Shown here one piece after another: positions 1 to 64,000 of a stretch of DNA of 64,000 nucleotides; position 1 is the first letter of the stretch; each line of letters opens with the position of its first letter. This stretch comes from Pseudanabaena sp. PCC 6802. Its GTDB lineage: Bacteria; Cyanobacteriota; Cyanobacteriia; Pseudanabaenales; Pseudanabaenaceae. Position numbers and translations under genes: made by a program. The stretch lies in NCBI RefSeq assembly GCF_000332175.1, contig NZ_KB235914.1, positions 2,600,868 through 2,664,867 on the forward strand, given 5' to 3'. Below the pieces are notes generated by a model. That model was not told the origin of the DNA. It made no database searches and worked only from the letters and a program-made list of their open reading frames with translations.

Positions 1-25
1 ACAACTTTGCCTTCAGGAGGTAGCT

Positions 26-481
26 ATGGAAACTCAAGAAAACTTGCCCATAATATCTGCGATTCCTGCACCAGTCCGAGATCGTTCAGTCAGACCGCCG
101 TGGAAATGCTTTTGTTGCTGCGACTCTGGCAAGGTATCTAACCCATACCTCAGCAATTTTGTACTAGGGGAAAATGGCAAGCCATTCATCTGTCAGCGAC
201 CAGATTGTGAGGAAGGGAAAAAATACCACACTGCCTATTATCTATCTGATGCTCAACGGCAGGAATATGCCAAAAAGCACGGCGGGGAAGCCATGTCAAG
301 TCGTGAGTATCAAGCTCAGTGGGACATGCGCCTTACTGCTGCCCACTGCGAACAGATGCACCTATGGCACAAGGCGGATTGGGATAAACACGCAGCCCAG
401 AGATCTAAACGGCTCAACTACGGGCAACCAATTTCTAGCCTCACCCAGAAACTATCAATGCCCAATGGCAAGGAATCTTGA
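26..481 (+). CDS. Cys-rich accessory protein (left copy)
   Basis: A 151-residue protein with a strong AGGAGG ribosome-binding site just before the ATG. It carries a cysteine cluster near residues 28-32 (KCFCCC) and a second Cys pair near residues 56-61 (CQRPDC), which together look like a metal-binding or zinc-ribbon site; the rest is charged and helical. I do not recognise the family. A clear paralog lies at 2114-2569 on the opposite strand, and both copies directly precede a C5 DNA methyltransferase start with overlapping stop and start codons (here TGATG). The repeated pairing suggests a functional link with the methyltransferase, for example DNA recognition, but that is inference. It is not a CHC2 primase: the Cys spacing differs and no Toprim domain follows. 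Confidence 0.75.
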   Translation: METQENLPIISAIPAPVRDRSVRPPWKCFCCCDSGKVSNPYLSNFVLGENGKPFICQRPDCEEGKKYHTAYYLSDAQRQEYAKKHGGEAMSSREYQAQWDMRLTAAHCEQMHLWHKADWDKHAAQRSKRLNYGQPISSLTQKLSMPNGKES

Positions 482-1227
482 TGAAGCATCTCGATCTGTT
501 CGCTGGCATCGGCGGGTTTACCCTCGCAGCCCAATCGCTCGGCATTGAGACCGTGCAATTTGTCGAAATCAACTCCTACTGCTGCCATGTTCTACGAAAA
601 AACTTCCCCACCATCCCCATCCACAGAGATATCAGGACTTTCCATGCCAAGCCAAACCAATTCGACCTCATCACGGGTGGATCTCCCTGCCAAGACCTCA
701 GCCTCGCTGGCAAACGCACGGGAATTGCAGGCAGTCGCTCAGGACTCTGGTTCGAGATGCTCCGAATCATCGAGGCAGCAAAGCCCAGATTTGTCATTTG
801 GGAAAACGTCAAAGGAGCTTTCTACACAGGTGGACTTGCCGAAGTTTTGCAAGGACTCTGCCAATTGGGCTATCGCTTCGATGTGGAAATCCTATCGGCA
901 GCGGCAGTCGGAGCACCCCATCTACGCGAACGCATCTTTGTGGCTGCCTACGCCAGTAGCCTATGCGGGCAAGCACCGCCCTGGTCAAACCAAGTTAGAT
1001 CGCAAATTGCGGCTGTTACCGACCCCAACGGCATCGCAGGGATTCGGTCTGGTGCAGGAAATCAAACCATACTTGCCCCCTGGCGAAGTCTTAAACCCCC
1101 AATTTGTGGAGTGGCTCATGGGCTTTCCAGAAGATTGGACAGACTTGCAGCGATCGGCAACGCAGTTGTCCCTGCCGTAGCGGCGATCGCCCTGCAACGT
1201 GTTTTGTACTTGGAAAATTTGAGGTAA
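481..1227 (+). CDS. DNA (cytosine-5) methyltransferase
   Basis: Methylates cytosine C5 in DNA. Visible motifs: motif I near residues 4-12 (DLFAGIGGF, SAM binding), motif IV near residue 66 (GSPCQDLSLAG, catalytic Cys), motif VI near residue 101 (WENVKG), motif VIII (LRERIFVAA) and motif X near the C-terminus (IGNAVVPAVAA). At 248 residues it is short for the family, so the target recognition domain is minimal; small C5 enzymes of this kind are common in phages and integrated elements. I take the ATG at 481, which overlaps the preceding stop as TGATG. No restriction endonuclease is adjacent, so it looks solitary. A second long frame (545-1180) overlaps almost the whole gene and also carries methyltransferase-like motifs. 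The right-hand homolog (1971-2117) is a deletion remnant. Confidence 0.88.
   Translation: MKHLDLFAGIGGFTLAAQSLGIETVQFVEINSYCCHVLRKNFPTIPIHRDIRTFHAKPNQFDLITGGSPCQDLSLAGKRTGIAGSRSGLWFEMLRIIEAAKPRFVIWENVKGAFYTGGLAEVLQGLCQLGYRFDVEILSAAAVGAPHLRERIFVAAYASSLCGQAPPWSNQVRSQIAAVTDPNGIAGIRSGAGNQTILAPWRSLKPPICGVAHGLSRRLDRLAAIGNAVVPAVAAIALQRVLYLENLR
545..1180 (+). other. Overlapping +1 frame with methyltransferase-associated motifs
   Basis: An open frame of 211 codons lies in the +1 register inside the C5 methyltransferase gene. Its last 80 or so residues contain two LPTP motifs (WLPTPVAYAG and LLPTPTASQG), then LNPQFVEWLMGFPEDWTDL. From memory of phage proteins, this LPTP...LNPxxVEWLMGFPxGWTD pattern belongs to a family often found beside or overlapping dcm-like genes. 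The same nucleotides give the canonical VAHGLSRRLDRLAAIGNAVVP in the methyltransferase frame. Either both frames are translated, or one is a fossil of an ancestral frame switch. No ribosome-binding site or start codon decides the matter. Listed for its content, not as a proven gene. Confidence 0.35.
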
Positions 1228-1232
1228 GGAAA

Positions 1233-1544
1233 ATGGCACAGATGATCGAACAAAATAGTATTGTTACTCTGCCATCCTTACAGGAATGGTGTGATAAGCA
1301 TGAAGCATCGAGGATCGCTGGACTTTCAGCATTAACCCTGCGCGACTGGCGGCTTAGCGGGAAGTTGGTTGAAGGCATTCACTGGGTGCGCTTCGGCAGC
1401 AGATGTGTACGTTACAATGCTGAACTACTCAGGGATTTTGTAGCTACCCAGCCAAACCCAAGTGTTCATCAACGTGCAGTTGATAACTACCTAGCCTCAC
1501 TACCCAGCAATAAGCCCAAAGTAAGAGCTAGAAAACTTGTATAA
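1233..1544 (+). CDS. AlpA/excisionase-like DNA-binding protein (left copy)
   Basis: The ATG at 1233 follows GAGGTAAGGA and lies 5 bases after the methyltransferase stop, so the two are probably co-transcribed. The 103-residue product has an HTH-like region near residues 25-60 (ASRIAGLSALTLRDWRLSGKLVEGIHWVRFG) followed by a basic tail. The pattern resembles AlpA/MerR-like excisionase folds: helix-turn-helix, then a small wing ending in a strand with a basic face. A paralog lies at 1709-1954 on the opposite strand, convergent with this one. Position next to a tRNA fragment that looks like an attachment site fits a recombination directionality factor or element regulator. No integrase is visible in the window, so the exact role is open. 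Confidence 0.65.
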   Translation: MAQMIEQNSIVTLPSLQEWCDKHEASRIAGLSALTLRDWRLSGKLVEGIHWVRFGSRCVRYNAELLRDFVATQPNPSVHQRAVDNYLASLPSNKPKVRARKLV

Positions 1545-1611
1545 AATTGGTATACTTACTATTGATAACACCTAAAAATCATATTCAGTCAACTCTTTGC
1601 GGGTCATCAAA

Positions 1612-1658
1612 CCACTTTGGGGTAGTGGGGGTCGAAGGTTCAAATCCTTTCGCTCCGA
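1612..1658 (+). other. tRNA-Pro(GGG) 3' fragment, probable att site
   Basis: Contains the anticodon arm (CCACT / TTGGGGT loop with GGG / AGTGG), a variable loop, a T arm (GAAGG-TTCAAAT-CCTTT) and the 3' acceptor strand CGCTCCG plus discriminator A. The matching 5' acceptor CGGAGCG and a D arm are absent upstream, so this is a 47-base 3' fragment and not a tRNA gene. Tyrosine integrases commonly use the anticodon-loop-to-3'-end segment of tRNA genes as the attachment core, leaving such a fragment at the far end of the element. By that logic the intact tRNA and most of the element lie to the left of the window. Confidence 0.8.
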
Positions 1659-1708
1659 TTGGTTTTAAGAAGAAGAGGTAAGTTGCGTACTCAAAACGTA
1701 CTCAATTT

Positions 1709-1954
1709 TTACCTCTTTTTCTTCCTATTGCTTAGCAGGCTAGCTTGGTAAATCTCGATCGCTCGTTGGTGAGCGCGTTCGTCATGGCGGTTTTGCATCC
1801 AGTCTTGAAGTAGCTCATCGTTATATCGAATGGTGCGAGAGTTTAGCTTAACGAAGTGGATGCCTTCTTTGAGATTCCCAGATAAGCGAGCCTTTTTAAG
1901 GGTTTCCGCAGAAAGACCAGTGATTTTTGCGGCTGTGTACTTATCTACAAACAT
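1709..1954 (-). CDS. AlpA/excisionase-like DNA-binding protein (right copy)
   Basis: An 81-residue paralog of the product of 1233-1544, sharing the core 'ITGLSAETLKKARLSGNL' and 'EGIHFVKLNSRTIRYN'. It has a predicted HTH near residues 7-30 and a basic C-terminus (SNRKKKR). It ends the right-hand, minus-strand cassette, downstream of the collapsed methyltransferase, mirroring the left cassette. The two copies converge on the tRNA-Pro fragment. Function is inferred only from fold resemblance and location: a small DNA-binding regulator or excisionase of an integrated element. Confidence 0.62.
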   Translation of the reverse strand: MFVDKYTAAKITGLSAETLKKARLSGNLKEGIHFVKLNSRTIRYNDELLQDWMQNRHDERAHQRAIEIYQASLLSNRKKKR

Positions 1955-1970
1955 TTTATTTGCTCAACTT

Positions 1971-2117
1971 CTAGATAACTGAATCGAGATACAAAACTCT
2001 TTGCAGGGCGATTCCCTTCGGGATGCGTACCGCCGCTGCTACAGCAGGAACAACAGTCTTGCCGAGCGCAGCAAGGCTAAAGCCACCGATGGCAGAGAAT
2101 AAATCGAGGTGTTTCAT
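1971..2117 (-). pseudogene. Collapsed C5 methyltransferase remnant
   Basis: Reading the minus strand from the ATG at 2117 gives a 48-residue open frame. It begins like the left-hand enzyme (MKHLDLFSAIGGFSLAA against MKHLDLFAGIGGFTLAA) and then jumps straight to its C-terminus (VVPAVAA...IALQRVLYLDS). Motifs II-IX, including the catalytic PCQ, are missing. A short insertion around 2004-2030 with a hairpin (CATCCCGAAGGGAAT) adds about seven codons, and the junction contains an inverted repeat (CTTGCTGCGCTCGGCAAG). Frame is preserved, so a micro-protein could still be made, but it cannot methylate DNA. Its ATG overlaps the upstream stop as ATGA, exactly where an active methyltransferase gene would start. 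Confidence 0.82.
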
Positions 2118-2569
2118 CTACGCTCCTTCTCGATTGGCATGGATAACTGCTGATTCAGGCTAGAGATTGCTTGCCCGTAGTTGAGCCTTTGCGATCGCTC
2201 TTGCGCCCAGGTGTCCCATTGCCTTTTGTGCCAGAGGTGCATCTGTTCGCAGTGGGCAACTGTGAGGCGAACGTCCCATTGAGCTTGATACTCTGCCTGA
2301 GTCATGGCCTCACCGCCATACTTTTGAGCGTGGTCCTGACGCTGGGCATCAGTGGCAAAGTAAGCATTCCTATACTTTTCCCCCGCTTTGCAGGCGAGAC
2401 GCTGACAGATGAAGGGTTTGCCGTTCTTCCCGCTAACTAACTGGCTCGGATAGGGGTTATCGACCAGTCCCCCGTCGCAACAGCAGAAGCATTTCCACTG
2501 AGGGCGGACATCGCGATCTGATCGCGGAGAGGCTGGAATTGCTATGAGCTTTTCGTATTCGTCACTCAT
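2114..2569 (-). CDS. Cys-rich accessory protein (right copy)
   Basis: A 151-residue paralog of the first gene. It shares the Cys cluster (WKCFCCCDGG), the NGKPFICQR segment, the GGEAM...EYQAQWD segment and HCEQMHLWHK, at roughly 60 percent identity by eye. Its start overlaps the preceding stop (TAATG) and its own stop overlaps the ATG of the methyltransferase remnant, so the minus-strand genes form a tightly coupled operon. The family is unknown. Persistence of this gene beside a dead methyltransferase argues either that it has its own role or that the deletion is recent. Confidence 0.72.
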   Translation of the reverse strand: MSDEYEKLIAIPASPRSDRDVRPQWKCFCCCDGGLVDNPYPSQLVSGKNGKPFICQRLACKAGEKYRNAYFATDAQRQDHAQKYGGEAMTQAEYQAQWDVRLTVAHCEQMHLWHKRQWDTWAQERSQRLNYGQAISSLNQQLSMPIEKERR

Positions 2570-2934
2570 TACCGCCTCCTCTGGTAGGCAACGGCAAACT
2601 GATATCGCTCTTCGTATTCAGGTGAAGTTTGGTCTATGCCGACTGTGAGCAGGTGTGTCATGCCTTTGAACGGATCGCTAAGGATTGACTCCCATTCGGC
2701 ATGGCGGCTATCTTGTAAAGCTGTTTGTGGATAGAGCCTCTGGAACTCAGCTTCCAGGTGTTCGAGACGCGAGAGTATCCAGGCGATCGGATCGGCGGGG
2801 CGATGGGGTAGCTTGTCCACCTGTTGCCAGCAGAAATTTTTGAAGGTTTCAGCCAGATTTTTCCAAGCGCCGCCGCCGCGAGGTTTTTCCCTATTTCTCG
2901 TTTCTACAGAGGTTTTGGCAGGACTCTCTGCGGT
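2569..2934 (-). CDS. Unknown protein, start unclear (possible frameshifted fusion)
   Basis: The last 120 or so codons of this frame look like real protein (for example AWILSRLEHLEAEFQRLYPQ), helical and charged. Further upstream the frame runs antiparallel to nothing but overlaps the better-supported gene at 2937-3275 and there looks like a shadow. No good ATG lies between; a GTG near residue VDKLP is possible. The upstream gene ends exactly at a run of six Ts followed by AAA (near 2937-2942), where slippage of one base would join the two frames. So this is either the 3' half of one longer protein made by slippage, a frameshifted pseudogene, or a separate gene with an unusual start. Product not recognised. 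Confidence 0.4.
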   Translation of the reverse strand, partial: TAESPAKTSVETRNREKPRGGGAWKNLAETFKNFCWQQVDKLPHRPADPIAWILSRLEHLEAEFQRLYPQTALQDSRHAEWESILSDPFKGMTHLLTVGIDQTSPEYEERYQFAVAYQRRR

Positions 2935-2936
2935 AT

Positions 2937-3275
2937 TTAAAAAATGGTGACGATCTTGCTGCCGATCGCCAGGCGGATGGTTTTGACCAGACTTTCCAAC
3001 TGCGGCAGCACCGCTTCGATGTCTGCATCGATAACCGTGCGGAAATTGACTTGAGAGCGCCACTCCTCCAGTTTTTTCACGGCAACTTGAATAGGCGATT
3101 CCTTGGGCAATAGGGGAATGCGGAAGATTTTGCAAACTTCCTGCGCGTACTTGCCAACGGGAACGCAATGCCGATCGCTCTTGGTAAATTCAGTCATCAG
3201 GCGAGTGGTAACACCGATCGCGCGTTGCCGTAGCGTTGGGTCGAGGGGGAGTAAGGGTTTGAGACGAGTACTCAT
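2937..3275 (-). CDS. Unknown small accessory protein
   Basis: A 112-residue protein whose ATG overlaps the stop of the upstream gene by 4 bases (ATGA), indicating translational coupling. It contains a possible helical N-terminal half (RQRAIGVTTRLMTEF) and a second helical half ending VKTIRLAIGSKIVTIF. I do not recognise the family. Its neighbours (small ribbon-helix-helix-like gene upstream, Cys-rich gene downstream) suggest plasmid or integrated-element cargo. The C-terminus falls in a homopolymer run, so the true C-terminus may be longer if slippage or a sequencing error is involved. Confidence 0.55.
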   Translation of the reverse strand: MSTRLKPLLPLDPTLRQRAIGVTTRLMTEFTKSDRHCVPVGKYAQEVCKIFRIPLLPKESPIQVAVKKLEEWRSQVNFRTVIDADIEAVLPQLESLVKTIRLAIGSKIVTIF

Positions 3276-3442
3276 ACCTTTACCCCCTCCGCAAATAGCT
3301 GTTCTAGCTTCTGGGCGTAGGGGAGAACGCCATCATCGATGATGCGACGAATGGGGATGCCCGTCCGCGCAGACACTTGCTTGAGGTAATCGTGCACCTC
3401 AACCGAAATGTCCGTTTTAGTTGTCTTGAACGATCGCGACAT
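3272..3442 (-). CDS. Ribbon-helix-helix-like small protein
   Basis: Using the internal ATG at 3442 gives a 56-residue protein starting MSRSFKTTKTDISVEVHDYL. The short strand followed by two helices (TDISVEVHDYLKQVSARTG, then RRIIDDGVLPYAQKLEQL) is typical of ribbon-helix-helix DNA-binding proteins such as CopG/ParG-type regulators. It is the first gene of the minus-strand operon and faces a divergently transcribed HTH gene at 3534; a perfect inverted repeat lies between them, suitable as an operator. The role, regulator or partition-like accessory, is inferred. Confidence 0.55.
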   Translation of the reverse strand: MSRSFKTTKTDISVEVHDYLKQVSARTGIPIRRIIDDGVLPYAQKLEQLFAEGVKV

Positions 3443-3487
3443 AATTATGTATAAGAGTGTATATGTACACAATATTACTTTTTGTGC

Positions 3488-3507
3488 GTACATGCGTCAA
3501 CATGTAC
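3488..3507. promoter_or_regulatory. Perfect inverted repeat, candidate operator
   Basis: GTACATG, 6-base spacer, CATGTAC: a perfect 7+7 inverted repeat in the 91-base gap between two divergent genes. A second smaller one, TGTA-TATG-TACA, sits near 3461-3472. Such symmetry is expected of an operator for a dimeric repressor, most likely the product of one of the flanking small DNA-binding genes. Confidence 0.5.
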
Positions 3508-3533
3508 TTAGACTCTGCGATCGCTCTTAAGAT

Positions 3534-3980
3534 ATGTATGATGACCAGCGCGTAAAAATTGATAAGGTAAGGTTTCAGGCATGGATTGCGGCTGAGGTGG
3601 CTAAGTCCAGTCAGAATCGCGTGGCGAAAGAGCTTGGCACGACTCATGCAACGATTAACCGCTACGTCCACGGCAAGGTGGATGCGGTGACGGGCAGGCA
3701 AATGAATGCGATCGCTGCTTATCGGGGGGAGTCCGTGCAGGATACGTTGAGATTGTTTGCGCTACCCCTGCCAGAGGTGCAACCTGCAACTGGGGATTTA
3801 GGCGATCGCCTTGCTACGCTAGAGGAGAAGTACGAGCAGCTTTTGGCTGAGGTCGAACTTTTGAAGGATGAGCGGGAACTTCTCGCAACTGAGGTGGGCA
3901 ATTTGAAGGAATTCGTTGAAGTGCTGATCGAGGAATTCAATGAGGCGAAAAGAGCTAAAGGCAGCAAAAATAAGATTTGA
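3534..3980 (+). CDS. HTH and coiled-coil DNA-binding protein
   Basis: A 148-residue protein. Residues 15-50 form a helix-turn-helix (AKELGTTHATINRYVHGK), resembling short XRE-type repressors. Residues 85-140 are a coiled coil rich in Leu and Glu (LATLEEKYEQLLAEVELLKDE), which probably drives oligomerisation. The architecture is like plasmid or phage regulators with a coiled-coil tail. It opens the plus-strand group leading to the UmuD-like gene and overlaps the next gene by 41 bases. The inverted repeat at 3488-3507 just upstream may be its own operator. Confidence 0.6.
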   Translation: MYDDQRVKIDKVRFQAWIAAEVAKSSQNRVAKELGTTHATINRYVHGKVDAVTGRQMNAIAAYRGESVQDTLRLFALPLPEVQPATGDLGDRLATLEEKYEQLLAEVELLKDERELLATEVGNLKEFVEVLIEEFNEAKRAKGSKNKI

Positions 3981-4263
3981 GGATATCGAAAGGTATCTAC
4001 GGATTTGCGATCGCGTGGTGGAGGACGAGCGATCGCTAACGATCTCTTGCTCTGAGTCGGTGGCAAGAAACCTCAAATCCAGACTCGATGCGCTCTTGTT
4101 GAAGTACGATTGTTTGGAAAAAATTACGATTAATGGGGAGATTGTTTACAGACATCTACCTGTGCTGCTTGAGCCTCCTGGCAAGGGATTCAGGTTGGAA
4201 CGGGTAGAGATAGACTTGAGCGATCTTGTCAAAATTCCCTTGCGACAGATGAAAAAAAGGTAG
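3940..4263 (+). CDS. Unknown protein, coupled to HTH gene
   Basis: A 107-residue basic protein overlapping the preceding gene in another frame by 41 bases. Predicted mostly alpha with a short beta hairpin (KITINGEIVYRHLPV). No motif that I can assign. Two in-frame features argue that it is real: the frame continues 283 bases beyond the upstream stop, and codon content matches its neighbours. It could begin a few codons later. Function unknown. Confidence 0.5.
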   Translation: MRRKELKAAKIRFEDIERYLRICDRVVEDERSLTISCSESVARNLKSRLDALLLKYDCLEKITINGEIVYRHLPVLLEPPGKGFRLERVEIDLSDLVKIPLRQMKKR

Positions 4264-4316
4264 ATTCTTACAAATTTTTATGTTTTGATATAAACATGAA
4301 TTTTGTACGATAGATT

Positions 4317-4742
4317 ATGACTCTTATACCTTTAGATATTGATTTCTCGGCGCTGATTCGATTACCGCTTTATCTGTGCCCTGTTTCGGCTGGGTTGCCG
4401 TCAAAGGCAGATGACTATGTGGAAAGATACATTGATGTACCTCGCTGGTTTGTCGAGCATCCATCGAATACATTTGCAGTAAGGGTATCTGGCGATTCGA
4501 TGATTGGGGCTGGTCTGTGTGATGGGGACATTGTTCTTGTCGATAGTGCAATTGAACCGACCCATGACAAGATTGTGGTGGCTCTGATCGATGGAGAGGA
4601 GACAATCAAGCGTTTGTATATGCATGATGGTCAGGTGAAGTTGGTGCCGGAGAACCCGAATTACGATCCTATTTCGATTCATCCTGAAACAGACTGTACG
4701 ATTCAGGGGGCAATTGTGTGGATGTTGCGGAGTTACGTGTGA
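4317..4742 (+). CDS. umuD: UmuD-like S24 autoprotease
   Basis: A 141-residue member of the LexA/UmuD S24 family. The catalytic Ser lies in SGDSM (near residue 59), the Lys in the strand ending EETIKRLY (near residue 97), and a candidate self-cleavage site in PVSAGLPSKADDYVE (Ala-Gly near residues 25-26). Like UmuD it has no N-terminal HTH, unlike LexA. UmuD is normally followed by umuC, encoding the catalytic subunit of translesion polymerase V. Here the gene is followed after 60 bases by an insertion sequence and no umuC is present, so it is either an orphan or was separated by IS-mediated rearrangement. Alternatively it partners phage-type repressors in SOS-like control of the element. Confidence 0.82.
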   Translation: MTLIPLDIDFSALIRLPLYLCPVSAGLPSKADDYVERYIDVPRWFVEHPSNTFAVRVSGDSMIGAGLCDGDIVLVDSAIEPTHDKIVVALIDGEETIKRLYMHDGQVKLVPENPNYDPISIHPETDCTIQGAIVWMLRSYV

Positions 4743-4803
4743 TTTTAATGGGCGATACGCTTTTTTCTTACCGAGCAATTGGTTACTATTTAAGTGTAGA
4801 CAA

Positions 4804-5753
4804 TAGACCTCTTGCAGATTAGGTTGAGGTTGAGTTGCCAAAGAACCCCAAGATAGGAAAATATCAGGACATAGCAATAACGAAAAAGCGTCCTGATGAT
4901 GAACTATATAATAGCGCAAACCCTACCTGCTGCACACTTTAAGCGTCGATTTGGTATCGAGACTAATACGTTCAAAGCAATTGTGAAAGTGCTTAAACCA
5001 GAGTGGCGAGCAACGCCAACACCTGGAGCCAAGCCTAAACTCGGACTAGAAGACCGCATATTGGTTGCCTTCGAGTATTGGCGGGAATATCGCACCTACT
5101 TTCACATCGCCACTAGTTGGGGCATCAGCGAGTCTACAGTTTGTCGAATAGTGCATTGGGTAGAGGAGACTTTAATCCGCTCACGTCGCTTTCGACTACC
5201 TGGGAAGCGCCAGTTGGTGCGGGGCTTTGGGATACCTACAGTCGCGATCGTTGATGTGACTGAAACTCGCATTGAGCGTCCTAAGCGGCACCAACGTGCC
5301 TTTTATAGCGGCAAACAGAAAGGGCACACGCTCAAATGTCAACTCATAATTGACGCTCTTACTGGGCAGATTATCTGTACGTTTTTCGGCAAGGGGCGAC
5401 GGCATGATTTCAAGCTGTTCAAAGCTTCTGGCATCCATTTCCATCCTCAAACCGAGAGTTTGCAGGACAAGGGTTATCAAGGCATCCAGAAACTGCATCT
5501 CTACTGCCGCTTACCCCACAAGAAACCGAAAGGTGGTCAGCTTACGCCTGAGCAGAAAGCGTTCAACCGCCAACTTGCGCGCCAACGGGTTGGCATTGAG
5601 CATGTTAATCGCCGCTTGAAGATCTTCCGCATCTTATCTGGACGCTATCGCAATCGTCGTCACCGCTTTGGTTTGCGTTGCAATCTAATTGCTGGTCTCT
5701 ACAATTTTGAACGCTCTCAAGGCTCCTCAGTTGGCTAATTTGCAAGAGGTCTA
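4804..5753 (+). mobile_element. 950-bp IS, DDE_Tnp_4 type, copy 1
   Basis: Bounded by inverted repeats TAGACCTCTTGCAGATTAG (left) and, on the complement, TAGACCTCTTGCAAATTAG (right), 18 of 19 identical. TA is present at both outer edges, so the duplicated target is TA or is included in the ends. It contains one transposase gene. A second copy in inverse orientation lies at 9581-10529, differing by a 1-bp deletion and at least one silent change, so the copies are recent. Together they bracket a 3.8-kb segment in the way of a composite transposon. Confidence 0.88.
4896..5738 (+). CDS. IS5-superfamily transposase (DDE_Tnp_4)
   Basis: A 280-residue transposase with an N-terminal HTH_Tnp_4-like part (residues 50-95, including TSWGISESTVCRIVHWVEE) and a DDE_Tnp_4 catalytic part. 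Catalytic acidic residues are plausibly Asp in VDVTETRIERP (near residue 118), Asp in LQDKGYQGIQ and Glu in VGIEHVNRRLK. The reading frame is intact, unlike that of copy 2. An inverted repeat, TCAGGAC at 4864-4870 and GTCCTGA at 4890-4896, reaches the start codon and could fold in read-through transcripts to limit translation. Confidence 0.9.
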   Translation: MMNYIIAQTLPAAHFKRRFGIETNTFKAIVKVLKPEWRATPTPGAKPKLGLEDRILVAFEYWREYRTYFHIATSWGISESTVCRIVHWVEETLIRSRRFRLPGKRQLVRGFGIPTVAIVDVTETRIERPKRHQRAFYSGKQKGHTLKCQLIIDALTGQIICTFFGKGRRHDFKLFKASGIHFHPQTESLQDKGYQGIQKLHLYCRLPHKKPKGGQLTPEQKAFNRQLARQRVGIEHVNRRLKIFRILSGRYRNRRHRFGLRCNLIAGLYNFERSQGSSVG

Positions 5754-5791
5754 ATCTCCACGGTATGAATCGCTATGCATGGTCTAGATAA

Positions 5792-5986
5792 ATGACAATG
5801 AAAGTACGAGAGGTCATCAAACTGCTAGAAGCTGATGGATGGCTCTTAGTAAGGACGAGAGGCAGTCACAGACATTACCGACATTCAATTAAGTCGGGAA
5901 CTGTAACAGTGCCAGGTAAGTTTTCTGACGATTTGCCTCTAGGTACGCTCAACAGCATTTTTAAGCAAGCAGGACTGAAGCCATGA
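5792..5986 (+). CDS. hicA: HicA-type mRNA interferase toxin
   Basis: A 64-residue toxin with the HicA double-stranded-RNA-binding-like fold. The catalytic His lies in RTRGSHRHYRH, followed by the TVTVPGK strand and the LPLGTLNSIFKQAGL helix typical of the family. HicA degrades mRNA and is neutralised by HicB. The stop overlaps the HicB start (ATGA), the usual hicA-hicB order. It starts 39 bases inside the right end of IS copy 1, so it may be expressed by read-through from the IS. A second start two codons later is possible. Confidence 0.9.
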   Translation: MTMKVREVIKLLEADGWLLVRTRGSHRHYRHSIKSGTVTVPGKFSDDLPLGTLNSIFKQAGLKP

Positions 5987-6234
5987 AATACACAATTATC
6001 ATCGAAAAAGCTAAAGATAACTACTCGGCTTATGTGCCAGATTTACCAGGATGCGTGACTACTGGCAGCACGATCGCTGAAATCGAACAAAACATGAAGG
6101 AAGCGATCGCGGGACATATAGAAGTTATGCGGGAATATGGCGATCCGATTCCTATGCCTTCTCACCTTCACGAACTCAGCACCCCTGCTAGTATAATCCT
6201 TGAGCTAACTATTCCTGAGCTAGAAACTGCATGA
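5983..6234 (+). CDS. hicB: HicB-type antitoxin
   Basis: An 83-residue antitoxin of the HicB_like family. The partial RNase-H fold begins MKYTIIIEKAKDNYSAYVPDLPGC, followed by a helix (TIAEIEQNMKEAIAGHIEVM), with the SIILELTIPE tail. It binds and blocks HicA and usually represses its own operon through a C-terminal DNA-binding segment; here the C-terminus is short, so the DNA-binding part is not evident. Overlaps hicA by 4 bases. Confidence 0.9.
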   Translation: MKYTIIIEKAKDNYSAYVPDLPGCVTTGSTIAEIEQNMKEAIAGHIEVMREYGDPIPMPSHLHELSTPASIILELTIPELETA

Positions 6235-6245
6235 CCGAATCATCG

Positions 6246-6458
6246 TTATGTTTGCGGCTGTGCGGCAGTAATGGCATTGATGTAGCTGAAGATCGTATCT
6301 AGCTCGCCAATGGCATCTAGTTCTGCGGATCCCTCTGAAGTTAGCGTGTCAGCTTTTTTCTTTTCGAGTAGTTCGTTCATGCGATCGCCAAGTTCTGGCG
6401 TAAATTTAAACAGATTTAGGTTGTGGATACGCTCGACTCGAATCCCGTTGACCAGTAA
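6246..6458 (-). pseudogene. Truncated small cyanobacterial protein (antitoxin-like)
   Basis: The minus strand encodes FTPELGDRMNELLEKKKADTL...ELDAIGELDTIFSYINA, a C-terminal pattern seen in a common small cyanobacterial family annotated as antitoxin-like or hypothetical. The 5' part is missing: at about 6459 the sequence switches to group II intron DNA, and the first dozen codons of the open frame are intron antisense. It is therefore a 3' fragment of a gene broken by the intron fragment. Convergent with hicB. Confidence 0.65.
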
Positions 6459-7248
6459 TGTCGGGCACACTTTCCAGGCAACAGATTGGGGCACTCCACA
6501 AGGGTCGCCGACAAAGAGCTAGAAGCAAGAGGGCATCGCTTTGCACGGTATATGGATGACCTGGTAATCTTGGTCAAAAGTAGGCGGGCAGGGACTAGGG
6601 TGATGGCGAATATCAGCCAGTACTTGAGCCAAAAGCTGAAGCTCAAAGTGAATCGGCAGAAGAGTCGTGTGGTGAGGACTGACAAATTAGAGTTCCTGGG
6701 ATTTGTATTTCGAGGCATTCGGATTTGGTGGTCTGACCAAGCCTATCGCGATTTCGTGCATCGACTGCGCGGATTAACGTCTCGTAGTTGGGGTGTTTCG
6801 ATGGAGTACCGCATGGAACGATTGAACCGATACTTACGAGGCTGGATGAACTACTACGGCATTTCCCAGCATTACAGTCCGATTGAGCAGTTGGATGGTT
6901 GGTTGCGGCGACGGATTCGTATGTGTTATTGGAAACAGTGGCGCAGACCTCGCACCCGTATTCGCCATCTGCTGGCATTAGGAACTAGTAAGCGACAGGC
7001 GATTTTGACGGGCATTAGTCGCAAAGGCTATTGGCGTTTGTCAAAGACTCTGGCGACCCATACGGGTATGTCGAATCAGTGGTTACAGCAACAGGGTTGG
7101 CTTTCAGTGCGAGATCTTTGGATGAAAGTCCAGGGTTATGCCTGATTTTCCTTTGGGTTTGTTTGCGCGGCAATTATGAACCGCCCGGTGCGGACCCGCA
7201 CGCCGGGTGGTGTGGGAGGGAAGGACTAAACACCCTTCTCGACCCGAT
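6459..7248 (+). mobile_element. Group II intron 3' fragment
   Basis: Closely matches the 3' part of the intron at 11873-14714: the reverse transcriptase C-terminal half, domain V near 7178-7212, and domain VI with a bulged-A candidate in GGACTAAAC. The 5' half is missing from about 6459. An internal deletion near 6509 removes about 40 bases (after GGGTCGCC, resuming at GACAAAGAG), so the RT frame is shifted at that point relative to the full copy. The fragment cannot splice or retrotranspose by itself. Confidence 0.85.
6486..7145 (+). pseudogene. Truncated group II intron reverse transcriptase/maturase
   Basis: Contains RT motif FARYMDDLVILVKS, then the maturase X-domain (MEYRMERLNRYLRGWMNYYG, LDGWLRRRIRMCYWKQW). 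It lacks RT motifs 0-4 because the 5' part of the intron is gone and a 40-base internal deletion disrupts the region just before YMDD. The full copy (13281-14612) is 443 residues, and this piece is nearly identical to its last 210. Not expected to be functional. Confidence 0.85.
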
Positions 7249-7260
7249 TATACAGTGTTT

Positions 7261-7485
7261 TCAAGGACTATCTACTGGCAAGTCCAGCTCATCGCGCATT
7301 AGTTGATCAGTAGTCAGACCAAAAATGTCTGCTACCTTCAGTATCATCTCAGCATTAGGGACTCTTCTCCCTTTCTCTAATTGCGATACAAAGGTATTAT
7401 GCACATCTAGCATCTTACCTAAATCTGTCAGCGTCAATCCGCGCTGAATTCTCAGTTGGTATAGTTTTTCTCCAAACCTCTTCAT
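7261..7485 (-). CDS. XRE-type controller (C protein) of the RM system
   Basis: From the ATG at 7485, 74 residues: MKRFGEKLYQLRIQRGLTLT, then DLGKMLDVHNTFVSQLEKGRR, a classical XRE helix-turn-helix, ending with LTTDQLMRDEL. It sits divergently, 89 bases from a C5 methyltransferase that is paired with a restriction-type gene, the standard arrangement for a C protein that delays or limits restriction gene expression. A perfect inverted repeat (7527-7542) lies in the shared promoter region. An alternative is an unrelated XRE regulator captured with the cluster. Its 3' end abuts the intron fragment. Confidence 0.75.
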   Translation of the reverse strand: MKRFGEKLYQLRIQRGLTLTDLGKMLDVHNTFVSQLEKGRRVPNAEMILKVADIFGLTTDQLMRDELDLPVDSP

Positions 7486-7526
7486 AAAACTTAATTGACT
7501 AAGCAACGCAATTAACGCTAAACTCT

Positions 7527-7542
7527 CATAGCAATAGCTATG
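7527..7542. promoter_or_regulatory. Inverted repeat, candidate C-protein operator
   Basis: CATAGC, AATA, GCTATG: a perfect 6+6 inverted repeat in the 89-base gap between the divergent controller and methyltransferase genes, 33 bases before the methyltransferase start. Position and symmetry suit binding by a dimeric XRE protein. It is not the classical GACTnnAGTC C-box. Confidence 0.5.
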
Positions 7543-7574
7543 AAATCTCGAAATACATTGGTACCTTAAGCACT

Positions 7575-8768
7575 ATGCCCCTTTCCGTAACAAATCACAA
7601 GGCTCTTTCCACCGTGAGTGATATTGCAGCCTCTTGTAATTCCCTTACTTGTGCAGAGTACTTTGCAGGAATTGGGCTGGTAAGATTGGGACTAGAGAAA
7701 ATGGGCTGGAAAGTCGTTTTTGCAAATGATTGGGCACACGACAAATTTGAAATGTATTCTGCTCATTTCAGAGATGCAAGCCAGCATTACAAGGTTCAAG
7801 ATATTTTTTCTATTTGTCATGCTGATGTTCCTAATACACTACTTGCAACAGCTTCATTTCCATGTATCGATTTATCCTTGGCAGGCAACTTGAAGGGCAT
7901 TAGCGGCGAACATTCTAGCGCTTTTTGGGGGTTTACTCAAATTCTTGAAAATCAAGCAAGTAAACCATACCTCGTAATGCTAGAGAATGTAACAGGGTGG
8001 CTTACTTCAAATAATGGTCAGGACTTCCGAATCACGATTCAGGAATTGAATAGGTTGGGTTATGCTTGTGATGTTTACGCTATCGATGCAGCACATTTTG
8101 TGCCTCAAAGTAGACCTCGCATCTTTGTTATTGGGGTGCATACTTCCCATTCAGATCAGAACATACTCACTCTTTTAAAACGTTCTCCCTCACTTAAGAC
8201 CAAGGCACTTGAAAAAGCAGTCATGGCTAATCAGGATTTGCGTTGGCATTTTGTAGAAGTTCCATCACTGCCTGAAAAGGTAAAAACAAATGTGAGTTGT
8301 ATTGTGGAACATGTACCCAACGATGATGTTCGTTGGTGGCTAAATGATGAAGTGAATCGCCATTTGAGCATGATGTCGCCTGTCAATCTAAATTATCTAA
8401 AGGAATTCCAGAATTTACCGTATTACTCTTATTGCACAATGTATCGGCGGGTACGAATAGGAAAGCAACGAGCAGAACTTAGAAAGGATGGCATTGCAGG
8501 TTGCTTAAGAACTGCTAGAGGCGGCAGTAGTCGGCAAATGTTAGTCAGAGTTGGACAAGGAACTATCAAAATGCGCCTTATGACACCTCGTGAGTATGCA
8601 AGACTACAGGGCGTGCCAGATAACTACCCCATTCCATCACAAATCAATCAAGCTTTGACTGGATTTGGTGATGCTGTTTGCGTACCTGTCATTACCTGGA
8701 TCGCTGAAAATGTCTTTAGTACTTTAGTTAAGGCGCTTCAAGAAAATACGTTAGCTCTCCATTGCTGA
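7575..8768 (+). CDS. DNA (cytosine-5) methyltransferase, type II RM
   Basis: A 397-residue full-length C5 methyltransferase. Motif I AEYFAGIGLVRLGLE (near residue 27), IV SFPCIDLSLAG (near residue 97, catalytic Cys), VI LENVTGW (near residue 137), VIII FVPQSRPRIFVIG (near residue 177), then the target recognition region, IX LMTPREYARLQGVPDNY and X FGDAVCVPVI. It protects host DNA from the partner nuclease. The 3' end overlaps the convergent nuclease gene by 41 bases. It is unrelated in detail to the small enzyme at 481-1227. Recognition sequence cannot be read from the protein. Confidence 0.92.
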   Translation: MPLSVTNHKALSTVSDIAASCNSLTCAEYFAGIGLVRLGLEKMGWKVVFANDWAHDKFEMYSAHFRDASQHYKVQDIFSICHADVPNTLLATASFPCIDLSLAGNLKGISGEHSSAFWGFTQILENQASKPYLVMLENVTGWLTSNNGQDFRITIQELNRLGYACDVYAIDAAHFVPQSRPRIFVIGVHTSHSDQNILTLLKRSPSLKTKALEKAVMANQDLRWHFVEVPSLPEKVKTNVSCIVEHVPNDDVRWWLNDEVNRHLSMMSPVNLNYLKEFQNLPYYSYCTMYRRVRIGKQRAELRKDGIAGCLRTARGGSSRQMLVRVGQGTIKMRLMTPREYARLQGVPDNYPIPSQINQALTGFGDAVCVPVITWIAENVFSTLVKALQENTLALHC

Positions 8769-9270
8769 TTTCTAACAGTCGAACACCTTGACTCCTGACA
8801 AAGCCATAAGTTACCGAACGTCGAAACCTCTGTCTGTCCGCAGTTTCATAGTTTTGAACTAATTCGGGTAACCATTTGTCAAACGTGGAAATCATCTTGG
8901 TACGCTCGACCAGCCAAATTTCAACATTTGTATATGTTTCGCTTCTAGCGACAAAGATGTGATCTACATCTCTGTCATCTGTTAGTTTGTCCAACCCACG
9001 ATTTCTGTGATACTGGTACTCAAAGCTGCCTCCAATAACAGCAGACTTAACTTCATAATTCATCAAATCTGCTCCGTCTCCTCTTCGTGCTCTATCATTC
9101 AGTAAAATTGCAGCAAACACCTCCCAATCTTTTGAGCCTACACTTCCTTGTAAAGAGAAGCCGTACCGTTCATAAATTTCGGCTTTATTCTGGCTATATT
9201 CGAGAATGTATGCTCTGTAAAAAGAGTAAGCTTCTTGAACTTGAAGATTTGGCACACAAATCACCCTCAA
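8728..9270 (-). CDS. Type II restriction endonuclease candidate (PD-(D/E)XK)
   Basis: About 180 residues, convergent with and overlapping the methyltransferase. It contains GADLMNYEVKSAVIGGSFEY (residues ~88-108), which fits a PD-(D/E)XK core: the Asp of GADLMN and then E-V-K. Preceding helix KDWEVFAAILLNDRARRGDG. The context (methyltransferase partner plus controller) makes a restriction enzyme the best call, although I cannot place it in a named family. The start is uncertain: TTG at 9270 or GTG at 9264 or further in, with no strong ribosome-binding site. Weak initiation would suit a nuclease that must be made late. Confidence 0.7.
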   Translation of the reverse strand: MRVICVPNLQVQEAYSFYRAYILEYSQNKAEIYERYGFSLQGSVGSKDWEVFAAILLNDRARRGDGADLMNYEVKSAVIGGSFEYQYHRNRGLDKLTDDRDVDHIFVARSETYTNVEIWLVERTKMISTFDKWLPELVQNYETADRQRFRRSVTYGFVRSQGVRLLEISNGELTYFLEAP

Positions 9271-9580
9271 TAAATGCTACACGCCGAGGATGAGTATATG
9301 CAAGAATGTGTCACTCTGGTCAAACTTTCGCTGTATAACGGTCGAATTGAGCGGCAATAGATCACCTCCAACTCAACACTGCAATATCTCAATATTGTCC
9401 GCTCCAATGATGTGTGTACGCCCAGTCATGTGGATTGTCAACCGAAAAATGAAGAAAACAAATAAATTTCAAACAAAATTAAGCCGAATCAGAACTTTCA
9501 GCATTTCCAGCATCGAATTTTAATAAGGTTCAAATTATCCCCATCCTCTTGTATTACTCTACTGAAAGTTCGTAACTCAA
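9271..9580. other. Gene-free stretch upstream of restriction gene
   Basis: No credible gene. It must hold the promoter of the minus-strand nuclease. The distal half is AT-rich and carries a perfect 10-bp inverted repeat, GAACTTTCAG at 9492-9501 and CTGAAAGTTC at 9562-9571, 60 bases apart, just before the IS end. This could be the relic of another small element. Confidence 0.4.
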
Positions 9581-10529
9581 TAGACCTCTTGCAAATTAGC
9601 CAACTGAGGAGCCTTGAGAGCGTTCAAAATTGTAGAGACCAGCAATTAGATTGCAACGCAAACCAAAGCGGTGACGACGATTGCGATAGCGTCCAGATAA
9701 GATGCGGAAGATCTTCAAGCGGCGATTAACATGCTCAATGCCAACCCGTTGGCGCGCAAGTTGGCGGTTGAACGCTTTCTGCTCGGGCGTAAGCTGACCA
9801 CCTTTCGGTTTCTTGTGGGGTAAGCGGCAGTAGAGATGCAGTTTCTGGATGCCTTGATAACCCTTGTCCTGCAAACTCTCGGTTTGAGGATGGAAATGGA
9901 TGCCAGAAGCTTTGAACAGCTTGAAATCATGCCGTCGCCCCTTGCCGAAAAACGTACAGATAATCTGCCCAGTAAGAGCGTCAATTATGAGTTGACATTT
10001 GAGCGTGTGCCCTTTCTGTTTGCCGCTATAAAAGGCACGTTGGTGCCGCTTAGGACGCTCAATGCGAGTTTCAGTCACATCAACGTCGCGACTGTAGGTA
10101 TCCCAAAGCCCCGCACCAACTGGCGCTTCCCAGGTAGTCGAAAGCGACGTGAGCGGATTAAAGTCTCCTCTACCCAATGCACTATTCGACAAACTGTAGA
10201 CTCGCTGATGCCCCAACTAGTGGCGATGTGAAAGTAGGTGCGATATTCCCGCCAATACTCGAAGGCAACCAATATGCGGTCTTCTAGTCCGAGTTTAGGC
10301 TTGGCTCCAGGTGTTGGCGTTGCTCGCCACTCTGGTTTAAGCACTTTCACAATTGCTTTGAACGTATTAGTCTCGATACCAAATCGACGCTTAAAGTGTG
10401 CAGCAGGTAGGGTTTGCGCTATTATATAGTTCATCATCAGGACGCTTTTTCGTTATTGCTATGTCCTGATATTTTCCTATCTTGGGGTTCTTTGGCAACT
10501 CAACCTCAACCTAATCTGCAAGAGGTCTA
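9581..10529 (-). mobile_element. 950-bp IS, copy 2 (inverted)
   Basis: Same ends as copy 1 in reverse orientation: TAGACCTCTTGCAAATTAG at 9581 and the complement of TAGACCTCTTGCAGATTAG at 10529. It is 949 bp, one base shorter than copy 1 because of a deletion inside the transposase gene. TA occurs at both edges. It can probably still be mobilised in trans by copy 1 since both ends are intact. Confidence 0.88.
9596..10437 (-). pseudogene. Frameshifted IS5-superfamily transposase
   Basis: Reads as two overlapping frames, 10437-10075 (N-terminal 120 residues) and 10216-9596 (remainder). Comparison with copy 1 shows the cause: GTCGCGATCGTTGATG has become GTCGCGACGTTGATG, a loss of one T near 10088. 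The shift falls just before the first catalytic Asp (VDVTETRIERP), so the DDE domain is not translated in phase. Otherwise the sequence is practically identical to copy 1. Confidence 0.9.
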
Positions 10530-10749
10530 ATAAAAGAACCCTCTCGACAACCAGTCATTCGTAGTCATCATCGTAACAATGCTACACATTCCTCATTCGT
10601 TATAAAGGTTGCTGTGCCGCAAACAGCATGACGTGGTCAAAAAATGCTCACTGGGCGAACAACGCGGTCACAGCAGGAAAATTTGTCGATGTATCTTTTG
10701 TAATGAGTTTTTTCTAGTGCTGTACTACATTAATGAATTTTCCTGGAGG
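10530..10749 (-). other. Non-coding end of IS110 element, possible bridge RNA region
   Basis: 220 bases between the end of IS copy 2 and the IS110 stop codon, with no credible gene. In IS1111-type relatives the bridge/seekRNA is encoded downstream of the transposase; in classic IS110 elements it is upstream. The size here would suit the former. I cannot define loops or element termini by eye. Confidence 0.3.
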
Positions 10750-11820
10750 TTAAGCTGCTGGAGTTTCCGCAACAAGAAATTCTTTTTGGTAGTGCTCTCT
10801 TTTTTGAAAGGCTGCGCGAATCCGACCAATAAGTTTCCGAGCGACGGCAACGATGGCTTTGGTCTTTCCGGTTCTAGGATAAAGCCTCTCAAAAAAATCA
10901 GCCAGTGTTTTATCTTTCCCAATCGCTCTCCATGCGATCTCGATTAATATCCCTCTAACTCGACTATTGCCTTGGCGACTGATGTGACCTCGACGGATCG
11001 TTTCACCACTAGAATGTTCACTGGGGGTTAGACCTGTAAATGAGAACAACTGACGTTCATTCTTAAATTGGCACATATTCCCCAGTTCATTTGACAAGAT
11101 CCGAGCAGACAGTGGCCCAACGCCAGGGGCGGAGCGGTAGGTCTTTTCGTTGGGGTCTTCTTTAGCTTGATGCTTCAGTTCTTCCTCAATCTTCTTAATT
11201 TCCTCATCTAGATTTCTCCAAACGCTCCAGTAGGCGTTAATCGCAATCGTTAATTCTTTTGATGGAGCATTTTCCAGAAGCTCATCGACGAGTATGTGGG
11301 TCATCTGGCGGGTCTCATCATCATCAATCAGCCCAAACTGGTGAAACTTCATCCTGATTTTGTTTTTGACAGCAGTGCGATCTTCGACAAGCTGTTGTCT
11401 GGTGCGACTCAGCAACCGATGGGCTTCTTCTACCTCACTGGGAATGCGGATTCCCTTTAATCGCCTTACTTCCAGCAGGGTGGATAATTTGAGCGCATCT
11501 CGTTTATCGGTCTTGACGCGGTCATTGACGGAAACTTCAACCCATGATGCATTCACCACTAGATTCTGGATTCCATGCTTCTTAAGTTCTCGATGTAGAA
11601 CAAACCCTGAAAACCCAGCTTCATAGGCAGTATGGATGGTGGCTCCATCAAAATATTTAATGAGTTGTAGGGATAGAGTTTGAGGGGATGCTGCTGTTGT
11701 CCATTTCTTGACTACTTCTCCCTCTACTTTGGCAACGACAGCATAGGTCTTTTTATGCACATCAATTCCAATAAAGACTTCTTTGCCAACGTAAGATATC
11801 ACCTTAGCATCTTTTTTCAT
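10750..11820 (-). CDS. IS110-family transposase
   Basis: A 356-residue recombinase. The N-terminal DEDD RuvC-like domain (DEDD_Tnp_IS110) shows Asp in FIGIDVHKKTY (near residue 19), Glu in AYEAGFSG (near residue 67) and the acidic pair in DRVKTDKRDALKL (near residue 104). The C-terminal Transposase_20 domain has YRSAPGVGPLSARIL and QLFSFTGLTPSEHSSG, and includes the conserved Ser. The frame is complete. IS110 enzymes use a bridge RNA made from a non-coding end of the element to pair donor and target. Here about 220 non-coding bases lie after the gene (10530-10749) and only about 50 before it, so the element ends are uncertain. Confidence 0.92.
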   Translation of the reverse strand: MKKDAKVISYVGKEVFIGIDVHKKTYAVVAKVEGEVVKKWTTAASPQTLSLQLIKYFDGATIHTAYEAGFSGFVLHRELKKHGIQNLVVNASWVEVSVNDRVKTDKRDALKLSTLLEVRRLKGIRIPSEVEEAHRLLSRTRQQLVEDRTAVKNKIRMKFHQFGLIDDDETRQMTHILVDELLENAPSKELTIAINAYWSVWRNLDEEIKKIEEELKHQAKEDPNEKTYRSAPGVGPLSARILSNELGNMCQFKNERQLFSFTGLTPSEHSSGETIRRGHISRQGNSRVRGILIEIAWRAIGKDKTLADFFERLYPRTGKTKAIVAVARKLIGRIRAAFQKREHYQKEFLVAETPAA

Positions 11821-12011
11821 GTTGCTACTCCTTGACTCCGAATTAGAGAGGTTAATACATTCCTACCTTCAGGTTCGCACCTTGTTGAGCGCTTTACAAT
11901 CCATCATAGGAACAGCATGGGCGTGAACTAATGGGGTGAAAGTCCCCTGTAGGAGAACCAGCGTCCAAATGATCAATTTACAGATCCGAGTGACGACCAC
12001 TACTAGCTTAA

Positions 12012-12886
12012 GAAGCCATTTAGGAAGTAAAAGGCGCACCAAAAGCAGGTATAAATACTGATGAAGTCTAGTATAAACCTGAAGAGATGCGCCGATCCTA
12101 TAATACCGATTTATCCAACCAAGAATGGGAAATTATCGCACCCATGCTACCCAAACCATCAAAATGGGGTAGGCCACCCAAAACAAATATGCGAGAGTTA
12201 CTGAATGCCATTTTCTATATACTCAAAAATGGTTGTACATGGCAGAATCTACCCCATGACTTTCCGCCTTACTCAACGGTCTATTTCTACTGGCAAAGGT
12301 GGGAAAGAACTGGGCTACTGGAGGAGATTAATCGCAAATTGAGCCAACAATTTAGGGAAAAGGTTAGTAAAGAGGCGACCCCAAGCTTGGTGAGTATCGA
12401 TAGCCAGAGTGTGAAGACAACAGAAAGTGCGGGCAGTCGAGGTTTTGATGGCGGTAAGCAAATCAAGGGCAGAAAACGCTTCGCTATGGTTGACACCTTG
12501 GGCTTAGTTGTAAAGGTGTTGGTGTGTGCAGCTAACATCGGTGAAAGAGCAGGAGCTAAGCAGTTGTTACAGAATCTCACATCTCCATTACCACGATTAG
12601 AGAAAATTCTGGTTGATGCTGGATTCTCTGGTGATGAAATCACACAATGGGTCAACGACAACTTCGGATGGCTTTGGGAAGTTAGCAAACGGGCAGACAA
12701 TCAGAAAGGTTTTGTAGTGGAGTCAAAGCGTTGGGTGGTAGAGCGAACCTTTGCTTGGTTAGGTAATTGTCGTAGACTAAGCAAGGATTATGAATTTTAT
12801 GAGCAAATGTCTGAATCGTTTATTTACTTGGCTTTAATCCGCAAAATGCTAAGAAATCTGGCAACTGCGACTTCCTAAATGGGTTC
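12012..12886 (+). mobile_element. 875-bp IS5-family element, copy A
   Basis: Ends GAAGCCATTTAGGAAGT and, on the complement, GAACCCATTTAGGAAGT (one mismatch), flanked on both sides by TAA, the 3-bp TNA duplication typical of the IS5/IS1031 type. It is inserted into domain I of the group II intron. An identical-looking copy of the same length, also flanked by TAA, sits at 62839-63713, so transposition is recent. Confidence 0.92.
12087..12878 (+). CDS. IS5-family transposase (copy A)
   Basis: 263 residues. The N-terminal DUF4096-type domain (LSNQEWEIIAPMLPKPSKWG, then NAIFYILKNGCTWQNLPHDF) is followed by a DDE_Tnp_1 catalytic domain. First Asp in SLVSIDSQSVKTTES (near residue 104), second in KILVDAGFSGDEI (near residue 177), Glu in WVVERTFAWLGNCRRLSKDYE (near residue 223). 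Frame intact and the same as the copy at 62914. Confidence 0.93.
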   Translation: MRRSYNTDLSNQEWEIIAPMLPKPSKWGRPPKTNMRELLNAIFYILKNGCTWQNLPHDFPPYSTVYFYWQRWERTGLLEEINRKLSQQFREKVSKEATPSLVSIDSQSVKTTESAGSRGFDGGKQIKGRKRFAMVDTLGLVVKVLVCAANIGERAGAKQLLQNLTSPLPRLEKILVDAGFSGDEITQWVNDNFGWLWEVSKRADNQKGFVVESKRWVVERTFAWLGNCRRLSKDYEFYEQMSESFIYLALIRKMLRNLATATS

Positions 12887-13280
12887 TAAGGCAAGAGTGC
12901 TTTCGCGAGGAAGTGTTTGAAGGAAGCCGGATAGCAAACCGACGAGCCGACGAACAGAAATGTCATAGAAGGCTGAGACCCCTGGGTGAGTTGGCACAAC
13001 ACAACAAAACCTCTGGTTCAAGGGGCACAGTAAATGACACGGTTGCGGCGGGACAGTTCACGTTCTTATCTGGGGAGGTCTGTAAGGTTGCGGTTCTAAG
13101 AGTAAAGGGAGTCTGAATGAGGTAAGAGCCGGAAACGGTTAGGAAGCCACAGAACCCTAAAGCAAAAAGGACAGCCCACTAAGAGGGAACTCTTGGTGTC
13201 AAGCCTTGCAGAAGTCAGCAGAAGTCATAGTAGTCCAATCCAGGACGAAGGACAGAACATAATTGCCATAAGGAGGAGCA

Positions 13281-14612
13281 ATGAACAACTCAGACGCATC
13301 GATGAACCCGACCGGGGGAGATGACGGATGGCGTGCTGACATAAAGCCAGCCTTAGACAACCTAATGGCGCGAATATTAGAGCGCAACAATGTGCAACAG
13401 GCATGGGGAAGGGTGAAATCGAACCAAGGAGCAGCCGGAATCGACGGTATGACTATAGGAGATTTCCTCGACTATGCAAGGGAGCATTGGACAGAGATTC
13501 GCGCTTCCCTGAAGGATGGTACGTATCAACCGCAGCCAGTGCGACAGGTAGTAATACCAAAGCCAAGAGGCGGCGAGAGAAAGCTAGGAATACCTTGTGT
13601 CATAGACCGGGTAATCCAACAAGCCATTCTACAAGTGTTATCGCCAATGTTTGAGCCAGGATTTTCGGACTCAAGCTATGGCAGCCGACCCAAGCGATCT
13701 GCCCACGGAGCAATTCGGCAGGTAAAGTCCGCCATCAAAGCAGGGTATCAAGTTGCGGTAGACATTGATTTGGAGAAATTCTTTGACAATGTAGACCACG
13801 ACATGCTGATGTCCCGCATTGCTCGGAAAGTAACCGATAAGGTACTTCTGGGTTTAATCGGACGGTATCTGCGAGCAGGAGTTATGGTCGGTCACACTTT
13901 CGCGGCAACGGATTGGGGCACTCCACAAGGGTCGCCACTGTCACCGTTGCTCGCCAACATCTTGTTGGATGACCTCGACAAAGAGTTAGAGGCCAGAGGA
14001 CATCGCTTTGCTCGCTATATGGATGACCTGGTCATACTAGTCAAAAGTAGACGGGCAGGGACTAGGGTAATGGCTAATATCAGTCAGTACCTCAGCCAAA
14101 AGCTGAAGCTCAAAGTAAATCGGCAGAAAAGTCGTGTGGTCAGGACTGACAAATTAGAATTTCTGGGATTTACGTTCCGAGGAATTCGGATTTGGTGGTC
14201 AGACCAAGCCTATCGGGATTTCATACATCGACTGCGGGGCTTAACGTCACGTAGTTGGGGTGTTTCAATGGAGTACCGCATGGAACGGTTGAACCGATAC
14301 TTACGAGGTTGGATGAACTACTACGGCATTTCCCAGCATTACAGTCCAATTGAGCAGTTGGATGGTTGGTTGCGGCGACGAATTCGTATGTGTTACTGGA
14401 AACAGTGGCGCAGACCTCGCACTCGTATCCGACATCTGCTGGCTCTAGGCACTAGTAAACGACAGGCGATTTTGACCGGCATTAGTCGCAAAGGCTATTG
14501 GCGTTTGTCAAAGACTCTGGCAACCCATACGGGAATGACGAATCAGTGGTTACAGTTACAGGGTTGGCTTTCAGTGCGAGAACTTTGGATGAAAGTCCAG
14601 GGTTATGCCTGA
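13281..14612 (+). CDS. ltrA: Group II intron reverse transcriptase/maturase
   Basis: 443 residues, starting at an ATG after AAGGAGGA. RT motifs in order: NQGAAGIDGMT (RT0-1), RKLGIPCVIDRVIQQAIL (RT2), YGSRPKRSAHGAI, VDIDLEKFFDNVDHD (RT3 with catalytic Asp), GTPQGSPLSPLLANILLDDLD (RT4), ARYMDDLVILVKS (RT5, YMDD, near residue 249), LEFLGFTFRG (RT7), then the maturase X-domain/GIIM (LNRYLRGWMNYYG). There is no HNH endonuclease domain, as in many bacterial intron proteins. It normally assists splicing and reverse transcription of its host intron, but here the intron RNA is split by an IS. Confidence 0.93.
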   Translation: MNNSDASMNPTGGDDGWRADIKPALDNLMARILERNNVQQAWGRVKSNQGAAGIDGMTIGDFLDYAREHWTEIRASLKDGTYQPQPVRQVVIPKPRGGERKLGIPCVIDRVIQQAILQVLSPMFEPGFSDSSYGSRPKRSAHGAIRQVKSAIKAGYQVAVDIDLEKFFDNVDHDMLMSRIARKVTDKVLLGLIGRYLRAGVMVGHTFAATDWGTPQGSPLSPLLANILLDDLDKELEARGHRFARYMDDLVILVKSRRAGTRVMANISQYLSQKLKLKVNRQKSRVVRTDKLEFLGFTFRGIRIWWSDQAYRDFIHRLRGLTSRSWGVSMEYRMERLNRYLRGWMNYYGISQHYSPIEQLDGWLRRRIRMCYWKQWRRPRTRIRHLLALGTSKRQAILTGISRKGYWRLSKTLATHTGMTNQWLQLQGWLSVRELWMKVQGYA

Positions 14613-14746
14613 TTTTCTTGAGGTTTGTTTGCGCGGCGATTATGAACCGCCCGGTGCGGACCCGCATGCCGGGTGGTGTGGGAGGGAAGGGCTAAACACC
14701 CTTCTCGACCCGATTATCTATCTTTGTGGTGCAGCAACAGGTTATT

Positions 14747-15397
14747 TTAAAATTTCAGAAAATTTTTCCAAGAGTCAGTGTTGGGGGATTTAGTAGGCTT
14801 ATAAACTTTTGGATTACCAGTAGCTATTACCTCACAAATTAATTGATAAACCTCTGTATCGCTTGGTTTGAGATTCCAATTACCGTCGTGGAACCAATTA
14901 TCAAGTTGGATAATTTTTTGCTTGGAAGCACCCTTGATATAGCACTGAAACTCCGCATCAGTGTGCAGCATATCTTGACGATAGTTAGGCAGGAGATGAA
15001 GCAGCAAATTGTAATCGAATTCCTTATTAGCCAACAGGGGAACATCAGAGCCTTTAACTTGGAACTCAATATTTCGGATACAGACATCAATTTGCTCAGG
15101 GGGAATCATCCCTCCATCATCGTCAATTTCATAGTTACCAAAATCAACACTAATTAAGGGGCTAAACGTTCCATCAAATCCGTCTAAAATTGTTCCACAT
15201 GCATCGGTTAAAAGCATAATTCCCATAGATGCAGGCCAACTCACTAGTTTCTCAAGAAATATTACCCAGCCAGCATCACTATTGAAGGCAGTTAGTCGAG
15301 CAGACGCAACATCATAATTATGATTACTTAGTTGATAATCGTACTTAAATGAAGTATCAACCAAATTGAGAATATCTCTCACAAAAAAGGTAGGCAT
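14747..15397 (-). CDS. Hypothetical protein, possible DUF7003-like
   Basis: 216 residues, soluble, acidic, no signal peptide. Segments such as FEYDYNLLLHLLPNYRQDML-like and IIQLDNWFHDGNWNLKPSDT near the C-terminus recall small single-copy proteins of the immunity or DUF7003 type (from memory, weak). The stop lies about 30 bases from the 3' end of the group II intron, and the gene converges with the intron RT. Complete frame with ATG start. Function unknown. Confidence 0.6.
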   Translation of the reverse strand: MPTFFVRDILNLVDTSFKYDYQLSNHNYDVASARLTAFNSDAGWVIFLEKLVSWPASMGIMLLTDACGTILDGFDGTFSPLISVDFGNYEIDDDGGMIPPEQIDVCIRNIEFQVKGSDVPLLANKEFDYNLLLHLLPNYRQDMLHTDAEFQCYIKGASKQKIIQLDNWFHDGNWNLKPSDTEVYQLICEVIATGNPKVYKPTKSPNTDSWKNFLKF

Positions 15398-15529
15398 CTT
15401 TTAGAATCTTTCACTAGCAAGATAACTATATATTAGAACTCATTTAAGAAAGTATAAATACTTAGTATTTTTTGCTGCTTCAGGGGATGTATGGTACTGA
15501 AATGCTGACTTCTTACATGGTAGCAATGT
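15398..15529. other. AT-rich intergenic
   Basis: Upstream region of the minus-strand hypothetical gene; presumably holds its promoter. I see no gene or obvious structure before the 40-bp repeats that follow. Confidence 0.4.
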
Positions 15530-15760
15530 GACTAAAAGAAGCTTTTCTTGACTTCCCAAATGGGTTCTTAGACTGATTTTTTCTACCTAACCACCTAATT
15601 AAGACGATTAGCCAGACTTTTTCTGCCTAACTACCCCGTAAAGGTGATTAGCCAGAGCATTTCAGCCTAATCGCCCATTTGGGTGTGTTAGACAGATTTT
15701 TGCTGGGTAACATCCCGTATAGGCGATCTAGATAGATAATTTCAGTCTAACCTGAATAAT
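15530..15760. repeat. 40-bp imperfect tandem repeat array
   Basis: Four complete units of exactly 40 bp start at 15570, 15610, 15650 and 15690, with a weaker unit before (15530) and a partial one after (15730). Units share an AGnCAGAnTTTTTCTGCCTAA-like first half and an ACCCnnnnnGGnGATT-like second half. The second half has dyad symmetry (CCC/GGG, centre varying: CCCGTAAAGG, CCCATTTGGG). The units are degenerate along their whole length, so this is not a CRISPR. The first unit contains CTTCCCAAATGGGTTCTTAG, 17 of 20 like the right end of the 875-bp IS. Confidence 0.75.
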
Positions 15761-15847
15761 TCATAAGAAACAAGAAAAAGGGCAAAAAAAAAAGCTTGAA
15801 ACGTTTTAGAATCAATCTTTCTAGAATTTTTGTACGTCTATTTTGCC

Positions 15848-16303
15848 ATGACAGAGTGTAATTTGGAACTGCCCTATGATTTTTACTCGCGACGACCGCT
15901 AGTCGTTCGATTTTCAGGTCTAGAATTAAGTTCAGATGCGGGTATATTGCTTGCCCGACAAGCAGAAGCACAAGTGCAAGTTTGTCGGGGGATATCAGAT
16001 TGTATTGAGGAATGGCGCGACCCGCACAAAATCAGGCATAGCCTCTATCAGTTAGTCAGTCAACGGGTGTATCAGATTGTAGGAGGGTATGAAGATGCCA
16101 ATGATAGTAATGTGTTGTGGCACGACCCCATTTACAAAATAGCTTGTGACCGACTGCCAATTGCGGAGCAAGATTTACTGGCAAGCCAACCGACGATAAC
16201 GCGACTGGAAAATCATGTTGGCAAAGCGGAAGTGGCCGCGATGCGCAGACGGATGGTGGATGGATTTATCCAGGGTTACAAGACTGCGCCTGCCGAGATA
16301 TAG
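15848..16303 (+). pseudogene. IS1380-family transposase N-terminal fragment
   Basis: About 150 codons match the start of IS1380 (DDE group 1) transposases: LELSSDAGILLARQAEAQV, CIEEWRDPHKIRHSL, RVYQIVGGYEDANDSNVLWHDP, then LASQPTITRLEN. Family members are about 430-470 residues, so two thirds including the DDE residues are gone. The frame ends at a TAG formed by the first bases of the MITE-like element at 16299. ATG at 15848 chosen over an upstream TTG. Confidence 0.85.
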
Positions 16304-16412
16304 CACTTTTCAGTTGAGAACGGGTTTTATTTTTTGGGTGAAGGGGTGGAACCCCTTCTTGGGGGCAACGCCCCCAACCCCCCTTCTCTTTACGATCTGA
16401 AAACCGCTATAT
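16299..16412. mobile_element. MITE-like palindromic element
   Basis: About 113 bp bounded by inverted repeats, TATAGCACTTTTCAG on the left and the complement of CTGAAAACCGCTATA on the right, 13 of 15 paired. TA at the tips suggests an IS630/mariner-type target. The interior holds two perfect hairpins (GGGGTGGAACCCC and GGGGGCAACGCCCCC). It codes for nothing, truncates the IS1380 frame and ends 29 bases before chrA, so it may affect chrA expression. Confidence 0.75.
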
Positions 16413-16440
16413 GTAGATCGGACAGAATAGAAAAGCAATT

Positions 16441-17658
16441 ATGAGTCAGGATACTGAAGATCTGCAACCCCTAACCGAACCTTTGGCAAAGAGAGAGCGA
16501 TTGCTAGAGCTAGCATCAGTCTTTGGCAAGCTGGGCATTATTGCCTTCGGCGGCCCAGCCGCTCATATTGCCATGATGGATGATGAGGTGGTCAAACGGC
16601 GACAGTGGATGGATCGAGAGAAGTTATTGGATTTACTGGGAATTACAAGTTTGATTCCTGGACCGAATTCCACGGAATTAGCAATTCATATCGGACTGGA
16701 AAGAGCGGGATGGCAGGGGTTACTCGTAGCTGGCATCTGTTTTATTTTACCTGCGATGCTCATGGTATGGGCGCTAGCAATAATTTACGCACAATATCGC
16801 TCTTTACCTGAAGTTGGTTGGCTGTTATATGGCGTGAAACCCGCGATCGCCGCGATCGTATTGCAAGCGTTATGGAAATTGGGCAGGTCGGCCATCAAAA
16901 ATATACAAACACTTTGTGCGGGGCTGGTAGTTGCCATTTTCTCCTTTTGGGGTAGCAATGAGATTCTCTTACTATTAATTGCTAGTCTGGCAGTCATGCT
17001 AATTAGCCGTTGGCGAGTTGTGAAGTCAACAGGGCATAATTCTCTTCTATTCCTACCCATTTCAGCAAATTTCGCTTCTAGTGTAGCCACCATAGCTACC
17101 TCAGCGTCAATTGCGACATCAGCAATCGCACCACCAACCTGGATAGCAGTTTTCTTCTTCTTTCTCAAAATCGGGCTGGTTTTGTATGGTAGCGGTTATG
17201 TATTGCTGGCATTCTTACAGCAGGAATTAGTAGAACGTTCCCATTGGCTCACTGCCCAGCAGTTACTCGATGCGATCGCGATCGGTCAAATTACGCCTGG
17301 CCCAGTATTTACAACCGCCACCTTTGTCGGCTATTTGCTGGCAGGTCACCTGGGCGCGATCGCTGGCACAATAGGCATATTCCTCCCTGCGTTTGTCCTG
17401 GTTGCTCTCGTCAAACCTTGGGCAACAAAACTACGGCGATCGCCCTGGGCATCTGGCTTTCTGGATGGCGCGAACGTTGCTTCGTTAGGACTGATGGCAG
17501 TCGTGACCTGGCAGTTAGGCCGTGCGGCCTTAGTTGATGGGATGACGGTGGGCATAGTGATCGCTAGCTGCATAGCATTATTTCGTTTTCAGGTCAATTC
17601 CGTCTGGTTGGTCGTAGGAGGCGGGCTAATTGGCTTGCTATCCCAACTAGTCAGGTAG
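16441..17658 (+). CDS. chrA: Chromate transporter ChrA
   Basis: 405 residues, two homologous CHR domains. The first has the signature FGKLGIIAFGGPAAHIAMM and LIPGPNSTELAIHIG (near residue 70). The second has FLKIGLVLYGSGYVLLAFLQ and QITPGPVFTTATFVGYLL. Ten to twelve hydrophobic spans follow. A member of the CHR family, inner-membrane chromate or sulfate/chromate exporters driven by membrane potential; chromate resistance is a family inference. The 3' end overlaps the convergent prenyltransferase by 8 bases. A MITE lies just upstream. Confidence 0.9.
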   Translation: MSQDTEDLQPLTEPLAKRERLLELASVFGKLGIIAFGGPAAHIAMMDDEVVKRRQWMDREKLLDLLGITSLIPGPNSTELAIHIGLERAGWQGLLVAGICFILPAMLMVWALAIIYAQYRSLPEVGWLLYGVKPAIAAIVLQALWKLGRSAIKNIQTLCAGLVVAIFSFWGSNEILLLLIASLAVMLISRWRVVKSTGHNSLLFLPISANFASSVATIATSASIATSAIAPPTWIAVFFFFLKIGLVLYGSGYVLLAFLQQELVERSHWLTAQQLLDAIAIGQITPGPVFTTATFVGYLLAGHLGAIAGTIGIFLPAFVLVALVKPWATKLRRSPWASGFLDGANVASLGLMAVVTWQLGRAALVDGMTVGIVIASCIALFRFQVNSVWLVVGGGLIGLLSQLVR

Positions 17659-18625
17659 AGGAAGACGAGAATCGCAATATATATGCCAGCGGAAATATTA
17701 AATATTCCAGATAAAAGAGCTTCCAAATGAATTGATAAAAAGTAGAGATGGCGGCGCGATCGCTTAAATCTACTTGCAAACTTTGCCACCACATGACTGC
17801 GGCTAAACTCATATGACTAATCGCAAGTATGGGGATATTAATATTAGTAATTAAACTGGACGAGCTAGCCAGGACAGTACCTAAATAAAGCCATATTAAA
17901 ATTTGCCTGGAAAGATTAAAAACTGTTTTTTGCCCCCAGTTAATGCATAGCGTTGCGATATTAAATTTGGCATCGCCTTCGGTGTCGGGCATGTCTTTAA
18001 AAATGGCAATTACATAGGTAAATATCAAAACAAATATAGTGAGCAACCAGATCTCATTGGGAATATTGGGGTACATATCCGAGCGCTGATTTAATACCCG
18101 ATCGAAGTGTAGAAATAATCCCAAATTAATTACGACACCTCGCACCACAAATATACAAAGCGATGCCCAGAATGGAAATCTCTTGAGACGAATAGGAGGT
18201 AATGAATAAGCCGTGCCAATTAGCAGGCTGACGATTACAGTCAAAGCTAAAAATACACCTTGCCAAGTCGCGATCGCCACTGCCCCTATTCCCGTTATTG
18301 CTACTATAATCCTGGCTTCTTGAATACTGAATGCACCAGATGCAAGTGGCAAATGCGGTTTATTGATTTTGTCAATTTCAATATCTTCCAGTTGATTCAG
18401 CCCCACGATATAAACATTGCCGCCCAAACAGGCGACTATAGCCCATATTAATTCTGGGAAGCGATCGGGGAAATTGGCGAAGTTCATCCCATCTTGGCTG
18501 AAGGCGATCGCAAATAAAGCGATCGCGCTCAAGGTAGTGCCAATAACCGTATGCGGACGGCTGAATTGCCACAGAGCGTTTAGTTTTGTCGCAATCGGGA
18601 GCATCAATGACAACAGACTAATCAT
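17651..18625 (-). CDS. hpt: Homogentisate phytyltransferase (tocopherol synthesis)
   Basis: 324 residues, UbiA superfamily, multiple membrane spans. The first aspartate-rich motif is NQLEDIEIDKINKPHLPLAS (near residue 117), the second KDMPDTEGD (near residue 228). The early segment FSRPHTVIGTTLS is characteristic of cyanobacterial and plant HPT (VTE2). The enzyme joins homogentisate to phytyl diphosphate in the membrane, the committed step to tocopherol and a hallmark of oxygenic phototrophs. A related UbiA enzyme (chlorophyll synthase) is the main alternative, but motif context fits HPT better. Confidence 0.85.
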   Translation of the reverse strand: MISLLSLMLPIATKLNALWQFSRPHTVIGTTLSAIALFAIAFSQDGMNFANFPDRFPELIWAIVACLGGNVYIVGLNQLEDIEIDKINKPHLPLASGAFSIQEARIIVAITGIGAVAIATWQGVFLALTVIVSLLIGTAYSLPPIRLKRFPFWASLCIFVVRGVVINLGLFLHFDRVLNQRSDMYPNIPNEIWLLTIFVLIFTYVIAIFKDMPDTEGDAKFNIATLCINWGQKTVFNLSRQILIWLYLGTVLASSSSLITNINIPILAISHMSLAAVMWWQSLQVDLSDRAAISTFYQFIWKLFYLEYLIFPLAYILRFSSSST

Positions 18626-18670
18626 GGTGATAATGTAAGTGCGTTCTGAAGGGGTTTTAGTCGCAGGAGA

Positions 18671-19093
18671 TTAGGCAAACCAGTTTTCAAGTTGAAGATC
18701 TAGGAAGCTTTCAAAATCCACTTTATTATTCGTAACTAAAATCAGATCGTTAGCCTGTGAGATCGCGGCAATTTGTCCATCAGCAAAAGAGGGGGTTTTA
18801 CCTAGCTTAACTAACCTGGCTCGTTCCGAAGCATGCCATTGAGCCGCTAGCAGATCGTAGGGTAGAACAGGTAGTTTTGCTTCTATCTCTCTTTGCAGGT
18901 ATAGCTCAAGCGCACGGCGTTTTTTTGATTCTGGTAAAAGATCGCGTCCAAATAGCATTTCATGGTAAACAACCGTAGCTGTAGCAATTTCTGTATCGTG
19001 CTCCGCCAGCATTGCCATCACATTAGGATTGGGGTGAGGGCGTAGCGGCTCCGATAGAATATTTGTATCGAGTAGAAATCGCAACCCAGTCAC
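18671..19093 (-). CDS. vapC: VapC-type PIN-domain toxin
   Basis: 140 residues with the PIN ribonuclease fold: LLDTNILSEPLRP (first Asp), YHEMLFG (Glu), FADGQIAAISQANDLILVTNN (C-terminal Asp residues). VapC cleaves tRNA or rRNA when free of its antitoxin. The ATG overlaps the stop of the upstream antitoxin gene by 4 bases, the usual antitoxin-first order. Confidence 0.92.
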   Translation of the reverse strand: MTGLRFLLDTNILSEPLRPHPNPNVMAMLAEHDTEIATATVVYHEMLFGRDLLPESKKRRALELYLQREIEAKLPVLPYDLLAAQWHASERARLVKLGKTPSFADGQIAAISQANDLILVTNNKVDFESFLDLQLENWFA

Positions 19094-19380
19094 AGGGTCA
19101 CCTCTCGTCCAGGAGAGCGATCGCGCAGGTTACCAAAAATTTCATCAGGATTTATTCCCAGTTCCTCAATCTTCATGTCCTGGCGAAATTTCTCTAGAGA
19201 CTTGCCGAACCCAATCTTTCCTGAAATGACTCTCTCGTATTCATCAACTGACAAGATTACTGCTACAGGCTTACCTCGTCGTGTTATTTCTACAGATTGC
19301 CCTTTCTCGACATCGTGCACGATTCTAGTGAGGCGATCGCGAACCTGAGCGATGGAATATCGATCTAATGGCTTAGTCAT
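19090..19380 (-). CDS. Phd/YefM-type antitoxin
   Basis: 96 residues starting DRYSIAQVRDRLTRIVHDVE, then VEITRRGKPVAVILSVDEYE, the typical Phd/YefM N-terminal DNA-binding fold; the acidic C-terminus (DEIFGNLRDR) would bind the toxin. Neutralises the adjacent PIN toxin and probably represses the pair. A HIP1 site occurs within the gene. Confidence 0.9.
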   Translation of the reverse strand: MTKPLDRYSIAQVRDRLTRIVHDVEKGQSVEITRRGKPVAVILSVDEYERVISGKIGFGKSLEKFRQDMKIEELGINPDEIFGNLRDRSPGREVTL

Positions 19381-19432
19381 ATCAAAACCTCATCGCCTAA
19401 GATGGCTATATACATGGCTATCTTACTACAAA

Positions 19433-20488
19433 TTAAGGGTCGATTAAACCTCCAGCCAGGACTAAATCGTCAGCATACCAAACAGCAGCTTGCCCTGGCG
19501 TAATGCTGAATTGTGGCTCGTCAAACATAATCCGAGCGCGATTGCCATTATCTATAGGCACAATTGTGGCGATCGCAGGTGGAGTGCGATAGCGAATTTG
19601 CACGGCAGCGCGGATGGGGTTGCTGGTTGGTGCCATCGATACCCAATTGATTTGAGAAATAGTGCATTCCTTATCCTGCGCCGCATCGAGATCGCCCACA
19701 ATCACCTCATTCTTGCCAGGGTCGATCGCCACTACGTAGAGCGGATGTGCCGCAGCCACGCCCAATCCCTTACGCTGACCGATCGTGTAGTGGTGCGTGC
19801 CATCATGCTCGCCTAAAACCTTGCCCTGCGTATCGACAATATTGCCTTTGCGGGGCGCGAGATATTTATCGAGGAAATCGCGCATGGAGCCGTGGGACTC
19901 CACCAGGCAAAGATCCTGGCTTTCCGGTTTATCGGCTGTAGCCAGCCCGAATTCCGCCGCGATCTGGCGCGTTTCGACTTTGGTGCGATCGCCGAGGGGA
20001 AATAGGCAACGACCTAGCTCTTCCTGAGGTACTTCGTAGAGGAAATAGGATTGATCTTTGGCGCGATCGACTGCCCGCCTTAACTGATGCCGTCCCGATT
20101 CGGGATCGTAACTAACGCGAGCGTAGTGTCCCGTAGCAATTTTGGCAATGCCTAAAGTGTCCTGGGCATATTGCAGCATGGGCCCAAACTTGACGGCTTT
20201 GTTGCAGCGAGAACAGGGTAAAGGCGTACTGCCAGCCGCATAGCCCGTCACGAGATAGTTAATAATATTTTGCTCGAAGACATCGCGGCTATCGACAATC
20301 TCGTGGGGGATGCCTAACTGTTCGCAAATACGGGCGGCATCAACCATACCTTCGGAGCAGCACTGTCCCTTGCCGCGCATCAACCACAGCGTCAAACCAG
20401 TAACATCATAGCCCTGCCGATGGAGCAAAGCTGCTGCCACAGAACTATCCACGCCACCGGACAAACCAACCACTACCTTTTCCGCCAT
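19433..20488 (-). CDS. mnmA: tRNA 2-thiouridylase MnmA
   Basis: 351 residues. The PP-loop GLSGGVDSS lies near residue 8, catalytic Cys 95 in [11 protein letters not shown] and Cys 194 in SQDLCLVE, equivalent to the E. coli Cys pair, with a C-terminal beta-barrel domain ([10 protein letters not shown] and the following strands). It thiolates U34 of tRNA-Glu, -Gln and -Lys using ATP and sulfur relayed from a desulfurase. Housekeeping; no operon partner within 100 bases. Confidence 0.96.
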
Positions 20489-20643
20489 GACTCTAAATCA
20501 AGCCCTAGAATAAACGGGCGACAACATCGACAATACATAATTCACTTTAGCTCAAATAGAGAGAATATCTTGACGGATTTTAGCTTGGAGGTGAGAGAAG
20601 CGATCGCTGACGGCAGCAGGTTCATCCTGCAATTAATAAATCA

Positions 20644-20997
20644 TCACAATAGTTTGGAGTCTAGAGCTATTACTAACGCTAAGGCTAAAGTAACAGCTTT
20701 CATAGCTTCCTCAGAGAGTCTACCCAGCTTTGACACAAACCTTTCCGTAGAAACCGAGCTGACCTGAAATGCATCGGCAGCCGATCGCTTGCTCAAACCA
20801 TTCTCAGGGCTAGGCTTTAACTGCACCATCCAATCCCTATCTGCATATCGCATTTGCCATTCTGTAATTGGAACAACCACTTTGAGAGGCAAAATTCCAA
20901 TTCGATCGTCGCTCACAATAACCACAGGACGAGTTTTACCAATCTCAGCTCCCACGGTGGGATCGAGTCTCACTAGCCAGATATCTCCCCTATGCAT
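20644..20997 (-). CDS. MazF/PemK-type toxin
   Basis: 117 residues: HRGDIWLVRLDPTVGAEIGK, TRPVVIVSDD, the strand LKVVVPITEW, and AADAFQVSSVSTERFVSKLG, all characteristic of the MazF/PemK endoribonuclease fold (Arg and Thr of TRPVVIVS near the active site). It overlaps its antitoxin by 8 bases. Confidence 0.92.
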   Translation of the reverse strand: MHRGDIWLVRLDPTVGAEIGKTRPVVIVSDDRIGILPLKVVVPITEWQMRYADRDWMVQLKPSPENGLSKRSAADAFQVSSVSTERFVSKLGRLSEEAMKAVTLALALVIALDSKLL

Positions 20998-21274
20998 TAG
21001 CCACTACTTTAGTGTCTGATGGCTCATCTTCACGGTCATAATCTGTTTTATCAGATGCCCATAAGTCATGTAATGTACCACCTTCTTCATAATCTGGCAG
21101 TGCTGCTTGAGCCGCCATTTCTAACCGCCGATGCTGTTCAGCTTTACGCAGTTCTTTATTCTTTGCTTCTTCTCGCATCAAACGAGCAGCAGTTTCAATA
21201 ACAAGAATGCGCTCTTCATTCGATATATGCTTTAGGGCTTCTAAAATTTCTAATTGCATCATTGTCTTAAACAT
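20990..21274 (-). CDS. Antitoxin partner of MazF-like toxin
   Basis: 94 residues: N-terminal helices (LEILEALKHISNEERILVIE, AARLMREEAKNK) and an acidic, disordered C-terminus (EDEPSDTKV). It does not show the classical AbrB-like MazE barrel. A similar small helical family often precedes MazF-like toxins in cyanobacteria. Translation may begin at the internal ATG of MMQLEIL. Antitoxin role comes from context and overlap. Confidence 0.72.
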   Translation of the reverse strand: MFKTMMQLEILEALKHISNEERILVIETAARLMREEAKNKELRKAEQHRRLEMAAQAALPDYEEGGTLHDLWASDKTDYDREDEPSDTKVVANA

Positions 21275-21286
21275 TAGAAACTACTT

Positions 21287-22015
21287 ATGACTATAGCATT
21301 TATCAAAACTTGTCCTTTAATCAAATTTCTGTTAAATCTCATGTTCTACCGCAGCATTGCCACCATTAATATCTACGATTCGTTAGATCTAGACAAACTT
21401 GCTACGCAAATGTCAGCTAATCGATACTTGAAAATTATAGGTGATGGACAAGTGCAACTTCTGGAAGATGGCTATATGGGATATGTGCGATCGCGGGATT
21501 TCCCAAACTTAGAAGCTATAGAACCAGAAAGTTATGCTCCTCCCAAATCCCTAACCCCTGCACAAATTAGAGAACGCATGCCCAGCGTTATTAATTACAT
21601 CCAAACAGCCATGCAGCAACCAAACGAGTACCTGTGGGGCGGTACTGTCCCACCCAATTATGACTGTTCGGGATTGATGCAAGCTGCTTTTGTGTCTGCG
21701 GGTATATGGATTCCTCGCGACGCATATCAGCAGGAGGCATTTGTGAATGTAACGGGCAGCGCGATCGCGCTCGACGCGCTCGCACCTGGCGATCTCATCT
21801 TCTTTGGCAGCACTGAGAAAGCCACGCATGTTGGCATGTATTTAGGTGAAGGAAAGTACGTTCACAGTTCTGGTCGAGATCGCGGTCGCAACGGCATCGG
21901 CATCGATCCACTGGCAGGAGGAAATCGCGTTGCAGATTGGTACAAAGCGCAAATACGCGGTGCAGGGCGCGTAACAACATGCTTTCAGCCTAAATTAATA
22001 ACTTCGGTGGAATGA
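21287..22015 (+). CDS. NlpC/P60 cell-wall endopeptidase
   Basis: 242 residues. The N-terminal SH3-like region covers residues 30-80, and the NlpC/P60 domain residues 95-230. Catalytic Cys in NYDCSGLMQAAF (near residue 126), His in ATHVGMYLGEG (near residue 182) and a polar third residue in KYVHSSG. This layout matches the cyanobacterial gamma-D-glutamyl-diaminopimelate endopeptidases that trim peptidoglycan stem peptides. Starts at 21287 or at the internal ATG at 21341; 13 bases from the antitoxin start, divergent. Converges with sixA and overlaps it by 26 bases. Confidence 0.9.
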   Translation: MTIAFIKTCPLIKFLLNLMFYRSIATINIYDSLDLDKLATQMSANRYLKIIGDGQVQLLEDGYMGYVRSRDFPNLEAIEPESYAPPKSLTPAQIRERMPSVINYIQTAMQQPNEYLWGGTVPPNYDCSGLMQAAFVSAGIWIPRDAYQQEAFVNVTGSAIALDALAPGDLIFFGSTEKATHVGMYLGEGKYVHSSGRDRGRNGIGIDPLAGGNRVADWYKAQIRGAGRVTTCFQPKLITSVE

Positions 22016-22487
22016 GAAAGAACATCAAGCTATTTCCCACTGGGTGCTCTACATCTGGAACAGATAAGCCGATCGCGCCCGCCTTCTTCAGAACCAATGC
22101 GCCCTGCACCTGACCCCACATCAAAAACTCAGCCCAACTGCTCAAGTCCGGCTCGTGCCCAACCAGACCTAAAGAAGTTTTCCCTAGTTTTCGCCATTCC
22201 AAAAACCACTGGAGCCACAGATCGAAGCTACCTTCTGGCGCTAGATCGTAGGATATCTCAATTGGGCAGTCAAAACCGCTGCTTTCAAATATATCTGCTG
22301 TTTGTTTTGCCCTAATCAGCGGGCTGGTTTGGATCAGATCGAGCCTTAAGCCCAGATCGAACAGTTTTTTGGCGACCTGTCGAGTTTTTTTACGACCTTC
22401 ATCAGTTAAGCAGCGCTCTCGATCTGCAATGCGATCGCTGCGTTCCTGGGCAATTCCATGACGGATTAAGTATAAACTCAATGGCAT
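21990..22487 (-). CDS. sixA: Phosphohistidine phosphatase SixA
   Basis: 165 residues of the histidine-phosphatase (phosphoglycerate-mutase-like) superfamily: LYLIRHGIAQ (catalytic RHG, near residue 8), TDEGRKKTRQVAKKL, LIQTSPLIRAKQTA, and GHEPDLSSW. SixA dephosphorylates phosphohistidine on HPt domains or PTS proteins. Follows the SUI1 gene by 10 bases, likely the same transcript. Confidence 0.9.
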   Translation of the reverse strand: MPLSLYLIRHGIAQERSDRIADRERCLTDEGRKKTRQVAKKLFDLGLRLDLIQTSPLIRAKQTADIFESSGFDCPIEISYDLAPEGSFDLWLQWFLEWRKLGKTSLGLVGHEPDLSSWAEFLMWGQVQGALVLKKAGAIGLSVPDVEHPVGNSLMFFLIPPKLLI

Positions 22488-22497
22488 ATTTTTGGGG

Positions 22498-22830
22498 CTA
22501 GCCTCCGCTAATTTTGGCTTTGTAGCCTAGTTTGAGCAGAAATTGCAAAATTTTTTGACTGCAATCGCCCTGAATTTCAATTTCGTTACCTTTAACTGTC
22601 CCACCCGCACCGCAGTGGTTTTTAAGTTGCTTGCCTAAGGCGGCCAGCGTTTCGGGCTTAGTTTGAAAACCTGAGACTACAGTTACGGTTTTGCCACCCC
22701 TACCTTTGCGCGACGCTTGCACGCGTATATTTTGTTGCTGCGGCGGCAAGTCTGCGGTTGAGGAGTCGGCATCCTCTTCTGGTTCAGGCGCACCAAACTC
22801 TCGATAGACAATCTTATTTTTACTCATCAC
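22498..22830 (-). CDS. SUI1/eIF1-like translation factor (YciH)
   Basis: 110 residues. A disordered acidic N-terminus precedes the SUI1 domain: RKGRGGKTVTVVSGF, then KQLKNHCGAGGTVKGNEIEIQG, QGDCSQKILQFLLKLGYKAK. Bacterial YciH relatives discriminate aberrant initiation complexes. The start overlaps the gpsA stop by 11 bases, implying coupling. Confidence 0.92.
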   Translation of the reverse strand: MMSKNKIVYREFGAPEPEEDADSSTADLPPQQQNIRVQASRKGRGGKTVTVVSGFQTKPETLAALGKQLKNHCGAGGTVKGNEIEIQGDCSQKILQFLLKLGYKAKISGG

Positions 22831-23767
22831 TTGATATCCATGCTTGCAGTTCCGGCTTGAGTTCTCGCTCCATCAAACCCTCAACCGCCTGTTGAGGAGT
22901 GATTTCTGCGTGTAAGAGACGATAGACATAACGCGAAACGGGTACGGTAATGCCTTCGCGGTTGGCTAGCTCGATCAGAACGTTGGCAGTATTTACGCCT
23001 TCCGCTGTACCCTCAATTTCTGATAGCACCCGATCCAGGGTTTTACCCTGAGCCAGACCGTAGCCAACGCGGTAGTTGCGGCTGAGGTTGCTATTGCAGG
23101 TAGCGAGTAAATCTCCCAAACCGGACAAGCCCCAAAATGTTTCGGGTTGAGCGCCAAAATAAAGGCCGACACGGATGATTTCCGTCAGCGATCGCGTAAT
23201 TAATGCCGCCTTCGCATTGGCACCCAATTGGAGGCCGTCGCATACCCCCACCGCGATCGCAATGACGTTTTTCAAAGTTCCGCCTAGCTCTACGCCTATG
23301 GGATCGGAGTTGGTATAGATGCGGAAATTGCGAGAGGCAAATACTGTTTGTACTAGCTGCGCTGCCTCGGGTACGGTACTGGCAACCACCGTGGCCGCGG
23401 GCAGTCCCGCCATAATCTCAGCCGACAAGTTAGGGCCGGATAGAACCACGATAGGATTATGGGGTAAAGCTTTCTGCCATATTTGCGATGGGGTCTGGCT
23501 GGCGATCGGGTCCAGTCCTTTGGTCGCGCTCACTAAAATGGCATTGGGTTTTACGTCCAGACCCTGCATTTGCGCGGCGGTCGCGGCTACTCCCTTCATC
23601 GAAACAGCGGATACGATCGCGTCGCGATCGCTAACTGCCTCTGCCAGTGTTTGCGAACTTTGGCGCGACCACAACGTCACGTTATGGCCGTTTGCCGCTG
23701 CTAGCTTTGATAGGGCCGTGCCCCATGCTCCGCCGCCAATTACAGTTACTTTAATTACCCGATCCAA
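22820..23767 (-). CDS. gpsA: Glycerol-3-phosphate dehydrogenase [NAD(P)+]
   Basis: 315 residues. N-terminal Rossmann motif VIGGGAWGTALSKLAAANGH (near residue 8), substrate/catalytic region GVELGGTLKNVIAIAVGVCDG (Lys near residue 170), then GLSGLGDLLATCNSNLSRN. Makes sn-glycerol 3-phosphate from dihydroxyacetone phosphate for membrane lipids. Upstream neighbour on the same strand is an FAD oxidoreductase 12 bases away, probably co-transcribed. Confidence 0.96.
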   Translation of the reverse strand: MDRVIKVTVIGGGAWGTALSKLAAANGHNVTLWSRQSSQTLAEAVSDRDAIVSAVSMKGVAATAAQMQGLDVKPNAILVSATKGLDPIASQTPSQIWQKALPHNPIVVLSGPNLSAEIMAGLPAATVVASTVPEAAQLVQTVFASRNFRIYTNSDPIGVELGGTLKNVIAIAVGVCDGLQLGANAKAALITRSLTEIIRVGLYFGAQPETFWGLSGLGDLLATCNSNLSRNYRVGYGLAQGKTLDRVLSEIEGTAEGVNTANVLIELANREGITVPVSRYVYRLLHAEITPQQAVEGLMERELKPELQAWISSDE

Positions 23768-23779
23768 GATACTCCTGAC

Positions 23780-25732
23780 CTACAAATTAAACGTGATGCC
23801 TTGCGATCGCATGTACTCCTGCAATTTGGGCATCAGACCCTTGGCAACAATCTCATAGGGCATTATGGCATTATTTTGCTGCTTAATCAGCCATGCAGCG
23901 GTTGTACCTGCGGCTGAGCCAGCGACCCATTCTCCTACATGTACCCTCGTCGCACCATTGACGATATGGCTGACCGCAATCGATTTGCCACCGATCAATA
24001 GATTATCGACTTTCTGGGGAATCAGGCTCTCCAACGGAATCGCAATCGGTCGTACTGAGTGTTCTGAAGTGGCAGCAGAGCTAGCTTCTCCCGACAGTTT
24101 GCGATCGCGATAGCTACAGCCGTGCATATCTACAGCATAGTGAGTGATGCCAACTGCAGAGGCACTAAAATCCCTTCCACCGGCAAGATCGATGCGAATA
24201 TCCTGTTCGCGGAGAAAGAACTGCGACTGACCGTAGGCGGGTCGTCCCAGGATACGCCTACCTTCTCTGATGTATGGATATATGCTTAGACCCGACTGCG
24301 TGGGCATGGGGGTATCCTGCCCGGAGAGATGCTTGAGCGGTACGCTAGTTTGTTCCATCAACCATTCCGAGAATAAGAACGCTCGATCTTCTCCATGACT
24401 GAGAGCTTTTACGTTTAAACCACCCAACCAATCCTTATCCTGCCCTGAAGCTAGGATTTCAGAACTTTTCATGATCGAGGGAGGATTCATCACACCCCAA
24501 TCATTACCAGGATTCCAGTTGACAATGGTCATGTCACCGAGAACTGGTGCATCCCAATTGGGATTATTGCGAGTGGTACTGATGATGCGGCGATAGTTGA
24601 AAAAACTGCGCCCTTCCATCATGGGATAATTACCAAAATTAAAGTCCTGGCGATGTTCTGCTTTGGGATATCCCGACTTAATCTGCGATAAACGCCGGCG
24701 GGATACTCCTCCATCGTCACCGATCGCCAGGACAAATGGGTATGTAAAAGCTTGGGTACAGTCAGGGTTATCAGCGCGTGCATGGGGTTCGCCCGTAGTA
24801 GCGAAACTCTCTGAACCAAGGCGGTGGGGAATATTTGCCCATCCCACTAGCTCGCCAGTGTCTGTTGCGTCGATTACGATCGCGCGCTTACCAGGCGGGG
24901 CTTGCAAGCGTATGGGAAACTTCTCAAATACATCATCGCTTTCCCAGGCATACCAGGAAGCAAGCTCCTGGGATAGCCTGCCTTGAGGGATATAGTTGCG
25001 ATCGCGTGCTTTTCGTTTTACCGCGTAGACCGAAACGATCTGCTTGCCGCTAGGATCGAATTCCACGCCCTTAAAAGCGGTCTCTGTCACCCAACGGCTG
25101 TTTGGCGATCGCTCCATAGCTTCTTGCAATAATTGTTTGGCAGCGGCGGCACCCGCTGTAGGAGCAAAGCAAAGATCCCCCACCCAACAACTATTCGTTT
25201 CTGCGACCGACTTATATCCCGAGTTTAGGAAAATTGACTTTGTCGGCAGTGAAGATTGTTGGGAGATCGACTGCTTAAAATAATTCCAGCTAGCAGAAAA
25301 TATCTGGTCTTTACGCATGAGTTCTGACTCGTCGATCGCGGATACCCCCTGCGAGCTAACCTGTCCGCCTAGCATGGGAGTAAGCTCGATTAAACAAGTT
25401 GTAGCGCCAGCCTGCATGGCATGATAGGCAGCAGCAACTCCCCCCAATGACCCCCCAACCACGATTACCTCGCATTCCCACGTCTCACCCCGATCGTTAA
25501 AATTTGGATTAATAGCAGGCAAATTATTAGAGGTGCGATCGCCGTTAGTCGATAAGAACGGCTCTGCATAACCAACGATTGCAGCCACTCTGGTGGCGAG
25601 ATTAAACCCGGCTACCAGGAAAAAAGCCAGAAGAGCTACTTTACCAAGTTTAGATATATACAAACGCGGGCGCTTAGCTCGGCGATCGTCAGCAGACAAC
25701 CCAGACTGCTCACCTTCACTATTAGCACTCAT
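23780..25732 (-). CDS. Membrane-anchored FAD-dependent oxidoreductase
   Basis: 650 residues. A basic N-terminus is followed by one hydrophobic span (residues 30-50, VALLAFFLVAGFNLATRVAA), then a dinucleotide-binding motif VIVVGGSLGGVAAAYHAMQA (near residue 87) of the FAD_oxidored family. C-terminal GGKSIAVSHIVNGATRVHVG closes the FAD-binding fold. The body faces the periplasm or lumen if the span is a signal anchor. Substrate unknown; family members are annotated as FAD-dependent oxidoreductases or xanthan-lyase-like. First gene of a likely operon with gpsA, SUI1 and sixA. Confidence 0.82.
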   Translation of the reverse strand: MSANSEGEQSGLSADDRRAKRPRLYISKLGKVALLAFFLVAGFNLATRVAAIVGYAEPFLSTNGDRTSNNLPAINPNFNDRGETWECEVIVVGGSLGGVAAAYHAMQAGATTCLIELTPMLGGQVSSQGVSAIDESELMRKDQIFSASWNYFKQSISQQSSLPTKSIFLNSGYKSVAETNSCWVGDLCFAPTAGAAAAKQLLQEAMERSPNSRWVTETAFKGVEFDPSGKQIVSVYAVKRKARDRNYIPQGRLSQELASWYAWESDDVFEKFPIRLQAPPGKRAIVIDATDTGELVGWANIPHRLGSESFATTGEPHARADNPDCTQAFTYPFVLAIGDDGGVSRRRLSQIKSGYPKAEHRQDFNFGNYPMMEGRSFFNYRRIISTTRNNPNWDAPVLGDMTIVNWNPGNDWGVMNPPSIMKSSEILASGQDKDWLGGLNVKALSHGEDRAFLFSEWLMEQTSVPLKHLSGQDTPMPTQSGLSIYPYIREGRRILGRPAYGQSQFFLREQDIRIDLAGGRDFSASAVGITHYAVDMHGCSYRDRKLSGEASSAATSEHSVRPIAIPLESLIPQKVDNLLIGGKSIAVSHIVNGATRVHVGEWVAGSAAGTTAAWLIKQQNNAIMPYEIVAKGLMPKLQEYMRSQGITFNL

Positions 25733-25990
25733 ATAAAAAACATCACAATTTTCTCAACACCGAATGCGAGCATAACATAGCTCCATTTCACAGGTCTATG
25801 TCTTTTACTACATTTCACGTCCCCGATTAGCGATCCAGCAATCTGCATATTTTTCGTGTAAATCGTCTGGACAATAGACGATCGCACCTTATAAAACTTT
25901 TCGGTAAGCGTAAAACTCAGAGTCTTAAAACCTGAGATATAAGCGACTCGTGCGATTTTAATCGCCGTAATCTTTAAGTTAGCTTTGCAC
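25733..25990. other. Intergenic between oxidoreductase and TnpB element
   Basis: AT-rich, no credible gene. It should carry the promoter for the minus-strand oxidoreductase operon. Beyond it the left end of the TnpB element begins, but its exact boundary is not clear. Confidence 0.35.
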
Positions 25991-26042
25991 ATTTTTATAC
26001 GAAGTATGCTAGCATAACATTGTAGTTGGTTAGGTCGAGCCG

Positions 26043-27269
26043 ATGATAATTTACGAGTTCAAGGTCAAAGGAAAAGACAAGCAATATCATGCAATAGATG
26101 ACGCTATTCGTACTAGCCAATTCATCCAAAATAAAGCTTTACGCTATTGGATGGATAACAAAAAGATTGGTAAATACGACCTTAATAAATATTGTGCTGT
26201 GTTGGCTGCTGAATTTCCTTTTGCCGATGAACTCAATTCAATGGCTAGGCAATCTGCTGCTGAACGTGCTTGGAGTGCAATATCTCGGTTTTACAATAAC
26301 TGTAAAAGGAAAGTTAAGGGCAAAAAGGGGTATCCAAAGTTTAAGAAAAACTGTCGTTCTGTTGAATATAAAACGTCAGGATGGAAGCTTTCGGATACTA
26401 GAAAAGCCATAACTTTCTCAGACAAAAAAGGAATAGGAACTTTGAAACTAAAGGGAACCTATGACTTGAATTACTACGATATCAAACAGATTAAGCGTGT
26501 CCGGTTGGTGCGTCGTGCTGATGGCTATTATGCTCAATTTGCAATTGACGTTAATATCACAGTCGAAACACAACCGACCAACCAGATAGTTGGTATTGAC
26601 TTGGGATTGAAATATTTCATTGCCGACAACAAAGGTAATGTAGAACAATCGCCCCAGTTTTACCGCAAATCTGAGAAACAGCTTAATCGAGCTAACCGCA
26701 AAAAATCCAAGAAGTTCAGCAAAGACAGAAACAAAGCTAACCAAAAACAATCAATCAACTACCACAAAGCTAGAAATAGATATGCCCGTAAGCATTTAAG
26801 GGTAAGTAGGCAACGAAAAGAGTATTGCAAGCGAGTTGCATATTCCGTCATCCAATCTAACGATTTGGTCGTCTATGAAGACTTGAATGTCAAAGGCTTG
26901 GTACGCCATCGAAATCTAGCTAAATCAATATCTGATGCTGGTTGGTCAACCTTTAGGTCATGGTTAGAATATTTTGGTCACAAGTATGGGAAGGTAACAG
27001 TTGCTGTTCCTCCTCACAACACAAGCCAAAACTGCTCAAGCTGTGGCAAGAAAGTTAAAAAATCTCTGTCTACTAGGACTCATGTTTGTCCACATTGTGG
27101 ATATGTAGAAGATAGAGATGTCAATGCAGCAGTCAACATTCTAAGACTAGGACTCAGTACGGTAGGGCATACCGGAACTTACGCTTGGGGAGATTTGCCC
27201 TCTTGGGCGATTGGTGTGAACCTGTCGTCTAACGGCGAGTCAGCGAACCAAGAATCTCAGTGTCTTTAG
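26043..27269 (+). CDS. tnpB: TnpB RNA-guided nuclease
   Basis: 408 residues, full length. RuvC-like catalytic residues: Asp 186 in VGIDLGLK, Glu 279 in VYEDLNVKGL, Asp 359 in EDRDVNAA. A zinc ribbon is formed by Cys 331, 334, 349 and 352 (CSSC...CPHC). N-terminal OrfB_IS605 helix-turn-helix (residues 1-60). TnpB uses an omega/reRNA derived from the 3' end of its own gene and the right end of the element to cut matching DNA. The stop codon lies inside the right-end hairpin. Confidence 0.95.
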   Translation: MIIYEFKVKGKDKQYHAIDDAIRTSQFIQNKALRYWMDNKKIGKYDLNKYCAVLAAEFPFADELNSMARQSAAERAWSAISRFYNNCKRKVKGKKGYPKFKKNCRSVEYKTSGWKLSDTRKAITFSDKKGIGTLKLKGTYDLNYYDIKQIKRVRLVRRADGYYAQFAIDVNITVETQPTNQIVGIDLGLKYFIADNKGNVEQSPQFYRKSEKQLNRANRKKSKKFSKDRNKANQKQSINYHKARNRYARKHLRVSRQRKEYCKRVAYSVIQSNDLVVYEDLNVKGLVRHRNLAKSISDAGWSTFRSWLEYFGHKYGKVTVAVPPHNTSQNCSSCGKKVKKSLSTRTHVCPHCGYVEDRDVNAAVNILRLGLSTVGHTGTYAWGDLPSWAIGVNLSSNGESANQESQCL

Positions 27270-27285
27270 ACCTGAGAGTGTCAAC
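27100..27285 (+). ncRNA. Probable omegaRNA (reRNA) scaffold of TnpB
   Basis: In characterised IS200/IS605 elements the guide RNA scaffold spans the 3' end of tnpB to the right end, and the guide is the flanking DNA. Here the scaffold would end at TCAAC (27285) and the guide would be about 16-20 bases from 27286, which is antisense to the 3' end of tatD. The hairpin at 27256-27276 is visible; the 5' limit is a guess. Confidence 0.5.
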
Positions 27286-28075
27286 CTAAGTTGAACAATC
27301 GATAAGCATTAGCAGTTGTTTGCTCTGCCAACGTTTCCAGTGTCTCACCGCGTAGTTCTGCCAACTTCTCAGCTACGTGCAAAACATAGGATGGTTCGTT
27401 ACGCTTGCCGCGCTTGGGTACGGGTGCCAAAAACGGACAATCGGTTTCGATGAGGAGGCGATCGCTACTCACAATCCTGGCGGACTCCTGCAAATTAGCG
27501 GCATTTTTGAACGTGACTACGCCGCTAAAACTGATATACATGCCCAAATCGAGAAACCATTGCGTTTCCTCTGGCGTTCCAGCCCAGCAGTGCATCACGC
27601 CACGGGCGGGGCGCTCGGGATTGAGGGCATTAAATTCTTGCAAAACCTCGCAGGTAGCAGACGCAGCATCGCGGCAATGGATAATTGCAGGTAAATCCAG
27701 ATCTCTGGCGATCGCCAACTGTCGACGAAATGACTCCATCTGCTCGGTCTGATTTTCCGCTTTGTAAAAATCCAGCCCCGTTTCGCCGATCGCCACTACA
27801 CGGCGATCGCTCTGAGCCAGTTCGCGAATTTGCGCCTCCATATCGCTATGCCACATGCGAGCGTCGAGAGGGTGCAGGCCAACCGCAAAGCTGAGTTCTG
27901 GAAATTTATCGGCGATCGACTGGATTTCTTGAAACTCACCAGGAGTGACACACGAATGTACTAATCGCGTTACCCCTACTTTTTGCCATCTCGATCTTAC
28001 GTCTTCTAGATCTGGTAAAAAGTCCTTGAAATTAACATGAACGTGAGTATCGACAAGTTGCATAACGTTTTGCAT
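27281..28075 (-). CDS. tatD: TatD-family metal-dependent DNase
   Basis: 264 residues (or 259 from [10 protein letters not shown]). Metal ligands: His pair in VDTHVHVNF, Glu in AIGETGLDF, His in PAIIHCRD, His in GVMHCWAG, Asp in [15 protein letters not shown]-barrel nuclease with 3'-5' exonuclease activity in characterised members. The stop TGA comes from the right end of the TnpB element (TCAAC on the plus strand), so the element inserted at the very end of the gene and supplied its stop codon with little or no loss of protein. Confidence 0.93.
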
Positions 28076-28164
28076 TACCAGATAACAAAGACTTAGCTTA
28101 ACAAAGTGTAATGCTTTGTTAAGTTACACGCAATTGTTACGCTGCACGCGCAACAACAGTGAAG

Positions 28165-28383
28165 TCAAGCGATTTGCAATGTACTGGGTTCAGGAATAGA
28201 TTCATTTTCTGCTTGCCAAGCCTCTAAGTACATTTCGATTACTTCTTCGCCGTTTCGGATTGCCTCTTCACGAGTTTTGCCATAGGTACAAGGCATAACC
28301 ACAAGATCTGCAAATTCTGGAATCGTAACTAGGAAAAGCCGATCTTCATCAGACCACTGGACAATCATGCTATATCGGTTCAT
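28165..28383 (-). CDS. hicB: HicB-family antitoxin
   Basis: 72 residues: YSMIVQWSDEDRLFLVTIPE, then YGKTREEAIRNGEEVIEMYLEAW. HicB-type partial RNase-H fold, no added DNA-binding domain. Overlaps the HicA gene by 4 bases, second gene of the pair. Confidence 0.9.
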   Translation of the reverse strand: MNRYSMIVQWSDEDRLFLVTIPEFADLVVMPCTYGKTREEAIRNGEEVIEMYLEAWQAENESIPEPSTLQIA

Positions 28384-28616
28384 AAATTCTTATCTTCTCT
28401 AAGATCTTCTAGTTCACTTAATAGCTGGGCTAATTGCTTTTCTAGATAAATTGGCACGTCATCTCCATCTTTACCTGAAATCGTTAGTGTCTTGCGAAGC
28501 AAAGGATGCCGCCAGCGTTCATGACTACCTTTACCGCGTTTGGGTAAATACACAAATCCTTCACGCGCAATTTGAGCTTTCAACTCTCTAATTTTTCTAG
28601 GCATAGATTTAGCCAT
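28380..28616 (-). CDS. hicA: HicA-family toxin
   Basis: 78 residues with LKAQIAREGFVYLPKRGKGS, the active His in KGSHERWRHP, then TLTISGKDGDDVP. Precedes HicB. Distinct in sequence from the HicA at 5792, so it is a separate acquisition. Initiation may be at the second Met (MPRKIREL). Confidence 0.9.
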   Translation of the reverse strand: MAKSMPRKIRELKAQIAREGFVYLPKRGKGSHERWRHPLLRKTLTISGKDGDDVPIYLEKQLAQLLSELEDLREDKNL

Positions 28617-28684
28617 CTAATGGCAACTAAACCTTCAAAGTTAAGCAATTATAGGCGATCGCATATTTACTAGTTAGTGCAGAT

Positions 28685-29086
28685 TTAAGACGCTTTTTTG
28701 TGGGGTGTGTTTTTCTCCTTAGCTTCAATGGGTATTAGATGAATGTGTTTATAGCCTAACTTGATTTCAAACTCGTCGCCTGGGTTTAAACCCATCGATT
28801 GCGTGTAGGTTGCGCCAATTACAATCTGTCCGTTTTTATGCACGCTGACGCGATTAGTAGGTGCCCGTCCCCTACCATCTTTGGTTTGTTCTGGATCCAA
28901 AGAAAAGCCGTTGGCAGCAATTAGCGCTTCATAAAATTCTGTCAGGTTGACTCGCTCCTGGTTGTCTTTGCCACGGGAGAAATAGCCGCAGTATTTTGCT
29001 TGCTCTCGCTTTGGAAGATGGTTAACTTCTTTTGCTTTTTGGAGTAAAGCCTTACCTGTTAGTGGAACAGTTGAAATATCTGTCAT
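28685..29086 (-). CDS. Cyanobacterial AbrB-like regulator
   Basis: 133 residues: PLTGKALLQKAKEVNHLPKR, the YCGYFSRGKD segment, and a C-terminal AbrB-type swapped-hairpin region (NRVSVHKNGQIVIGATYTQ, LNPGDEFEIKLGYKHIHLIP). In cyAbrB proteins the AbrB domain is C-terminal, and cyAbrB proteins are global regulators of carbon and nitrogen metabolism in cyanobacteria. Stand-alone, its own ATG, about 100 bases from the neighbouring TA pair. Confidence 0.9.
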   Translation of the reverse strand: MTDISTVPLTGKALLQKAKEVNHLPKREQAKYCGYFSRGKDNQERVNLTEFYEALIAANGFSLDPEQTKDGRGRAPTNRVSVHKNGQIVIGATYTQSMGLNPGDEFEIKLGYKHIHLIPIEAKEKNTPHKKAS

Positions 29087-29172
29087 GGCTACAAGAATAA
29101 TAACATTTATTCAGAATAGCGAAATATTGGCACAATTGACAATTATCAACTGTCAATTATTAATTCATTTCA

Positions 29173-30282
29173 TCACCCAGGAAAATCGTAGCTAATAGTA
29201 ACAATACGAATCTTACCTTCTAAAGGTGCAAATTTACTTTCATAGCCTTTCACTGTTTTTTTGACGATCTCGTCAACATTACTATTCTTGCTTGAGAACA
29301 TCCATTTTTTCTCAATCTTGCCATCGGGTGCAACGATCAACGTGACAGTTACCTTGGTATTCTTGCCCTTTAGATCTAGAGATTTTGGTTGCTCTACAGG
29401 TGGTATCCAGTTAATCCCTGGCTCTATAGATTGCGATACTTGAGATACGGTAGTTTCTTGAGGAGAAGGAATTATGCGCTGTACGACATTTTCTTTGCCG
29501 TATTTAATGGCATATTCAGCATAGATTTTGCCAAACTGGCTGCGAAATTGATCCTGACTGAGCGTGGCACCTGCGGTAGCTGGTTCTGCGTTTCGCTCTG
29601 CGGTTGGATCGGCTTGCTTATCGTTTTTATTTTGAGATTCAGTTTTTTGGTCGAGGGTATTATCCGGCTGGGTAGTTTTTTTATTTGCGAGATCGTCAAG
29701 TTGGTCGGAACTGGGTTCGTTTTGAGATTCAGATTTAGGTTCAGTTTTTGGGGTAACTTTGTCTGCTGATTTTTTTGATTCTGCGGGTTTATTGTCGGGT
29801 TTAACTGATTTTTTATCCTCTTCTGACTCACTTTTTTTCGATGCGTTTTTCGGCAAATCTACGATCGCCGATTTTACATTTTCTGGATTTTCATTGTTCT
29901 GAGGAGAAGGCAGATCCTGTTTAGCGATCTGGGACAACTTTGACGGATTGGGAATTTTTTTCTGAGGTAAATTTACGGTTGGGACTGTGCCAACTACTTC
30001 TATATCCTCGGGAGACTTTTGCTTTTCTGTTTGCTTGAGGGGATTGGGTGTAAGTACCCAAAGCAAGGCATGTAATGTGGCTGAAAAAATTAAAAATAGC
30101 CAGAAACTATGCTGGTGAATTGCTAGTTTTAGCTTGCCAGTACCATAGTTGCTGTAATGCTCGACCTGCTCGACGCTAGATTTAGATCCGTTAACTTTAG
30201 AGCCATTAGATAAATTAGATCCATTAGATTTTCCTATATCTCCATCGCTTTGCTCTGTTGGCTTGAGTGGTTTAAACGGCAT
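29173..30282 (-). CDS. TonB-like energy transducer
   Basis: 369 residues. Cytoplasmic N-terminus, one membrane span (residues ~57-75, FWLFLIFSATLHALLWVL), then a long Lys/Pro/Ser/Glu-rich periplasmic linker (residues ~80-250) and a C-terminal TonB-like domain (VTVTLIVAPDGKIEKKWMFS, then YESKFAPLEGKIRIVTISYDF). It would pass energy from an ExbBD motor to outer-membrane transporters. Encoded downstream of exbD with an 88-base gap; exbB is not in the window. Confidence 0.82.
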   Translation of the reverse strand: MPFKPLKPTEQSDGDIGKSNGSNLSNGSKVNGSKSSVEQVEHYSNYGTGKLKLAIHQHSFWLFLIFSATLHALLWVLTPNPLKQTEKQKSPEDIEVVGTVPTVNLPQKKIPNPSKLSQIAKQDLPSPQNNENPENVKSAIVDLPKNASKKSESEEDKKSVKPDNKPAESKKSADKVTPKTEPKSESQNEPSSDQLDDLANKKTTQPDNTLDQKTESQNKNDKQADPTAERNAEPATAGATLSQDQFRSQFGKIYAEYAIKYGKENVVQRIIPSPQETTVSQVSQSIEPGINWIPPVEQPKSLDLKGKNTKVTVTLIVAPDGKIEKKWMFSSKNSNVDEIVKKTVKGYESKFAPLEGKIRIVTISYDFPG

Positions 30283-30370
30283 TATGCTCCATCCTTGTGA
30301 TAGAAAAATGATACTGAAATCGATCCAGATCGCAATAAATAACTTGTAGACCGAACTGCTAGCTTAGTTA

Positions 30371-30793
30371 TTATCGGGATTTGGACGTGGCGATCGCCAC
30401 CCGATCTCCTGCCACTCTCCGTAGATATTCTAAAAAATTTATTACCTGTTGATAGCTTACCGATTTGTCCTCTGCATTCAACACGATTAACCCCTGGGGA
30501 TATTGTACTAAATGTAATTTAATCCGTTGCTCTAATTCTGGACGTTGCAATACCTGACGCTCTATCCTGATTGCGTTCGTTGCATCAAGCGTAATTACCA
30601 GCATATCGGACTGGAGCGAATTATTCGATTGGGGTGGATTGCGAGTCGATTGCGGCAGATCTACACCTATGTTAGGAGGCTCCGATAGTCCAGCTGTCAG
30701 CAACATAAAAAATGCCAGGATGGAAAATACAACATCAAGTAGGGGGATAACATTTACTTCAGCACTTGATGATGAATTGTAATTGCGAATTTT
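30371..30793 (-). CDS. exbD: ExbD/TolR-family biopolymer transport protein
   Basis: 140 residues from the ATG at 30793, preceded by GGGTGAAG. MKIRNYNSSSSAEVNVIPLL, membrane span with the conserved Asp in IPLLDVVFSILAFFMLLTAG, then a periplasmic domain ending INFLEYLRRVAGDRVAIAT. The Asp conducts protons in the ExbBD motor. Likely operon with the TonB-like gene downstream. The upstream 24 codons of the frame look like leader. Confidence 0.88.
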   Translation of the reverse strand, partial: KIRNYNSSSSAEVNVIPLLDVVFSILAFFMLLTAGLSEPPNIGVDLPQSTRNPPQSNNSLQSDMLVITLDATNAIRIERQVLQRPELEQRIKLHLVQYPQGLIVLNAEDKSVSYQQVINFLEYLRRVAGDRVAIATSKSR

Positions 30794-30897
30794 CATGATT
30801 TCTTCACCCGAAAGCGCGATCGATAAAATCCAATCACCTTTAAGATTAGTACCTTTAAGCTGCAATTTAGACTGCAGGTTTGACTCAGAGGTTTTAA

Positions 30898-33800
30898 GTG
30901 GCAGTTAAAATTAATAGTGAGTTTGCCGTACCTTATCCCCACCGTCCCATGTCCTTTGGTGCCCCCTGCCTTAGCCCGCTAGAACTGTGGTTTGCCGTAG
31001 TGCGCGATCCCCTCATCGTCTCGCCGGATATCAAGGCAATCGACGCGATCGCCCAAATGCACGACATGCGATCGCACAGCGATCCCGAAACAAATGCGGC
31101 TAACCCAGAGGTAAGTCAACGCGATCGCCTCCACCACGAGATCCGGTCGAGTTGCGTGTTGGTAGTGGCAGCGGATCGCGCGGTCGGCATTCTGACCGAA
31201 CGCGATCTGGTGCGAGCGATCGCAGAACCGCAACCTCTTGACACTCTGTCCGTCCGGCAGGTGATGTCACAGCTAGCGATCGCTCTGCGCGAGTCCGATC
31301 TCACGAATTTGACAGTAGCAGTTAATCTACTCCAGGAGTTCTGCATTCGTCATTTACCCATCCTGGACGAGCGCGATCGCCCAATCGGACTGGTGACCCA
31401 TGAAAGTTTGCTGCAAGCTCTCAGTTGCCATGAATCGAGCAAAAATGGGGATACCGAAGCCTATGAATGTACGTTAACCCAATTAGAAGAGCAAAATATC
31501 CTGCTAGCTAAAATTGTCAGGCATGAGCCATTGCTTGAGGTCATGAATACGTTGATTAAGTTCATCGAAAACCGCCTGCATGGGGCACTTTGCTCTATCA
31601 TGTTGCTAGATGCAGAGAATTGCCTGCACCACCTGGCTGCTCCCAGCCTCCCACTGGAGTATATCCAACTTGCGGATGGGATATCAATCGCTGAAGGGGC
31701 GGGATCGTGTAGCGCGGCTGCCTTACGCCGCGAAATGATAATCGCAACCGATATTGCCAACGATTCCTTCTGGCAGAAATACAAAGAAGTTGCCTTGCAA
31801 TATGGCTTTCGAGCTTGCTGGTCCAGTCCCATTATTACCAGCGACGATCGCGTGTTGGGAGCATTCGGCACGTATTACCGAGAAGTGCGATCGCCAACAG
31901 ACAAGGAACTAGATTTAGTAAGACAGATGTCCAATCTAATTGGCATTGCGATCGAAAGCTCGCAGAGCGAGCAAAAACTCCTGCAACTAAATCAAGAACT
32001 AGAAGTTAAAGTTGCAGACCGCACCGCTGCCTTGCAAGAACAGCAGCACTTCATTACCCAGATCGCCGAATCCACCACTGCTATTCTCTACATCCACGAC
32101 ATGTTGGAGCAACGGAATATCTATTCCAACGGTCAGATCGCAAGAGTTCTTGGATATTCTCCAGAAGAGATTCAGGCAATGGGCAGCAATTTATTTGTCA
32201 ATCTGGCTCATCCAGACGATCTCCCCTTGCTCGCGAAGCAAGCGAAAAAATGCCTTACAGCTAGCGATGCCGACGTGATGAATATTGAGTATCGGATGCG
32301 TCATGCGAATGGAGAGTGGCGCTGGCTGCACAGCCGAGATAAGATATTTAAGCGTACGGCGGAAGGGAAACCCTGCCAACTAATCGGAACTGCGGTGGAT
32401 ATTAGCGATCGCAAGGCAGCCGAACTAGCATTACAGAAGAGTGAAGAACTCTATCGGCTCCTATCCGAAGTCAGTCCAGTGGGCATTTTTCGTTACGATC
32501 TTTCAGGCGAATGCACGTACGTCAACGAAAAAGTACTGCAACTGGTCAAGCATCCTGTAGAAAAGTGCTTGCAAGGTCATTGGATCGAGACGATTTATCC
32601 CGACGATCGCGAGATCGTTCGCCAACAATTGCAATCCCTTATGGAGCGAGCCAGTACCGATCGCGATGCCACCTATCAGCAGGAGGTGCGGCAACTATAT
32701 CCAGATGGGTCGCTGAATTGGTTGCTAGCACAGGTTGTCGCCGAACGCGACGCATGGGGAAATGTGACAGGCTACATTGGCTCTCTGATCGATATTAACG
32801 ATCGCAAATTAGCCGAGCAACAACTACAGCGACTCAACCAGGAGCTAGAAACCAAAGTTCAAGAACGTACGGCTGAACTGCAAGAAATTTATCAGGAACT
32901 TGTGCGCGCCAACCGTCTTAAGGACGAATTTCTTGCTAATATGAGCCACGAACTGCGTACCCCTCTCAATACTATCCTAGGCATGACTGAAGGTTTGCAA
33001 GAGGGAGTTTTTGGAGAAGCTAACCAGCCGCAACTTAAAGCCTTAAAAGCGATCGAGCGCAGTGGGAATCATTTATTAGAAGTCATCAGCGACATTCTGG
33101 ATCTCGCCAAAATTGAATCGGGACGGATGGAGATAGACCGTACTTGCGTTGACGTAGCCGTACTCTGCAAATCCAGCCTGGGGTTCATCAAACAACTAGC
33201 CCATAACAAGCGCATCCAATTGGAGCTTAAATTGCCCGCCCATCTACCCCACTTATTAGTAGATGAAAGACGCGTCCGTCAGGTCTTGATCAACCTGCTC
33301 GGTAATGCGGTTAAATTTACCTTGCCAAATGGATGCATTACTCTAGAAGTCAGCCATAGCCTACAACCCACAACCCACAGCCCACCCAAACTGCGAATTG
33401 CTGTAACTGATACAGGTATCGGTATTGCAGCAGAAGATATGAGCAAACTGTTTCAGCCCTTTACCCAGATCGACAGCGCCCTCAACCGCAAATATGAAGG
33501 GACGGGTTTAGGATTGTCGCTGGTCAAGCGCATTGTCGAACTCCACGGCGGACGGGTGGGAGTCACGAGTGAAGTTGGAGTTGGAACCTGCTTTACGATC
33601 GAGCTTCCCTACACTAGCACGTTATCACCTGCCCCCCTTCAGCATACTTCCAGTGCCATCAACAGTACAGCCCAACTAATAAAGCGAAAGGATTCTCCCT
33701 TGATTTTGCTAGCAGAAGACAATGAAGCGAATATCTACACTGTTTCCAGTTATCTGGAAGCCAAAGGCTACCGCATGCTTTTGGCAAGGAATGGGAGGGA

Positions 33801-34074
33801 GGCGATCGCTCTAGCACGGTCCAATTGCCCAGATCTGATTTTGATGGATATCCAAATGCCGGAAATCGATGGCATCGAAGCTATGCATCAGATCCGCCAG
33901 CATCCAAACCTGGTTAACGTGCCGATCGTAGCTATAACCGGACTGGCGATGAGTGGCGATCGCGAACGTTGCCTGGCCGCCGGAGCCACTGATTACCTGG
34001 ACAAGCCTATCAGGCTCAAACATTTGACGCGTGTAATCCAGCAACTTCTAACACTGCCAGAGGATAACCTATGA
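30898..34074 (+). CDS. CBS-GAF-PAS hybrid histidine kinase
   Basis: 1058 residues from GTG at 30898 (or ATG at 30949). Order: two CBS repeats (residues ~40-175; VGILTERDLVRAI, IGLVTHESLLQAL), GAF (~205-350), coiled coil with 'VADRTAALQEQ', two PAS-PAC modules (~385-505, 515-640), a second coiled coil, HisKA with NMSHELRTPLNTILG (near residue 683), HATPase with INLLGNAVKFT, DTGIGIA and GTGLGLSLV, and a C-terminal receiver with LILMDIQMPEIDGIEAM (near residue 980). No membrane span, so a soluble sensor. CBS domains may sense adenine nucleotides; GAF and PAS ligands are unknown. Paralogous to the next gene. Confidence 0.93.
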   Translation: MAVKINSEFAVPYPHRPMSFGAPCLSPLELWFAVVRDPLIVSPDIKAIDAIAQMHDMRSHSDPETNAANPEVSQRDRLHHEIRSSCVLVVAADRAVGILTERDLVRAIAEPQPLDTLSVRQVMSQLAIALRESDLTNLTVAVNLLQEFCIRHLPILDERDRPIGLVTHESLLQALSCHESSKNGDTEAYECTLTQLEEQNILLAKIVRHEPLLEVMNTLIKFIENRLHGALCSIMLLDAENCLHHLAAPSLPLEYIQLADGISIAEGAGSCSAAALRREMIIATDIANDSFWQKYKEVALQYGFRACWSSPIITSDDRVLGAFGTYYREVRSPTDKELDLVRQMSNLIGIAIESSQSEQKLLQLNQELEVKVADRTAALQEQQHFITQIAESTTAILYIHDMLEQRNIYSNGQIARVLGYSPEEIQAMGSNLFVNLAHPDDLPLLAKQAKKCLTASDADVMNIEYRMRHANGEWRWLHSRDKIFKRTAEGKPCQLIGTAVDISDRKAAELALQKSEELYRLLSEVSPVGIFRYDLSGECTYVNEKVLQLVKHPVEKCLQGHWIETIYPDDREIVRQQLQSLMERASTDRDATYQQEVRQLYPDGSLNWLLAQVVAERDAWGNVTGYIGSLIDINDRKLAEQQLQRLNQELETKVQERTAELQEIYQELVRANRLKDEFLANMSHELRTPLNTILGMTEGLQEGVFGEANQPQLKALKAIERSGNHLLEVISDILDLAKIESGRMEIDRTCVDVAVLCKSSLGFIKQLAHNKRIQLELKLPAHLPHLLVDERRVRQVLINLLGNAVKFTLPNGCITLEVSHSLQPTTHSPPKLRIAVTDTGIGIAAEDMSKLFQPFTQIDSALNRKYEGTGLGLSLVKRIVELHGGRVGVTSEVGVGTCFTIELPYTSTLSPAPLQHTSSAINSTAQLIKRKDSPLILLAEDNEANIYTVSSYLEAKGYRMLLARNGREAIALARSNCPDLILMDIQMPEIDGIEAMHQIRQHPNLVNVPIVAITGLAMSGDRERCLAAGATDYLDKPIRLKHLTRVIQQLLTLPEDNL

Positions 34075-34257
34075 ATGCGCCATCTATAATTTGACGATTG
34101 ACGGGGAATCCTCTCCTTTAACTCCTCTCCTCGTAGAGGAGAAAGAAACCAGACCCTGATTTTGCTAACATTTTCCTCTCTCCTCAAAATTGGGGTGGGG
34201 GGAGGAGGTCAGTTATGATGGGCAAATTCGCGTTAACGATACTAATGTCCCTTTGCT
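34075..34257. other. Intergenic between paralogous kinases
   Basis: 183 bases. Contains a short hairpin near 34120-34143 (CTCCTCTCC...GGAGAAAG-like, CCTCGTAGAGG core) that may end the first kinase transcript, and CT/AG-rich tracts around 34170-34210. No gene seen. Confidence 0.4.
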
Positions 34258-37200
34258 ATGTTCTCTGATGCCACCAATCTCAGCCAGCTAGACCCGAAGT
34301 TCGCCATTGTTCGCGATCCACTAATTGCTGCGCCCGATACTAAGGCGATCGCGGCGATCGCTCAAATGCACGGCGCGCGATCGCCTGACGCGAACGATCT
34401 CCTCCAGGAGGTACGGTCGAGTTGCGTATTGGTGGTAGAAGCGGAGCAATTGGTTGGCATTCTAACCGATCGGGACGTAGTGCGCCTGGTTGTAGAGCAG
34501 CAGCCTCTTGACACTTTAACGATCGCTCAGGTGATGGCACCCCTCACGATCGCCCTGCGCGAGTCGGATTTTACCGACGGGGCGATCGCCATGAACCTGC
34601 TGCAAGCAAACCGGATGCGCCATTTGCCCGTCCTGGACGAGCGCGATCGCCCAGTCGGGCTGGTGACCCGCGAAAGTCTGCAGCAAGCCCTCAATTCTAA
34701 GGACTCTAGCGATCGCAAATGCACGGAATTCCAACTGGAGACCCAAAATGCACTGCTGTCAAAAATTGCTCGGGACGAACCATTGTCTGATGTGCTCCAC
34801 GAGCTAATTGCATTCATCGAGCATTGCTTCAAAGATGCTCTGGGTTCGATCCTGTTACTGGAGTCAGACAATCGACTGTGTCTTGGATCTGCCCCCAGTT
34901 TGCCGCAAGGCTTCAACCGTGCGATTGAGGACGGCATCGCGATCGGTGAAGGGCAAGGGTCTTGCGGAACGGCAGCATTTCGTCGGGAAACGACAATCGT
35001 GATTGACATCGACACCGATCCTCTCTGGCAAGAATACAAAGAACTTCCTTTGGCTTATGGACTGCGAGCTTGCTGGTCAACTCCCATTATGGCTAGCGAC
35101 AATCGAGTCCTAGGCACATTTGCCGTGTATTACCAAGAGGTGCGATCGCCCACAGCCCTTGAACTAGAATCGATCGGTCAGGCGGCTAATATTGCTGGGA
35201 TTGCGATCGAACGCGAACAAGCCAAACGGTCGCTGCAAACAGTAGGAGAGCGTTATAGTCTGGCTACTCGTGCCGCTAGGGTCGGGGTTTGGGAACATAA
35301 TTTAAAGACCCAAGAGGTGTATATCGATCCGAATATTAAAGCATTCCTTGGCTACACGGATGCTGACATCCCGAACGATGCTAAATCCTGGCTTACATTT
35401 ACACATCCAGACGATATCGAATTAGTCAGGTCAGCAATTAATACACACATAGACGAGCAAACATCCGAATTTGTTATCGAACATCGAATGCTCCATAGGA
35501 ATGGCTCAATTGTGTGGGTTTTGGTTCGAGGGATGGTGCTGCGAGACGAGCATGGCAATCCCGAACGAATGTTGGGAACCGATATGGATATCAGCGATCG
35601 CAAACAAGCTGAAATTGCTCTGAACAACCTGATCGCGGGCACTGCGTCTACTACTGGTCGAGATTTCTTCACTGCTTTGGTGAATCATATAGCCGAGGCA
35701 TTAAACGTCTCCTATGCTCTTGTAACCGAGCGAGTTGGCGATCGCCTTCAGTCCCTGGCTTTTTGGGCCAATGGCTCTTTGCAACCCACTTTCTCCTACC
35801 ATCCCGCCAAAACTCCTTGCGAACGAACCTTAGAGGAAGGGATATTTTATTGCGAGTCTGGAGTTCAACAACTATTTCCTGAGGATCTAGACCTGATAGC
35901 TATGGAGGCAGAAGGGTATCTAGGTATTGCGTTGCGAAATAACCAGGGTGAGGCGATCGGCGATCTGTGCATCCTCGATCGGCTGCCGATTCAAGATCCA
36001 CACCGCGCTGAAAATCTGCTAAAGGTTTTCGGTGCCCGTGCTGTCGCTGAATTAGAAAGGCAACGAGCCAGTACGTTACTGGAGCAACTCAATCAGCAGC
36101 TTGAAGCCAAAGTAGCCGAACGTACCGCTGACCTGCAGGAACAAAAGCACTTCATTACAGAAGTTACCGAATCCAGCACTGCTATCCTCTACATCTACGA
36201 CCTGGTGGAACAGCGCAATGTCTATGTAAATTGCCAAATCCAAACAATTTTGGGATATACACCTGTAGAAGTTCAGGCAATGGGCAGCAATTTTTTCCCA
36301 AATCTGATTCACCCCGACGATCTGCCTCAAGTCATGGCGAAATTAGAACAATACTTGACATCCGAGGATGGTGAAGTAATGGATGTCGAGTACCGGATGC
36401 GCTGCGTCAATGGAGAGTGGTGCTGGCTGCAAAGTCGCAATCGCGTGTTCAAACGCACGGTAGAAGGCTTGCCCTGGCAGATAATAGGGACTGCAGTGGA
36501 TATCAGCGATCGCAAAGCTGCTGAAACTGCCTTGCGTCAAAGTGAAGAGCGCTATCGAGCTATCGTTGAAGATCAAACCGAACTGATTTGCCGATTTCAG
36601 CCTGATGGCACCCTCACCTTTGTAAATGAATCCTATTGCCGCTACTTTGGTGCTTCCGAGTCAGAACTCATTGGGTTTAACTTCCTCAACCTGATTCCTG
36701 AAGATGAGAGAGAATTTGTCGCACAAAGCGTGAAAGCACTGCGCAACTTAACTCCAGAAAATCCGTTGCACGTGCAAGAGCACTCGGTTATCAAGACAGA
36801 TGGTCAGATTGCATGGCAACTGTGGACGGATCGCGCCATTTTTGACAAAGACAATCGCTTAGTTGAATTTCAATCCGTTGGACAGGATATCACGGATCTC
36901 AAAGCCGCTGAAGCTGAGGCACGGAAGCAAAAAGAACTGTTGGATCTGTTCTTCTCCCAATCTCTCGACGGTTGCTTTTTTATGATGCTCGATCGCCCCA
37001 TTGACTGGAATGAGTCGGTTGACAAAGAGGCGGTTTTAGACTACGTGTTTGCCCATCAGCGCATGACCCGGGTTAATAGTGCTATGCTCGATCAATATGG
37101 CGCTACCTCAGAGCAACTTTTGCATCTCACTCCCAACGATTTCTTCGCCCACAATCTGGAGCAGGGGAAACGGGTCTGGAGGCAACTTTTTGATATAGGA

Positions 37201-39426
37201 CATCTGCACACCGAAACTGAAGCAGTCAAACTAGACGGTACCGCCATGACCGTTGAAGGTGACTACGTCTGCATGTACGATCGTGAAGGTCGAATTATCG
37301 GACATTTTGGGATTCAAAGGGATATTAGCGATCGCAAACGAGCTGAAGAACAACTGCAACAACTCAACCAGGAACTCGAAATCAAAGTGCAAGAGCGCAC
37401 AGCCAGATTGCAAGAGCGCGAACAATTTTTGCAAACGGTGCTGGATACCTTCCCATTGTCAGTGTTTTGGAAGAATCAAGCCTCGGTTTATTTAGGTTGC
37501 AACCGCAATTTCCTCCGCGATGCAAATTTAAATTCTGTTGAAGAGATTGTCGGTAAAACTGACTACGAACTGCCTTGGGGGAAAACAGAAGCCGCCAATG
37601 CTTACCGTGCTGACGATCGAGAGGTCATGCAGTCTAATATAGCAAAGCTAGGCATCGTCGAAACTCTAGTACGAGCGAATGGCAACCAGATCTGGGTCGA
37701 AACTAATAAGCTGCCGTTGCACAACTTGCAAGGTGAAGTTGTAGGTGTTTTAGGTACCTATCAAAATATCAGCGATCGCAAACGCACCGAACAACAACTG
37801 CAAGATAGCGAAGCCAAACTACAAGCTATTCTCAACGGCTCTTCCTCGGTGGTCTACGTGAAAGATTTGGAGGGGCGGCATACATTTGTCAACCAGGCGT
37901 TTCTCGATTTCTTTAACTGTAAGATGCCAGATATTATCGGCAAAAACAACCACGATTTTTTCCCAGCAAACATAGCCGATCTCATTCGAATCAACGATCG
38001 AGCTACTCTAGCTGAGGGTCACATTCGTCAGTTTGAGGAAGAGGTTAAGGTTGGCTATAATACTTATACATTCCTCTCTAACAAGTTTGTCCTTCGCAAT
38101 CGCAACGGCTACCCCTACGCGATCTGCGGGATCTCTACAGACATCAGCTCTCTCAAACAAACCGACGCAAAACTGCAAGAAACCCATCAAGCACTCCTCC
38201 GTGCTAATCGCCTTAAGGACGAATTTCTTGCCAATATGAGTCACGAACTGCGTACCCCTCTCAATACTATTCTGGGTATGACCGAGGGATTGCAAGATGG
38301 AATTTTTGGCGAGACTAATCCAGCGCAAATTAAATCCTTAGAAGCGATCGAGCGCAGTGGACTTCACTTGCTGGAAGTCATAAACGACATTCTCGATCTC
38401 GCCAAAATCGAATCGGGGCGGATGGATATGGAGCCTTCCTCCGTTGACGTAGTAGCGCTCTGTCAGTCTAGTCTGGCATTTATCAAAAAAACAGCCTTAG
38501 ACAAGCGCATTCAGCTAGAACTGAAACTGCCACCCCATCTACCCAATATACTAGTGGATGAAAGACGCATCCGCCAGGTTTTGATCAACCTGCTCAGCAA
38601 TGCCGTCAAATTTACCTTGGCAGGCGGACGCATTATCTTAGAGGTCAGCCATCTCCCCCAACCCCCAACCCCTTCACGCGAAGTGCATCGCTTGGGGCTA
38701 ACGGGCGAAGCCCGTGCTGCAGAGCGATATCCCCAACCTCAACTGCAAATTGCCGTGACTGATACGGGCATCGGCATTGCCACAGAAGATATGAGTAAGC
38801 TGTTTCAACCATTTACCCAGATCGACAGCGCTCTCAACCGCAAATATGAAGGGACGGGCTTAGGACTGTCGCTGGTCAAGCGCATTGTCGAACTGCACGG
38901 CGGACAAGTGGGGGTTACGAGTACGGTGGGGGTCGGTACCTGTTTCACGATCGATCTTCCCTGTACTACTACAGTATTACCCTCCCCCGTACAGAATGTC
39001 CCCAGTGACACTGGCAGTAAAGCTCGACTATTTGAGCGAAAGTTTACCCCATTAATCTTGCTAGCAGAAGACAATGAAGCTAATACCATTACCATTTCCA
39101 GCTATCTCAGAGCCAAAGGCTATCGCATCCTTATATCGAAAAATGGGAAAGAGGCGATCGCCCTGGCACAGTCCGAGCATCCGGATTTGATTTTGATGGA
39201 TATCCAGATGCCGGACTTAGATGGCATCGAAGCTATGCAGCAAATCCGCCGAGATCCAAACTTAGCTAACGTGTCGATCGTGGCTCTGACTGGGTTGGCT
39301 ATGGCTGGCGATCGCGATCGTTGCCTCACCGCTGGAGCCAACGAGTACCTTAGCAAACCCGTCAAGCTAAAGCAATTGACGCAATTGATTCAAAAACTTT
39401 TAACGCCTTCAGAAGACAATCAATGA
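34258..39426 (+). CDS. Giant CBS-GAF-multi-PAS hybrid histidine kinase
   Basis: 1722 residues. N-terminal CBS pair (~15-150), GAF (~165-315), PAS-PAC (~325-450), a second GAF (~460-600), coiled coil, then five further PAS-PAC modules (~620-1300) separated by short coiled coils, HisKA with NMSHELRTPLNTILG (near residue 1325), HATPase (INLLSNAVKFT, DTGIGIAT, GTGLGLSL) and a receiver with LILMDIQMPDLDGIEAM (near residue 1648). It is a tandem duplicate of the preceding kinase with extra PAS and GAF modules inserted. It overlaps the downstream receiver-kinase by 4 bases. Soluble, multi-input; signal unknown. Confidence 0.93.
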   Translation: MFSDATNLSQLDPKFAIVRDPLIAAPDTKAIAAIAQMHGARSPDANDLLQEVRSSCVLVVEAEQLVGILTDRDVVRLVVEQQPLDTLTIAQVMAPLTIALRESDFTDGAIAMNLLQANRMRHLPVLDERDRPVGLVTRESLQQALNSKDSSDRKCTEFQLETQNALLSKIARDEPLSDVLHELIAFIEHCFKDALGSILLLESDNRLCLGSAPSLPQGFNRAIEDGIAIGEGQGSCGTAAFRRETTIVIDIDTDPLWQEYKELPLAYGLRACWSTPIMASDNRVLGTFAVYYQEVRSPTALELESIGQAANIAGIAIEREQAKRSLQTVGERYSLATRAARVGVWEHNLKTQEVYIDPNIKAFLGYTDADIPNDAKSWLTFTHPDDIELVRSAINTHIDEQTSEFVIEHRMLHRNGSIVWVLVRGMVLRDEHGNPERMLGTDMDISDRKQAEIALNNLIAGTASTTGRDFFTALVNHIAEALNVSYALVTERVGDRLQSLAFWANGSLQPTFSYHPAKTPCERTLEEGIFYCESGVQQLFPEDLDLIAMEAEGYLGIALRNNQGEAIGDLCILDRLPIQDPHRAENLLKVFGARAVAELERQRASTLLEQLNQQLEAKVAERTADLQEQKHFITEVTESSTAILYIYDLVEQRNVYVNCQIQTILGYTPVEVQAMGSNFFPNLIHPDDLPQVMAKLEQYLTSEDGEVMDVEYRMRCVNGEWCWLQSRNRVFKRTVEGLPWQIIGTAVDISDRKAAETALRQSEERYRAIVEDQTELICRFQPDGTLTFVNESYCRYFGASESELIGFNFLNLIPEDEREFVAQSVKALRNLTPENPLHVQEHSVIKTDGQIAWQLWTDRAIFDKDNRLVEFQSVGQDITDLKAAEAEARKQKELLDLFFSQSLDGCFFMMLDRPIDWNESVDKEAVLDYVFAHQRMTRVNSAMLDQYGATSEQLLHLTPNDFFAHNLEQGKRVWRQLFDIGHLHTETEAVKLDGTAMTVEGDYVCMYDREGRIIGHFGIQRDISDRKRAEEQLQQLNQELEIKVQERTARLQEREQFLQTVLDTFPLSVFWKNQASVYLGCNRNFLRDANLNSVEEIVGKTDYELPWGKTEAANAYRADDREVMQSNIAKLGIVETLVRANGNQIWVETNKLPLHNLQGEVVGVLGTYQNISDRKRTEQQLQDSEAKLQAILNGSSSVVYVKDLEGRHTFVNQAFLDFFNCKMPDIIGKNNHDFFPANIADLIRINDRATLAEGHIRQFEEEVKVGYNTYTFLSNKFVLRNRNGYPYAICGISTDISSLKQTDAKLQETHQALLRANRLKDEFLANMSHELRTPLNTILGMTEGLQDGIFGETNPAQIKSLEAIERSGLHLLEVINDILDLAKIESGRMDMEPSSVDVVALCQSSLAFIKKTALDKRIQLELKLPPHLPNILVDERRIRQVLINLLSNAVKFTLAGGRIILEVSHLPQPPTPSREVHRLGLTGEARAAERYPQPQLQIAVTDTGIGIATEDMSKLFQPFTQIDSALNRKYEGTGLGLSLVKRIVELHGGQVGVTSTVGVGTCFTIDLPCTTTVLPSPVQNVPSDTGSKARLFERKFTPLILLAEDNEANTITISSYLRAKGYRILISKNGKEAIALAQSEHPDLILMDIQMPDLDGIEAMQQIRRDPNLANVSIVALTGLAMAGDRDRCLTAGANEYLSKPVKLKQLTQLIQKLLTPSEDNQ

Positions 39427-40544
39427 GAACTCCATCTATTTTGATAATCGACGACGAACCCAATAATTTCGATGTGGTTGAAACTTTTTTGAGCGCTGGT
39501 GCTGGTGAAGCTGCCCCCTGGGAGACGGTTACCCCAGACGAAGTCCGAGTATATCAGTTGTACTATGCTTCTAGTGGGAAAGAGGCGATCGAAGGACTTG
39601 AAAGCTTTAGCCCCGATCTCATTCTACTGGATGTGATGATGCCTGAAATGGATGGCATCGAAGTCTGCCAGACAATCAAAGCAATCCCAAAATGGCAAGC
39701 TGTTCCAATCGTGATGGTCACGGCACTAAACTCAAAACTCAGCCTTTCTCAGTGTCTGGCTGCTGGAGCTACCGATTTTATCAGTAAACCTCTTAACAGG
39801 CTAGAGTTACGTGCCCGGGTTCAAGCTATGCTGCGCATCAAACGCCAGTATGATGACCTGCAAGCTTTGCTCAACCTGCGCGAAGACATGGTTAACGCGA
39901 TCGTCCACGATTTACGCAATCCTCTGAGCAATATCTTAGCTGGTCTGGAACTGCTCTCAAGCCCCAACTATCCTGAGGAAAGGCGGAACTCCAAATTATC
40001 TCAAGTTTATACGTCTGCCCAATCGTTGCAAGCATTAATCGGGGACTTACTCCGAATTGCTCTGTTTGAATCTGGCAAAATTCTCCTCCATCGCACAAAA
40101 GTCAATCTACACGAGCTGATCCAATCTTCTATATCAGACTTTGAAGAGCGCGCCTCTCGCAAAAAACAATCACTGATCGCTCAATTTCCACCATCAAGCC
40201 AGCTTGTTTGCGTCGATGTTTCCATGTTTAGACGCACATTAGATAACCTCCTCTCCAATGCCATCAAGTTTTCCCCGCACAACAGTTCGACAGTCGTCAA
40301 CGTAGAATATCCTACACCTAACGATTTCAAAATTCAGGTTATCGATTCTGGCTCAGGTATTTCTGAGGATTTGCAGCAAAAGATTTTTGAAAAGTACGAG
40401 ATAGGCGCTCTCATGCCAAATGTTTCTCAAATAGGACTAGGTTTAGCCTTCTGTAAAATGGTTGTGGAAGCACACGGCGGCACAATTTGTGCCAAAAGCA
40501 ATCAACCCCAAGGAGCTATCTTTGAAATTACCATAACAGCCTGA
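39423..40544 (+). CDS. Receiver-histidine kinase (RR-HK hybrid)
   Basis: 373 residues. Receiver first (residues 1-145; SILIIDDEPNNFDV, phospho-Asp in LILLDVMMPEMDGIEV), with an extra loop of about 20 residues between its first helix and second strand (GAGEAAPWETV...). Then HisKA with NAIVHDLRNPLSNIL (near residue 160) and HATPase (NLLSNAIKFSP, DSGSGIS, IGLGLAFCKM). Receiver-first kinases often take phosphate from an upstream kinase. The 4-base overlap with the giant hybrid kinase makes it the likely partner. Confidence 0.92.
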   Translation: MRTPSILIIDDEPNNFDVVETFLSAGAGEAAPWETVTPDEVRVYQLYYASSGKEAIEGLESFSPDLILLDVMMPEMDGIEVCQTIKAIPKWQAVPIVMVTALNSKLSLSQCLAAGATDFISKPLNRLELRARVQAMLRIKRQYDDLQALLNLREDMVNAIVHDLRNPLSNILAGLELLSSPNYPEERRNSKLSQVYTSAQSLQALIGDLLRIALFESGKILLHRTKVNLHELIQSSISDFEERASRKKQSLIAQFPPSSQLVCVDVSMFRRTLDNLLSNAIKFSPHNSSTVVNVEYPTPNDFKIQVIDSGSGISEDLQQKIFEKYEIGALMPNVSQIGLGLAFCKMVVEAHGGTICAKSNQPQGAIFEITITA

Positions 40545-40659
40545 GTCCGATCGGCAATGAATGATTGGCATTTTGTCTTGATGCCCCAATAACCTCCTGA
40601 GTTCCGCTAAGTCTTTAAAATCGAGGTTTTATCATCAACACAGAGTATCGCAAAATCGA

Positions 40660-41946
40660 TTATAGTTTCTCATGCTTCTCTGTGTTTTGCTCGACTTTAG
40701 TATAGCTTTTAAGCGCAGAGACCATTTTGCTAGAGCGCTCGACAGCCTCTAAAATTGTCTGATTGTTCGTAAAGCTGCGAGTCAGACTATACGCAAGCCG
40801 GATTGCCCAGTCTGCTCGATCGCTATTTAAAAGAGGTTGTAAAAGTTCAATTCTCTCCTCATCAACTCCCATATCTATTAACAACTCCGCAATATATCTA
40901 GCATCTTCAAAGTTATATGGTTCGATCTCAGTTGCGATTTTGCGCCTGAGGGCACGGCTCTCTATCGAAGCCATAAATCCTTGAGTATGGATGGCGCGAT
41001 CGACAAGCTGGAAAAAGCTTTCTTGTTCTTGAGGACTCAAGTACTGGTGTAAATGAGGTAGCTCGCCTAGACCTGCTTCTAAAAAATCCTGAACGTTGGT
41101 GGCAGCAGTCTGGATTGCACTTAAAGAATTATTTATCTCATGCGCTACACTAGCAATTGGTTGCCCTAAGGTCGCCATTTTTTCTGTTTGAATCAATTCC
41201 CTTTGCGACAGATGCAGTTCTGCCACCACCTTCTGCAATTCTAGTGCTTGTGACTGCATCTGTTGCACTGATTCTGCTTGCTGTAGAGCGATCCCGAGTA
41301 GTTCGCCAATTTGAGCTAGTAAATCTACTTCATCGACATTCCAGTGGCGCGGTGCGGTGTTTTGAAAAGCACTAAGCAATCCCCACAGGCGATCGCCTTG
41401 AAAAATTGGCGCGATCGCATAGGCTTTAGCTTGAAATTCTTCTAGCAAGGCGACATGCCAATCGGAGTACTCGGCAGTGCAGATGTCCGAGATCGCCAGG
41501 GTTTCATTGTTTGCGTAGCGCCCGCCATGGGTTTCCATGAAATGAGTATCCTCAATCGCAGGTAAAGCGCCCACTAAGGGCTTCCAACCTTCTGAAATCG
41601 ACTCAAATAAAAAGTTGCCGCTCCAATCTGGATTGAATTGGTAGATGGTGACGCGATCGACTTCGATTAACTGGCGCACCTCCTCCGTTGCTGTTTGACA
41701 GATCTCCGAAAAATCTAGCGATCGACGAATCCGATTCGTAATTTTAACTAACGCTTTTTGACGTAACATGGCTTTTTCTTGAGCCTTGGCCTGGAGCAAC
41801 AGCATAGCTTGAGGCTCGATCTGTTCCAGTTGCTCGGCTTGCTGCTGCTCATTTTGTTCAAAAAAACGAGCGGCAGGCGCAGCCGATTGATAGGCGGCTT
41901 GTTGCAAAGTATTAAATTGCATATCAGGCTGAGGTACCTCGGACAT
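40660..41946 (-). CDS. GAF protein with H-box but no ATPase domain
   Basis: 428 residues. The N-terminus is Gln-rich. The GAF domain (~65-225) is of the phytochrome/cyanobacteriochrome type (ICQTATEEVRQLIEVDRVTIY and FEAKAYAIAPIFQGDRLWGLL-like). At the chromophore site the segment reads SDWHVALLEE, with Trp where cyanobacteriochromes carry Cys, so bilin attachment is not expected. A coiled coil and an H-box (MATLGQPIASVAHEINNSLS, near residue 262) follow. The usual HATPase is absent; the C-terminal 150 residues are helical and unfamiliar. It may be phosphorylated in trans or be a non-kinase output protein. Convergent with the receiver-kinase gene. Confidence 0.82.
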   Translation of the reverse strand: MSEVPQPDMQFNTLQQAAYQSAAPAARFFEQNEQQQAEQLEQIEPQAMLLLQAKAQEKAMLRQKALVKITNRIRRSLDFSEICQTATEEVRQLIEVDRVTIYQFNPDWSGNFLFESISEGWKPLVGALPAIEDTHFMETHGGRYANNETLAISDICTAEYSDWHVALLEEFQAKAYAIAPIFQGDRLWGLLSAFQNTAPRHWNVDEVDLLAQIGELLGIALQQAESVQQMQSQALELQKVVAELHLSQRELIQTEKMATLGQPIASVAHEINNSLSAIQTAATNVQDFLEAGLGELPHLHQYLSPQEQESFFQLVDRAIHTQGFMASIESRALRRKIATEIEPYNFEDARYIAELLIDMGVDEERIELLQPLLNSDRADWAIRLAYSLTRSFTNNQTILEAVERSSKMVSALKSYTKVEQNTEKHEKL

Positions 41947-42232
41947 GTGCTTATGGCGGGACTATAACAGAACGATCGCAGTCACTCTCTAGGATTATTC
42001 CCAAAAATCGCTAACCAATAACTATCATGTTTATTTAATGTACAGTGCTCTATAATTTATCGTAAAATTAAGTTCAGGCAGTGGTTTAACCTTGTGTCAT
42101 GCGAGATGCTTACACCATCTGCCGTAGCCCCCCTGCGCAGGAGTGTAGACCTCACCTTCAAGCAGATTGTATAGAGCTACCTTGCGTGAATGATGACGAA
42201 AAAATTGGCATAGGAAACTGAATGCATTATCT
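41947..42232. other. Divergent promoter region before glycosylation island
   Basis: 286 bases between the minus-strand GAF protein and the first gene of the island. AT-rich, no gene. It should hold promoters in both directions. I see no strong inverted repeat. Confidence 0.4.
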
Positions 42233-44572
42233 ATGACGGGATCGGCTTGGCACAAAGGACTAGAGCTACTCTTGCAAGGGCAAGAGGAAGAAGCACAAAT
42301 GGTCTGGCTATCTGCGATCGCAGAAGGAACGCCAGAAGAAGTTGAAGTTTGGCTTGCAGAATTAGTAGATATCCTTAAGGATGAAGCTATAAAGCAAGAG
42401 GAATTAGAAAATTATGACAAAGCCTGGTTGCTTCGCCAACACATCCGCGAAAACGATCCTGAGAATGTAAATAATTTATATGCACTAGGCAATCTTTATG
42501 CAAGACTGGGTGAGCCGGAAGAAGCGATCGCCATCCACGAACGGGTTCTCGAAATAAACCCTCAATTTGCTCTCAGCTACGTGTCAATAGCCCATTTGTT
42601 AGCGCCAGCCAATCGCAACTTTAAACTTAGCCAACGAGATAAAGTTGAACAAGGCATTCAAGCATTGGAAAAAGCGATCGCGATCGATCCTGAATTACCC
42701 GTCTTAGGTGAATTAGCATATCTCCAGAATATTTTGGGAGAGTATGCGAAGGGAGAACAATATGCCAGACAGGCGATCGCTAAAAATCCGCAGGAGGGAG
42801 AAGTAAATAGTTTCACGTCGCGCGTGTTAGCGGAATCCCTACTAGGACAGGGAAAGTTAGATCGCGATCCCACCTGCACCATTGACTTTTCACCACTCCA
42901 AAATATTTTGACTCACCAGAACCCAGGAAAGAATTTAGAGAGGAATAGTCATTTAGTTTCTACCTGTATCGATCTCGGTGGCAGTCACCACTTAGATGAA
43001 TCCAAGCCAATTGTCTTTTTATCTTCAGATAGGGTATATTTTCGCAATTTTGGCATTGCCCAAGCATTGAGTTTATACGAAACATCACCTAGATGTGGCA
43101 TCCATTTCCATATTATGGATCCAGATCTAGAAACATTCCAATTACTCAGCTCGCTGCAGGGCAAATTGCCAGATCTACAGATATCGCATTCCTATGAATT
43201 TTTGGATATTGCCGACAACAATAACCCTGATGGCTTGATAGCAAAACTTGTCTACTATTGCTGCGTCAGGTTCTGTCGTGCTGCTGAGTTTATTCGCAAT
43301 GTTGGCAACACAGTTATTATCACTGACGCTGATGTTCTGTTTCGTCGCGATCTTGACTCTATTGTTAACTCAGAATCAGACTATGATATTGCTCTGGTAG
43401 ATTTTGGTTCTGGCCTACCAATTTACGACCGATACTGTGCATCACTTGTCATTGTTCGTCAAACCGAAGCTGCAAAAAACTACCTAAATTGTTTATCTGA
43501 TTTCATCATCCATAATTTACGCCAAAGATCTGCTTGGATGCTAGATCAATTTGGTTTATACGGTGTAGGAAACACATATGTCAAGAGGAATCCAGACTTT
43601 AAGACAAGATTTTTGCCCGACTATTATACGTCAACTGAATGGAGCGATCGCAATCCAATCTGGAGTGCTCAGAATAACAAAAAGTGGGAACAGAATCGAT
43701 ACACCGAACTCAAGCAAAAGATTCTTAGCAACTACGGATTTGCAGATTTAGCTGCGGATTTGCAGATGCGATCCGTCACAGTGACCGACACAAATGAATC
43801 AATGAACGAGTGCCAGAATTCAAACGAGATATTACTATCTGGCTTTAATCAGCTTTGTCAAGCCAAGTATGGCTTGATGCTCTATAACAAAAACGATCTT
43901 TATATTGGTAGATCGCTGAGCTATTTAGGCACATGGTGCGAGCATGAAATCGATCTGCTGAAGCAACTAATAAGTTCAGGTGATGTTGTTCTAGATGTAG
44001 GAGCAAATATCGGTACGCATACTTTGGCATTCTGTCAATTTGTTGGGGCAAGGGGAAAAGTATATGCGTTTGAGGCACAAAGAATAATTTATCAAGCTTT
44101 AGTTGCAAGTATTGCCTTAAATAGCATCTCCCACGCTTACTGTTTTAATCAAGCTGTAGGATCGGAACCCGGATTCATTAACGTGCCACAAATTGATTTC
44201 ACGAGATCGGATAATTTCGGTGGCGTAGTCCTGCAAGGTACATCAAGACTAGAAAAAACAGTCGCAAGTCAATACGAACGCGTAGAGATGGTAACGATTG
44301 ACAGCTTGGGGTTGCAGCAATGCCACCTGATCAAAGCCGATGTTGAAGGCATGGAGCGCGATGTCATCATGGGTGCGAGAAATACCATAGAGAAATACCA
44401 TCCCATTCTCTATCTTGAAAGCCATGATGATGACACAAGAAACCCATTAATCTGGCTTTGCAAGCAACTAGGATACATTTTATATTGGCATGGTACTGAA
44501 AACGACCCTAATATTTTAGGGATCCACCCACACCAAAACATACAAATACAAGGACTAGTAGAAGTCTCATGA
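42233..44572 (+). CDS. TPR - glycosyltransferase-like - FkbM methyltransferase fusion
   Basis: 779 residues. An N-terminal module shared with the SPINDLY paralogs (ELLLQGQEEEAQMVW, residues ~11-25; AWLLRQHIREN) is followed by TPR repeats (~80-200). A central domain (~255-460) resembles nucleotide-sugar transferases and has a DxD-type motif TVIITDADVLFRRDLDS (near residue 364). A C-terminal FkbM-type SAM-dependent methyltransferase (~545-760) has VVLDVGANIGTHTLAF (near residue 585) and LIKADVEGMERDVIMGA. FkbM enzymes commonly O-methylate sugars. The combination suggests adding and then methylating a sugar on a TPR-bound protein. Start of the island. Confidence 0.85.
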   Translation: MTGSAWHKGLELLLQGQEEEAQMVWLSAIAEGTPEEVEVWLAELVDILKDEAIKQEELENYDKAWLLRQHIRENDPENVNNLYALGNLYARLGEPEEAIAIHERVLEINPQFALSYVSIAHLLAPANRNFKLSQRDKVEQGIQALEKAIAIDPELPVLGELAYLQNILGEYAKGEQYARQAIAKNPQEGEVNSFTSRVLAESLLGQGKLDRDPTCTIDFSPLQNILTHQNPGKNLERNSHLVSTCIDLGGSHHLDESKPIVFLSSDRVYFRNFGIAQALSLYETSPRCGIHFHIMDPDLETFQLLSSLQGKLPDLQISHSYEFLDIADNNNPDGLIAKLVYYCCVRFCRAAEFIRNVGNTVIITDADVLFRRDLDSIVNSESDYDIALVDFGSGLPIYDRYCASLVIVRQTEAAKNYLNCLSDFIIHNLRQRSAWMLDQFGLYGVGNTYVKRNPDFKTRFLPDYYTSTEWSDRNPIWSAQNNKKWEQNRYTELKQKILSNYGFADLAADLQMRSVTVTDTNESMNECQNSNEILLSGFNQLCQAKYGLMLYNKNDLYIGRSLSYLGTWCEHEIDLLKQLISSGDVVLDVGANIGTHTLAFCQFVGARGKVYAFEAQRIIYQALVASIALNSISHAYCFNQAVGSEPGFINVPQIDFTRSDNFGGVVLQGTSRLEKTVASQYERVEMVTIDSLGLQQCHLIKADVEGMERDVIMGARNTIEKYHPILYLESHDDDTRNPLIWLCKQLGYILYWHGTENDPNILGIHPHQNIQIQGLVEVS

Positions 44573-44621
44573 CTACGCTAAAGCTTAATGAGATGCATTA
44601 TTAATCACTAGACAGAATGAT

Positions 44622-47228
44622 ATGAGCGCAAACAATCTCTATTGGTACGATGGATTAGAGTTGCTTCTACAAGGACAAGAGGAAGAAGCTCAAATGGTCT
44701 GGATATCTGCGATCGCCGATGGAACCCCAGAGCAAGTTGAAGTTTGGTTGGCAGAATTAGTAGATATCCTTAAAGGTGAAGCCATAAAGCAAGAGGGTTT
44801 AGGAAATTATGACAAAGCTTGGTTGCTTCGCCAGCACATTCAAGAAAATGCCCCAGGAGATATAGAGAACCTATTGCACCTGATCGTTACATCAATCAAA
44901 TCTCAAACATTCCGACCTAAAGAAGATACAGTTTTAGAAGATGTAATTGAATTGCTCACTGCTAGTTCGAGATCGAAAATAGATCTCAATCTTCCATTGC
45001 AAACATTGCAGGAATTAATTAGATCGGACGTTGCTGGTGATATTCTTCAGAGATTTTCTAATGCTTGTATTGTTTTCTATGACTCTTGCCTAGGGACAAT
45101 GGTAAATACCGAGTCCGCTGAGATTCACAATATCAAAGGTAATATCTATAGTAAAACAGGAAGAGTAGAGGAAGCGATCGCCTCATATTTAATTGCCTTA
45201 GAACTCGATCCCAATAATCCTGAACCACTGCTTGGCTTAGGTAATATCGAACAAGCATCGGGGAAACACGAAGCGGCAATTGCTTTTTATGAAAAAGCTC
45301 TACAGATTCAACCTGATTTTGCTAGTGCATATACTTGTCTGGGAGAATCACTATATTATCTAAATATATGCGATCGGGCAATTTCCAATTGGCAAAAGGC
45401 TCTCGAACTCGATCCAGAGCAGGTGGTTGCGAGATTAAGTCTAGCTAAAGTACTACTCCAAAATGCTTCTTTAGAGGAAGCATTCTCCTGTTTAGAGGAA
45501 GCACCTACCCATAAAATCGATTTCGCTTATGTTTACCTTGATTTGGGAGTAGCCTTTCACAACGAAAACGTTAAGTTGGAAGTCAAATGTTATCAGAAAG
45601 CCATATTGCTCAAGCCAGACTATGAGTTAGCCTATCTCAATCTTGCTATGGCTTTCTCAAAATCTAATATGCTAGATGAAGCTTATGAATGTTATAGAAG
45701 GTTATTAGACATTAATCCTAATCATGCAAATGCCTATGCTAATTTGGGGGATTTTTGGATGGTGCATGGCAACATTGAGGAAGCTCAATCTAATTATAGC
45801 AAGGCTTTACAGTTGAACCCTGATTGTCTAAAAGCTAATCGTATGAGTTTGTTGGGGTTACCTGTTATTTATGAAAGTGCAGATGAAATAGATTATTGGC
45901 GACAACACTTTACAGATGGCTTGCAACGTTACGCAAATCTTATATCGCAAAAGCTGGTAACAGATAAAGTATGGGCATTAGAGAGCATTGGTCTAAAAAC
46001 AAACTTTCATCTTGCCTATCAAGGTAAAAACGATCTCGAGCTGCAATATCATTATGGACAGATTGTTCAGCAAGTTATGGCAGCCAACTATCCGCAGTGG
46101 TCAAGACGTTTGGAGATGTCACTGCCCGCTCCTAATGGCAAAATTCGGATTGGATATATTTCTCCTTACTTTAGGGAGCATAGTGTTGGGAGAATGACCT
46201 TGGGCTGGATACAGCAACGAGATCGAAATAGCTTTGAGACCTATGTTTACTATACTGATAAACTAGTTGACAGTACCACCGAAAAATTTCAGCAAGAAAG
46301 CGACTTTTTTCGACATATTACTCCTAACGATCTAGAAGCCTGCTGCGATAGAATCTTTGCAGATCGCTTGCATGTACTGGTGTTTACAGACATTGGTATG
46401 CATCCTCAAATGACTCAAATTGCTGGCTTGAGACTCGCTCCCATTCAGTGCGCCTGGGCCGGCCACCCAGTTACCACTGGTATCCCAACTATTGCTTATT
46501 ATCTGTCTAGCGATCTGATGGAATCGGATGATGCCCAAGCACATTACTCAGAACAATTGGTTCGTTTACCTAGTCTTGGCTTGAGCTATCCTTGGCCTAA
46601 ACTACCTGCTACGCCTAAAGATCGAGCAGACCTGAATTTACCAAAAGACTGCTTGATTTATCTCTCATGCCAGACAATTTGGAAATATCTGCCTCAATAC
46701 GACTATATATTTACACAAATTGTTAACAAGGTTCCAGAGTCCAAGATTGCGTTTTGTGTAAGCGACATGCAAGATACTGTCACCCAAAAATTTCGACAGC
46801 GCATCGAATCAGCATTTTTAAAAGCTAATTTAGACTGCAACGATCGCTGCATATTTTTGCCTCGTATGAACTTTGAAGATTATCTCAGTCTCCTACTCAA
46901 CTCGGATGTTTCGCTGGATACAATTGGCTTTTCTGGATCGAATACAACCTTACAGGCGATTGCTTGTAATTTACCTGTGGTTACCATGCCAACTGAGTTT
47001 TTAAAAGGTCGTACAACCTATGGTATTCTAAAAGCGCTTGATGTAACAGATACAATTGCTTATAGCGAATCAGAATATATTGATATAGCCGTTAGACTTG
47101 GTCGGGATTTGCCTTGGAATCGAGATATAGTAGCAAAAATCAAATCACGCCATAAGTATGTATATAATGATGATAATTGTATTAGGGGATTGGAAAACTT
47201 TTTTAGAGAGATAGTAAGAACAGAATAG
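44622..47228 (+). CDS. TPR-SPINDLY O-GlcNAc-transferase-like protein 1
   Basis: 868 residues. The N-terminal module ELLLQGQEEEAQMVWISAI is almost identical to that of the previous gene, and the first 80 residues are a recent duplication. TPR repeats span ~165-420 (YLIALELDPNNPEPLLGLGN and repeats). The GT41/SPINDLY domain starts near residue 505 (IRIGYISPYFREHSVG), with AWAGHPVTTGIPTIAYYLSS and FSGSNTTLQAIACNLPVVTM. Likely transfers a sugar from a nucleotide donor to Ser/Thr of a target protein held by the TPRs. Belongs to the GHPVT subclass. Confidence 0.9.
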   Translation: MSANNLYWYDGLELLLQGQEEEAQMVWISAIADGTPEQVEVWLAELVDILKGEAIKQEGLGNYDKAWLLRQHIQENAPGDIENLLHLIVTSIKSQTFRPKEDTVLEDVIELLTASSRSKIDLNLPLQTLQELIRSDVAGDILQRFSNACIVFYDSCLGTMVNTESAEIHNIKGNIYSKTGRVEEAIASYLIALELDPNNPEPLLGLGNIEQASGKHEAAIAFYEKALQIQPDFASAYTCLGESLYYLNICDRAISNWQKALELDPEQVVARLSLAKVLLQNASLEEAFSCLEEAPTHKIDFAYVYLDLGVAFHNENVKLEVKCYQKAILLKPDYELAYLNLAMAFSKSNMLDEAYECYRRLLDINPNHANAYANLGDFWMVHGNIEEAQSNYSKALQLNPDCLKANRMSLLGLPVIYESADEIDYWRQHFTDGLQRYANLISQKLVTDKVWALESIGLKTNFHLAYQGKNDLELQYHYGQIVQQVMAANYPQWSRRLEMSLPAPNGKIRIGYISPYFREHSVGRMTLGWIQQRDRNSFETYVYYTDKLVDSTTEKFQQESDFFRHITPNDLEACCDRIFADRLHVLVFTDIGMHPQMTQIAGLRLAPIQCAWAGHPVTTGIPTIAYYLSSDLMESDDAQAHYSEQLVRLPSLGLSYPWPKLPATPKDRADLNLPKDCLIYLSCQTIWKYLPQYDYIFTQIVNKVPESKIAFCVSDMQDTVTQKFRQRIESAFLKANLDCNDRCIFLPRMNFEDYLSLLLNSDVSLDTIGFSGSNTTLQAIACNLPVVTMPTEFLKGRTTYGILKALDVTDTIAYSESEYIDIAVRLGRDLPWNRDIVAKIKSRHKYVYNDDNCIRGLENFFREIVRTE

Positions 47229-47233
47229 ATAAT

Positions 47234-47839
47234 ATGACTAATCAAGCAGAGAGTCTTGCTTTACAGCAAGTTGGAGAAGATGTAATGATATGGCCACTAG
47301 CCAAAATCATCACACCTGAAGTCATCTCAATAGGTGATTCAGTAATTATTGATGACTTTGTCTTCATTATGGGGGGTGAACGTACAATCATCGGTAGCTT
47401 TGTTCATATTGGTGCTTTTACATCTATTGCTGGTGGTGGGGAATTTATTATGGAGGATTTCTCCGGCCTATCAGGTGGAGTGAGAATTTATACTGGTAAT
47501 GAGGACTACGCGGGAGGCTGCTTAACTAATCCAACCGTTCCCTTTCCCTATCGTGTAGCCAGTCGTTCGTTTGTGCATATCCACAAACATGCGATCGTTG
47601 GCGCAAATTCGGTTATTTTGCCGGGAGTTGTAATTGGAGAAGGTGTTGCAATTGGAGCGAACTCCTTGGTTAAAAAAGACTGCGAGCCCTGGACAACCTA
47701 CTTCGGATCGCCAGCCAAACCGATTGGGGCGCGCCCCAAGGAAAAAATGTTAGAACTAGAGGCGCAATTGCGTAAAGATCTCTACGATCCTTATGGCAAA
47801 TATATCCCCAAGAGCGATCGCCGCGAACCAATAAATTAA
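47234..47839 (+). CDS. Hexapeptide-repeat acyltransferase
   Basis: 201 residues with left-handed beta-helix repeats throughout (VISIGDSVIIDDFVFIMGG, IVGANSVILPGVVIGEGVAIG). The tail YFGSPAKPIGARPKE is typical of sugar N- or O-acetyltransferases of the LbetaH class, which act as trimers with the active site between subunits. Six bases after the preceding SPINDLY gene. Together with the aminotransferase downstream it would form an N-acetylated amino-sugar nucleotide (QdtC/FdtC-like role); that is inference. Confidence 0.88.
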   Translation: MTNQAESLALQQVGEDVMIWPLAKIITPEVISIGDSVIIDDFVFIMGGERTIIGSFVHIGAFTSIAGGGEFIMEDFSGLSGGVRIYTGNEDYAGGCLTNPTVPFPYRVASRSFVHIHKHAIVGANSVILPGVVIGEGVAIGANSLVKKDCEPWTTYFGSPAKPIGARPKEKMLELEAQLRKDLYDPYGKYIPKSDRREPIN

Positions 47840-47925
47840 CTTGCCAGGTGATTACCCCGTTGGAGATCTGGGTATGCTGAATTTAGTTACCACGCAGCCT
47901 GCTATTACGGAGGAATCTACACGTT

Positions 47926-49140
47926 ATGATCGAGCTTCTAGAACAAAGCACGATTACCGATCTAGCAATTTTCGGCGGTAAGCCAGCTTTTGCTGAAAAG
48001 CTGCACGTTGGTCGGCCCAATGTTGGCAATCGCGAACGTCTTCTGGAACGCATCAACGACATGCTGGATCGCAAGTGGTTTTCAAACAATGGGCCTTACG
48101 TGCAGGAGTTCGAGCAGCAGATTTGCGAGAGGCTGGGCGTTAAGCACTGCATCGCTATGGTCAACGGCACTGTGGCGCTCGAAATTGCCATTAGAGCAAC
48201 AGGGCTGGCAGGTGAGGTAATCGTGCCGTCGTTTACCTTTGTGGCTACCGCGCACGCTTTGCAGTGGCAGGAAATCACCCCCGTTTTTTGCGACGTAGAC
48301 CCGCAAACCCACACTCTTAATCCCTGGCGGATCGAAGCCATGATTACACCGCGCACTACGGGTATAATCGGCGTGCATCTCTGGGGTAAGCCTTGTAACG
48401 TAGAAGCAATTACGGAGATCGCGCAAAAGCACGAGCTTAAATTACTCTTCGATGCTTCCCATGCTTTTGGCAACTCTTACAATGGTCAAAAGATCGGTAA
48501 CTTTGGCGATGCTGAAGTGTTTAGTTTCCATGCTACCAAGTTCCTTAATGCCTTTGAAGGCGGGGCGATCGTTACAAATAACGACGAGCTAGCTAATAAA
48601 ATTCGCTTGATGAAGAATTTCGGTTTTGCTGGCTACGATAACGTAGTTTACGTTGGCACAAATGGCAAAATGAGCGAAGTGTCTGCCGCAATGGGTTTGA
48701 CTGGTTTAGAAAGTATGTCTACTTTTATCGCGGCAAACCAACAAAACTATAAGCAATATCAACAAGAATTGTCTGGTTTAGCAGGGATTAAGCTATTTGC
48801 CTATGACGAGGCAGAGCATTGTAACTATCAGTATATTGTTCTAGAGGTTGATGAAACTAAGAGTCAAATCAGCCGCGATCGCCTGCTAAAAGTACTTCAT
48901 GCCGAGAATATTCTAGCGCGCCGCTACTTTTATCCTGGCTGCCATCGCATGGAACCATATCGCTCTTATTTCCCCCATGCAGGGTTGCTGTTACCAGAGA
49001 CAGAAAAGCTAGGTCAGCGGGTTTTGGTCTTGCCAACAGGTACATCGGTTAGTAGCGTAGATATCCATAAAATTACTCAAGTAATTCGCTATTGTGTTAC
49101 TCATGGATCTGAAATCAGTCAAAGGCTTAGATCTCAATAA
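47926..49140 (+). CDS. DegT/DnrJ/EryC1/StrS sugar aminotransferase
   Basis: 404 residues, ATG after TACGGAGGAATC. PLP-dependent: DASHAFGNSYNG (Asp binding PLP), SFHATKFLNAFEGG (Lys for the Schiff base, near residue 206), then NKIRLMKNFGFAGYDNV. Transfers an amino group from Glu to a keto-dideoxysugar nucleotide. The exact sugar cannot be read from the sequence. Flanked by an acyltransferase and SPINDLY enzymes, so it probably makes the donor for the island. Confidence 0.9.
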   Translation: MIELLEQSTITDLAIFGGKPAFAEKLHVGRPNVGNRERLLERINDMLDRKWFSNNGPYVQEFEQQICERLGVKHCIAMVNGTVALEIAIRATGLAGEVIVPSFTFVATAHALQWQEITPVFCDVDPQTHTLNPWRIEAMITPRTTGIIGVHLWGKPCNVEAITEIAQKHELKLLFDASHAFGNSYNGQKIGNFGDAEVFSFHATKFLNAFEGGAIVTNNDELANKIRLMKNFGFAGYDNVVYVGTNGKMSEVSAAMGLTGLESMSTFIAANQQNYKQYQQELSGLAGIKLFAYDEAEHCNYQYIVLEVDETKSQISRDRLLKVLHAENILARRYFYPGCHRMEPYRSYFPHAGLLLPETEKLGQRVLVLPTGTSVSSVDIHKITQVIRYCVTHGSEISQRLRSQ

Positions 49141-49151
49141 AAAACAGCATC

Positions 49152-51800
49152 ATGACGACAGCACTATCTGACTGGGAGCAACAAGCCCAAGCTTATTTTT
49201 TGCAAGGTAACTATAGCGAGGCAGTTAGTTTGTACGAACAGGCGATCGCTTCTAACCCCAATGTCAAATCTTACTACTGGCAACTTGGCTTGCTGCTGCT
49301 ACTGCAAGGTCAAGAAGAGGAGGCACAGATGGTGTGGTTTGATGCGCTTTCTACGGCAGACTCGGAAGCAGAAATGCATGCCTATATTGCTGAACTGATA
49401 GAAACTCTGGATAACGAATCTCAAATCCAGGCAAATAGGGCAAACTATCAAACTGCATGGTCGATCCGTCAATACATTCACGAAAATCAACCTGAGAATG
49501 TCGATAACCTTTTGCAGACGTTCTTGCTGCATATCAAGCTAGATCGCGACAACTTCAGTCTACCGGAAAATACGATCCTACAAGAAGCGATCTCTCTATT
49601 ACCTGACCGTTCGCCTGCTGAAGTTAATGGTGTTTTGTTATTACAGGTTGTCCAGAAGGTTGTAGCTCTAGATCGTACTTCCCCCAGTTGCTTGCAATTG
49701 ATAGATGCCTGCGTTGCTCACTATCAGAAAGCTTTAGCAGATCGACCAGAAACTGCCGAATGGCATTACAGGTTGGGAACGATCTATGCAGAAATGCAAC
49801 AACATGTGGATGCGATCGCTTACTACAACCAAGCTTTGCAACTCGATCCCAACTACGCCGAAGCCTATTTCAGTCTTGGGAATATCGATTTAAATCAAGG
49901 AAATTACGAGCAAGCGATCGCCAATTACCAAACAGCGATCCAACTCAACCCAATTTTTTCTAAAGCCTACATCAATCTAGCGTACGTTCAAGAGAGGCAA
50001 GAGAAAATTGAAGAAGCTATTCTAAACTTACAAAAAGCGCTTGAAATCCAACCTGATTTTGTGGAGGCACATAGAAATTTAGGTGTCTTACTTCTGAAAG
50101 CTGGCAGGGATGACGAAGCAATAGCCAGATTTCAAAGAGCAATAGAGATTTGCCCAACCTATGCTGAGGTCTACAGAGATATTGGCGATATTTTTCTTCG
50201 GAAAGACAATTTGGAAAAAGCGGTTGACTATTATCAAAGAGCAATACAAGTTCAACCTAATTATGGGGATGCTTATTGGCAGCTTATCATTCTGCTTAGT
50301 AAATCCCAATTGAGTAAAGAAGCTAGTGCTTCGAGAAAAATTCTTGTCGATCGGTACGCACTATCATGTGGATCGAGCGATCCCATTCGTTCGCAAGTAG
50401 CTTTTATTGGCTCATATCTCATTGCTGGTATGTACGATCGAGCGCTCGAGCAATTTTTAGAGTTGGAAAATCAAATTTACGAACATGCCGCTCGTCTTAC
50501 CCCCAAGGAAATTCAAGCACTTTATACGTGGCTATTAATTGCTATTCCCCATTTGAGAGATGATCTGGGAGCTAACTCTCAATTATCAAAGCTAATTGGG
50601 GAATTATATACCCGAAAAGTTCTGGCTGCTCGGCCTATTACCTCACAAAGATCTTTCTATCCAGCTTCGGATCCTTCCAAACACTTAAAAATAGGGTTTA
50701 TCTCTCCAAATTTTGCGAGGAATGCTGTTGGATGGCTTTGCTTTGATGTAGTTTGCGAGTTATCTCAACTTACTCCCCACATCTATCTTTATGCTACCGG
50801 AAATCTTCGGGAAGACGATCGCACTGAAATGTTCGCGCGCGTAGCCTCGAAATTGTATCGACCTCAAGATCTACTCTCCAATAATTTAGTAGAGGAGATT
50901 TTAATGCAAGTTAGAGAAGATGAGTTAGACGTATTAGTCGATCTAGACTCTGTGACTATGCATGTAAATCCTGAAATCCTTTACCAACAGCCTGCGCCTG
51001 TGTGTATTTCCTGGTTGGGATTTGACGCTCCCTTTATAACCGCTCGGAACTATTACCTCAGCGATCGCTATTTACATCCTGAAGGCACTGAAGCTCACTA
51101 TTGCGAGCAAATTGTCAGAGTCCCAGATCTATGTGTTGCCATATCTGGGTTAGAAAGAGAACCAGCATGTCGCGATGAAATGCGCCATGAGTTGGGTATT
51201 AGTGCAGAGCAAGTTGCATATTTGACCCTCGCATCAGGGCGCAAGTTTACCCCAGATATGGTTAAAGCTCAGGTAAGTATATTAAAATATGTTACAAATA
51301 GCGTACTGATTCATAAAGCCATTACTGGCGACCCTGAAATTATACAGTTGTCCTATCAACAAGAGTGTGCGATCCAAATGGTCGATTTTAATCGCATCAA
51401 ATTCATTAAACCTCAGTTGCCAGAGGAAAAACATAGAACCACCTACATTGCTGCTGATGTCATGCTAGATTCCTATCCCTACAATGGCGGTACTCACACT
51501 ATAGAAGGACTGTGGTTCGATCTGCCACTAGTAACTAGAACCGGATCGCAGACATTTATGGGTAGAGTAGGTTACGCTTGCCTAACATCTTTAGGGATTG
51601 CTGAAGGTGTCTCTTGGAGTTGGGAAGAATATACTGACTGGGGAATTAAATTTGGATTAGATTCTAGTTTGAGAGTATCTGTAAGAGAAAGAATGGTTCG
51701 AGCTAAGCAGATCGAAACTTTAGCACCTCTGTGGAACCCCAAGAAGCTTGCTAGAGATATGTACGATCGGTTTAGGGAACTAAGATTTAAACAGATTTGA
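49152..51800 (+). CDS. TPR-SPINDLY O-GlcNAc-transferase-like protein 2
   Basis: 882 residues. N-terminus EAVSLYEQAIASNPNVKSYY, then the shared GLLLLLQGQEEEAQMVWFDAL module (near residue 45). TPRs ~190-400. GT domain from residue ~511 (LKIGFISPNFARNAVGWLCF), SWLGFDAPFITARNYYLSD, and YNGGTHTIEGLWFDLPLVTRT. It belongs to the second subclass with WLGxDA in place of GHPVT and a SVGWL-like opening (here AVGWL). Stop overlaps the next start. Confidence 0.9.
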   Translation: MTTALSDWEQQAQAYFLQGNYSEAVSLYEQAIASNPNVKSYYWQLGLLLLLQGQEEEAQMVWFDALSTADSEAEMHAYIAELIETLDNESQIQANRANYQTAWSIRQYIHENQPENVDNLLQTFLLHIKLDRDNFSLPENTILQEAISLLPDRSPAEVNGVLLLQVVQKVVALDRTSPSCLQLIDACVAHYQKALADRPETAEWHYRLGTIYAEMQQHVDAIAYYNQALQLDPNYAEAYFSLGNIDLNQGNYEQAIANYQTAIQLNPIFSKAYINLAYVQERQEKIEEAILNLQKALEIQPDFVEAHRNLGVLLLKAGRDDEAIARFQRAIEICPTYAEVYRDIGDIFLRKDNLEKAVDYYQRAIQVQPNYGDAYWQLIILLSKSQLSKEASASRKILVDRYALSCGSSDPIRSQVAFIGSYLIAGMYDRALEQFLELENQIYEHAARLTPKEIQALYTWLLIAIPHLRDDLGANSQLSKLIGELYTRKVLAARPITSQRSFYPASDPSKHLKIGFISPNFARNAVGWLCFDVVCELSQLTPHIYLYATGNLREDDRTEMFARVASKLYRPQDLLSNNLVEEILMQVREDELDVLVDLDSVTMHVNPEILYQQPAPVCISWLGFDAPFITARNYYLSDRYLHPEGTEAHYCEQIVRVPDLCVAISGLEREPACRDEMRHELGISAEQVAYLTLASGRKFTPDMVKAQVSILKYVTNSVLIHKAITGDPEIIQLSYQQECAIQMVDFNRIKFIKPQLPEEKHRTTYIAADVMLDSYPYNGGTHTIEGLWFDLPLVTRTGSQTFMGRVGYACLTSLGIAEGVSWSWEEYTDWGIKFGLDSSLRVSVRERMVRAKQIETLAPLWNPKKLARDMYDRFRELRFKQI

Positions 51801-54283
51801 TAACTGTCGTGGAGAGTCAACACAAAAAACAACTGGAAATCAAACGACATTCTCGCGATCTGGGAGCAGATATCCGCTGCAAAAATCAACCAAAGGATAT
51901 CAATGACATCCTGAAATCGCTCGCTCTATCAATCCCATCAGGACAGTTCATCTTGAATGAAGATGGAGATCTCCAACACGCGATCTCGCTTTTACCTACT
52001 CTTTCCCCTACTCAAGTAAACGGTACTTTGCTCTTACAGGTTGTACAACAGGCTTTAGCTTCCGATCGAACTACTAATAGTACTGCCCAAACTAGCGCCG
52101 CACTTGTAGCTGCCTGTATGGCTCACTATCAAAATGCCTTAGCTAAGCAAGGGGAAGTCGCTGAATGGCACTATCGATTAGGGACGATACACGCAGAAGT
52201 TCAACATATTAGCGAAGCGATCGCCTGTTATAACAAAGCCATCAACCTTAATCCCGATTACGCCGAAGTCTATTTCAGTCTTGGCAATATTACTTTAAAT
52301 CAGCAGGAATACGAACGAGCGATCGCCCTCTATCAAAAAGCTATTCAGCTTAAACCTGAATTTGCAAAGCCGTATGTAAATCTAGCATTCATTTGGGAAC
52401 GACAGGGCAAACTCGATGAAGCAATCGACAACTTAGAGCAAGCTGTCCGATTACAACCGGATTTTGCTGAAGCGCACAGTAATCTGGCCGCGTTACTTTA
52501 TCAAAATAATTTACCCGAACAGGCGATCGCATCATATCGCATTGCCTTAGATCTCAAGCCAGAATATCTTCCCGCCAGATTAGGTTTAGTTACAGCTTTA
52601 ATCCAGAGTCAAAAACTAGATGAAGCCTTTAATTATCTTCAACATTTACCAGAAACTAATCCTAGCTACTCCATAACTTATTACGAACTTGGGATTGCCT
52701 ATGCTCGACAAAATAGGTTGGATGAAGCAATAGCTTGCTATCAAAATACTCTCCGCACTCAACCTCAGCATGTAGAGGCGTGGGAAAACATGGGTAATGC
52801 AATGTACTTGCAAGGAATGGCAGAGGCTGCAATTGATTGCTATCAGCAAGTCTTAACTTTAGACAGCGATCGTCCTAATGCTTACCGCAAATATCGGTTG
52901 ACTCTGCCAATTATGTACGACACGGCAGAACAAATCGAATACTGGCGGCAACGATTTACTCAAGGATTAACAGACTTTTCTCGGCAGATCGATATCAAAC
53001 TAGAAACAGGCACGGAGGTAGATAAACTCTGGGCTTTAGATAGTATTAAAGTTGATACCAACTTTTATCTGCCATATCAGGCTCAAAATGACCTTGACCT
53101 GCAAACTCAATATGGACGAACTATCCACCGTATTATGGCTGCAAATTATCCACAGTGGATACAACCTCTAGAGATGCCACCAATAGCTCCAGGTGAAAAA
53201 ATTCGCATCGGCTATATTTCAAATTACTTAAGAATGCACTCAGGCGGCAGATGGGTTCTTAACTGGTTGCGCTATAGAGATCGGCAAACATTCGAGGTTT
53301 ATAGCTATTTAGTCGATTCAAAAGCAGACTTTTTTACCAAGGAATTTGAGCGAGAAAGTGATTGCTTCCACCATATACCAGACGATATAGAAAAAATTTG
53401 CGATCGGGTACGTGCTGACAATCTGCATATTTTGGTATTTACCGATCTCAATATGCATCCTCTCACTACCCAACTAGCCGGACTGAGGCTAGCGCCAGTA
53501 CAGTGTAACTGCTGGGGGCATCCCGTTACATCTGGATTGCCAACAATTGACTACTACCTATCTAGCGCTCTGATGGAACCTGACGATGCGCGATCGCACT
53601 ATTCAGAAACACTAGTTCGATTACCTAAACTGGGCTTTTCATATTCTAAGCCTGTCTTACCTACTGTACGTAAATGTCGCGTGGATTTCGGGCTACCTGA
53701 AGATGCGATTGTTTACTTGTGCAGTCAGAGCTTATATAAGTATTTGCCCCAATATGACTATATCTTTGCAGCTATAGCTCAGCATGTCTCAAAAGCAAAA
53801 TTTTTATTTTTAGCCAATCGTAGCTCGTACGTTACAGAACAGTTCTGCCGAAGGCTATATTCAGCCTTCGATCGAGTTGGTTTAAACAGCCAGGATTTCT
53901 GCATTATTTTTCCTGGTCTTTACTGGCAAGATTACCTCAACCTTAACCTTGTTTCAGACATTTTTCTGGACACCTTCGACTGGTCGGGAGGGAATTCTAG
54001 CTTAGAAGCGATCGCTTGCGGGCTACCAATCGTCACCTGCCCCGGTGAATTTATGCGCGGTCGTCATACTTACGCCTTTTTACAAATTATTGGTACTACA
54101 GAAACAATTGCTCAAACTGAGGATGAGTATATAGAAATAGCTACAAAATTGGGGTTAGACTCAACCTGGCGACAGGCAATTATAGACAAAATGCAGGAGC
54201 GCCTTAACCTTTTATACGAAGATATAACTTGCGTGCAAGGGCTTGAGGCATTCTACAAATCAGTAATTCTAGAAAGAAGTTAA
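51797..54283 (+). CDS. TPR-SPINDLY O-GlcNAc-transferase-like protein 3
   Basis: 828 residues. TTG start overlaps the previous stop (TTGA); GTG at 51809 is an alternative. Lacks the LLLQGQEEEAQ module found in the others. TPR repeats from ~115 to 370 (VAEWHYRLGTIHAEVQHISE onward). GT domain from ~468 (KIRIGYISNYLRMHSGGRWV), CNCWGHPVTSGLPTIDYYLS, and SLEAIACGLPIVTCPGEFMRG. GHPVT subclass, closest to protein 1. Confidence 0.88.
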   Translation: MITVVESQHKKQLEIKRHSRDLGADIRCKNQPKDINDILKSLALSIPSGQFILNEDGDLQHAISLLPTLSPTQVNGTLLLQVVQQALASDRTTNSTAQTSAALVAACMAHYQNALAKQGEVAEWHYRLGTIHAEVQHISEAIACYNKAINLNPDYAEVYFSLGNITLNQQEYERAIALYQKAIQLKPEFAKPYVNLAFIWERQGKLDEAIDNLEQAVRLQPDFAEAHSNLAALLYQNNLPEQAIASYRIALDLKPEYLPARLGLVTALIQSQKLDEAFNYLQHLPETNPSYSITYYELGIAYARQNRLDEAIACYQNTLRTQPQHVEAWENMGNAMYLQGMAEAAIDCYQQVLTLDSDRPNAYRKYRLTLPIMYDTAEQIEYWRQRFTQGLTDFSRQIDIKLETGTEVDKLWALDSIKVDTNFYLPYQAQNDLDLQTQYGRTIHRIMAANYPQWIQPLEMPPIAPGEKIRIGYISNYLRMHSGGRWVLNWLRYRDRQTFEVYSYLVDSKADFFTKEFERESDCFHHIPDDIEKICDRVRADNLHILVFTDLNMHPLTTQLAGLRLAPVQCNCWGHPVTSGLPTIDYYLSSALMEPDDARSHYSETLVRLPKLGFSYSKPVLPTVRKCRVDFGLPEDAIVYLCSQSLYKYLPQYDYIFAAIAQHVSKAKFLFLANRSSYVTEQFCRRLYSAFDRVGLNSQDFCIIFPGLYWQDYLNLNLVSDIFLDTFDWSGGNSSLEAIACGLPIVTCPGEFMRGRHTYAFLQIIGTTETIAQTEDEYIEIATKLGLDSTWRQAIIDKMQERLNLLYEDITCVQGLEAFYKSVILERS

Positions 54284-54290
54284 GAAGTAA

Positions 54291-54295
54291 GGAGG
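54291..54295 (+). promoter_or_regulatory. Strong ribosome-binding site deciding a TTG start
   Basis: GGAGG within AAGTAAGGAGGTTATT lies 5 bases before TTG at 54301, fixing that unusual start for the TPR-methyltransferase gene. No ATG occurs at a comparable distance. Confidence 0.7.
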
Positions 54296-54300
54296 TTATT

Positions 54301-55803
54301 TTGGCTAGACAAGATAAGCCCCAAGAATCCGATCGAAAGATCGCTACTTGGCAAAAAGCTATAGAGATCGACCCTCATAACGAACTCGCCTATCGTAATT
54401 TAGCATCAGCTTGGGCCGGGCAAGAGAAATGGGAAGAGGCAATCTCAGCTTATGCTGAAGCAATTGCCATCAGACATGAATATGCCGATCTACACTACCC
54501 GCCAGAAAAAGCCCTGGTGGGGACGAGTAATCTTGATGAAGCATTTAATTACTACCAACAAACTCTAGAGCTTGAAGCCGAATACGCCAGAGCTTATCTT
54601 AACCTGGGGCATGTTTTTAGCGCTCAAGATAAAGCTGGCAAGGCGATCGCTGCTTATCGAAAAGCCTTAGAGATTTACCCTGACTATGCTGAAGCACATG
54701 TCAACATTGGTGGTATTGCGTACCAACAGGGTAACCTCAACGAAGCCGTAGCATCATTCGAAGCGGCGTTAGCGATCGACCCCAATTACGTTGAAGCACA
54801 TTGCAACTTGGGGAGTGCTCTAGCGCAAATGTCATTACTGGATGAAGCAATTAACTGCTACGAAAGAGCATTAGCAATTAATCCTGACATGCCAGAGATC
54901 GCCCAAAACCTCAATCGTATTTATTTGAGGTTGGTGCCCCGCTGGCACTTTCCCATGATGAACGATCGCCATCGGAATGATTGTTACAATCGAGCCCTAC
55001 GCAAAGCCATCCGGTCTGACTCGATTGTCCTGGATATTGGTGCTGGATCGGGTTTGTTAGCAATGATGGCGGCTCGTGCTGGGGCCAAGCACGTTACGAG
55101 TTGTGAAAAAGTCAAGCCTGTTGCCGATATGGCAAGCAAAATTGTCAAATTGAATGGGTTTAGCCAGCAAATTACAGTAGTCAATAAAATTTCCACAGAC
55201 TTAGAGATAGGCACAGACATGCCTGCAAAAGCTAACATCCTGGTTTCAGAAATTGTAGATGTGGGGCTTTTGGCTGAGGGTGTAGTTCCATCTGTTGCCC
55301 ATGCGCGTGCTAACCTGCTTGCACCCGACGCGAAAATATTACCCAAAGCCGCAACTGTCTACGGTATGTTAGTCGAGAGCGAAAAATTGTATGCTGAGGA
55401 TCGAGTCCAAACGGCAGCAGGGTTCGATCTCAGTCCTTTCAATGACTTTTCTTCAAAATATACCTACCTACAAAACTACCTCAGCCATTTTCCCCATAGG
55501 GTTTTGAGTGAAGTCTTCGAGGTGTTTGCCTTTGATTTTTGTGGTGCATCTATTCAACCAGCAACTAAAGAAATTCAGCCCGTCATTAATGACGAAGGCA
55601 AATGTCATGCGATCGTGTTTTGGTTTCGGCTGTGGCTCGATGACGAAATTTTCATTGACACCAGCCCCATGGTCGAAGATACATGCTGGATGCAGGCAAT
55701 TCAGCTATTGCCATCCCCGTTAGAGCTGGTTAAAGGTGACAGCAGCATTAAAATTTTGGCGCAGCATAATTGCAACTACATCACATTTCAAATATCGGGC
55801 TAA
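54301..55803 (+). CDS. TPR - arginine-methyltransferase-like fusion
   Basis: 500 residues, TTG start after a good ribosome-binding site. TPR repeats to residue ~205 (YRNLASAWAGQEKWEEAISA, repeats of the AYRKALEIYPDYAEAHVNI type). The SAM-binding domain opens SIVLDIGAGSGLLAMMAARA (near residue 240), followed by GAKHVTSCEKVKPVADMASK and ILVSEIVDVGLLAEGVVPSV. The last is the double-E-loop region of protein arginine methyltransferases (PRMT7-like). Family members methylate Arg of proteins; activity here is inferred. Encoded just before the pilin gene, so the pilin or the glycosyltransferases are candidate substrates. Confidence 0.8.
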   Translation: MARQDKPQESDRKIATWQKAIEIDPHNELAYRNLASAWAGQEKWEEAISAYAEAIAIRHEYADLHYPPEKALVGTSNLDEAFNYYQQTLELEAEYARAYLNLGHVFSAQDKAGKAIAAYRKALEIYPDYAEAHVNIGGIAYQQGNLNEAVASFEAALAIDPNYVEAHCNLGSALAQMSLLDEAINCYERALAINPDMPEIAQNLNRIYLRLVPRWHFPMMNDRHRNDCYNRALRKAIRSDSIVLDIGAGSGLLAMMAARAGAKHVTSCEKVKPVADMASKIVKLNGFSQQITVVNKISTDLEIGTDMPAKANILVSEIVDVGLLAEGVVPSVAHARANLLAPDAKILPKAATVYGMLVESEKLYAEDRVQTAAGFDLSPFNDFSSKYTYLQNYLSHFPHRVLSEVFEVFAFDFCGASIQPATKEIQPVINDEGKCHAIVFWFRLWLDDEIFIDTSPMVEDTCWMQAIQLLPSPLELVKGDSSIKILAQHNCNYITFQISG

Positions 55804-56000
55804 CTTCCCAGCTTTTAAAATAGCTGAAAGTCCTGATATTGCGATGCTTTATCAGCTTAAGCAAAGGGTTATACCAGTCCCAAAAAAATTTTTTTGTATG
55901 TGATGATATGAATCGGAGATTGCGGGGGTAAGTTGTAAACACGACTGAAGAGTAACTAAATAACTGACACATTACTTACACGAAATTACAGGACGAAACC

Positions 56001-56555
56001 ATGAAATCAGAATTCAGAGCCAAGCTACTCCAACACGTACTCAGCAAGAAAAATTCCGAAAAGGGCTTTACCCTCATCGAACTGCTAGTTGTAATCATCA
56101 TCATCGGTATTCTGGCTGCGATTGCTCTACCTTCCTTCCTCAATCAATCTAACAAAGCTAAGCAATCCGAAGCTAAAACCTACGTCGGTACCCTCAACAA
56201 AGGTCAACAAGCCTACTTCACCGAAAAGAATCGCTTTGGCTCTGACATCAACATCCTGGGCGTTGGTGTCAAGACCCAAACCGAGAACTACGACTTCAAC
56301 TCTGCAAATGCTGCCTATGATGCCGGCCTTCCTTCTAACAACAACGCTACCAGCACTGGCACACCCAGATCCGTAGCACTCAGAGGCTATAGTGGCATGG
56401 TGCAATTAAATGTTGTGGCTAGTACCAGCGATGTTACCAGCCTTGCTGCTCTGTGTGAAATGAATCAGGCAGGCGCAACTACACCAGTTTCTCCTACTTC
56501 AAACGCTACAGGTGGTCCTACCTGTACTGCCGGTACTCAACCAGTAGGTAACTAA
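56001..56555 (+). CDS. pilA: Type IV major pilin-like protein
   Basis: 184 residues. A 22-residue positively charged leader precedes the prepilin cleavage site EKG / FTLIELLVVIIIIGILAAIA, with Phe at +1 and Glu at +5 as in type IV pilins. The rest is a pilin globular domain, Thr/Ser/Asn-rich in the C-terminal third (NNNATSTGT, SPTSNAT), favourable for O-glycosylation, with two Cys near residues 156 and 176 that could form the D-loop disulfide. Cleaved and N-methylated by PilD, assembled into a fibre by PilB. Has its own promoter region (197 bases upstream) and terminator. It sits within glycosyltransferase genes, suggesting modification of the fibre. Confidence 0.92.
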   Translation: MKSEFRAKLLQHVLSKKNSEKGFTLIELLVVIIIIGILAAIALPSFLNQSNKAKQSEAKTYVGTLNKGQQAYFTEKNRFGSDINILGVGVKTQTENYDFNSANAAYDAGLPSNNNATSTGTPRSVALRGYSGMVQLNVVASTSDVTSLAALCEMNQAGATTPVSPTSNATGGPTCTAGTQPVGN

Positions 56556-56616
56556 GTCGCGCATCTGCTACTTAAAGTATACAAAGCATAAAGATTAAAT
56601 AAATCTGTCCTATGCT

Positions 56617-56651
56617 AGGAGTGGGAGGGTAAAATCTTTCCACTCCTTTTA
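56617..56651 (+). terminator. Rho-independent terminator after pilin gene
   Basis: AGGAGTGG, 15-base loop region, CCACTCCT followed by TTT: a perfect 8-bp stem with a T tract, about 60 bases after the pilin stop. It should end the pilin transcript, so pilin could be expressed far above the flanking genes. Confidence 0.85.
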
Positions 56652-56679
56652 AATATGGATTTAGGAAAAGTGTGCCACG

Positions 56680-56847
56680 ATGCAGGTATTTAAAAGTTCC
56701 GATTTCGCTGAAGTATTACCTGAAATTTGGCAGGATGCCAGGGATAGGATAGCTAGAGACTACCCTCGGATTGCTTTCCCCGTAGATAATCCCTTTGGCC
56801 AGGATGCCCATTTACTTCTGTCGATTGACTTTCCTAGCGTTGAATAA
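56680..56847 (+). CDS. Small unknown protein next to pilin
   Basis: A 55-residue open frame between the pilin terminator and the next glycosyltransferase, starting MQVFKSSDFAEVLPEIWQDA and ending LLLSIDFPSVE. Amino-acid content is that of a folded acidic protein, not a shadow of another frame. Weak ribosome-binding site (AGGA at about 56663). Stop is 6 bases from the start of the next gene, so it may be translationally coupled. No family recognised. Confidence 0.5.
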   Translation: MQVFKSSDFAEVLPEIWQDARDRIARDYPRIAFPVDNPFGQDAHLLLSIDFPSVE

Positions 56848-56853
56848 GTTCAT

Positions 56854-59118
56854 ATGAAGGCAAATAATTGGCAGCAACAGGCAAATAACTACTATGCAAG
56901 GGGAGAATATCATAAAGCTGCCCAAGCCTACGAGCAAGCAATTGCCGCAGAACCCACACAAATTTCTTACTACTGGCATCTAGGTTTGATGCAACTGTTA
57001 CAGTCCCAGGAAGTAGAGGCACAAACTACCTGGCTGGAGGGTATGTCGGTAGCAGAGTCCACTTTGCCGGATGACATATCGGGTATGCTAGACTCTAAAT
57101 TGGCAGAATGGAATTCTGAATTAGCCGAGGTTTTGATATCAGAAGCTACTCGACAGCAAGAAACATCTGCTTTAGATACTGCCTGGCTGTTGCGTCGTCA
57201 TGTCCATGAAATTGACCCCGATAATATTAACAATCTATTCCAACTGGTAGAATTATCTATTCGTTCCAGATCGCTAACTGAGTCGGATTTTGTCGAGCTT
57301 GACGTAGTAAATGCTCTGAGAACTTGCCAGCGACCTGAAACAGTCAATCTAGATTTGCTATTGCGGGTTTTAGAACAAGCCTTTGAATATCCCCCACTTT
57401 ATTCATCATTGACAGAGTTGATCGCCTTATACCCCCCTTTTATTGAAGGTACAGAGGCGATTGGGTTTCTTACAGTAGTTATTAATGGTGCGGTGAAGCT
57501 GGCATACCTTGGCAATCAAACCAGGTTGGCAATTGAAATATTAGAATTAGGCTTGCGACTAGCACCGGAGGAACTAGAGATTCTCAATCACTTAGCACCT
57601 CTATATCAAAATATTGGTGAGTACGAGCAAGGGATTTCTGCTGCTAAGCAATGTTACGAGTTATCTCACAACTTAATCGATCGCATTGTCGCCAACTACC
57701 TGTTATTGAGGGGTTTAATTGGCTCAGGTGGGAATTGGCAAGAAGCATTAGCTGTGTTGGAACGACATGAATCTTTGCTACTATCGTTAATGCAATCGAA
57801 TGCCACCAAATTGGATTCTGTTACTACCCAACGACTCTATCTTACTTATTCTGTTGCCCCCTATCTCATAGATCGCCCTACCCATCTCCGTACTATTCAG
57901 AATCAAGTCTCGCAGTTATGCCAAGCAAATGTAGAAACTTACGCCAGACAACATATTCAGCGATTTCAACAATATAAAGTTAAACTGCAACCAGATCGGC
58001 AACTAAAGATCGGCTATGTTTCTCATTGCTTGCGCAGCCATTCTGTAGGATGGTTAGCACGCTGGCTAATTCTCCACCACGATCGCGATCTGTTTCGCAT
58101 TCACGGTTATCTAATTGCCGACCAGCAAGTAGAGGATTCCCTTCGCGACTGGTACGTGCAGCAATTCGATCGTGCCTATCGAGCCGGTATAGATGGACCA
58201 GTAAGCAGTTTGTCAGTAGCCGAGCAAATCTATGAAGATGAGATTGATATTCTCATCGATCTTGATAGCACTACTTTGGATGGTACGTGCGAAGTTATGG
58301 CTTTAAAGCCTGCTCCGATCCAGGCAACCTGGCTAGGCTGGGATGCCTCTGGCATTCCAACCATAGACTACTTCATTGCCGATCCCTATGTATTGCCTGA
58401 TAATGCACAGGATTATTACACTGAAAAGATTTGGCGCTTGCCCCGTACTTATATTGCTGTAGATGGCTTCGAGGTAGCAGTACCTGGCTTGCGCCGCGAT
58501 CTACTGGAAATCCCCAATGATGCGGTAATTTACTTCAGCGCTCAAAAAGGCTACAAGCGCCATCCCGATACGGTTCGCTTGCAAATGCGTATTTTAGCAG
58601 CAGTACCCAATAGCTACTTCCTGGTCAAGGGACTGTCGGACCAGCAGGCGATTAGGGACAGTTTCTTACAAATTGCTAACGAAGAAGGAGTAACTAGCGA
58701 TCGCCTCCGATTCTTACCCCCCACACCCTCTGAAGCCATTCATCGCGCTAATATGGGTATTGCCGATGTAATATTAGATACTTATCCCTATAATGGTGCG
58801 ACTACTACTCTAGAAGCATTGTGGATGTGCGTACCACTAGTAACCAGAGTAGGCGAACAGTTTTTTGCTCGCTACAGCTATACAATGATGACAAATGCTG
58901 GGATCGTTGAAGGCATTGCCCATACAGATGAAGAGTATGTTGAGTGGGGGACTCGCCTCGGCTGCGATCCGGCTCTACGGCAACAGATCTCCTGGCGGTT
59001 GCGCCAATCTCGCCAAACATCACCGCTCTGGAATGGGGAGAGTTTTACTAGGGATATGGAATCTGCCTACAGACAGATGTGGTTAAAGTACCTAGAGAAA
59101 CAATCGCTATCTAATTAA
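56854..59118 (+). CDS. TPR-SPINDLY O-GlcNAc-transferase-like protein 4
   Basis: 754 residues. N-terminal module YYWHLGLMQLLQSQEVEAQ near residue 40, with TPR-like repeats fewer than in the other paralogs (~220-320). GT domain from ~384 (LKIGYVSHCLRSHSVGWLAR), ATWLGWDASGIPTIDYFIAD, YNGATTTLEALWMCVPLVTR. WLGxDA subclass. Three bases before the next paralog. Confidence 0.88.
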   Translation: MKANNWQQQANNYYARGEYHKAAQAYEQAIAAEPTQISYYWHLGLMQLLQSQEVEAQTTWLEGMSVAESTLPDDISGMLDSKLAEWNSELAEVLISEATRQQETSALDTAWLLRRHVHEIDPDNINNLFQLVELSIRSRSLTESDFVELDVVNALRTCQRPETVNLDLLLRVLEQAFEYPPLYSSLTELIALYPPFIEGTEAIGFLTVVINGAVKLAYLGNQTRLAIEILELGLRLAPEELEILNHLAPLYQNIGEYEQGISAAKQCYELSHNLIDRIVANYLLLRGLIGSGGNWQEALAVLERHESLLLSLMQSNATKLDSVTTQRLYLTYSVAPYLIDRPTHLRTIQNQVSQLCQANVETYARQHIQRFQQYKVKLQPDRQLKIGYVSHCLRSHSVGWLARWLILHHDRDLFRIHGYLIADQQVEDSLRDWYVQQFDRAYRAGIDGPVSSLSVAEQIYEDEIDILIDLDSTTLDGTCEVMALKPAPIQATWLGWDASGIPTIDYFIADPYVLPDNAQDYYTEKIWRLPRTYIAVDGFEVAVPGLRRDLLEIPNDAVIYFSAQKGYKRHPDTVRLQMRILAAVPNSYFLVKGLSDQQAIRDSFLQIANEEGVTSDRLRFLPPTPSEAIHRANMGIADVILDTYPYNGATTTLEALWMCVPLVTRVGEQFFARYSYTMMTNAGIVEGIAHTDEEYVEWGTRLGCDPALRQQISWRLRQSRQTSPLWNGESFTRDMESAYRQMWLKYLEKQSLSN

Positions 59119-59120
59119 AA

Positions 59121-61376
59121 ATGAGCGAGCAGATAATCCCAAGTATTCAAGCACATCAGGAGTTTCTGCAAGGAAACTACAATCGTGCTGTGGAGTTATT
59201 CGAGCAGGAAATAGCTCAATATCCAGAGCGAGTATCGAACTATTGGTATTTAGGACTAGCTTTATTACTACAGGGGCAAGAAGCCGAAGCTCAGATGGCG
59301 TGGATGGCACCCGTGATGGATGCCAATCTAGAGCAAGCTCAAATATGGACGAGCGAACTGGTTAGCGTATTACAAACCGAAGTAGAACGCCAGCGAGCGC
59401 TGGCAGAATTATCGGTTAATGGGGATAGCCAGAATCTGAAAACAGCATGGGCAATTTGCCAGCACATTCGTGAGATCGACGCGGAAAATTTATCTAATCT
59501 CTGGCAGTTACTGCAACTCTCACTAGAGCTAGGAAATCTCAATGCGGACGATCGAATTCTAGAGCAAATAATAAATATTCTGAGAGCTTCGCCACCATCA
59601 CCTGCAATTGCCGATCGTTTGGTGCGAAAAGTTTTGCAACAACTTCTGAATTCCATTCCCGTTCGCCCATTAACATTTCAGCTAGCGAATGCTTGTTTGG
59701 GCAATAAATCAATCGATGCAGAAATCCTATTTGTTATGCTGCTCGCTAAAATGGATGCATTCACGCATGCACTACCATTGCCGCTTGCAATTGAATATGG
59801 CGAACTGTGCTTGAGGCTGCAACCCAAATGTCTAGAAGCAATTGCCAACCTGATTAATTGGTATCAAAATGCTGGTAAGAACCTGGAAAGTGTGAAGTTG
59901 GCGCAAAACATGCTCGCGATCGCGCATAAATTGGAAGATCGCATCGCTGCCAATTACCTGATGACGCGAGGTTTTATGCAGGCAGGCGGTCACTGGGCTG
60001 AAGCCCAAACTGCTTATCAAGAGTATATGGGTTCGGTGCGATCGCTAATTCAACTAGGTATACCGATAGATATCAATCATATTCTTAATATTACGACAAC
60101 TGGCGCATTTGCCTTTTATTTCGACGATCGCCCTCAAGCAACCCACCAGTTTCTGAGAGAACTGGGCAGATTCACGCAAACAAGAATTCGACAGCATTTC
60201 AGGTACGAAGAAATAGGTGAATCGGGTGCAGGTTCTGTAGGCGAGCCAAAAATCCGGGTTGGCTATTTATCTCAATGTTTGCGCAGGCATTCTGTCGGCT
60301 GGATATCACGCTGGCTCTTTCATTATCACGATTGCGATCGCTTTAAGATTTACGCCTATTCTTTAGTTCAGACAAACGATAATGTCCAACAGTTTATTGC
60401 CCATAGTTGCACGGAATTTCGACATTTATCACCTGCCGACTCAATCGATCGCATAGCTTCCCAAATTCAACAAGATAAAATTGATATCTTAGTCGATCTT
60501 GATAGTCTAACCTCAAAACGCTGCTATGGTGTATTGGCCTTGCGTCCTGCACCGATCCAGGTTACCTGGTTGGGGATGGATGCGCCTGGGCTACCTGCAG
60601 TTGATTATTTTATCGCCGATCCATATGTCCTGCCAGAAGTTGCCAGCGATTATTATGCCCAGAGAATCTGGCGATTGCCACAAACCTACGTTGCCGTAAA
60701 TGGGTTTGAATTAGCAGTACCAAGTCTGCGTCGCCAGTATCTTGACATCCCCCAAGATGCCGTAATTTACCTGAGTTGTCAAACTGCTGTCAAGCGACAT
60801 CCAGATACTGCCAGATTGCAACTAAAGATTATTAAGTCCGTTCCTAACAGTTATTTTCTGATCAAGGGTGGTGATGAAATAGAAGTAATTCAACAATTTT
60901 TCACACAAATTGCCCTAGAGGAAGAAGTAAGTTGCGATCGCCTCCGTTTCCTCCCTGAAGTCCCATCAGAAGAAATTCACCGTGCCAATTTAGGGGTTGC
61001 CGATGTAGTACTAGATACTTACCCCTATAATGGTGCAACTACTACTTTAGAGACTTTATGGGCGTGCATCCCTCTAGTTACCAGAGTAGGAGAACAGTTC
61101 GCCGCCCGCAATAGTTATACCATGATGGTGAATGCAGGCGTGACAGAGGGTATTGCTTGGACAGATGAAGAGTATGTAGAATGGGGAATTCGTCTTGGCA
61201 CAGATCCACATCTGAGACAAACAATCGCTCGCAAACTACATTTATCCAGACGTACATCCCCGCTTTGGAATGCAAAAGCCTTTACGCGAGAAATGGAAAA
61301 TGCTTACAGGCAGATGTGGCAAAAACATTTGGGCGATCGAGGTTCTAGCGATCTGAGGCTGAATACAGCGCTATAA
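59121..61376 (+). CDS. TPR-SPINDLY O-GlcNAc-transferase-like protein 5
   Basis: 751 residues, a tandem duplicate of the preceding gene. N-terminal YWYLGLALLLQGQEAEAQMAW near residue 35, GT domain from ~376 (IRVGYLSQCLRRHSVGWISR), TWLGMDAPGLPAVDYFIADP, YNGATTTLETLWACIPLVTR. WLGxDA subclass. Starts 2 bases after the previous stop. Confidence 0.88.
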   Translation: MSEQIIPSIQAHQEFLQGNYNRAVELFEQEIAQYPERVSNYWYLGLALLLQGQEAEAQMAWMAPVMDANLEQAQIWTSELVSVLQTEVERQRALAELSVNGDSQNLKTAWAICQHIREIDAENLSNLWQLLQLSLELGNLNADDRILEQIINILRASPPSPAIADRLVRKVLQQLLNSIPVRPLTFQLANACLGNKSIDAEILFVMLLAKMDAFTHALPLPLAIEYGELCLRLQPKCLEAIANLINWYQNAGKNLESVKLAQNMLAIAHKLEDRIAANYLMTRGFMQAGGHWAEAQTAYQEYMGSVRSLIQLGIPIDINHILNITTTGAFAFYFDDRPQATHQFLRELGRFTQTRIRQHFRYEEIGESGAGSVGEPKIRVGYLSQCLRRHSVGWISRWLFHYHDCDRFKIYAYSLVQTNDNVQQFIAHSCTEFRHLSPADSIDRIASQIQQDKIDILVDLDSLTSKRCYGVLALRPAPIQVTWLGMDAPGLPAVDYFIADPYVLPEVASDYYAQRIWRLPQTYVAVNGFELAVPSLRRQYLDIPQDAVIYLSCQTAVKRHPDTARLQLKIIKSVPNSYFLIKGGDEIEVIQQFFTQIALEEEVSCDRLRFLPEVPSEEIHRANLGVADVVLDTYPYNGATTTLETLWACIPLVTRVGEQFAARNSYTMMVNAGVTEGIAWTDEEYVEWGIRLGTDPHLRQTIARKLHLSRRTSPLWNAKAFTREMENAYRQMWQKHLGDRGSSDLRLNTAL

Positions 61377-61400
61377 TTAAGCAAAAAGTAGAGGTGTCCC

Positions 61401-61484
61401 ATGAGCGATTTGCAAACGAAAATACTAACAGATACTAGGATTACCGCTATATGGGATAAGACAGAATTGAAATTTCACCGATAG
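61401..61484 (+). other. Very short open frame of doubtful status
   Basis: 27 codons (MSDLQTKILTDTRITAIWDK...) in the gap between protein 5 and the next methyltransferase. An ATTACCGCTATAT segment inside resembles the tips of the MITE at 16299, so this may be a fragment of a small mobile element. Probably not a gene. Confidence 0.15.
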
Positions 61485-61511
61485 CCTTATTTTGAAACAG
61501 CTTAAACTATA

Positions 61512-62039
61512 ATGACATCTATAAAATTACACATTGGCGGTAAAACATCTCACCCCGAGTGGCAAATTGTTGACATTGAGCCGCGCCCAGAAGTTGATTA
61601 TGTATGTGATGCATCCGATCTAAGTCAGTTTGCAGACAATTCGGTGTCTGAAATTTATGCTAGTCACGTTCTGGAACACTTTCACTATGCTTTAGGAAAT
61701 GAATTGCTACTTACCCTTTTAGAGTGGTATCGAGTCCTCAAACCTCAAGGGAAGCTTATGCTTAGCGTCCCAGATCTGAGAACCTTATGCTGGCTGTATC
61801 TAAATCCCGATCTGGACTCTACAGAGCGCTATAAGATCATGCGGATGATATTTGGCGGACAGATAAATCAGTATGACGTTCATAAAGTTGGTTTTGATTT
61901 CGATCTCTTAGCTACTTACTTATCAGAAGTGGGATTTCAGGAATGTCAGCGCGTTGCAGAGTTTAATCTATTCAAAGATTGTAGCAGCATGCGCGTACTG
62001 GGCAATCTAATTAGCCTTAACGTCATTGCCACTAAATAA
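61512..62039 (+). CDS. SAM-dependent methyltransferase (type 11)
   Basis: 175 residues: LHIGGKTSHPEWQIVDIEPR, DASDLSQFADNSVSEIYASH (the Asp and the loop binding SAM), VLEHFHYALGN, EWYRVLKPQGKLMLSVPDL. A small class-I methyltransferase seen often in glycan clusters, acting on sugars or lipids. Substrate unknown. Confidence 0.85.
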   Translation: MTSIKLHIGGKTSHPEWQIVDIEPRPEVDYVCDASDLSQFADNSVSEIYASHVLEHFHYALGNELLLTLLEWYRVLKPQGKLMLSVPDLRTLCWLYLNPDLDSTERYKIMRMIFGGQINQYDVHKVGFDFDLLATYLSEVGFQECQRVAEFNLFKDCSSMRVLGNLISLNVIATK

Positions 62040-62838
62040 CACAAATCTATCCCAGCTATTACAATTTTTGTCTATTTCACAATTTTGGAACTAAACTTGC
62101 ATAAGGATTACAAGATTAGTAGGATAGATCCATATTACCAATCTCGTCTAACCTGCACGCAGGAATATTTAGCTCTGCTGCCGCGCTTACCGTACTATTA
62201 TCTTCATGTTCTAATTCTATTCGAGCTTTAACTCTCGGAAGTAAATGCTGCCATTGTAATGGACTGAGATCGGTAATTATTGAGATTTGGGGTTCTCGCT
62301 CAAATTCTAGATCTGGCTGCATAACTAAATTCATTACTACTTCCGCGATCGCCTCATCAGCAATTTCAGGGTCAGTATTAGTAGCATCTACTAACAAAGT
62401 AATGCGATCGCAGTTAGGAGATGTAAGAATTGCACTAAAGACTTCTCTCAATTCTTTAATAAGCCCCTCTGTCTTCGACCAAGCCGGGAAGATAATATAG
62501 TTGATTTCTCTTAAACCTAAACGGTCTAGCGATTCCACGGTAGAAGGCGATGGTTGATGTCTGGGATTAATAATCTCTGATGCCTGGCTTTTAATATCTA
62601 GCTCGTCAGCAATTACATCCCAAATCTTATCAAAAATATTTTCCCAATTATGTTCTTTAATAATATGCTCTCTTACTAACTGACTTCTGTGCAAAAGTTC
62701 AGATTCAGGTAAATTTAAAGCCCTCTCGATAATCTGTCGATTTTTATCGGGGTCATGAGTCAAGTAGATTGCATGGGGGCAATCAAAGCCACTTTCAGGA
62801 GTGACCAACGGTATTAACCCTCTGGCGCTATTTTCTAA

Positions 62839-63713
62839 GAAGCCATTTAGGAAGTAAAAGGCGCACCAAAAGCAGGTATAAATACTGATGAAGTCTAGTA
62901 TAAACCTGAAGAGATGCGCCGATCCTATAATACCGATTTATCCAACCAAGAATGGGAAATTATCGCACCCATGCTACCCAAACCATCAAAATGGGGTAGG
63001 CCACCCAAAACAAATATGCGAGAGTTACTGAATGCCATTTTCTATATACTCAAAAATGGTTGTACATGGCAGAATCTACCCCATGACTTTCCGCCTTACT
63101 CAACGGTCTATTTCTACTGGCAAAGGTGGGAAAGAACTGGGCTACTGGAGGAGATTAATCGCAAATTGAGCCAACAATTTAGGGAAAAGGTTAGTAAAGA
63201 GGCGACCCCAAGCTTGGTGAGTATCGATAGCCAGAGTGTGAAGACAACAGAAAGTGCGGGCAGTCGAGGTTTTGATGGCGGTAAGCAAATCAAGGGCAGA
63301 AAACGCTTCGCTATGGTTGACACCTTGGGCTTAGTTGTAAAGGTGTTGGTGTGTGCAGCTAACATCGGTGAAAGAGCAGGAGCTAAGCAGTTGTTACAGA
63401 ATCTCACATCTCCATTACCACGATTAGAGAAAATTCTGGTTGATGCTGGATTCTCTGGTGATGAAATCACACAATGGGTCAACGACAACTTCGGATGGCT
63501 TTGGGAAGTTAGCAAACGGGCAGACAATCAGAAAGGTTTTGTAGTGGAGTCAAAGCGTTGGGTGGTAGAGCGAACCTTTGCTTGGTTAGGTAATTGTCGT
63601 AGACTAAGCAAGGATTATGAATTTTATGAGCAAATGTCTGAATCGTTTATTTACTTGGCTTTAATCCGCAAAATGCTAAGAAATCTGGCAACTGCGACTT
63701 CCTAAATGGGTTC
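62839..63713 (+). mobile_element. 875-bp IS5-family element, copy B
   Basis: Same length and, as far as I can compare, same sequence as copy A. Flanked by TAA on both sides (62836-62838 and 63714-63716), the target duplication. Inserted in a glycosyltransferase gene. Confidence 0.93.
62914..63705 (+). CDS. IS5-family transposase (copy B)
   Basis: 263 residues, identical to the product of copy A: DUF4096-type N-terminus and DDE_Tnp_1 domain with Asp, Asp and Glu in the same positions. Intact, so the element is probably active. Transcribed opposite to the gene it interrupts. Confidence 0.93.
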   Translation: MRRSYNTDLSNQEWEIIAPMLPKPSKWGRPPKTNMRELLNAIFYILKNGCTWQNLPHDFPPYSTVYFYWQRWERTGLLEEINRKLSQQFREKVSKEATPSLVSIDSQSVKTTESAGSRGFDGGKQIKGRKRFAMVDTLGLVVKVLVCAANIGERAGAKQLLQNLTSPLPRLEKILVDAGFSGDEITQWVNDNFGWLWEVSKRADNQKGFVVESKRWVVERTFAWLGNCRRLSKDYEFYEQMSESFIYLALIRKMLRNLATATS

Positions 63714-64000
63714 TAAGATGACTGTGGCTTGTGCATCCATTGTCGCTGTATGAATATAGAAGTCACAGGTGTCAACTATCCATTGGTTAAATTCCAGATC
63801 GGCATTATTTACACTACCTAAAAAGTTAAAAGTATATTTTTTGCCATTTATAGTGGCATCGATTAAACCTGTAGGTGCCTGTAAAGATTTGCTGGCTACA
63901 TTTAAGCGAGCGTCCAAGCCTTTCAAGCTTTCGCAGGTATTCTCAAACCCCTTATAGGAGCCGAGAGTGCTGATGTGTAGAAGCTGGCGCTGTCCAACTG

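Follow-up and report, generated by a model that had tools for sequence, protein, structure and literature searches.

A C5-cytosine methyltransferase gene in the DNA analysed here (a stretch of 64,000 nucleotides, referred to as the window) carries recognizable motifs in two overlapping reading frames, which raises the question of whether it encodes one protein or two, and of what a second protein would do. The original prediction held that frame 0 ends with CGVAHGLSRRLDRLAAIGNAVVPAVAAIALQRVLYLENLR, that the same DNA read in +1 gives two LPTP motifs and LNPQFVEWLMGFPEDWTDL, and that chance is unlikely to give both; either the gene was dual-coded, or two protein families had arisen from one gene by a frame switch. 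The motifs are present in both frames as described.

Results

Frame 0 Encodes a Methyltransferase Core Lacking Motif IX

Frame 0 is open across positions 481-1227 of the forward strand and encodes a 248-aa protein, alpha, which is homologous to M.HhaI and the other PF00145 monomers (profile E 1.9e-45). Alpha matched the Pfam family DNA_methylase PF00145 (8.9e-45), phrog_363 of PHROG (5.1e-72), and also TIGR00675, and its membership of PF00145 is given by the Pfam and PHROG matches together with motifs I, IV, VI, VIII, and X. In an alignment of alpha proteins, motif IV (PCQ, 685-693) with the catalytic Cys70, Glu108 of motif VI (ENV, 802-810), and Arg149 and Arg151 of motif VIII (RERIF, 925-939) were invariant; motif X (IGNAVVP, 1153-1173) lies in frame 0 at the point from which substitutions return to a single-frame pattern. 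The AF2 model of alpha (pLDDT 82) predicted a confident M.HhaI-like large domain, with M.HhaI as the best match in the PDB (TM 0.61, Foldseek 9.7e-15), and a confident C-terminal motif X helix; segment 185-218 was modelled with low confidence and overlaps the most constrained part of the nested frame. PF00145 monomers such as M.HhaI have all motifs on one chain, unlike the window gene. When motif IX was sought in the alpha chain it was absent from frame 0, and it was found in the +1 frame instead. Since motif IX is missing in the one frame and present in the other, alpha represents the core of a C5 methyltransferase, containing motifs I-VIII and X, and not a complete monomeric enzyme.

The +1 Frame Supplies Motif IX and a Candidate Target-Recognition Region

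The +1 frame is open from position 485 to a TAG at 1178-1180. Counted from its predicted ATG start, the nested ORF, beta, spans 644-1180 of the forward strand (178 aa) and lies wholly within alpha. It contains a first LPTP motif (LPTPVAY, 944-955) resembling the "TL" motif of target-recognition domains (TRDs), a second LPTP motif (LPTPTAS, 1016-1027), and LNPQFVEWLMGFPEDWTDL at 1091-1147, a stretch that reads CGVAHGLSRRLDRL in the alpha frame; one DNA segment thus has two readings, VAHGLSRRLDRL in frame 0 and WLMGFPEDWTDL in +1. Judged by the phrog_1008 match given below, LNPQFVEWLMGFPEDWTDL is a good motif IX, and the codon-position test described below bears on the same stretch. The original prediction likened this ending to that of phage proteins associated with dcm-like genes; phage homologs do exist, but the segment is motif IX itself and not merely a phage-associated ending. 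The motifs of alpha and motif IX of beta are therefore complementary and together make up all motifs of one enzyme.

The C-terminal part of beta matched phrog_1008, annotated "DNA methyltransferase" (4.9e-14), and no known domain was matched by its N-terminal part in Pfam and profile searches. A beta profile gave no significant match against the PDB, and beta modelled alone in AF2 was poor (pLDDT 59); because of this poor model and the lack of a sequence relative in the PDB, the predicted small-domain fold of beta stays tentative. The TL motif has been defined as P[STCA]PT[ILV][TASV], located between motifs VIII and IX (PMC2413257). The window gene reads PTPTAS, and among 152 nested genes the motif was found in the betas of 7 in its strict form and of 56 in a relaxed form. 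In the same 152 genes, xPTP occurred in the +1 frame of 140, in the alpha frame of 3, and in the +2 frame of 1. The PTPTA motifs of beta look TRD-like and close to the published TL motif. Two relatives, L170 and L171, have very long betas of 331-457 aa, and L171 carries several repeated xPTP modules, which suggests several target-recognition units in its hidden frame.

Relatives in other arrangements bear on what beta might do. L244 (4131-5601) and L247 (reverse strand, 3139-4156 after reversal) are de-overlapped: in both, alpha ends past motif VIII, and motif IX is found in an extended +1 ORF, followed there by a separate X segment similar to EPxxxRVAxGxxxRxxRLxxLGNAVVPQ. L145 is fused, with motif IX (LNPDWVEWLMGYPISWTDGG) and motif X in frame with the catalytic motifs. 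The existence of these relatives shows that frames have been rearranged in this family, and that the overlap was made or unmade in evolution. That the two products look like halves of one enzyme, and that a precedent is known from experiment (M.EcoHK31I, see Discussion), goes beyond what the original prediction had seen. L244 and L247 should be useful for dating the origin of the overlap and for giving it a direction. That beta is a real protein with some other function, e.g., a regulator or an anti-restriction protein, would fit the unmatched N-terminal part; we regard this as improbable, given that the best conserved part of beta is motif IX, exactly what alpha lacks, located beside the TL-like LPTP motifs, that the beta ORF of the de-overlapped relatives contains both IX and X, and that the fused relative holds both in the methyltransferase frame.

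Beta Most Likely Starts at an ATG Inside the Alpha Gene

A candidate Shine-Dalgarno sequence of modest match, AGGA at 634-637 of the forward strand, lies 6 nt before ATG 644, and from these features beta most likely starts at this codon. A longer product from TTG 545 (211 aa), proposed in the original prediction, was set aside because constraint begins only near motif IV; the reading frame itself held up, and its product is probably the 178-aa protein. In relatives, the open stretch of the +1 frame begins shortly ahead of motif IV, where a clear Shine-Dalgarno sequence and an ATG are often present (e.g., L124, L150, L162, L167, and L107). A Shine-Dalgarno sequence preceded 36% of the ATGs at the expected beta start; for +1 ATGs farther downstream the share was 14%, and for ATGs in the +2 frame it was 11%. 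By the criterion of this analysis, only 62 of the 152 nested genes had an ATG with a clear Shine-Dalgarno sequence.

Frameshifting occurs in phage genes, and a programmed ribosomal frameshift could in principle join the two frames into a single alpha-beta fusion with motif VIII, the TRD, and motif IX on one chain. We consider this highly improbable. The +1 frame is open and constrained for about 100 codons upstream of motif VIII, which a fusion would not need, and getting back to motif X would take a second shift. In addition, a Shine-Dalgarno sequence and an ATG are present in many beta ORFs, and the betas of L244 and L247 have their own start codons. A programmed frameshift gene was rejected on the ground that constraint in +1 is not confined to the region downstream of a shift site, but starts at motif IV.

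Motif IX Excess and Stop Avoidance in the +1 Frame

To quantify the role of chance, codons were shuffled synonymously within each gene, which leaves the frame-0 protein unchanged, in 81 non-redundant relatives. The results showed that the motif IX pattern is present in the +1 frame of 72 of the 81 genes, where 3.1 were expected, and that a strict form of the motif is present in 68, where 0.5 were expected. From motif IV to motif X the 81 genes contained 56 stop codons in the +1 frame, against an expected 425 +/- 15. The claim that chance would hardly give both sets of motifs was thus borne out. The same shuffle test revealed neither a motif IX excess nor a stop depletion in the +2 frame, and neither in the +1 frame of 33 conventional methyltransferases. 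Stops were also counted by region in 76 diverse relatives. Three +1 stops were found between motifs IV and VIII (241.6 expected) and none between motifs VIII and IX (113 expected), and there was no depletion upstream of beta (198 stops, 165 expected) or downstream of motif IX (127 stops, 81 expected). Stop avoidance therefore begins and ends with beta.

The Nested Arrangement Recurs Across Phages

As the original prediction had proposed, a protein search was made with the +1 product, and homologs were found in cyanobacterial, mycobacterial, Bacteroides, enterobacterial, and other phages: tblastn gave matches in phages of Nodularia, Mycobacterium, Salmonella, and Bacteroides among others, and in all five phages checked (5/5) the match lay inside an annotated methyltransferase CDS, in +1 to its frame. 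Phages of unrelated hosts, with proteins 30-40% identical, retain both the +1 motif and the open frame. A wider set was assembled from loci in genomes and from 80 IMG/VR loci that an alignment of the catalytic protein had retrieved, and it split cleanly: conventional enzymes have motif IX in frame and nothing in +1, and enzymes lacking motif IX have it in +1, with motif X in frame 0. Within beta, motif IX stands at a near-fixed spacing, mostly 13-18 codons before motif X. The few genes lacking an in-frame motif IX that fell outside the search pattern and were read individually still showed recognizable, degenerate forms of motif IX in +1 (e.g., MMGFSIGWTA, LMAYPMNWT, and LMGYRIGHTEL). In an independent selection, contigs were picked solely by a back-translated DNA pattern of motif IX, ignoring the catalytic gene. 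Here 71 of the 81 occurrences were nested in +1 to a catalytic frame, and the other 10 were truncated, interrupted, or de-overlapped. A search of plasmid DNA with the motif region returned nothing useful. Together, these data indicated that the nested arrangement recurs in nearly every sampled phage gene that lacks motif IX.

The second frame is seldom recorded. In the RefSeq record of E. coli ETEC H10407 and in the Krischvirus record checked, only alpha is annotated, with beta open over 305 and 232 codons, respectively, and among the records sampled the beta of nested methyltransferases is usually left unannotated.

Both Frames Are Under Purifying Selection

Codon identity at conserved amino acids was compared with the expectation from codon usage. 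This synonymous-codon conservation was about 1.0 over alpha codons 1-45, climbed from codon 61 to reach 2.25 at codons 196-225, and was back to 1.04 at codons 226-240. For conventional methyltransferases the values were mostly 0.94-1.2, rising up to 1.33 in sparsely covered columns only. The comparison of codon positions across homologs that the original prediction had called for was carried out on 42 independent close pairs, by dividing the number of changes at alpha position 3 by that at position 1, and the pattern of substitutions indeed shifts to +1 periodicity. The ratio was about 2-4 in most stretches where only alpha is encoded; it lay close to 1 across the variable region, was 0.31 over motif IX, and reached 7.2 over motif X. 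The window gene and L063, an 86%-identical paralog in the same genome, show 24 differences from the LPTP motifs through motif IX, distributed 16/3/5 over alpha codon positions 1/2/3; 19 of the 24 are nonsynonymous in alpha, and 17 of the 24 are synonymous in beta, so that beta is the better protected frame in this stretch. Both frames are under purifying selection at the protein level over exactly the stretch predicted. In view of the stop depletion, the synonymous constraint, and the +1 codon pattern at motif IX, none of which is seen in the conventional enzymes, we conclude that the gene is dual-coded, the first of the two options originally offered: the +1 frame is free of stops, its synonymous codons are constrained, and substitutions follow its codons. 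The search could have ended with no homologs of the +1 frame, or with homologs bearing stops and no constraint at the shifted positions; homologs with an open and constrained frame were found.

The same results decide on the notion that frame 0 alone codes and that the +1 motifs are a neutral fossil, left behind by an ancestral motif IX that was once in frame and was later displaced from it. L145, L244, and L247, with their in-frame or de-overlapped arrangements, do show that such rearrangements happen in the family. Yet a fossil would hardly have kept motif and open frame in phages of unrelated hosts at that degree of protein divergence, stop avoidance and synonymous constraint are extreme, and at motif IX the +1 frame is better conserved than the alpha frame. 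We find the fossil scarcely credible, and it is rejected by the shuffle, synonymous, codon-position, and stop tests, barring a badly wrong shuffle null. An RNA structure or another nucleotide signal can by itself produce synonymous constraint, but the constraint here is periodic with the codons of the +1 frame, in that alpha position 1 varies freely and position 3 does not, and +1 stops are absent, both of which are signatures of translation, and this explanation is rejected by the +1 codon periodicity with a negligible likelihood of being correct.

Genomic Context and Further Copies

The 5.6-Mb genome of the window, probably cyanobacterial to judge from its nearest matches, contains three more copies of the methyltransferase gene. 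One copy, L064, is without its 5′ part. In the copy L065 (G000:C5:2099982-2100440) and in the IMG/VR locus L012, unrelated sequence interrupts the gene immediately past motif VII/VIII, and the remainder of both frames is missing. At the locus L034 (G002:C3:1168140-1168877) both frames are broken, alpha by a TGA and beta by stops around motif IX, a case of joint decay of the two proteins.

A short cysteine-containing protein with no Pfam match is encoded by two inverted copies of about 70% identity, at 26-481 (forward strand) and 2114-2569 (reverse strand), which flank the alpha/beta methyltransferase together with a gene for a small HTH protein. Segments related to these copies occur at several further sites in the genome. 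The window also contains, at 7575-8768 (forward strand), a C5 methyltransferase of the conventional type, whose motif IX is in frame; an ORF at 8728-9270 (reverse strand) overlaps it convergently and may encode its restriction partner. Two nearly identical ORFs for reverse transcriptases of the group II intron type are found at 6486-7145 (truncated) and 13281-14612. Mobile elements abound in the neighbourhood, so the methyltransferase locus is likely to stem from a prophage or mobile element.

Discussion

We take the locus to be dual-coded for a C5-cytosine DNA methyltransferase of two subunits, one gene fully nested in the other, in which beta supplies the small domain, and put the probability of this reading at about 85%. 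Alpha (481-1227) would form the catalytic large domain, which would bind SAM and comprise the PCQ nucleophile, ENV, and motif VIII, along with the motif X helix at the C terminus. Beta (644-1180) would be initiated separately in the +1 frame, at its own start inside the alpha gene, and would form the small domain, composed of the LPTP-bearing variable (target-recognition) region and motif IX. The two chains are predicted to associate as a heterodimer into one active methyltransferase, whose methylation site would be set mainly by beta as the target-recognizing chain. In its probably cyanobacterial host, the enzyme probably protects a mobile element or prophage against restriction, as its context suggests.

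The model is patterned on M.EcoHK31I, a C5 methyltransferase of two polypeptides whose 176-aa beta is reported to be nested in +1 within its 309-aa alpha gene; the window's 178-aa beta, which is under selection, would share this nesting of the small-chain ORF. M.EcoHK31I recognizes YGGCCR (Lee, Kam and Shaw 1995, doi 10.1093/nar/23.1.103, cited through PMC3404938), and in its description motifs I-VIII and X are located in the larger subunit, only motif IX in the smaller polypeptide, and the TRD in the large subunit (PMC3404938). The distribution of motifs over the chains is thus the same as in the window gene, whereas the TRD is there assigned to alpha and the TRD-like LPTP motifs are here in beta. 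The two also differ in host, no restriction enzyme partner is visible adjoining the window gene, and the likeness is one of motif layout; by this analogy, the window gene appears to follow a plan known experimentally from one E. coli enzyme. M.AquI (CYCGRG) is likewise a C5 enzyme split into alpha and beta, but its beta comprises the distal variable region together with motifs IX and X (PMC3404938), unlike the window gene, in which motif X belongs to alpha; it resembles L244 and L247, where alpha ends after motif VIII and beta holds IX and X. Annotated cases are also on record. Phage Lily gp63, labelled "g62 internal gene," is a +1 ORF nested in the cytosine methyltransferase gene gp62, and in phage K1G ORF30 is nested in +1 inside the methyltransferase ORF31, with both ORFs annotated; these are known as annotation, in which the internal product carries a label and no stated role. 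We found no prior survey of nested C5 methyltransferases in the literature searched, where coverage of subscription papers was thin, nor a statement there that the nested layout is the rule for phage and prophage C5 methyltransferases lacking motif IX, with beta mostly unannotated.

Fully nested genes with both products clearly selected are rare and hard to prove. The dual-coding signal here is very strong, and scores of unrelated phage genes show it as well. It is reasonably probable that, as a general rule, phage and prophage C5 methyltransferases lacking motif IX are obligate heterodimers whose recognition subunit is nested in +1 in the catalytic gene, and that they represent a hidden, mostly unannotated gene family in many phages, with specificity evolving under two-frame constraint. 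With the de-overlapped and fused relatives at hand, the origin of the overlap becomes directly testable. The dual-coding signal implies that annotation pipelines overlook the second subunit of a common enzyme, that alpha cloned alone should be inactive, and that the specificity of many phage methyltransferases should be looked for in the hidden frame.

Follow-up and report, generated by a model that had tools for sequence, protein, structure and literature searches.

The closest described counterpart of the locus reported here is the pilA-ogt locus of cyanobacteria, in which the gene for an Ogt glycosyltransferase lies beside pilA (PMC12288463). The Ogt of S. elongatus has been reported to glycosylate PilA (PMC12647202), and cyanobacterial Ogt has an influence on the assembly of pili (PMC12288463) and on the formation of biofilms (PMC12647202). 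OgtA of N. punctiforme is indispensable for motility and for the development of hormogonia (Khayatan 2017, cited in PMC12288463 and PMC6495340). How soluble glycosyltransferases choose their target proteins is poorly understood, especially in O-linked systems (PMC7591256). In FlmG of Caulobacter, a cytoplasmic enzyme with a C-terminal GT-B domain, the TPR domain at the N-terminus is what binds flagellins and determines specificity (PMC7591256). The flagellin viosamine island of Pseudomonas syringae joins aminotransferase and N-acyltransferase genes with transferase and methyltransferase genes (PMC3927599), as does the locus described below.

The window is the whole stretch analysed, 64,000 nucleotides from Pseudanabaena sp. 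PCC 6802. Eleven genes, A to J and the pilin P, occupy positions 42233-62039 of the window, all on the plus strand and all with open reading frames. These genes, the N-terminal module that several of them carry, and the features next to them are as follows:

42233..44572, plus strand: gene A, N-terminal module/TPR, orphan GT-A-like domain and FkbM methyltransferase (PF05050 64 bits, PF03407 25.6 bits)
42245..42508, plus strand: N-terminal module in A (profile matches; 5' DNA similarity to B)
44622..47228, plus strand: gene B, N-terminal module, TPR and GT41 of an otherwise module-less clade (PF13844 106.3 bits; tree)
44640..45068, plus strand: N-terminal module in B (profile matches)
47234..47839, plus strand: gene C, hexapeptide acyltransferase (PF00132; 3vbi and kin, E 1.6e-38, residues 7-182)
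47926..49140, plus strand: gene D, DesI-type sugar aminotransferase, DegT (TIGR04427 543.5 bits, below the curated cut-off of 650; PDB 2po3, E 2.6e-125)
49152..51800, plus strand: gene E, N-terminal module, TPR and divergent GT41 (PF13844 87.6 bits)
49275..49703, plus strand: N-terminal module in E (profile matches)
51797..54283, plus strand: gene F, TPR-GT41, second half of the module at most (PF13844 112 bits)
54301..55803, plus strand: gene G, TPR-arginine methyltransferase, PRMT9/PRMT7-like, without module (PRMT9 7rbq_A, E 2.2e-59 over the PRMT part)
56001..56555, plus strand: gene P, type IV pilin of PilA type (PF16734, Pilin_GH, 86.9 bits; PF07963, N_methyl, 38.4 bits)
56854..59118, plus strand: gene H, N-terminal module and TPR-GT41, pilA-type Ogt (PF13844 162.9 bits)
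56971..57399, plus strand: N-terminal module in H (profile matches)
59121..61376, plus strand: gene I, N-terminal module and TPR-GT41, pilA-type Ogt (PF13844 163.1 bits)
59241..59669, plus strand: N-terminal module in I (profile matches)
61512..62039, plus strand: gene J, small SAM methyltransferase (PF08241 33.6 bits)
62116..62838, minus strand: 3' part of an IS-split GT1-like gene, recognised by eye (5' part from 63714 into the adjoining stretch L009)
62839..63713, plus strand: IS5-family element, 875 bp, TSD TAA (PF13340 and PF01609; ends located)

The right half (56001-62039; P, H, I and J) is the published pilA-ogt locus of cyanobacteria, and the left half (42233-55803; A to G) is an expansion of it. 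As with Ogt of S. elongatus and OgtA of N. punctiforme, a GT41 gene adjoins the major pilin gene, and pilin modification is common to both, as a prediction in the present case. The published locus is reported with one Ogt (PMC12288463), whereas here there are five GT41 enzymes, a GT-FkbM fusion, a PRMT and a viosamine-type pathway; the available text of PMC12288463 makes no mention of an N-terminal module. The initial annotation knew of no cyanobacterial system of this kind described as a unit, which does not hold for the pilA-ogt core (PMC12288463, PMC12647202); for the expanded island and for the module, no paper was evident within the literature text accessible to the search. The module with its linkage to pilins is the new element here, the pilA-ogt core being known.

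Genes A to G are tightly packed and co-oriented, with gaps of -4 to 86 bp in an operon-like layout. The pilin is flanked by gaps of 197 bp (on the side of G) and 298 bp (to the start of H); H and I are 2 bp apart, and I and J 135 bp. Promoter and terminator scans of the locus gave results level with shuffles. The five SPINDLY-type glycosyltransferases announced in the initial annotation all exceed the PF13844 cut-off (87.6-163 against 25 bits), and the TPR-GT-FkbM fusion (A), TPR-PRMT fusion (G), aminotransferase (D), hexapeptide acyltransferase (C), small methyltransferase (J) and type IV pilin (P) that it listed are likewise present. The GT1-type enzyme that it had also counted in drops out: this gene, for which a Pfam search of the 62116-62808 frame returned no family, is broken in this genome by the IS5 insertion and was rejected as a functional component on that account. 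A second, identical copy of the element lies at 12012-12886 of the window. The cluster extends beyond the window, where FkbM-type methyltransferase and 2OG-oxygenase-type genes follow on the minus strand (L009:581-2167 and 2227-3252).

Pilin P, which matches both the prepilin N_methyl motif and the Pilin_GH domain, is 70-71% identical to its nearest relatives. The initial annotation had called its tail Ser/Thr/Asn-rich, but the tail proves unexceptional. These residues make up 35% of the last 40 positions; the mean for 73 relatives is 27% (s.d. 8%), and 16 of the 73 have 35% or more. The tail was rejected as special evidence on this comparison and is an ordinary variable loop bounded by two cysteines.

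A, B, E, H and I have in common an N-terminal module of about 130 residues. A Pfam search with residues 1-167 of B returned no family at E<=1. A module profile built from 13 relatives only scores B at 125, I at 115.5, H at 113, A at 97.5 and E at 97 bits, and the remaining GT41 ORFs of the genome at 9.3 bits at most; as these are rich in TPRs, the view that the module is merely generic TPR was rejected. F reaches 36.7 bits with a profile built from the window and 13 bits with the relatives-only profile, and G reaches 3.5 bits with the latter. At E<=1e-12 the module was found in 72 of 292 genomes, a count in which at most 14 candidates were scored per genome and pilin positions were kept separate. 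In other genomes GT61-, FkbM- and Methyltransf_24-type domains carry it too, as does a weakly GT9-like protein whose gene comes immediately after that of a pilin.

Two overlapping sets of loci (at least two genomes in common, L189 and L191) bear on the linkage of the module to pilins. The first holds 55 module matches from 41 other genomes: 40 of these have a pilin match no more than 10 kb away, 35 of the 55 have one on the same strand no more than 1.5 kb away, and 15 have none within 10 kb. For the second set, the best 80 of 193 confirmed matches gave 79 loci, which by accession prefix represent about 72 assemblies; 70 of these loci have a module gene at most 400 bp downstream of a pilin. The outcome named in advance as refuting a link, glycosyltransferases of this kind at pilin-less loci, did not come about for the main, module-bearing type, in which the pilin lies directly upstream at 70 of the 79 loci. 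Among the same 79 loci from the best 80 of 193 matches, nine lack an adjacent pilin, including four Microcystis loci with at least two module genes each, and 25 have GT41 genes without the module near a pilin. Of the loci compared, that of the window shows the greatest variety, with five module enzymes and a predicted private activated-sugar pathway.

The best pilin loci of 53 other genomes have a GT41 gene within the stretch in 37 cases and a J-like gene (55-68% identity) in 10, some of these stretches being short because of contig ends, so that absences are lower bounds. Because the host genome (5.6 Mb) holds only six GT41 ORFs beyond the island's five and the pairing recurs in 37 of 53 genomes, the clustering of GT41 genes with pilin goes beyond chance, and the proposed link of the glycosyltransferases to the pilin is supported. 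Counterparts of D, C, G and the GT-A-like gene of A were not matched beside the pilin in the 53 genomes, bar one weak match, and the full gene set of the left half was found beside the pilin in none of the 53.

We consider it somewhat better than an even bet that the locus is a pilin post-translational modification island with module-directed enzymes. The module (in A, B, E, H and I, and perhaps as a half in F) would bind the pilin or its leader or export complex and would give specificity, at least in part; a new domain placed behind it would recruit a new enzyme to the same pilin. It is read as a pilin-address module by analogy with the flagellin-binding domain of FlmG. In its model, H is likewise composed of a helical part and a glycosyltransferase, while FlmG acts on flagellin with pseudaminic acid; here there is a pilin, a different N-terminal module and several enzymes that carry it. 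Against the address reading count the module-less G, the at most half module of F, the module matches away from pilins and the module-less GT41 genes near them. Because of these last, the module is not the sole mark of the pilA neighbourhood, and confidence in the favoured explanation and in the domain-swapping reading was lowered. The linkage could also be inherited synteny, with binding of the module to pilin a prediction.

In the proposed order of steps, the adjacent Ogt-type enzymes H and I would modify P, as S. elongatus Ogt is reported to do with PilA. An RmlB encoded elsewhere in the genome (dTDP-glucose 4,6-dehydratase; TIGR01181 500.8 bits, cut-off 365.1) would supply dTDP-4-keto-6-deoxyglucose, which D and C would convert to dTDP-N-acyl-4-amino-4,6-dideoxyglucose of viosamine/anthrose type. 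In the cytoplasm, four transferases (B, E, F and A through its GT domain) would then attach viosamine-type and other sugars to the pilin. Methylation of the glycan would fall to J and to the FkbM part of A, and methylation of pilin arginine to G; the substrates of the methyltransferases are guesses.

Evidence for the sugar comes from C and D. The anthrose pathway uses a sugar aminotransferase and an N-acyltransferase for dTDP-4-amino-4,6-dideoxyglucose. The structure matched by D, 2po3, is presumably DesI, and 3vbi, named galactoside O-acetyltransferase in the PDB, is taken here to be AntD; for C, the next PDB chain after 3vbi and its kin falls to E 2.4e-9. Together C and D point to dTDP-N-acyl-viosamine, a sugar of the type found in the flagellin glycans of Pseudomonas, and with RmlB they support the N-acylated amino-sugar pathway of the initial annotation in a form narrowed to the viosamine/anthrose type. 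The P. syringae island has vioR/vioS-type genes (PMC3927599), whereas none of the eleven genes here matched a vioR/vioS-type acyl-chain family; a pilin is the probable acceptor, and the transferases are GT41 enzymes with a common module.

A to G might instead put the viosamine-type sugar on another surface protein or a polysaccharide, with only P, H, I and J acting on the pilin and the proximity of pilA incidental. Seven other Cyanobacteriia have orthologues of D (66-75% identity); the neighbourhoods of these hold no pilin match and no module genes, look mostly polysaccharide-like by eye, and in two cases include an adjoining C-like gene. C and D were for this reason rejected as generally pilin-specific enzymes, and the link between D and the pilin rests on operon position here; a C-plus-D-like pair lies near a pilin in one of the 79 loci from the best 80 of 193 matches (L146). 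The 197 bp between A-G and the pilin also fit this alternative, as does the catalytic-domain tree (203 sequences, 198 distinct; FastTree local supports, midpoint rooting). In it, a clade of 38 (support 0.978; an inner 26 with 1.0) takes in B and F, and its 36 other sampled members all lack the module; B is a chimaera of the module and a GT41 from this otherwise module-less clade. A 'non-pilin' type for these GT41s was rejected because 31 of the 36 have a pilin no more than 10 kb away, in loci chosen around module genes and pilins; 42 of the 55 module-less domains come from such positions since loci were taken there. A, B and E do bear the pilA-linked module, however, the island genes all run in one direction, and none of the eleven matched a flippase, polymerase or export family. 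We consider this alternative unlikely, at about one chance in four.

The GT-A-like domain of A matches PF03407 with 'TDADVLF'. It has no relatives at E<=1e-6 in 291 other genomes and weak PDB matches (E 0.6 and worse), and AF2, given six aligned rows, modelled A with a mean pLDDT of 54 and about 40 in the central domain. G aligns with PRMT9 in its SAM motif, double-E loop and THW-type loop (motif names as we take them), the last reading TCW as in the first PRMT9 module. Both have TPR repeats, those of PRMT9 by our assumption, ahead of the PRMT domain; G differs from PRMT9/PRMT7 in being bacterial and adjoining a pilin gene, and its substrate is a prediction.

H was modelled with AF2 at a mean pLDDT of 92.1, as helices over residues 5-372 followed by the GT41 domain, with VIA-align rows scarcely covering the first 120 residues. 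The model matches TtOGT (Z 43.9, residues 195-751) and SPY (Z 42.4, residues 1-748); a search of a viral structure library gave distant glycosyltransferase matches only. The active-site Lys (TtOGT K341 position; Lys568), presumably catalytic, is present in all five island enzymes and in 203 of 203 GT41 domains; the active-site His is kept in four of the five and is Asn in E. H thus has the fold and Lys of SPINDLY and O-GlcNAc transferase, a family whose sugar donors are UDP-GlcNAc or GDP-fucose, whereas the module here is unmatched by Pfam and donor and substrates are predicted.

This modelled likeness might suggest that the enzymes are Ogt-type regulators, acting by O-GlcNAc or O-fucose signalling on PilA accumulation or development, with no decoration of the pilus and a module held by common ancestry. 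In Nostoc punctiforme, OgtA is reported to affect PilA levels. The requirement for OgtA in motility and hormogonium development would agree with such a role (PMC12288463, PMC6495340), but the Ogt of S. elongatus is reported to glycosylate PilA itself (PMC12647202), the module also occurs on non-GT41 enzymes, and the operon holds an aminotransferase and an acyltransferase; regulation alone is improbable, at roughly one chance in eight. Least probable is that the left half is a recent, mostly neutral or decaying accumulation of genes by duplication and transfer that has no stable function, which would agree with the 82% DNA identity of the 5' ends of A and B (238 bp), the lack of at least half of the module in F, the IS-broken neighbour and the absence of the set beside the pilin in all 53 relatives, and which the eleven open frames, the tight packing of A-G and the retained Lys (5/5) and His (4/5) speak against.

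A wider reading of the favoured island is that a dedicated pilin address module of about 130 residues exists, into which evolution plugs varied enzymes so that pilus modification is rebuilt by domain swapping; we hold this possible at somewhat under even confidence. The enzymes plugged in behind the module would be GT41 of several clades, a GT61-like and perhaps a GT9-like transferase, and FkbM and other methyltransferases. If the reading is true, the module would be a sequence handle predicting pilus-acting enzymes across cyanobacteria, and glycoengineering might use it to target enzymes of choice to pili. The island itself predicts N-acyl viosamine on cyanobacterial pili.

The island comprises eleven genes on the + strand of a 5.6-Mb cyanobacterial genome (window 42233-62039), in the order A-B-C-D-E-F-G-P-H-I-J:

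A, module/TPR, GT-A-like and FkbM parts
B, GT41 (SPINDLY/OGT-family glycosyltransferase domain)
C, hexapeptide acyltransferase
D, DegT aminotransferase
E, GT41
F, GT41
G, TPR-PRMT
P, 56001-56555, type IV pilin
H, GT41
I, GT41
J, small methyltransferase

Two genomes of the same family (G022 and G033) are, across the regions compared, identical to named contigs of Pseudanabaena biceps PCC 7429 and Pseudanabaena sp. UBA1465. Genes A-G are tightly packed (intergenic gaps of -4 to 86 bp), with gaps of 197 bp between G and P and 298 bp between P and H. The initial annotation of a protein-modification island around a pilin is largely right, except for its GT1-type enzyme: the convergent GT1-like gene at the island end is interrupted by an 875-bp IS (62839-63713). 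This IS5-family element has an identical copy at 12012-12886. Past the window lie an FkbM-type gene and a 2OG-oxygenase-type gene. Directly upstream (30898-41946), two large sensor-kinase-like genes were recognized by eye, along with a response-regulator kinase and a GAF kinase-like gene; the P. syringae viosamine island likewise has a histidine kinase gene at its border (PMC3927599).

A, B, E, H and I share a related N-terminal segment, the module, roughly 130 residues long (consensus YWxLGLxLLLQGQEEEAQxxW...); a Pfam search with B residues 1-167 gave no family at E<=1. With a profile built from 13 relatives only, the five window copies score 97-125 bits, compared with 13 for F, 3.5 for G and at most 9.3 for other GT41 ORFs of the window genome. 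The AF2 model of H (pLDDT 92.1) shows the module as part of a helical array preceding the GT41 domain; the model aligns with T. terrenum OGT (Z 43.9, rmsd 3.6, 515 residues) and SPY (Z 42.4, rmsd 10.9, 582 residues).

The module is found mostly beside pilins. There are 61 matches in 42 of 58 genomes (E<=1e-6); outside the window genome, 40/55 have a pilin match no more than 10 kb away and 35/55 have one within 1.5 kb on the same strand, and one of the 15 lacking a match within 10 kb (G030) is at a contig end. In a separate scan of named genomes, 276 stretches gave 193 confirmed, the best 80 of which were kept as 79 loci, all with cyanobacterial titles. In 70/79 of these, a module gene follows a pilin on the same strand at a distance of at most 400 bp. 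The exceptions are:

L162, L164: module on Methyltransf_24
L173: pilin 5.7 kb off
L177, L181, L185, L204: Microcystis, tandems of two to four module genes, without a pilin match in the stretch fetched
L182: at contig start
L213

The substrate of the Microcystis tandem genes is a puzzle for a pilin-directed module. Counting against a special role of the module, 25/79 named loci (e.g. L141, L171, L186, L214) also contain, in the stretch fetched, a GT41 gene lacking the module; many of these genes belong to the clade of B and F. Across the phylum, 72/292 genomes carry the module (E<=1e-12); the highest copy number seen, five, is reached in the window genome and in one other.

Within the window, A is the non-GT41 bearer; fusions outside it are:

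L130: GT61
L126, L134: FkbM
L205: FkbM, adjoining a pilA-GT41 pair
L162, L164: Methyltransf_24
L131: GH43-like domain
L080: protein directly after a pilin, weakly GT9-like (21.4 bits, cut-off 22)

Module scores are moderate in L126, L130, L131 and L134 (50-67 bits). A tree built from 203 GT41 domains places H, I and E in a group of 161 (support 0.979; 142 carrier domains, 16 non-carrier, 3 window), and B and F in one of 38 (support 0.978; inner 26 at 1.0). Because the 36 other members of the latter lack the module, B combines a pilA-type module with a GT41 from a different clade; even so, 31 of these 36 have a pilin no more than 10 kb away in the loci fetched. B and A share 80% identity across B residues 8-87 (DNA 82% over 238 bp), a sign of recent shuffling. 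Elsewhere in the genome, L010 (G000:C5:4410000-4429999) holds two adjoining giant TPR-GT41 genes, one encoding 1645 residues and the other a 3724-residue open frame.

The island consists of two halves, A-G being an expansion. When the best pilin locus was fetched from each of 53 other genomes, 37 proved to have a GT41 gene in the retrieved stretch, in most cases immediately following the pilin (several of the 16 without are short contigs); some have tandem GT41 domains, two in one ~1500-residue protein. J-like methyltransferases occur at 10/53. No C-, G- or A-GT-like gene was found at E<=1e-8 in these 53 loci, and D-like genes are limited to one weak match (29% identity, G045). The suggestion that such a system is undescribed in cyanobacteria applies to the expansion and module, for which literature searches returned no description; the core was already known, as S. 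elongatus Ogt is reported to glycosylate PilA (PMC12647202).

Of 292 genomes, 11 besides that of the window have a D orthologue (E<=1e-90), and seven of the 11 belong to the same class. The neighbourhoods in these seven, judged by eye, are mostly polysaccharide-like; two have a C-like gene and two a module-less GT41 gene (L245, L252), and they contain no pilin or module gene. D is nearest to PDB 2po3 (E 2.6e-125), which we take to be DesI, and scores 543.5 bits against TIGR04427 (DesI), below the cut-off of 650. For C the nearest structures are 3vbi and kin (E 1.6e-38, against 2.4e-9 for the next chain), entered in the PDB as galactoside O-acetyltransferase and presumably AntD of anthrose synthesis. 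These relatives, with RmlB encoded elsewhere in the genome, point to dTDP-4-amino-4,6-dideoxyglucose as the predicted product, N-acylated by C. Flagellin glycans of P. syringae carry this sugar type as their cap, and mutants and mass spectrometry served to assign vioA, vioB, vioM and vioT there (PMC3927599). In Nostoc mirabile, a pilA-GT41 pair has a DegT and hexapeptide-transferase pair (L146:18652-20353) about 6.6 kb away on the opposite strand.

G aligns with PRMT9 at the SAM motif, double-E loop and TCW loop. The window genome has four PRMT-like genes, and four others of 292 genomes have one at E<=1e-20; the three further copies in the window genome (G000:C5:2423800, 2238128 and 479998; L239-L241) are 59%, 57% and 32% identical to the PRMT part of G. 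Sugar methylation could fall to J and to the FkbM part of A. The last residue of the window pilin is Asn, whereas a C-terminal trimethyl-lysine has been suggested for Synechocystis PilA1 (PMC12288463); 18 of the 25 relative pilins listed end in Lys. PilT is also encoded in the genome, and a 557-residue frame (G000:C5:1024341-1025450) has three Pilin_GH matches in a row.

Lys568 of H is conserved in 203/203 GT41 domains, and all 143 domains from module-bearing proteins have His396, as do B, F, H and I (Asn in E); this conservation supports catalytic activity. In Caulobacter, flagellins are bound by the N-terminal TPR domain of FlmG, which determines specificity (PMC7591256). By analogy, the module would dock an enzyme on the cytoplasmic prepilin, GT41 would then transfer the first sugar to Ser/Thr of the pilin, and further module enzymes would extend or methylate the glycan; we infer the docking, donors and step order. 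Tentatively, and somewhat against the balance of probability, the module may be a pilin-address module behind which different enzymes are plugged. The best reading, held with modest confidence, is an island for pilin post-translational modification, in which an Ogt-type core is joined by an expansion that may have module-directed specificity.
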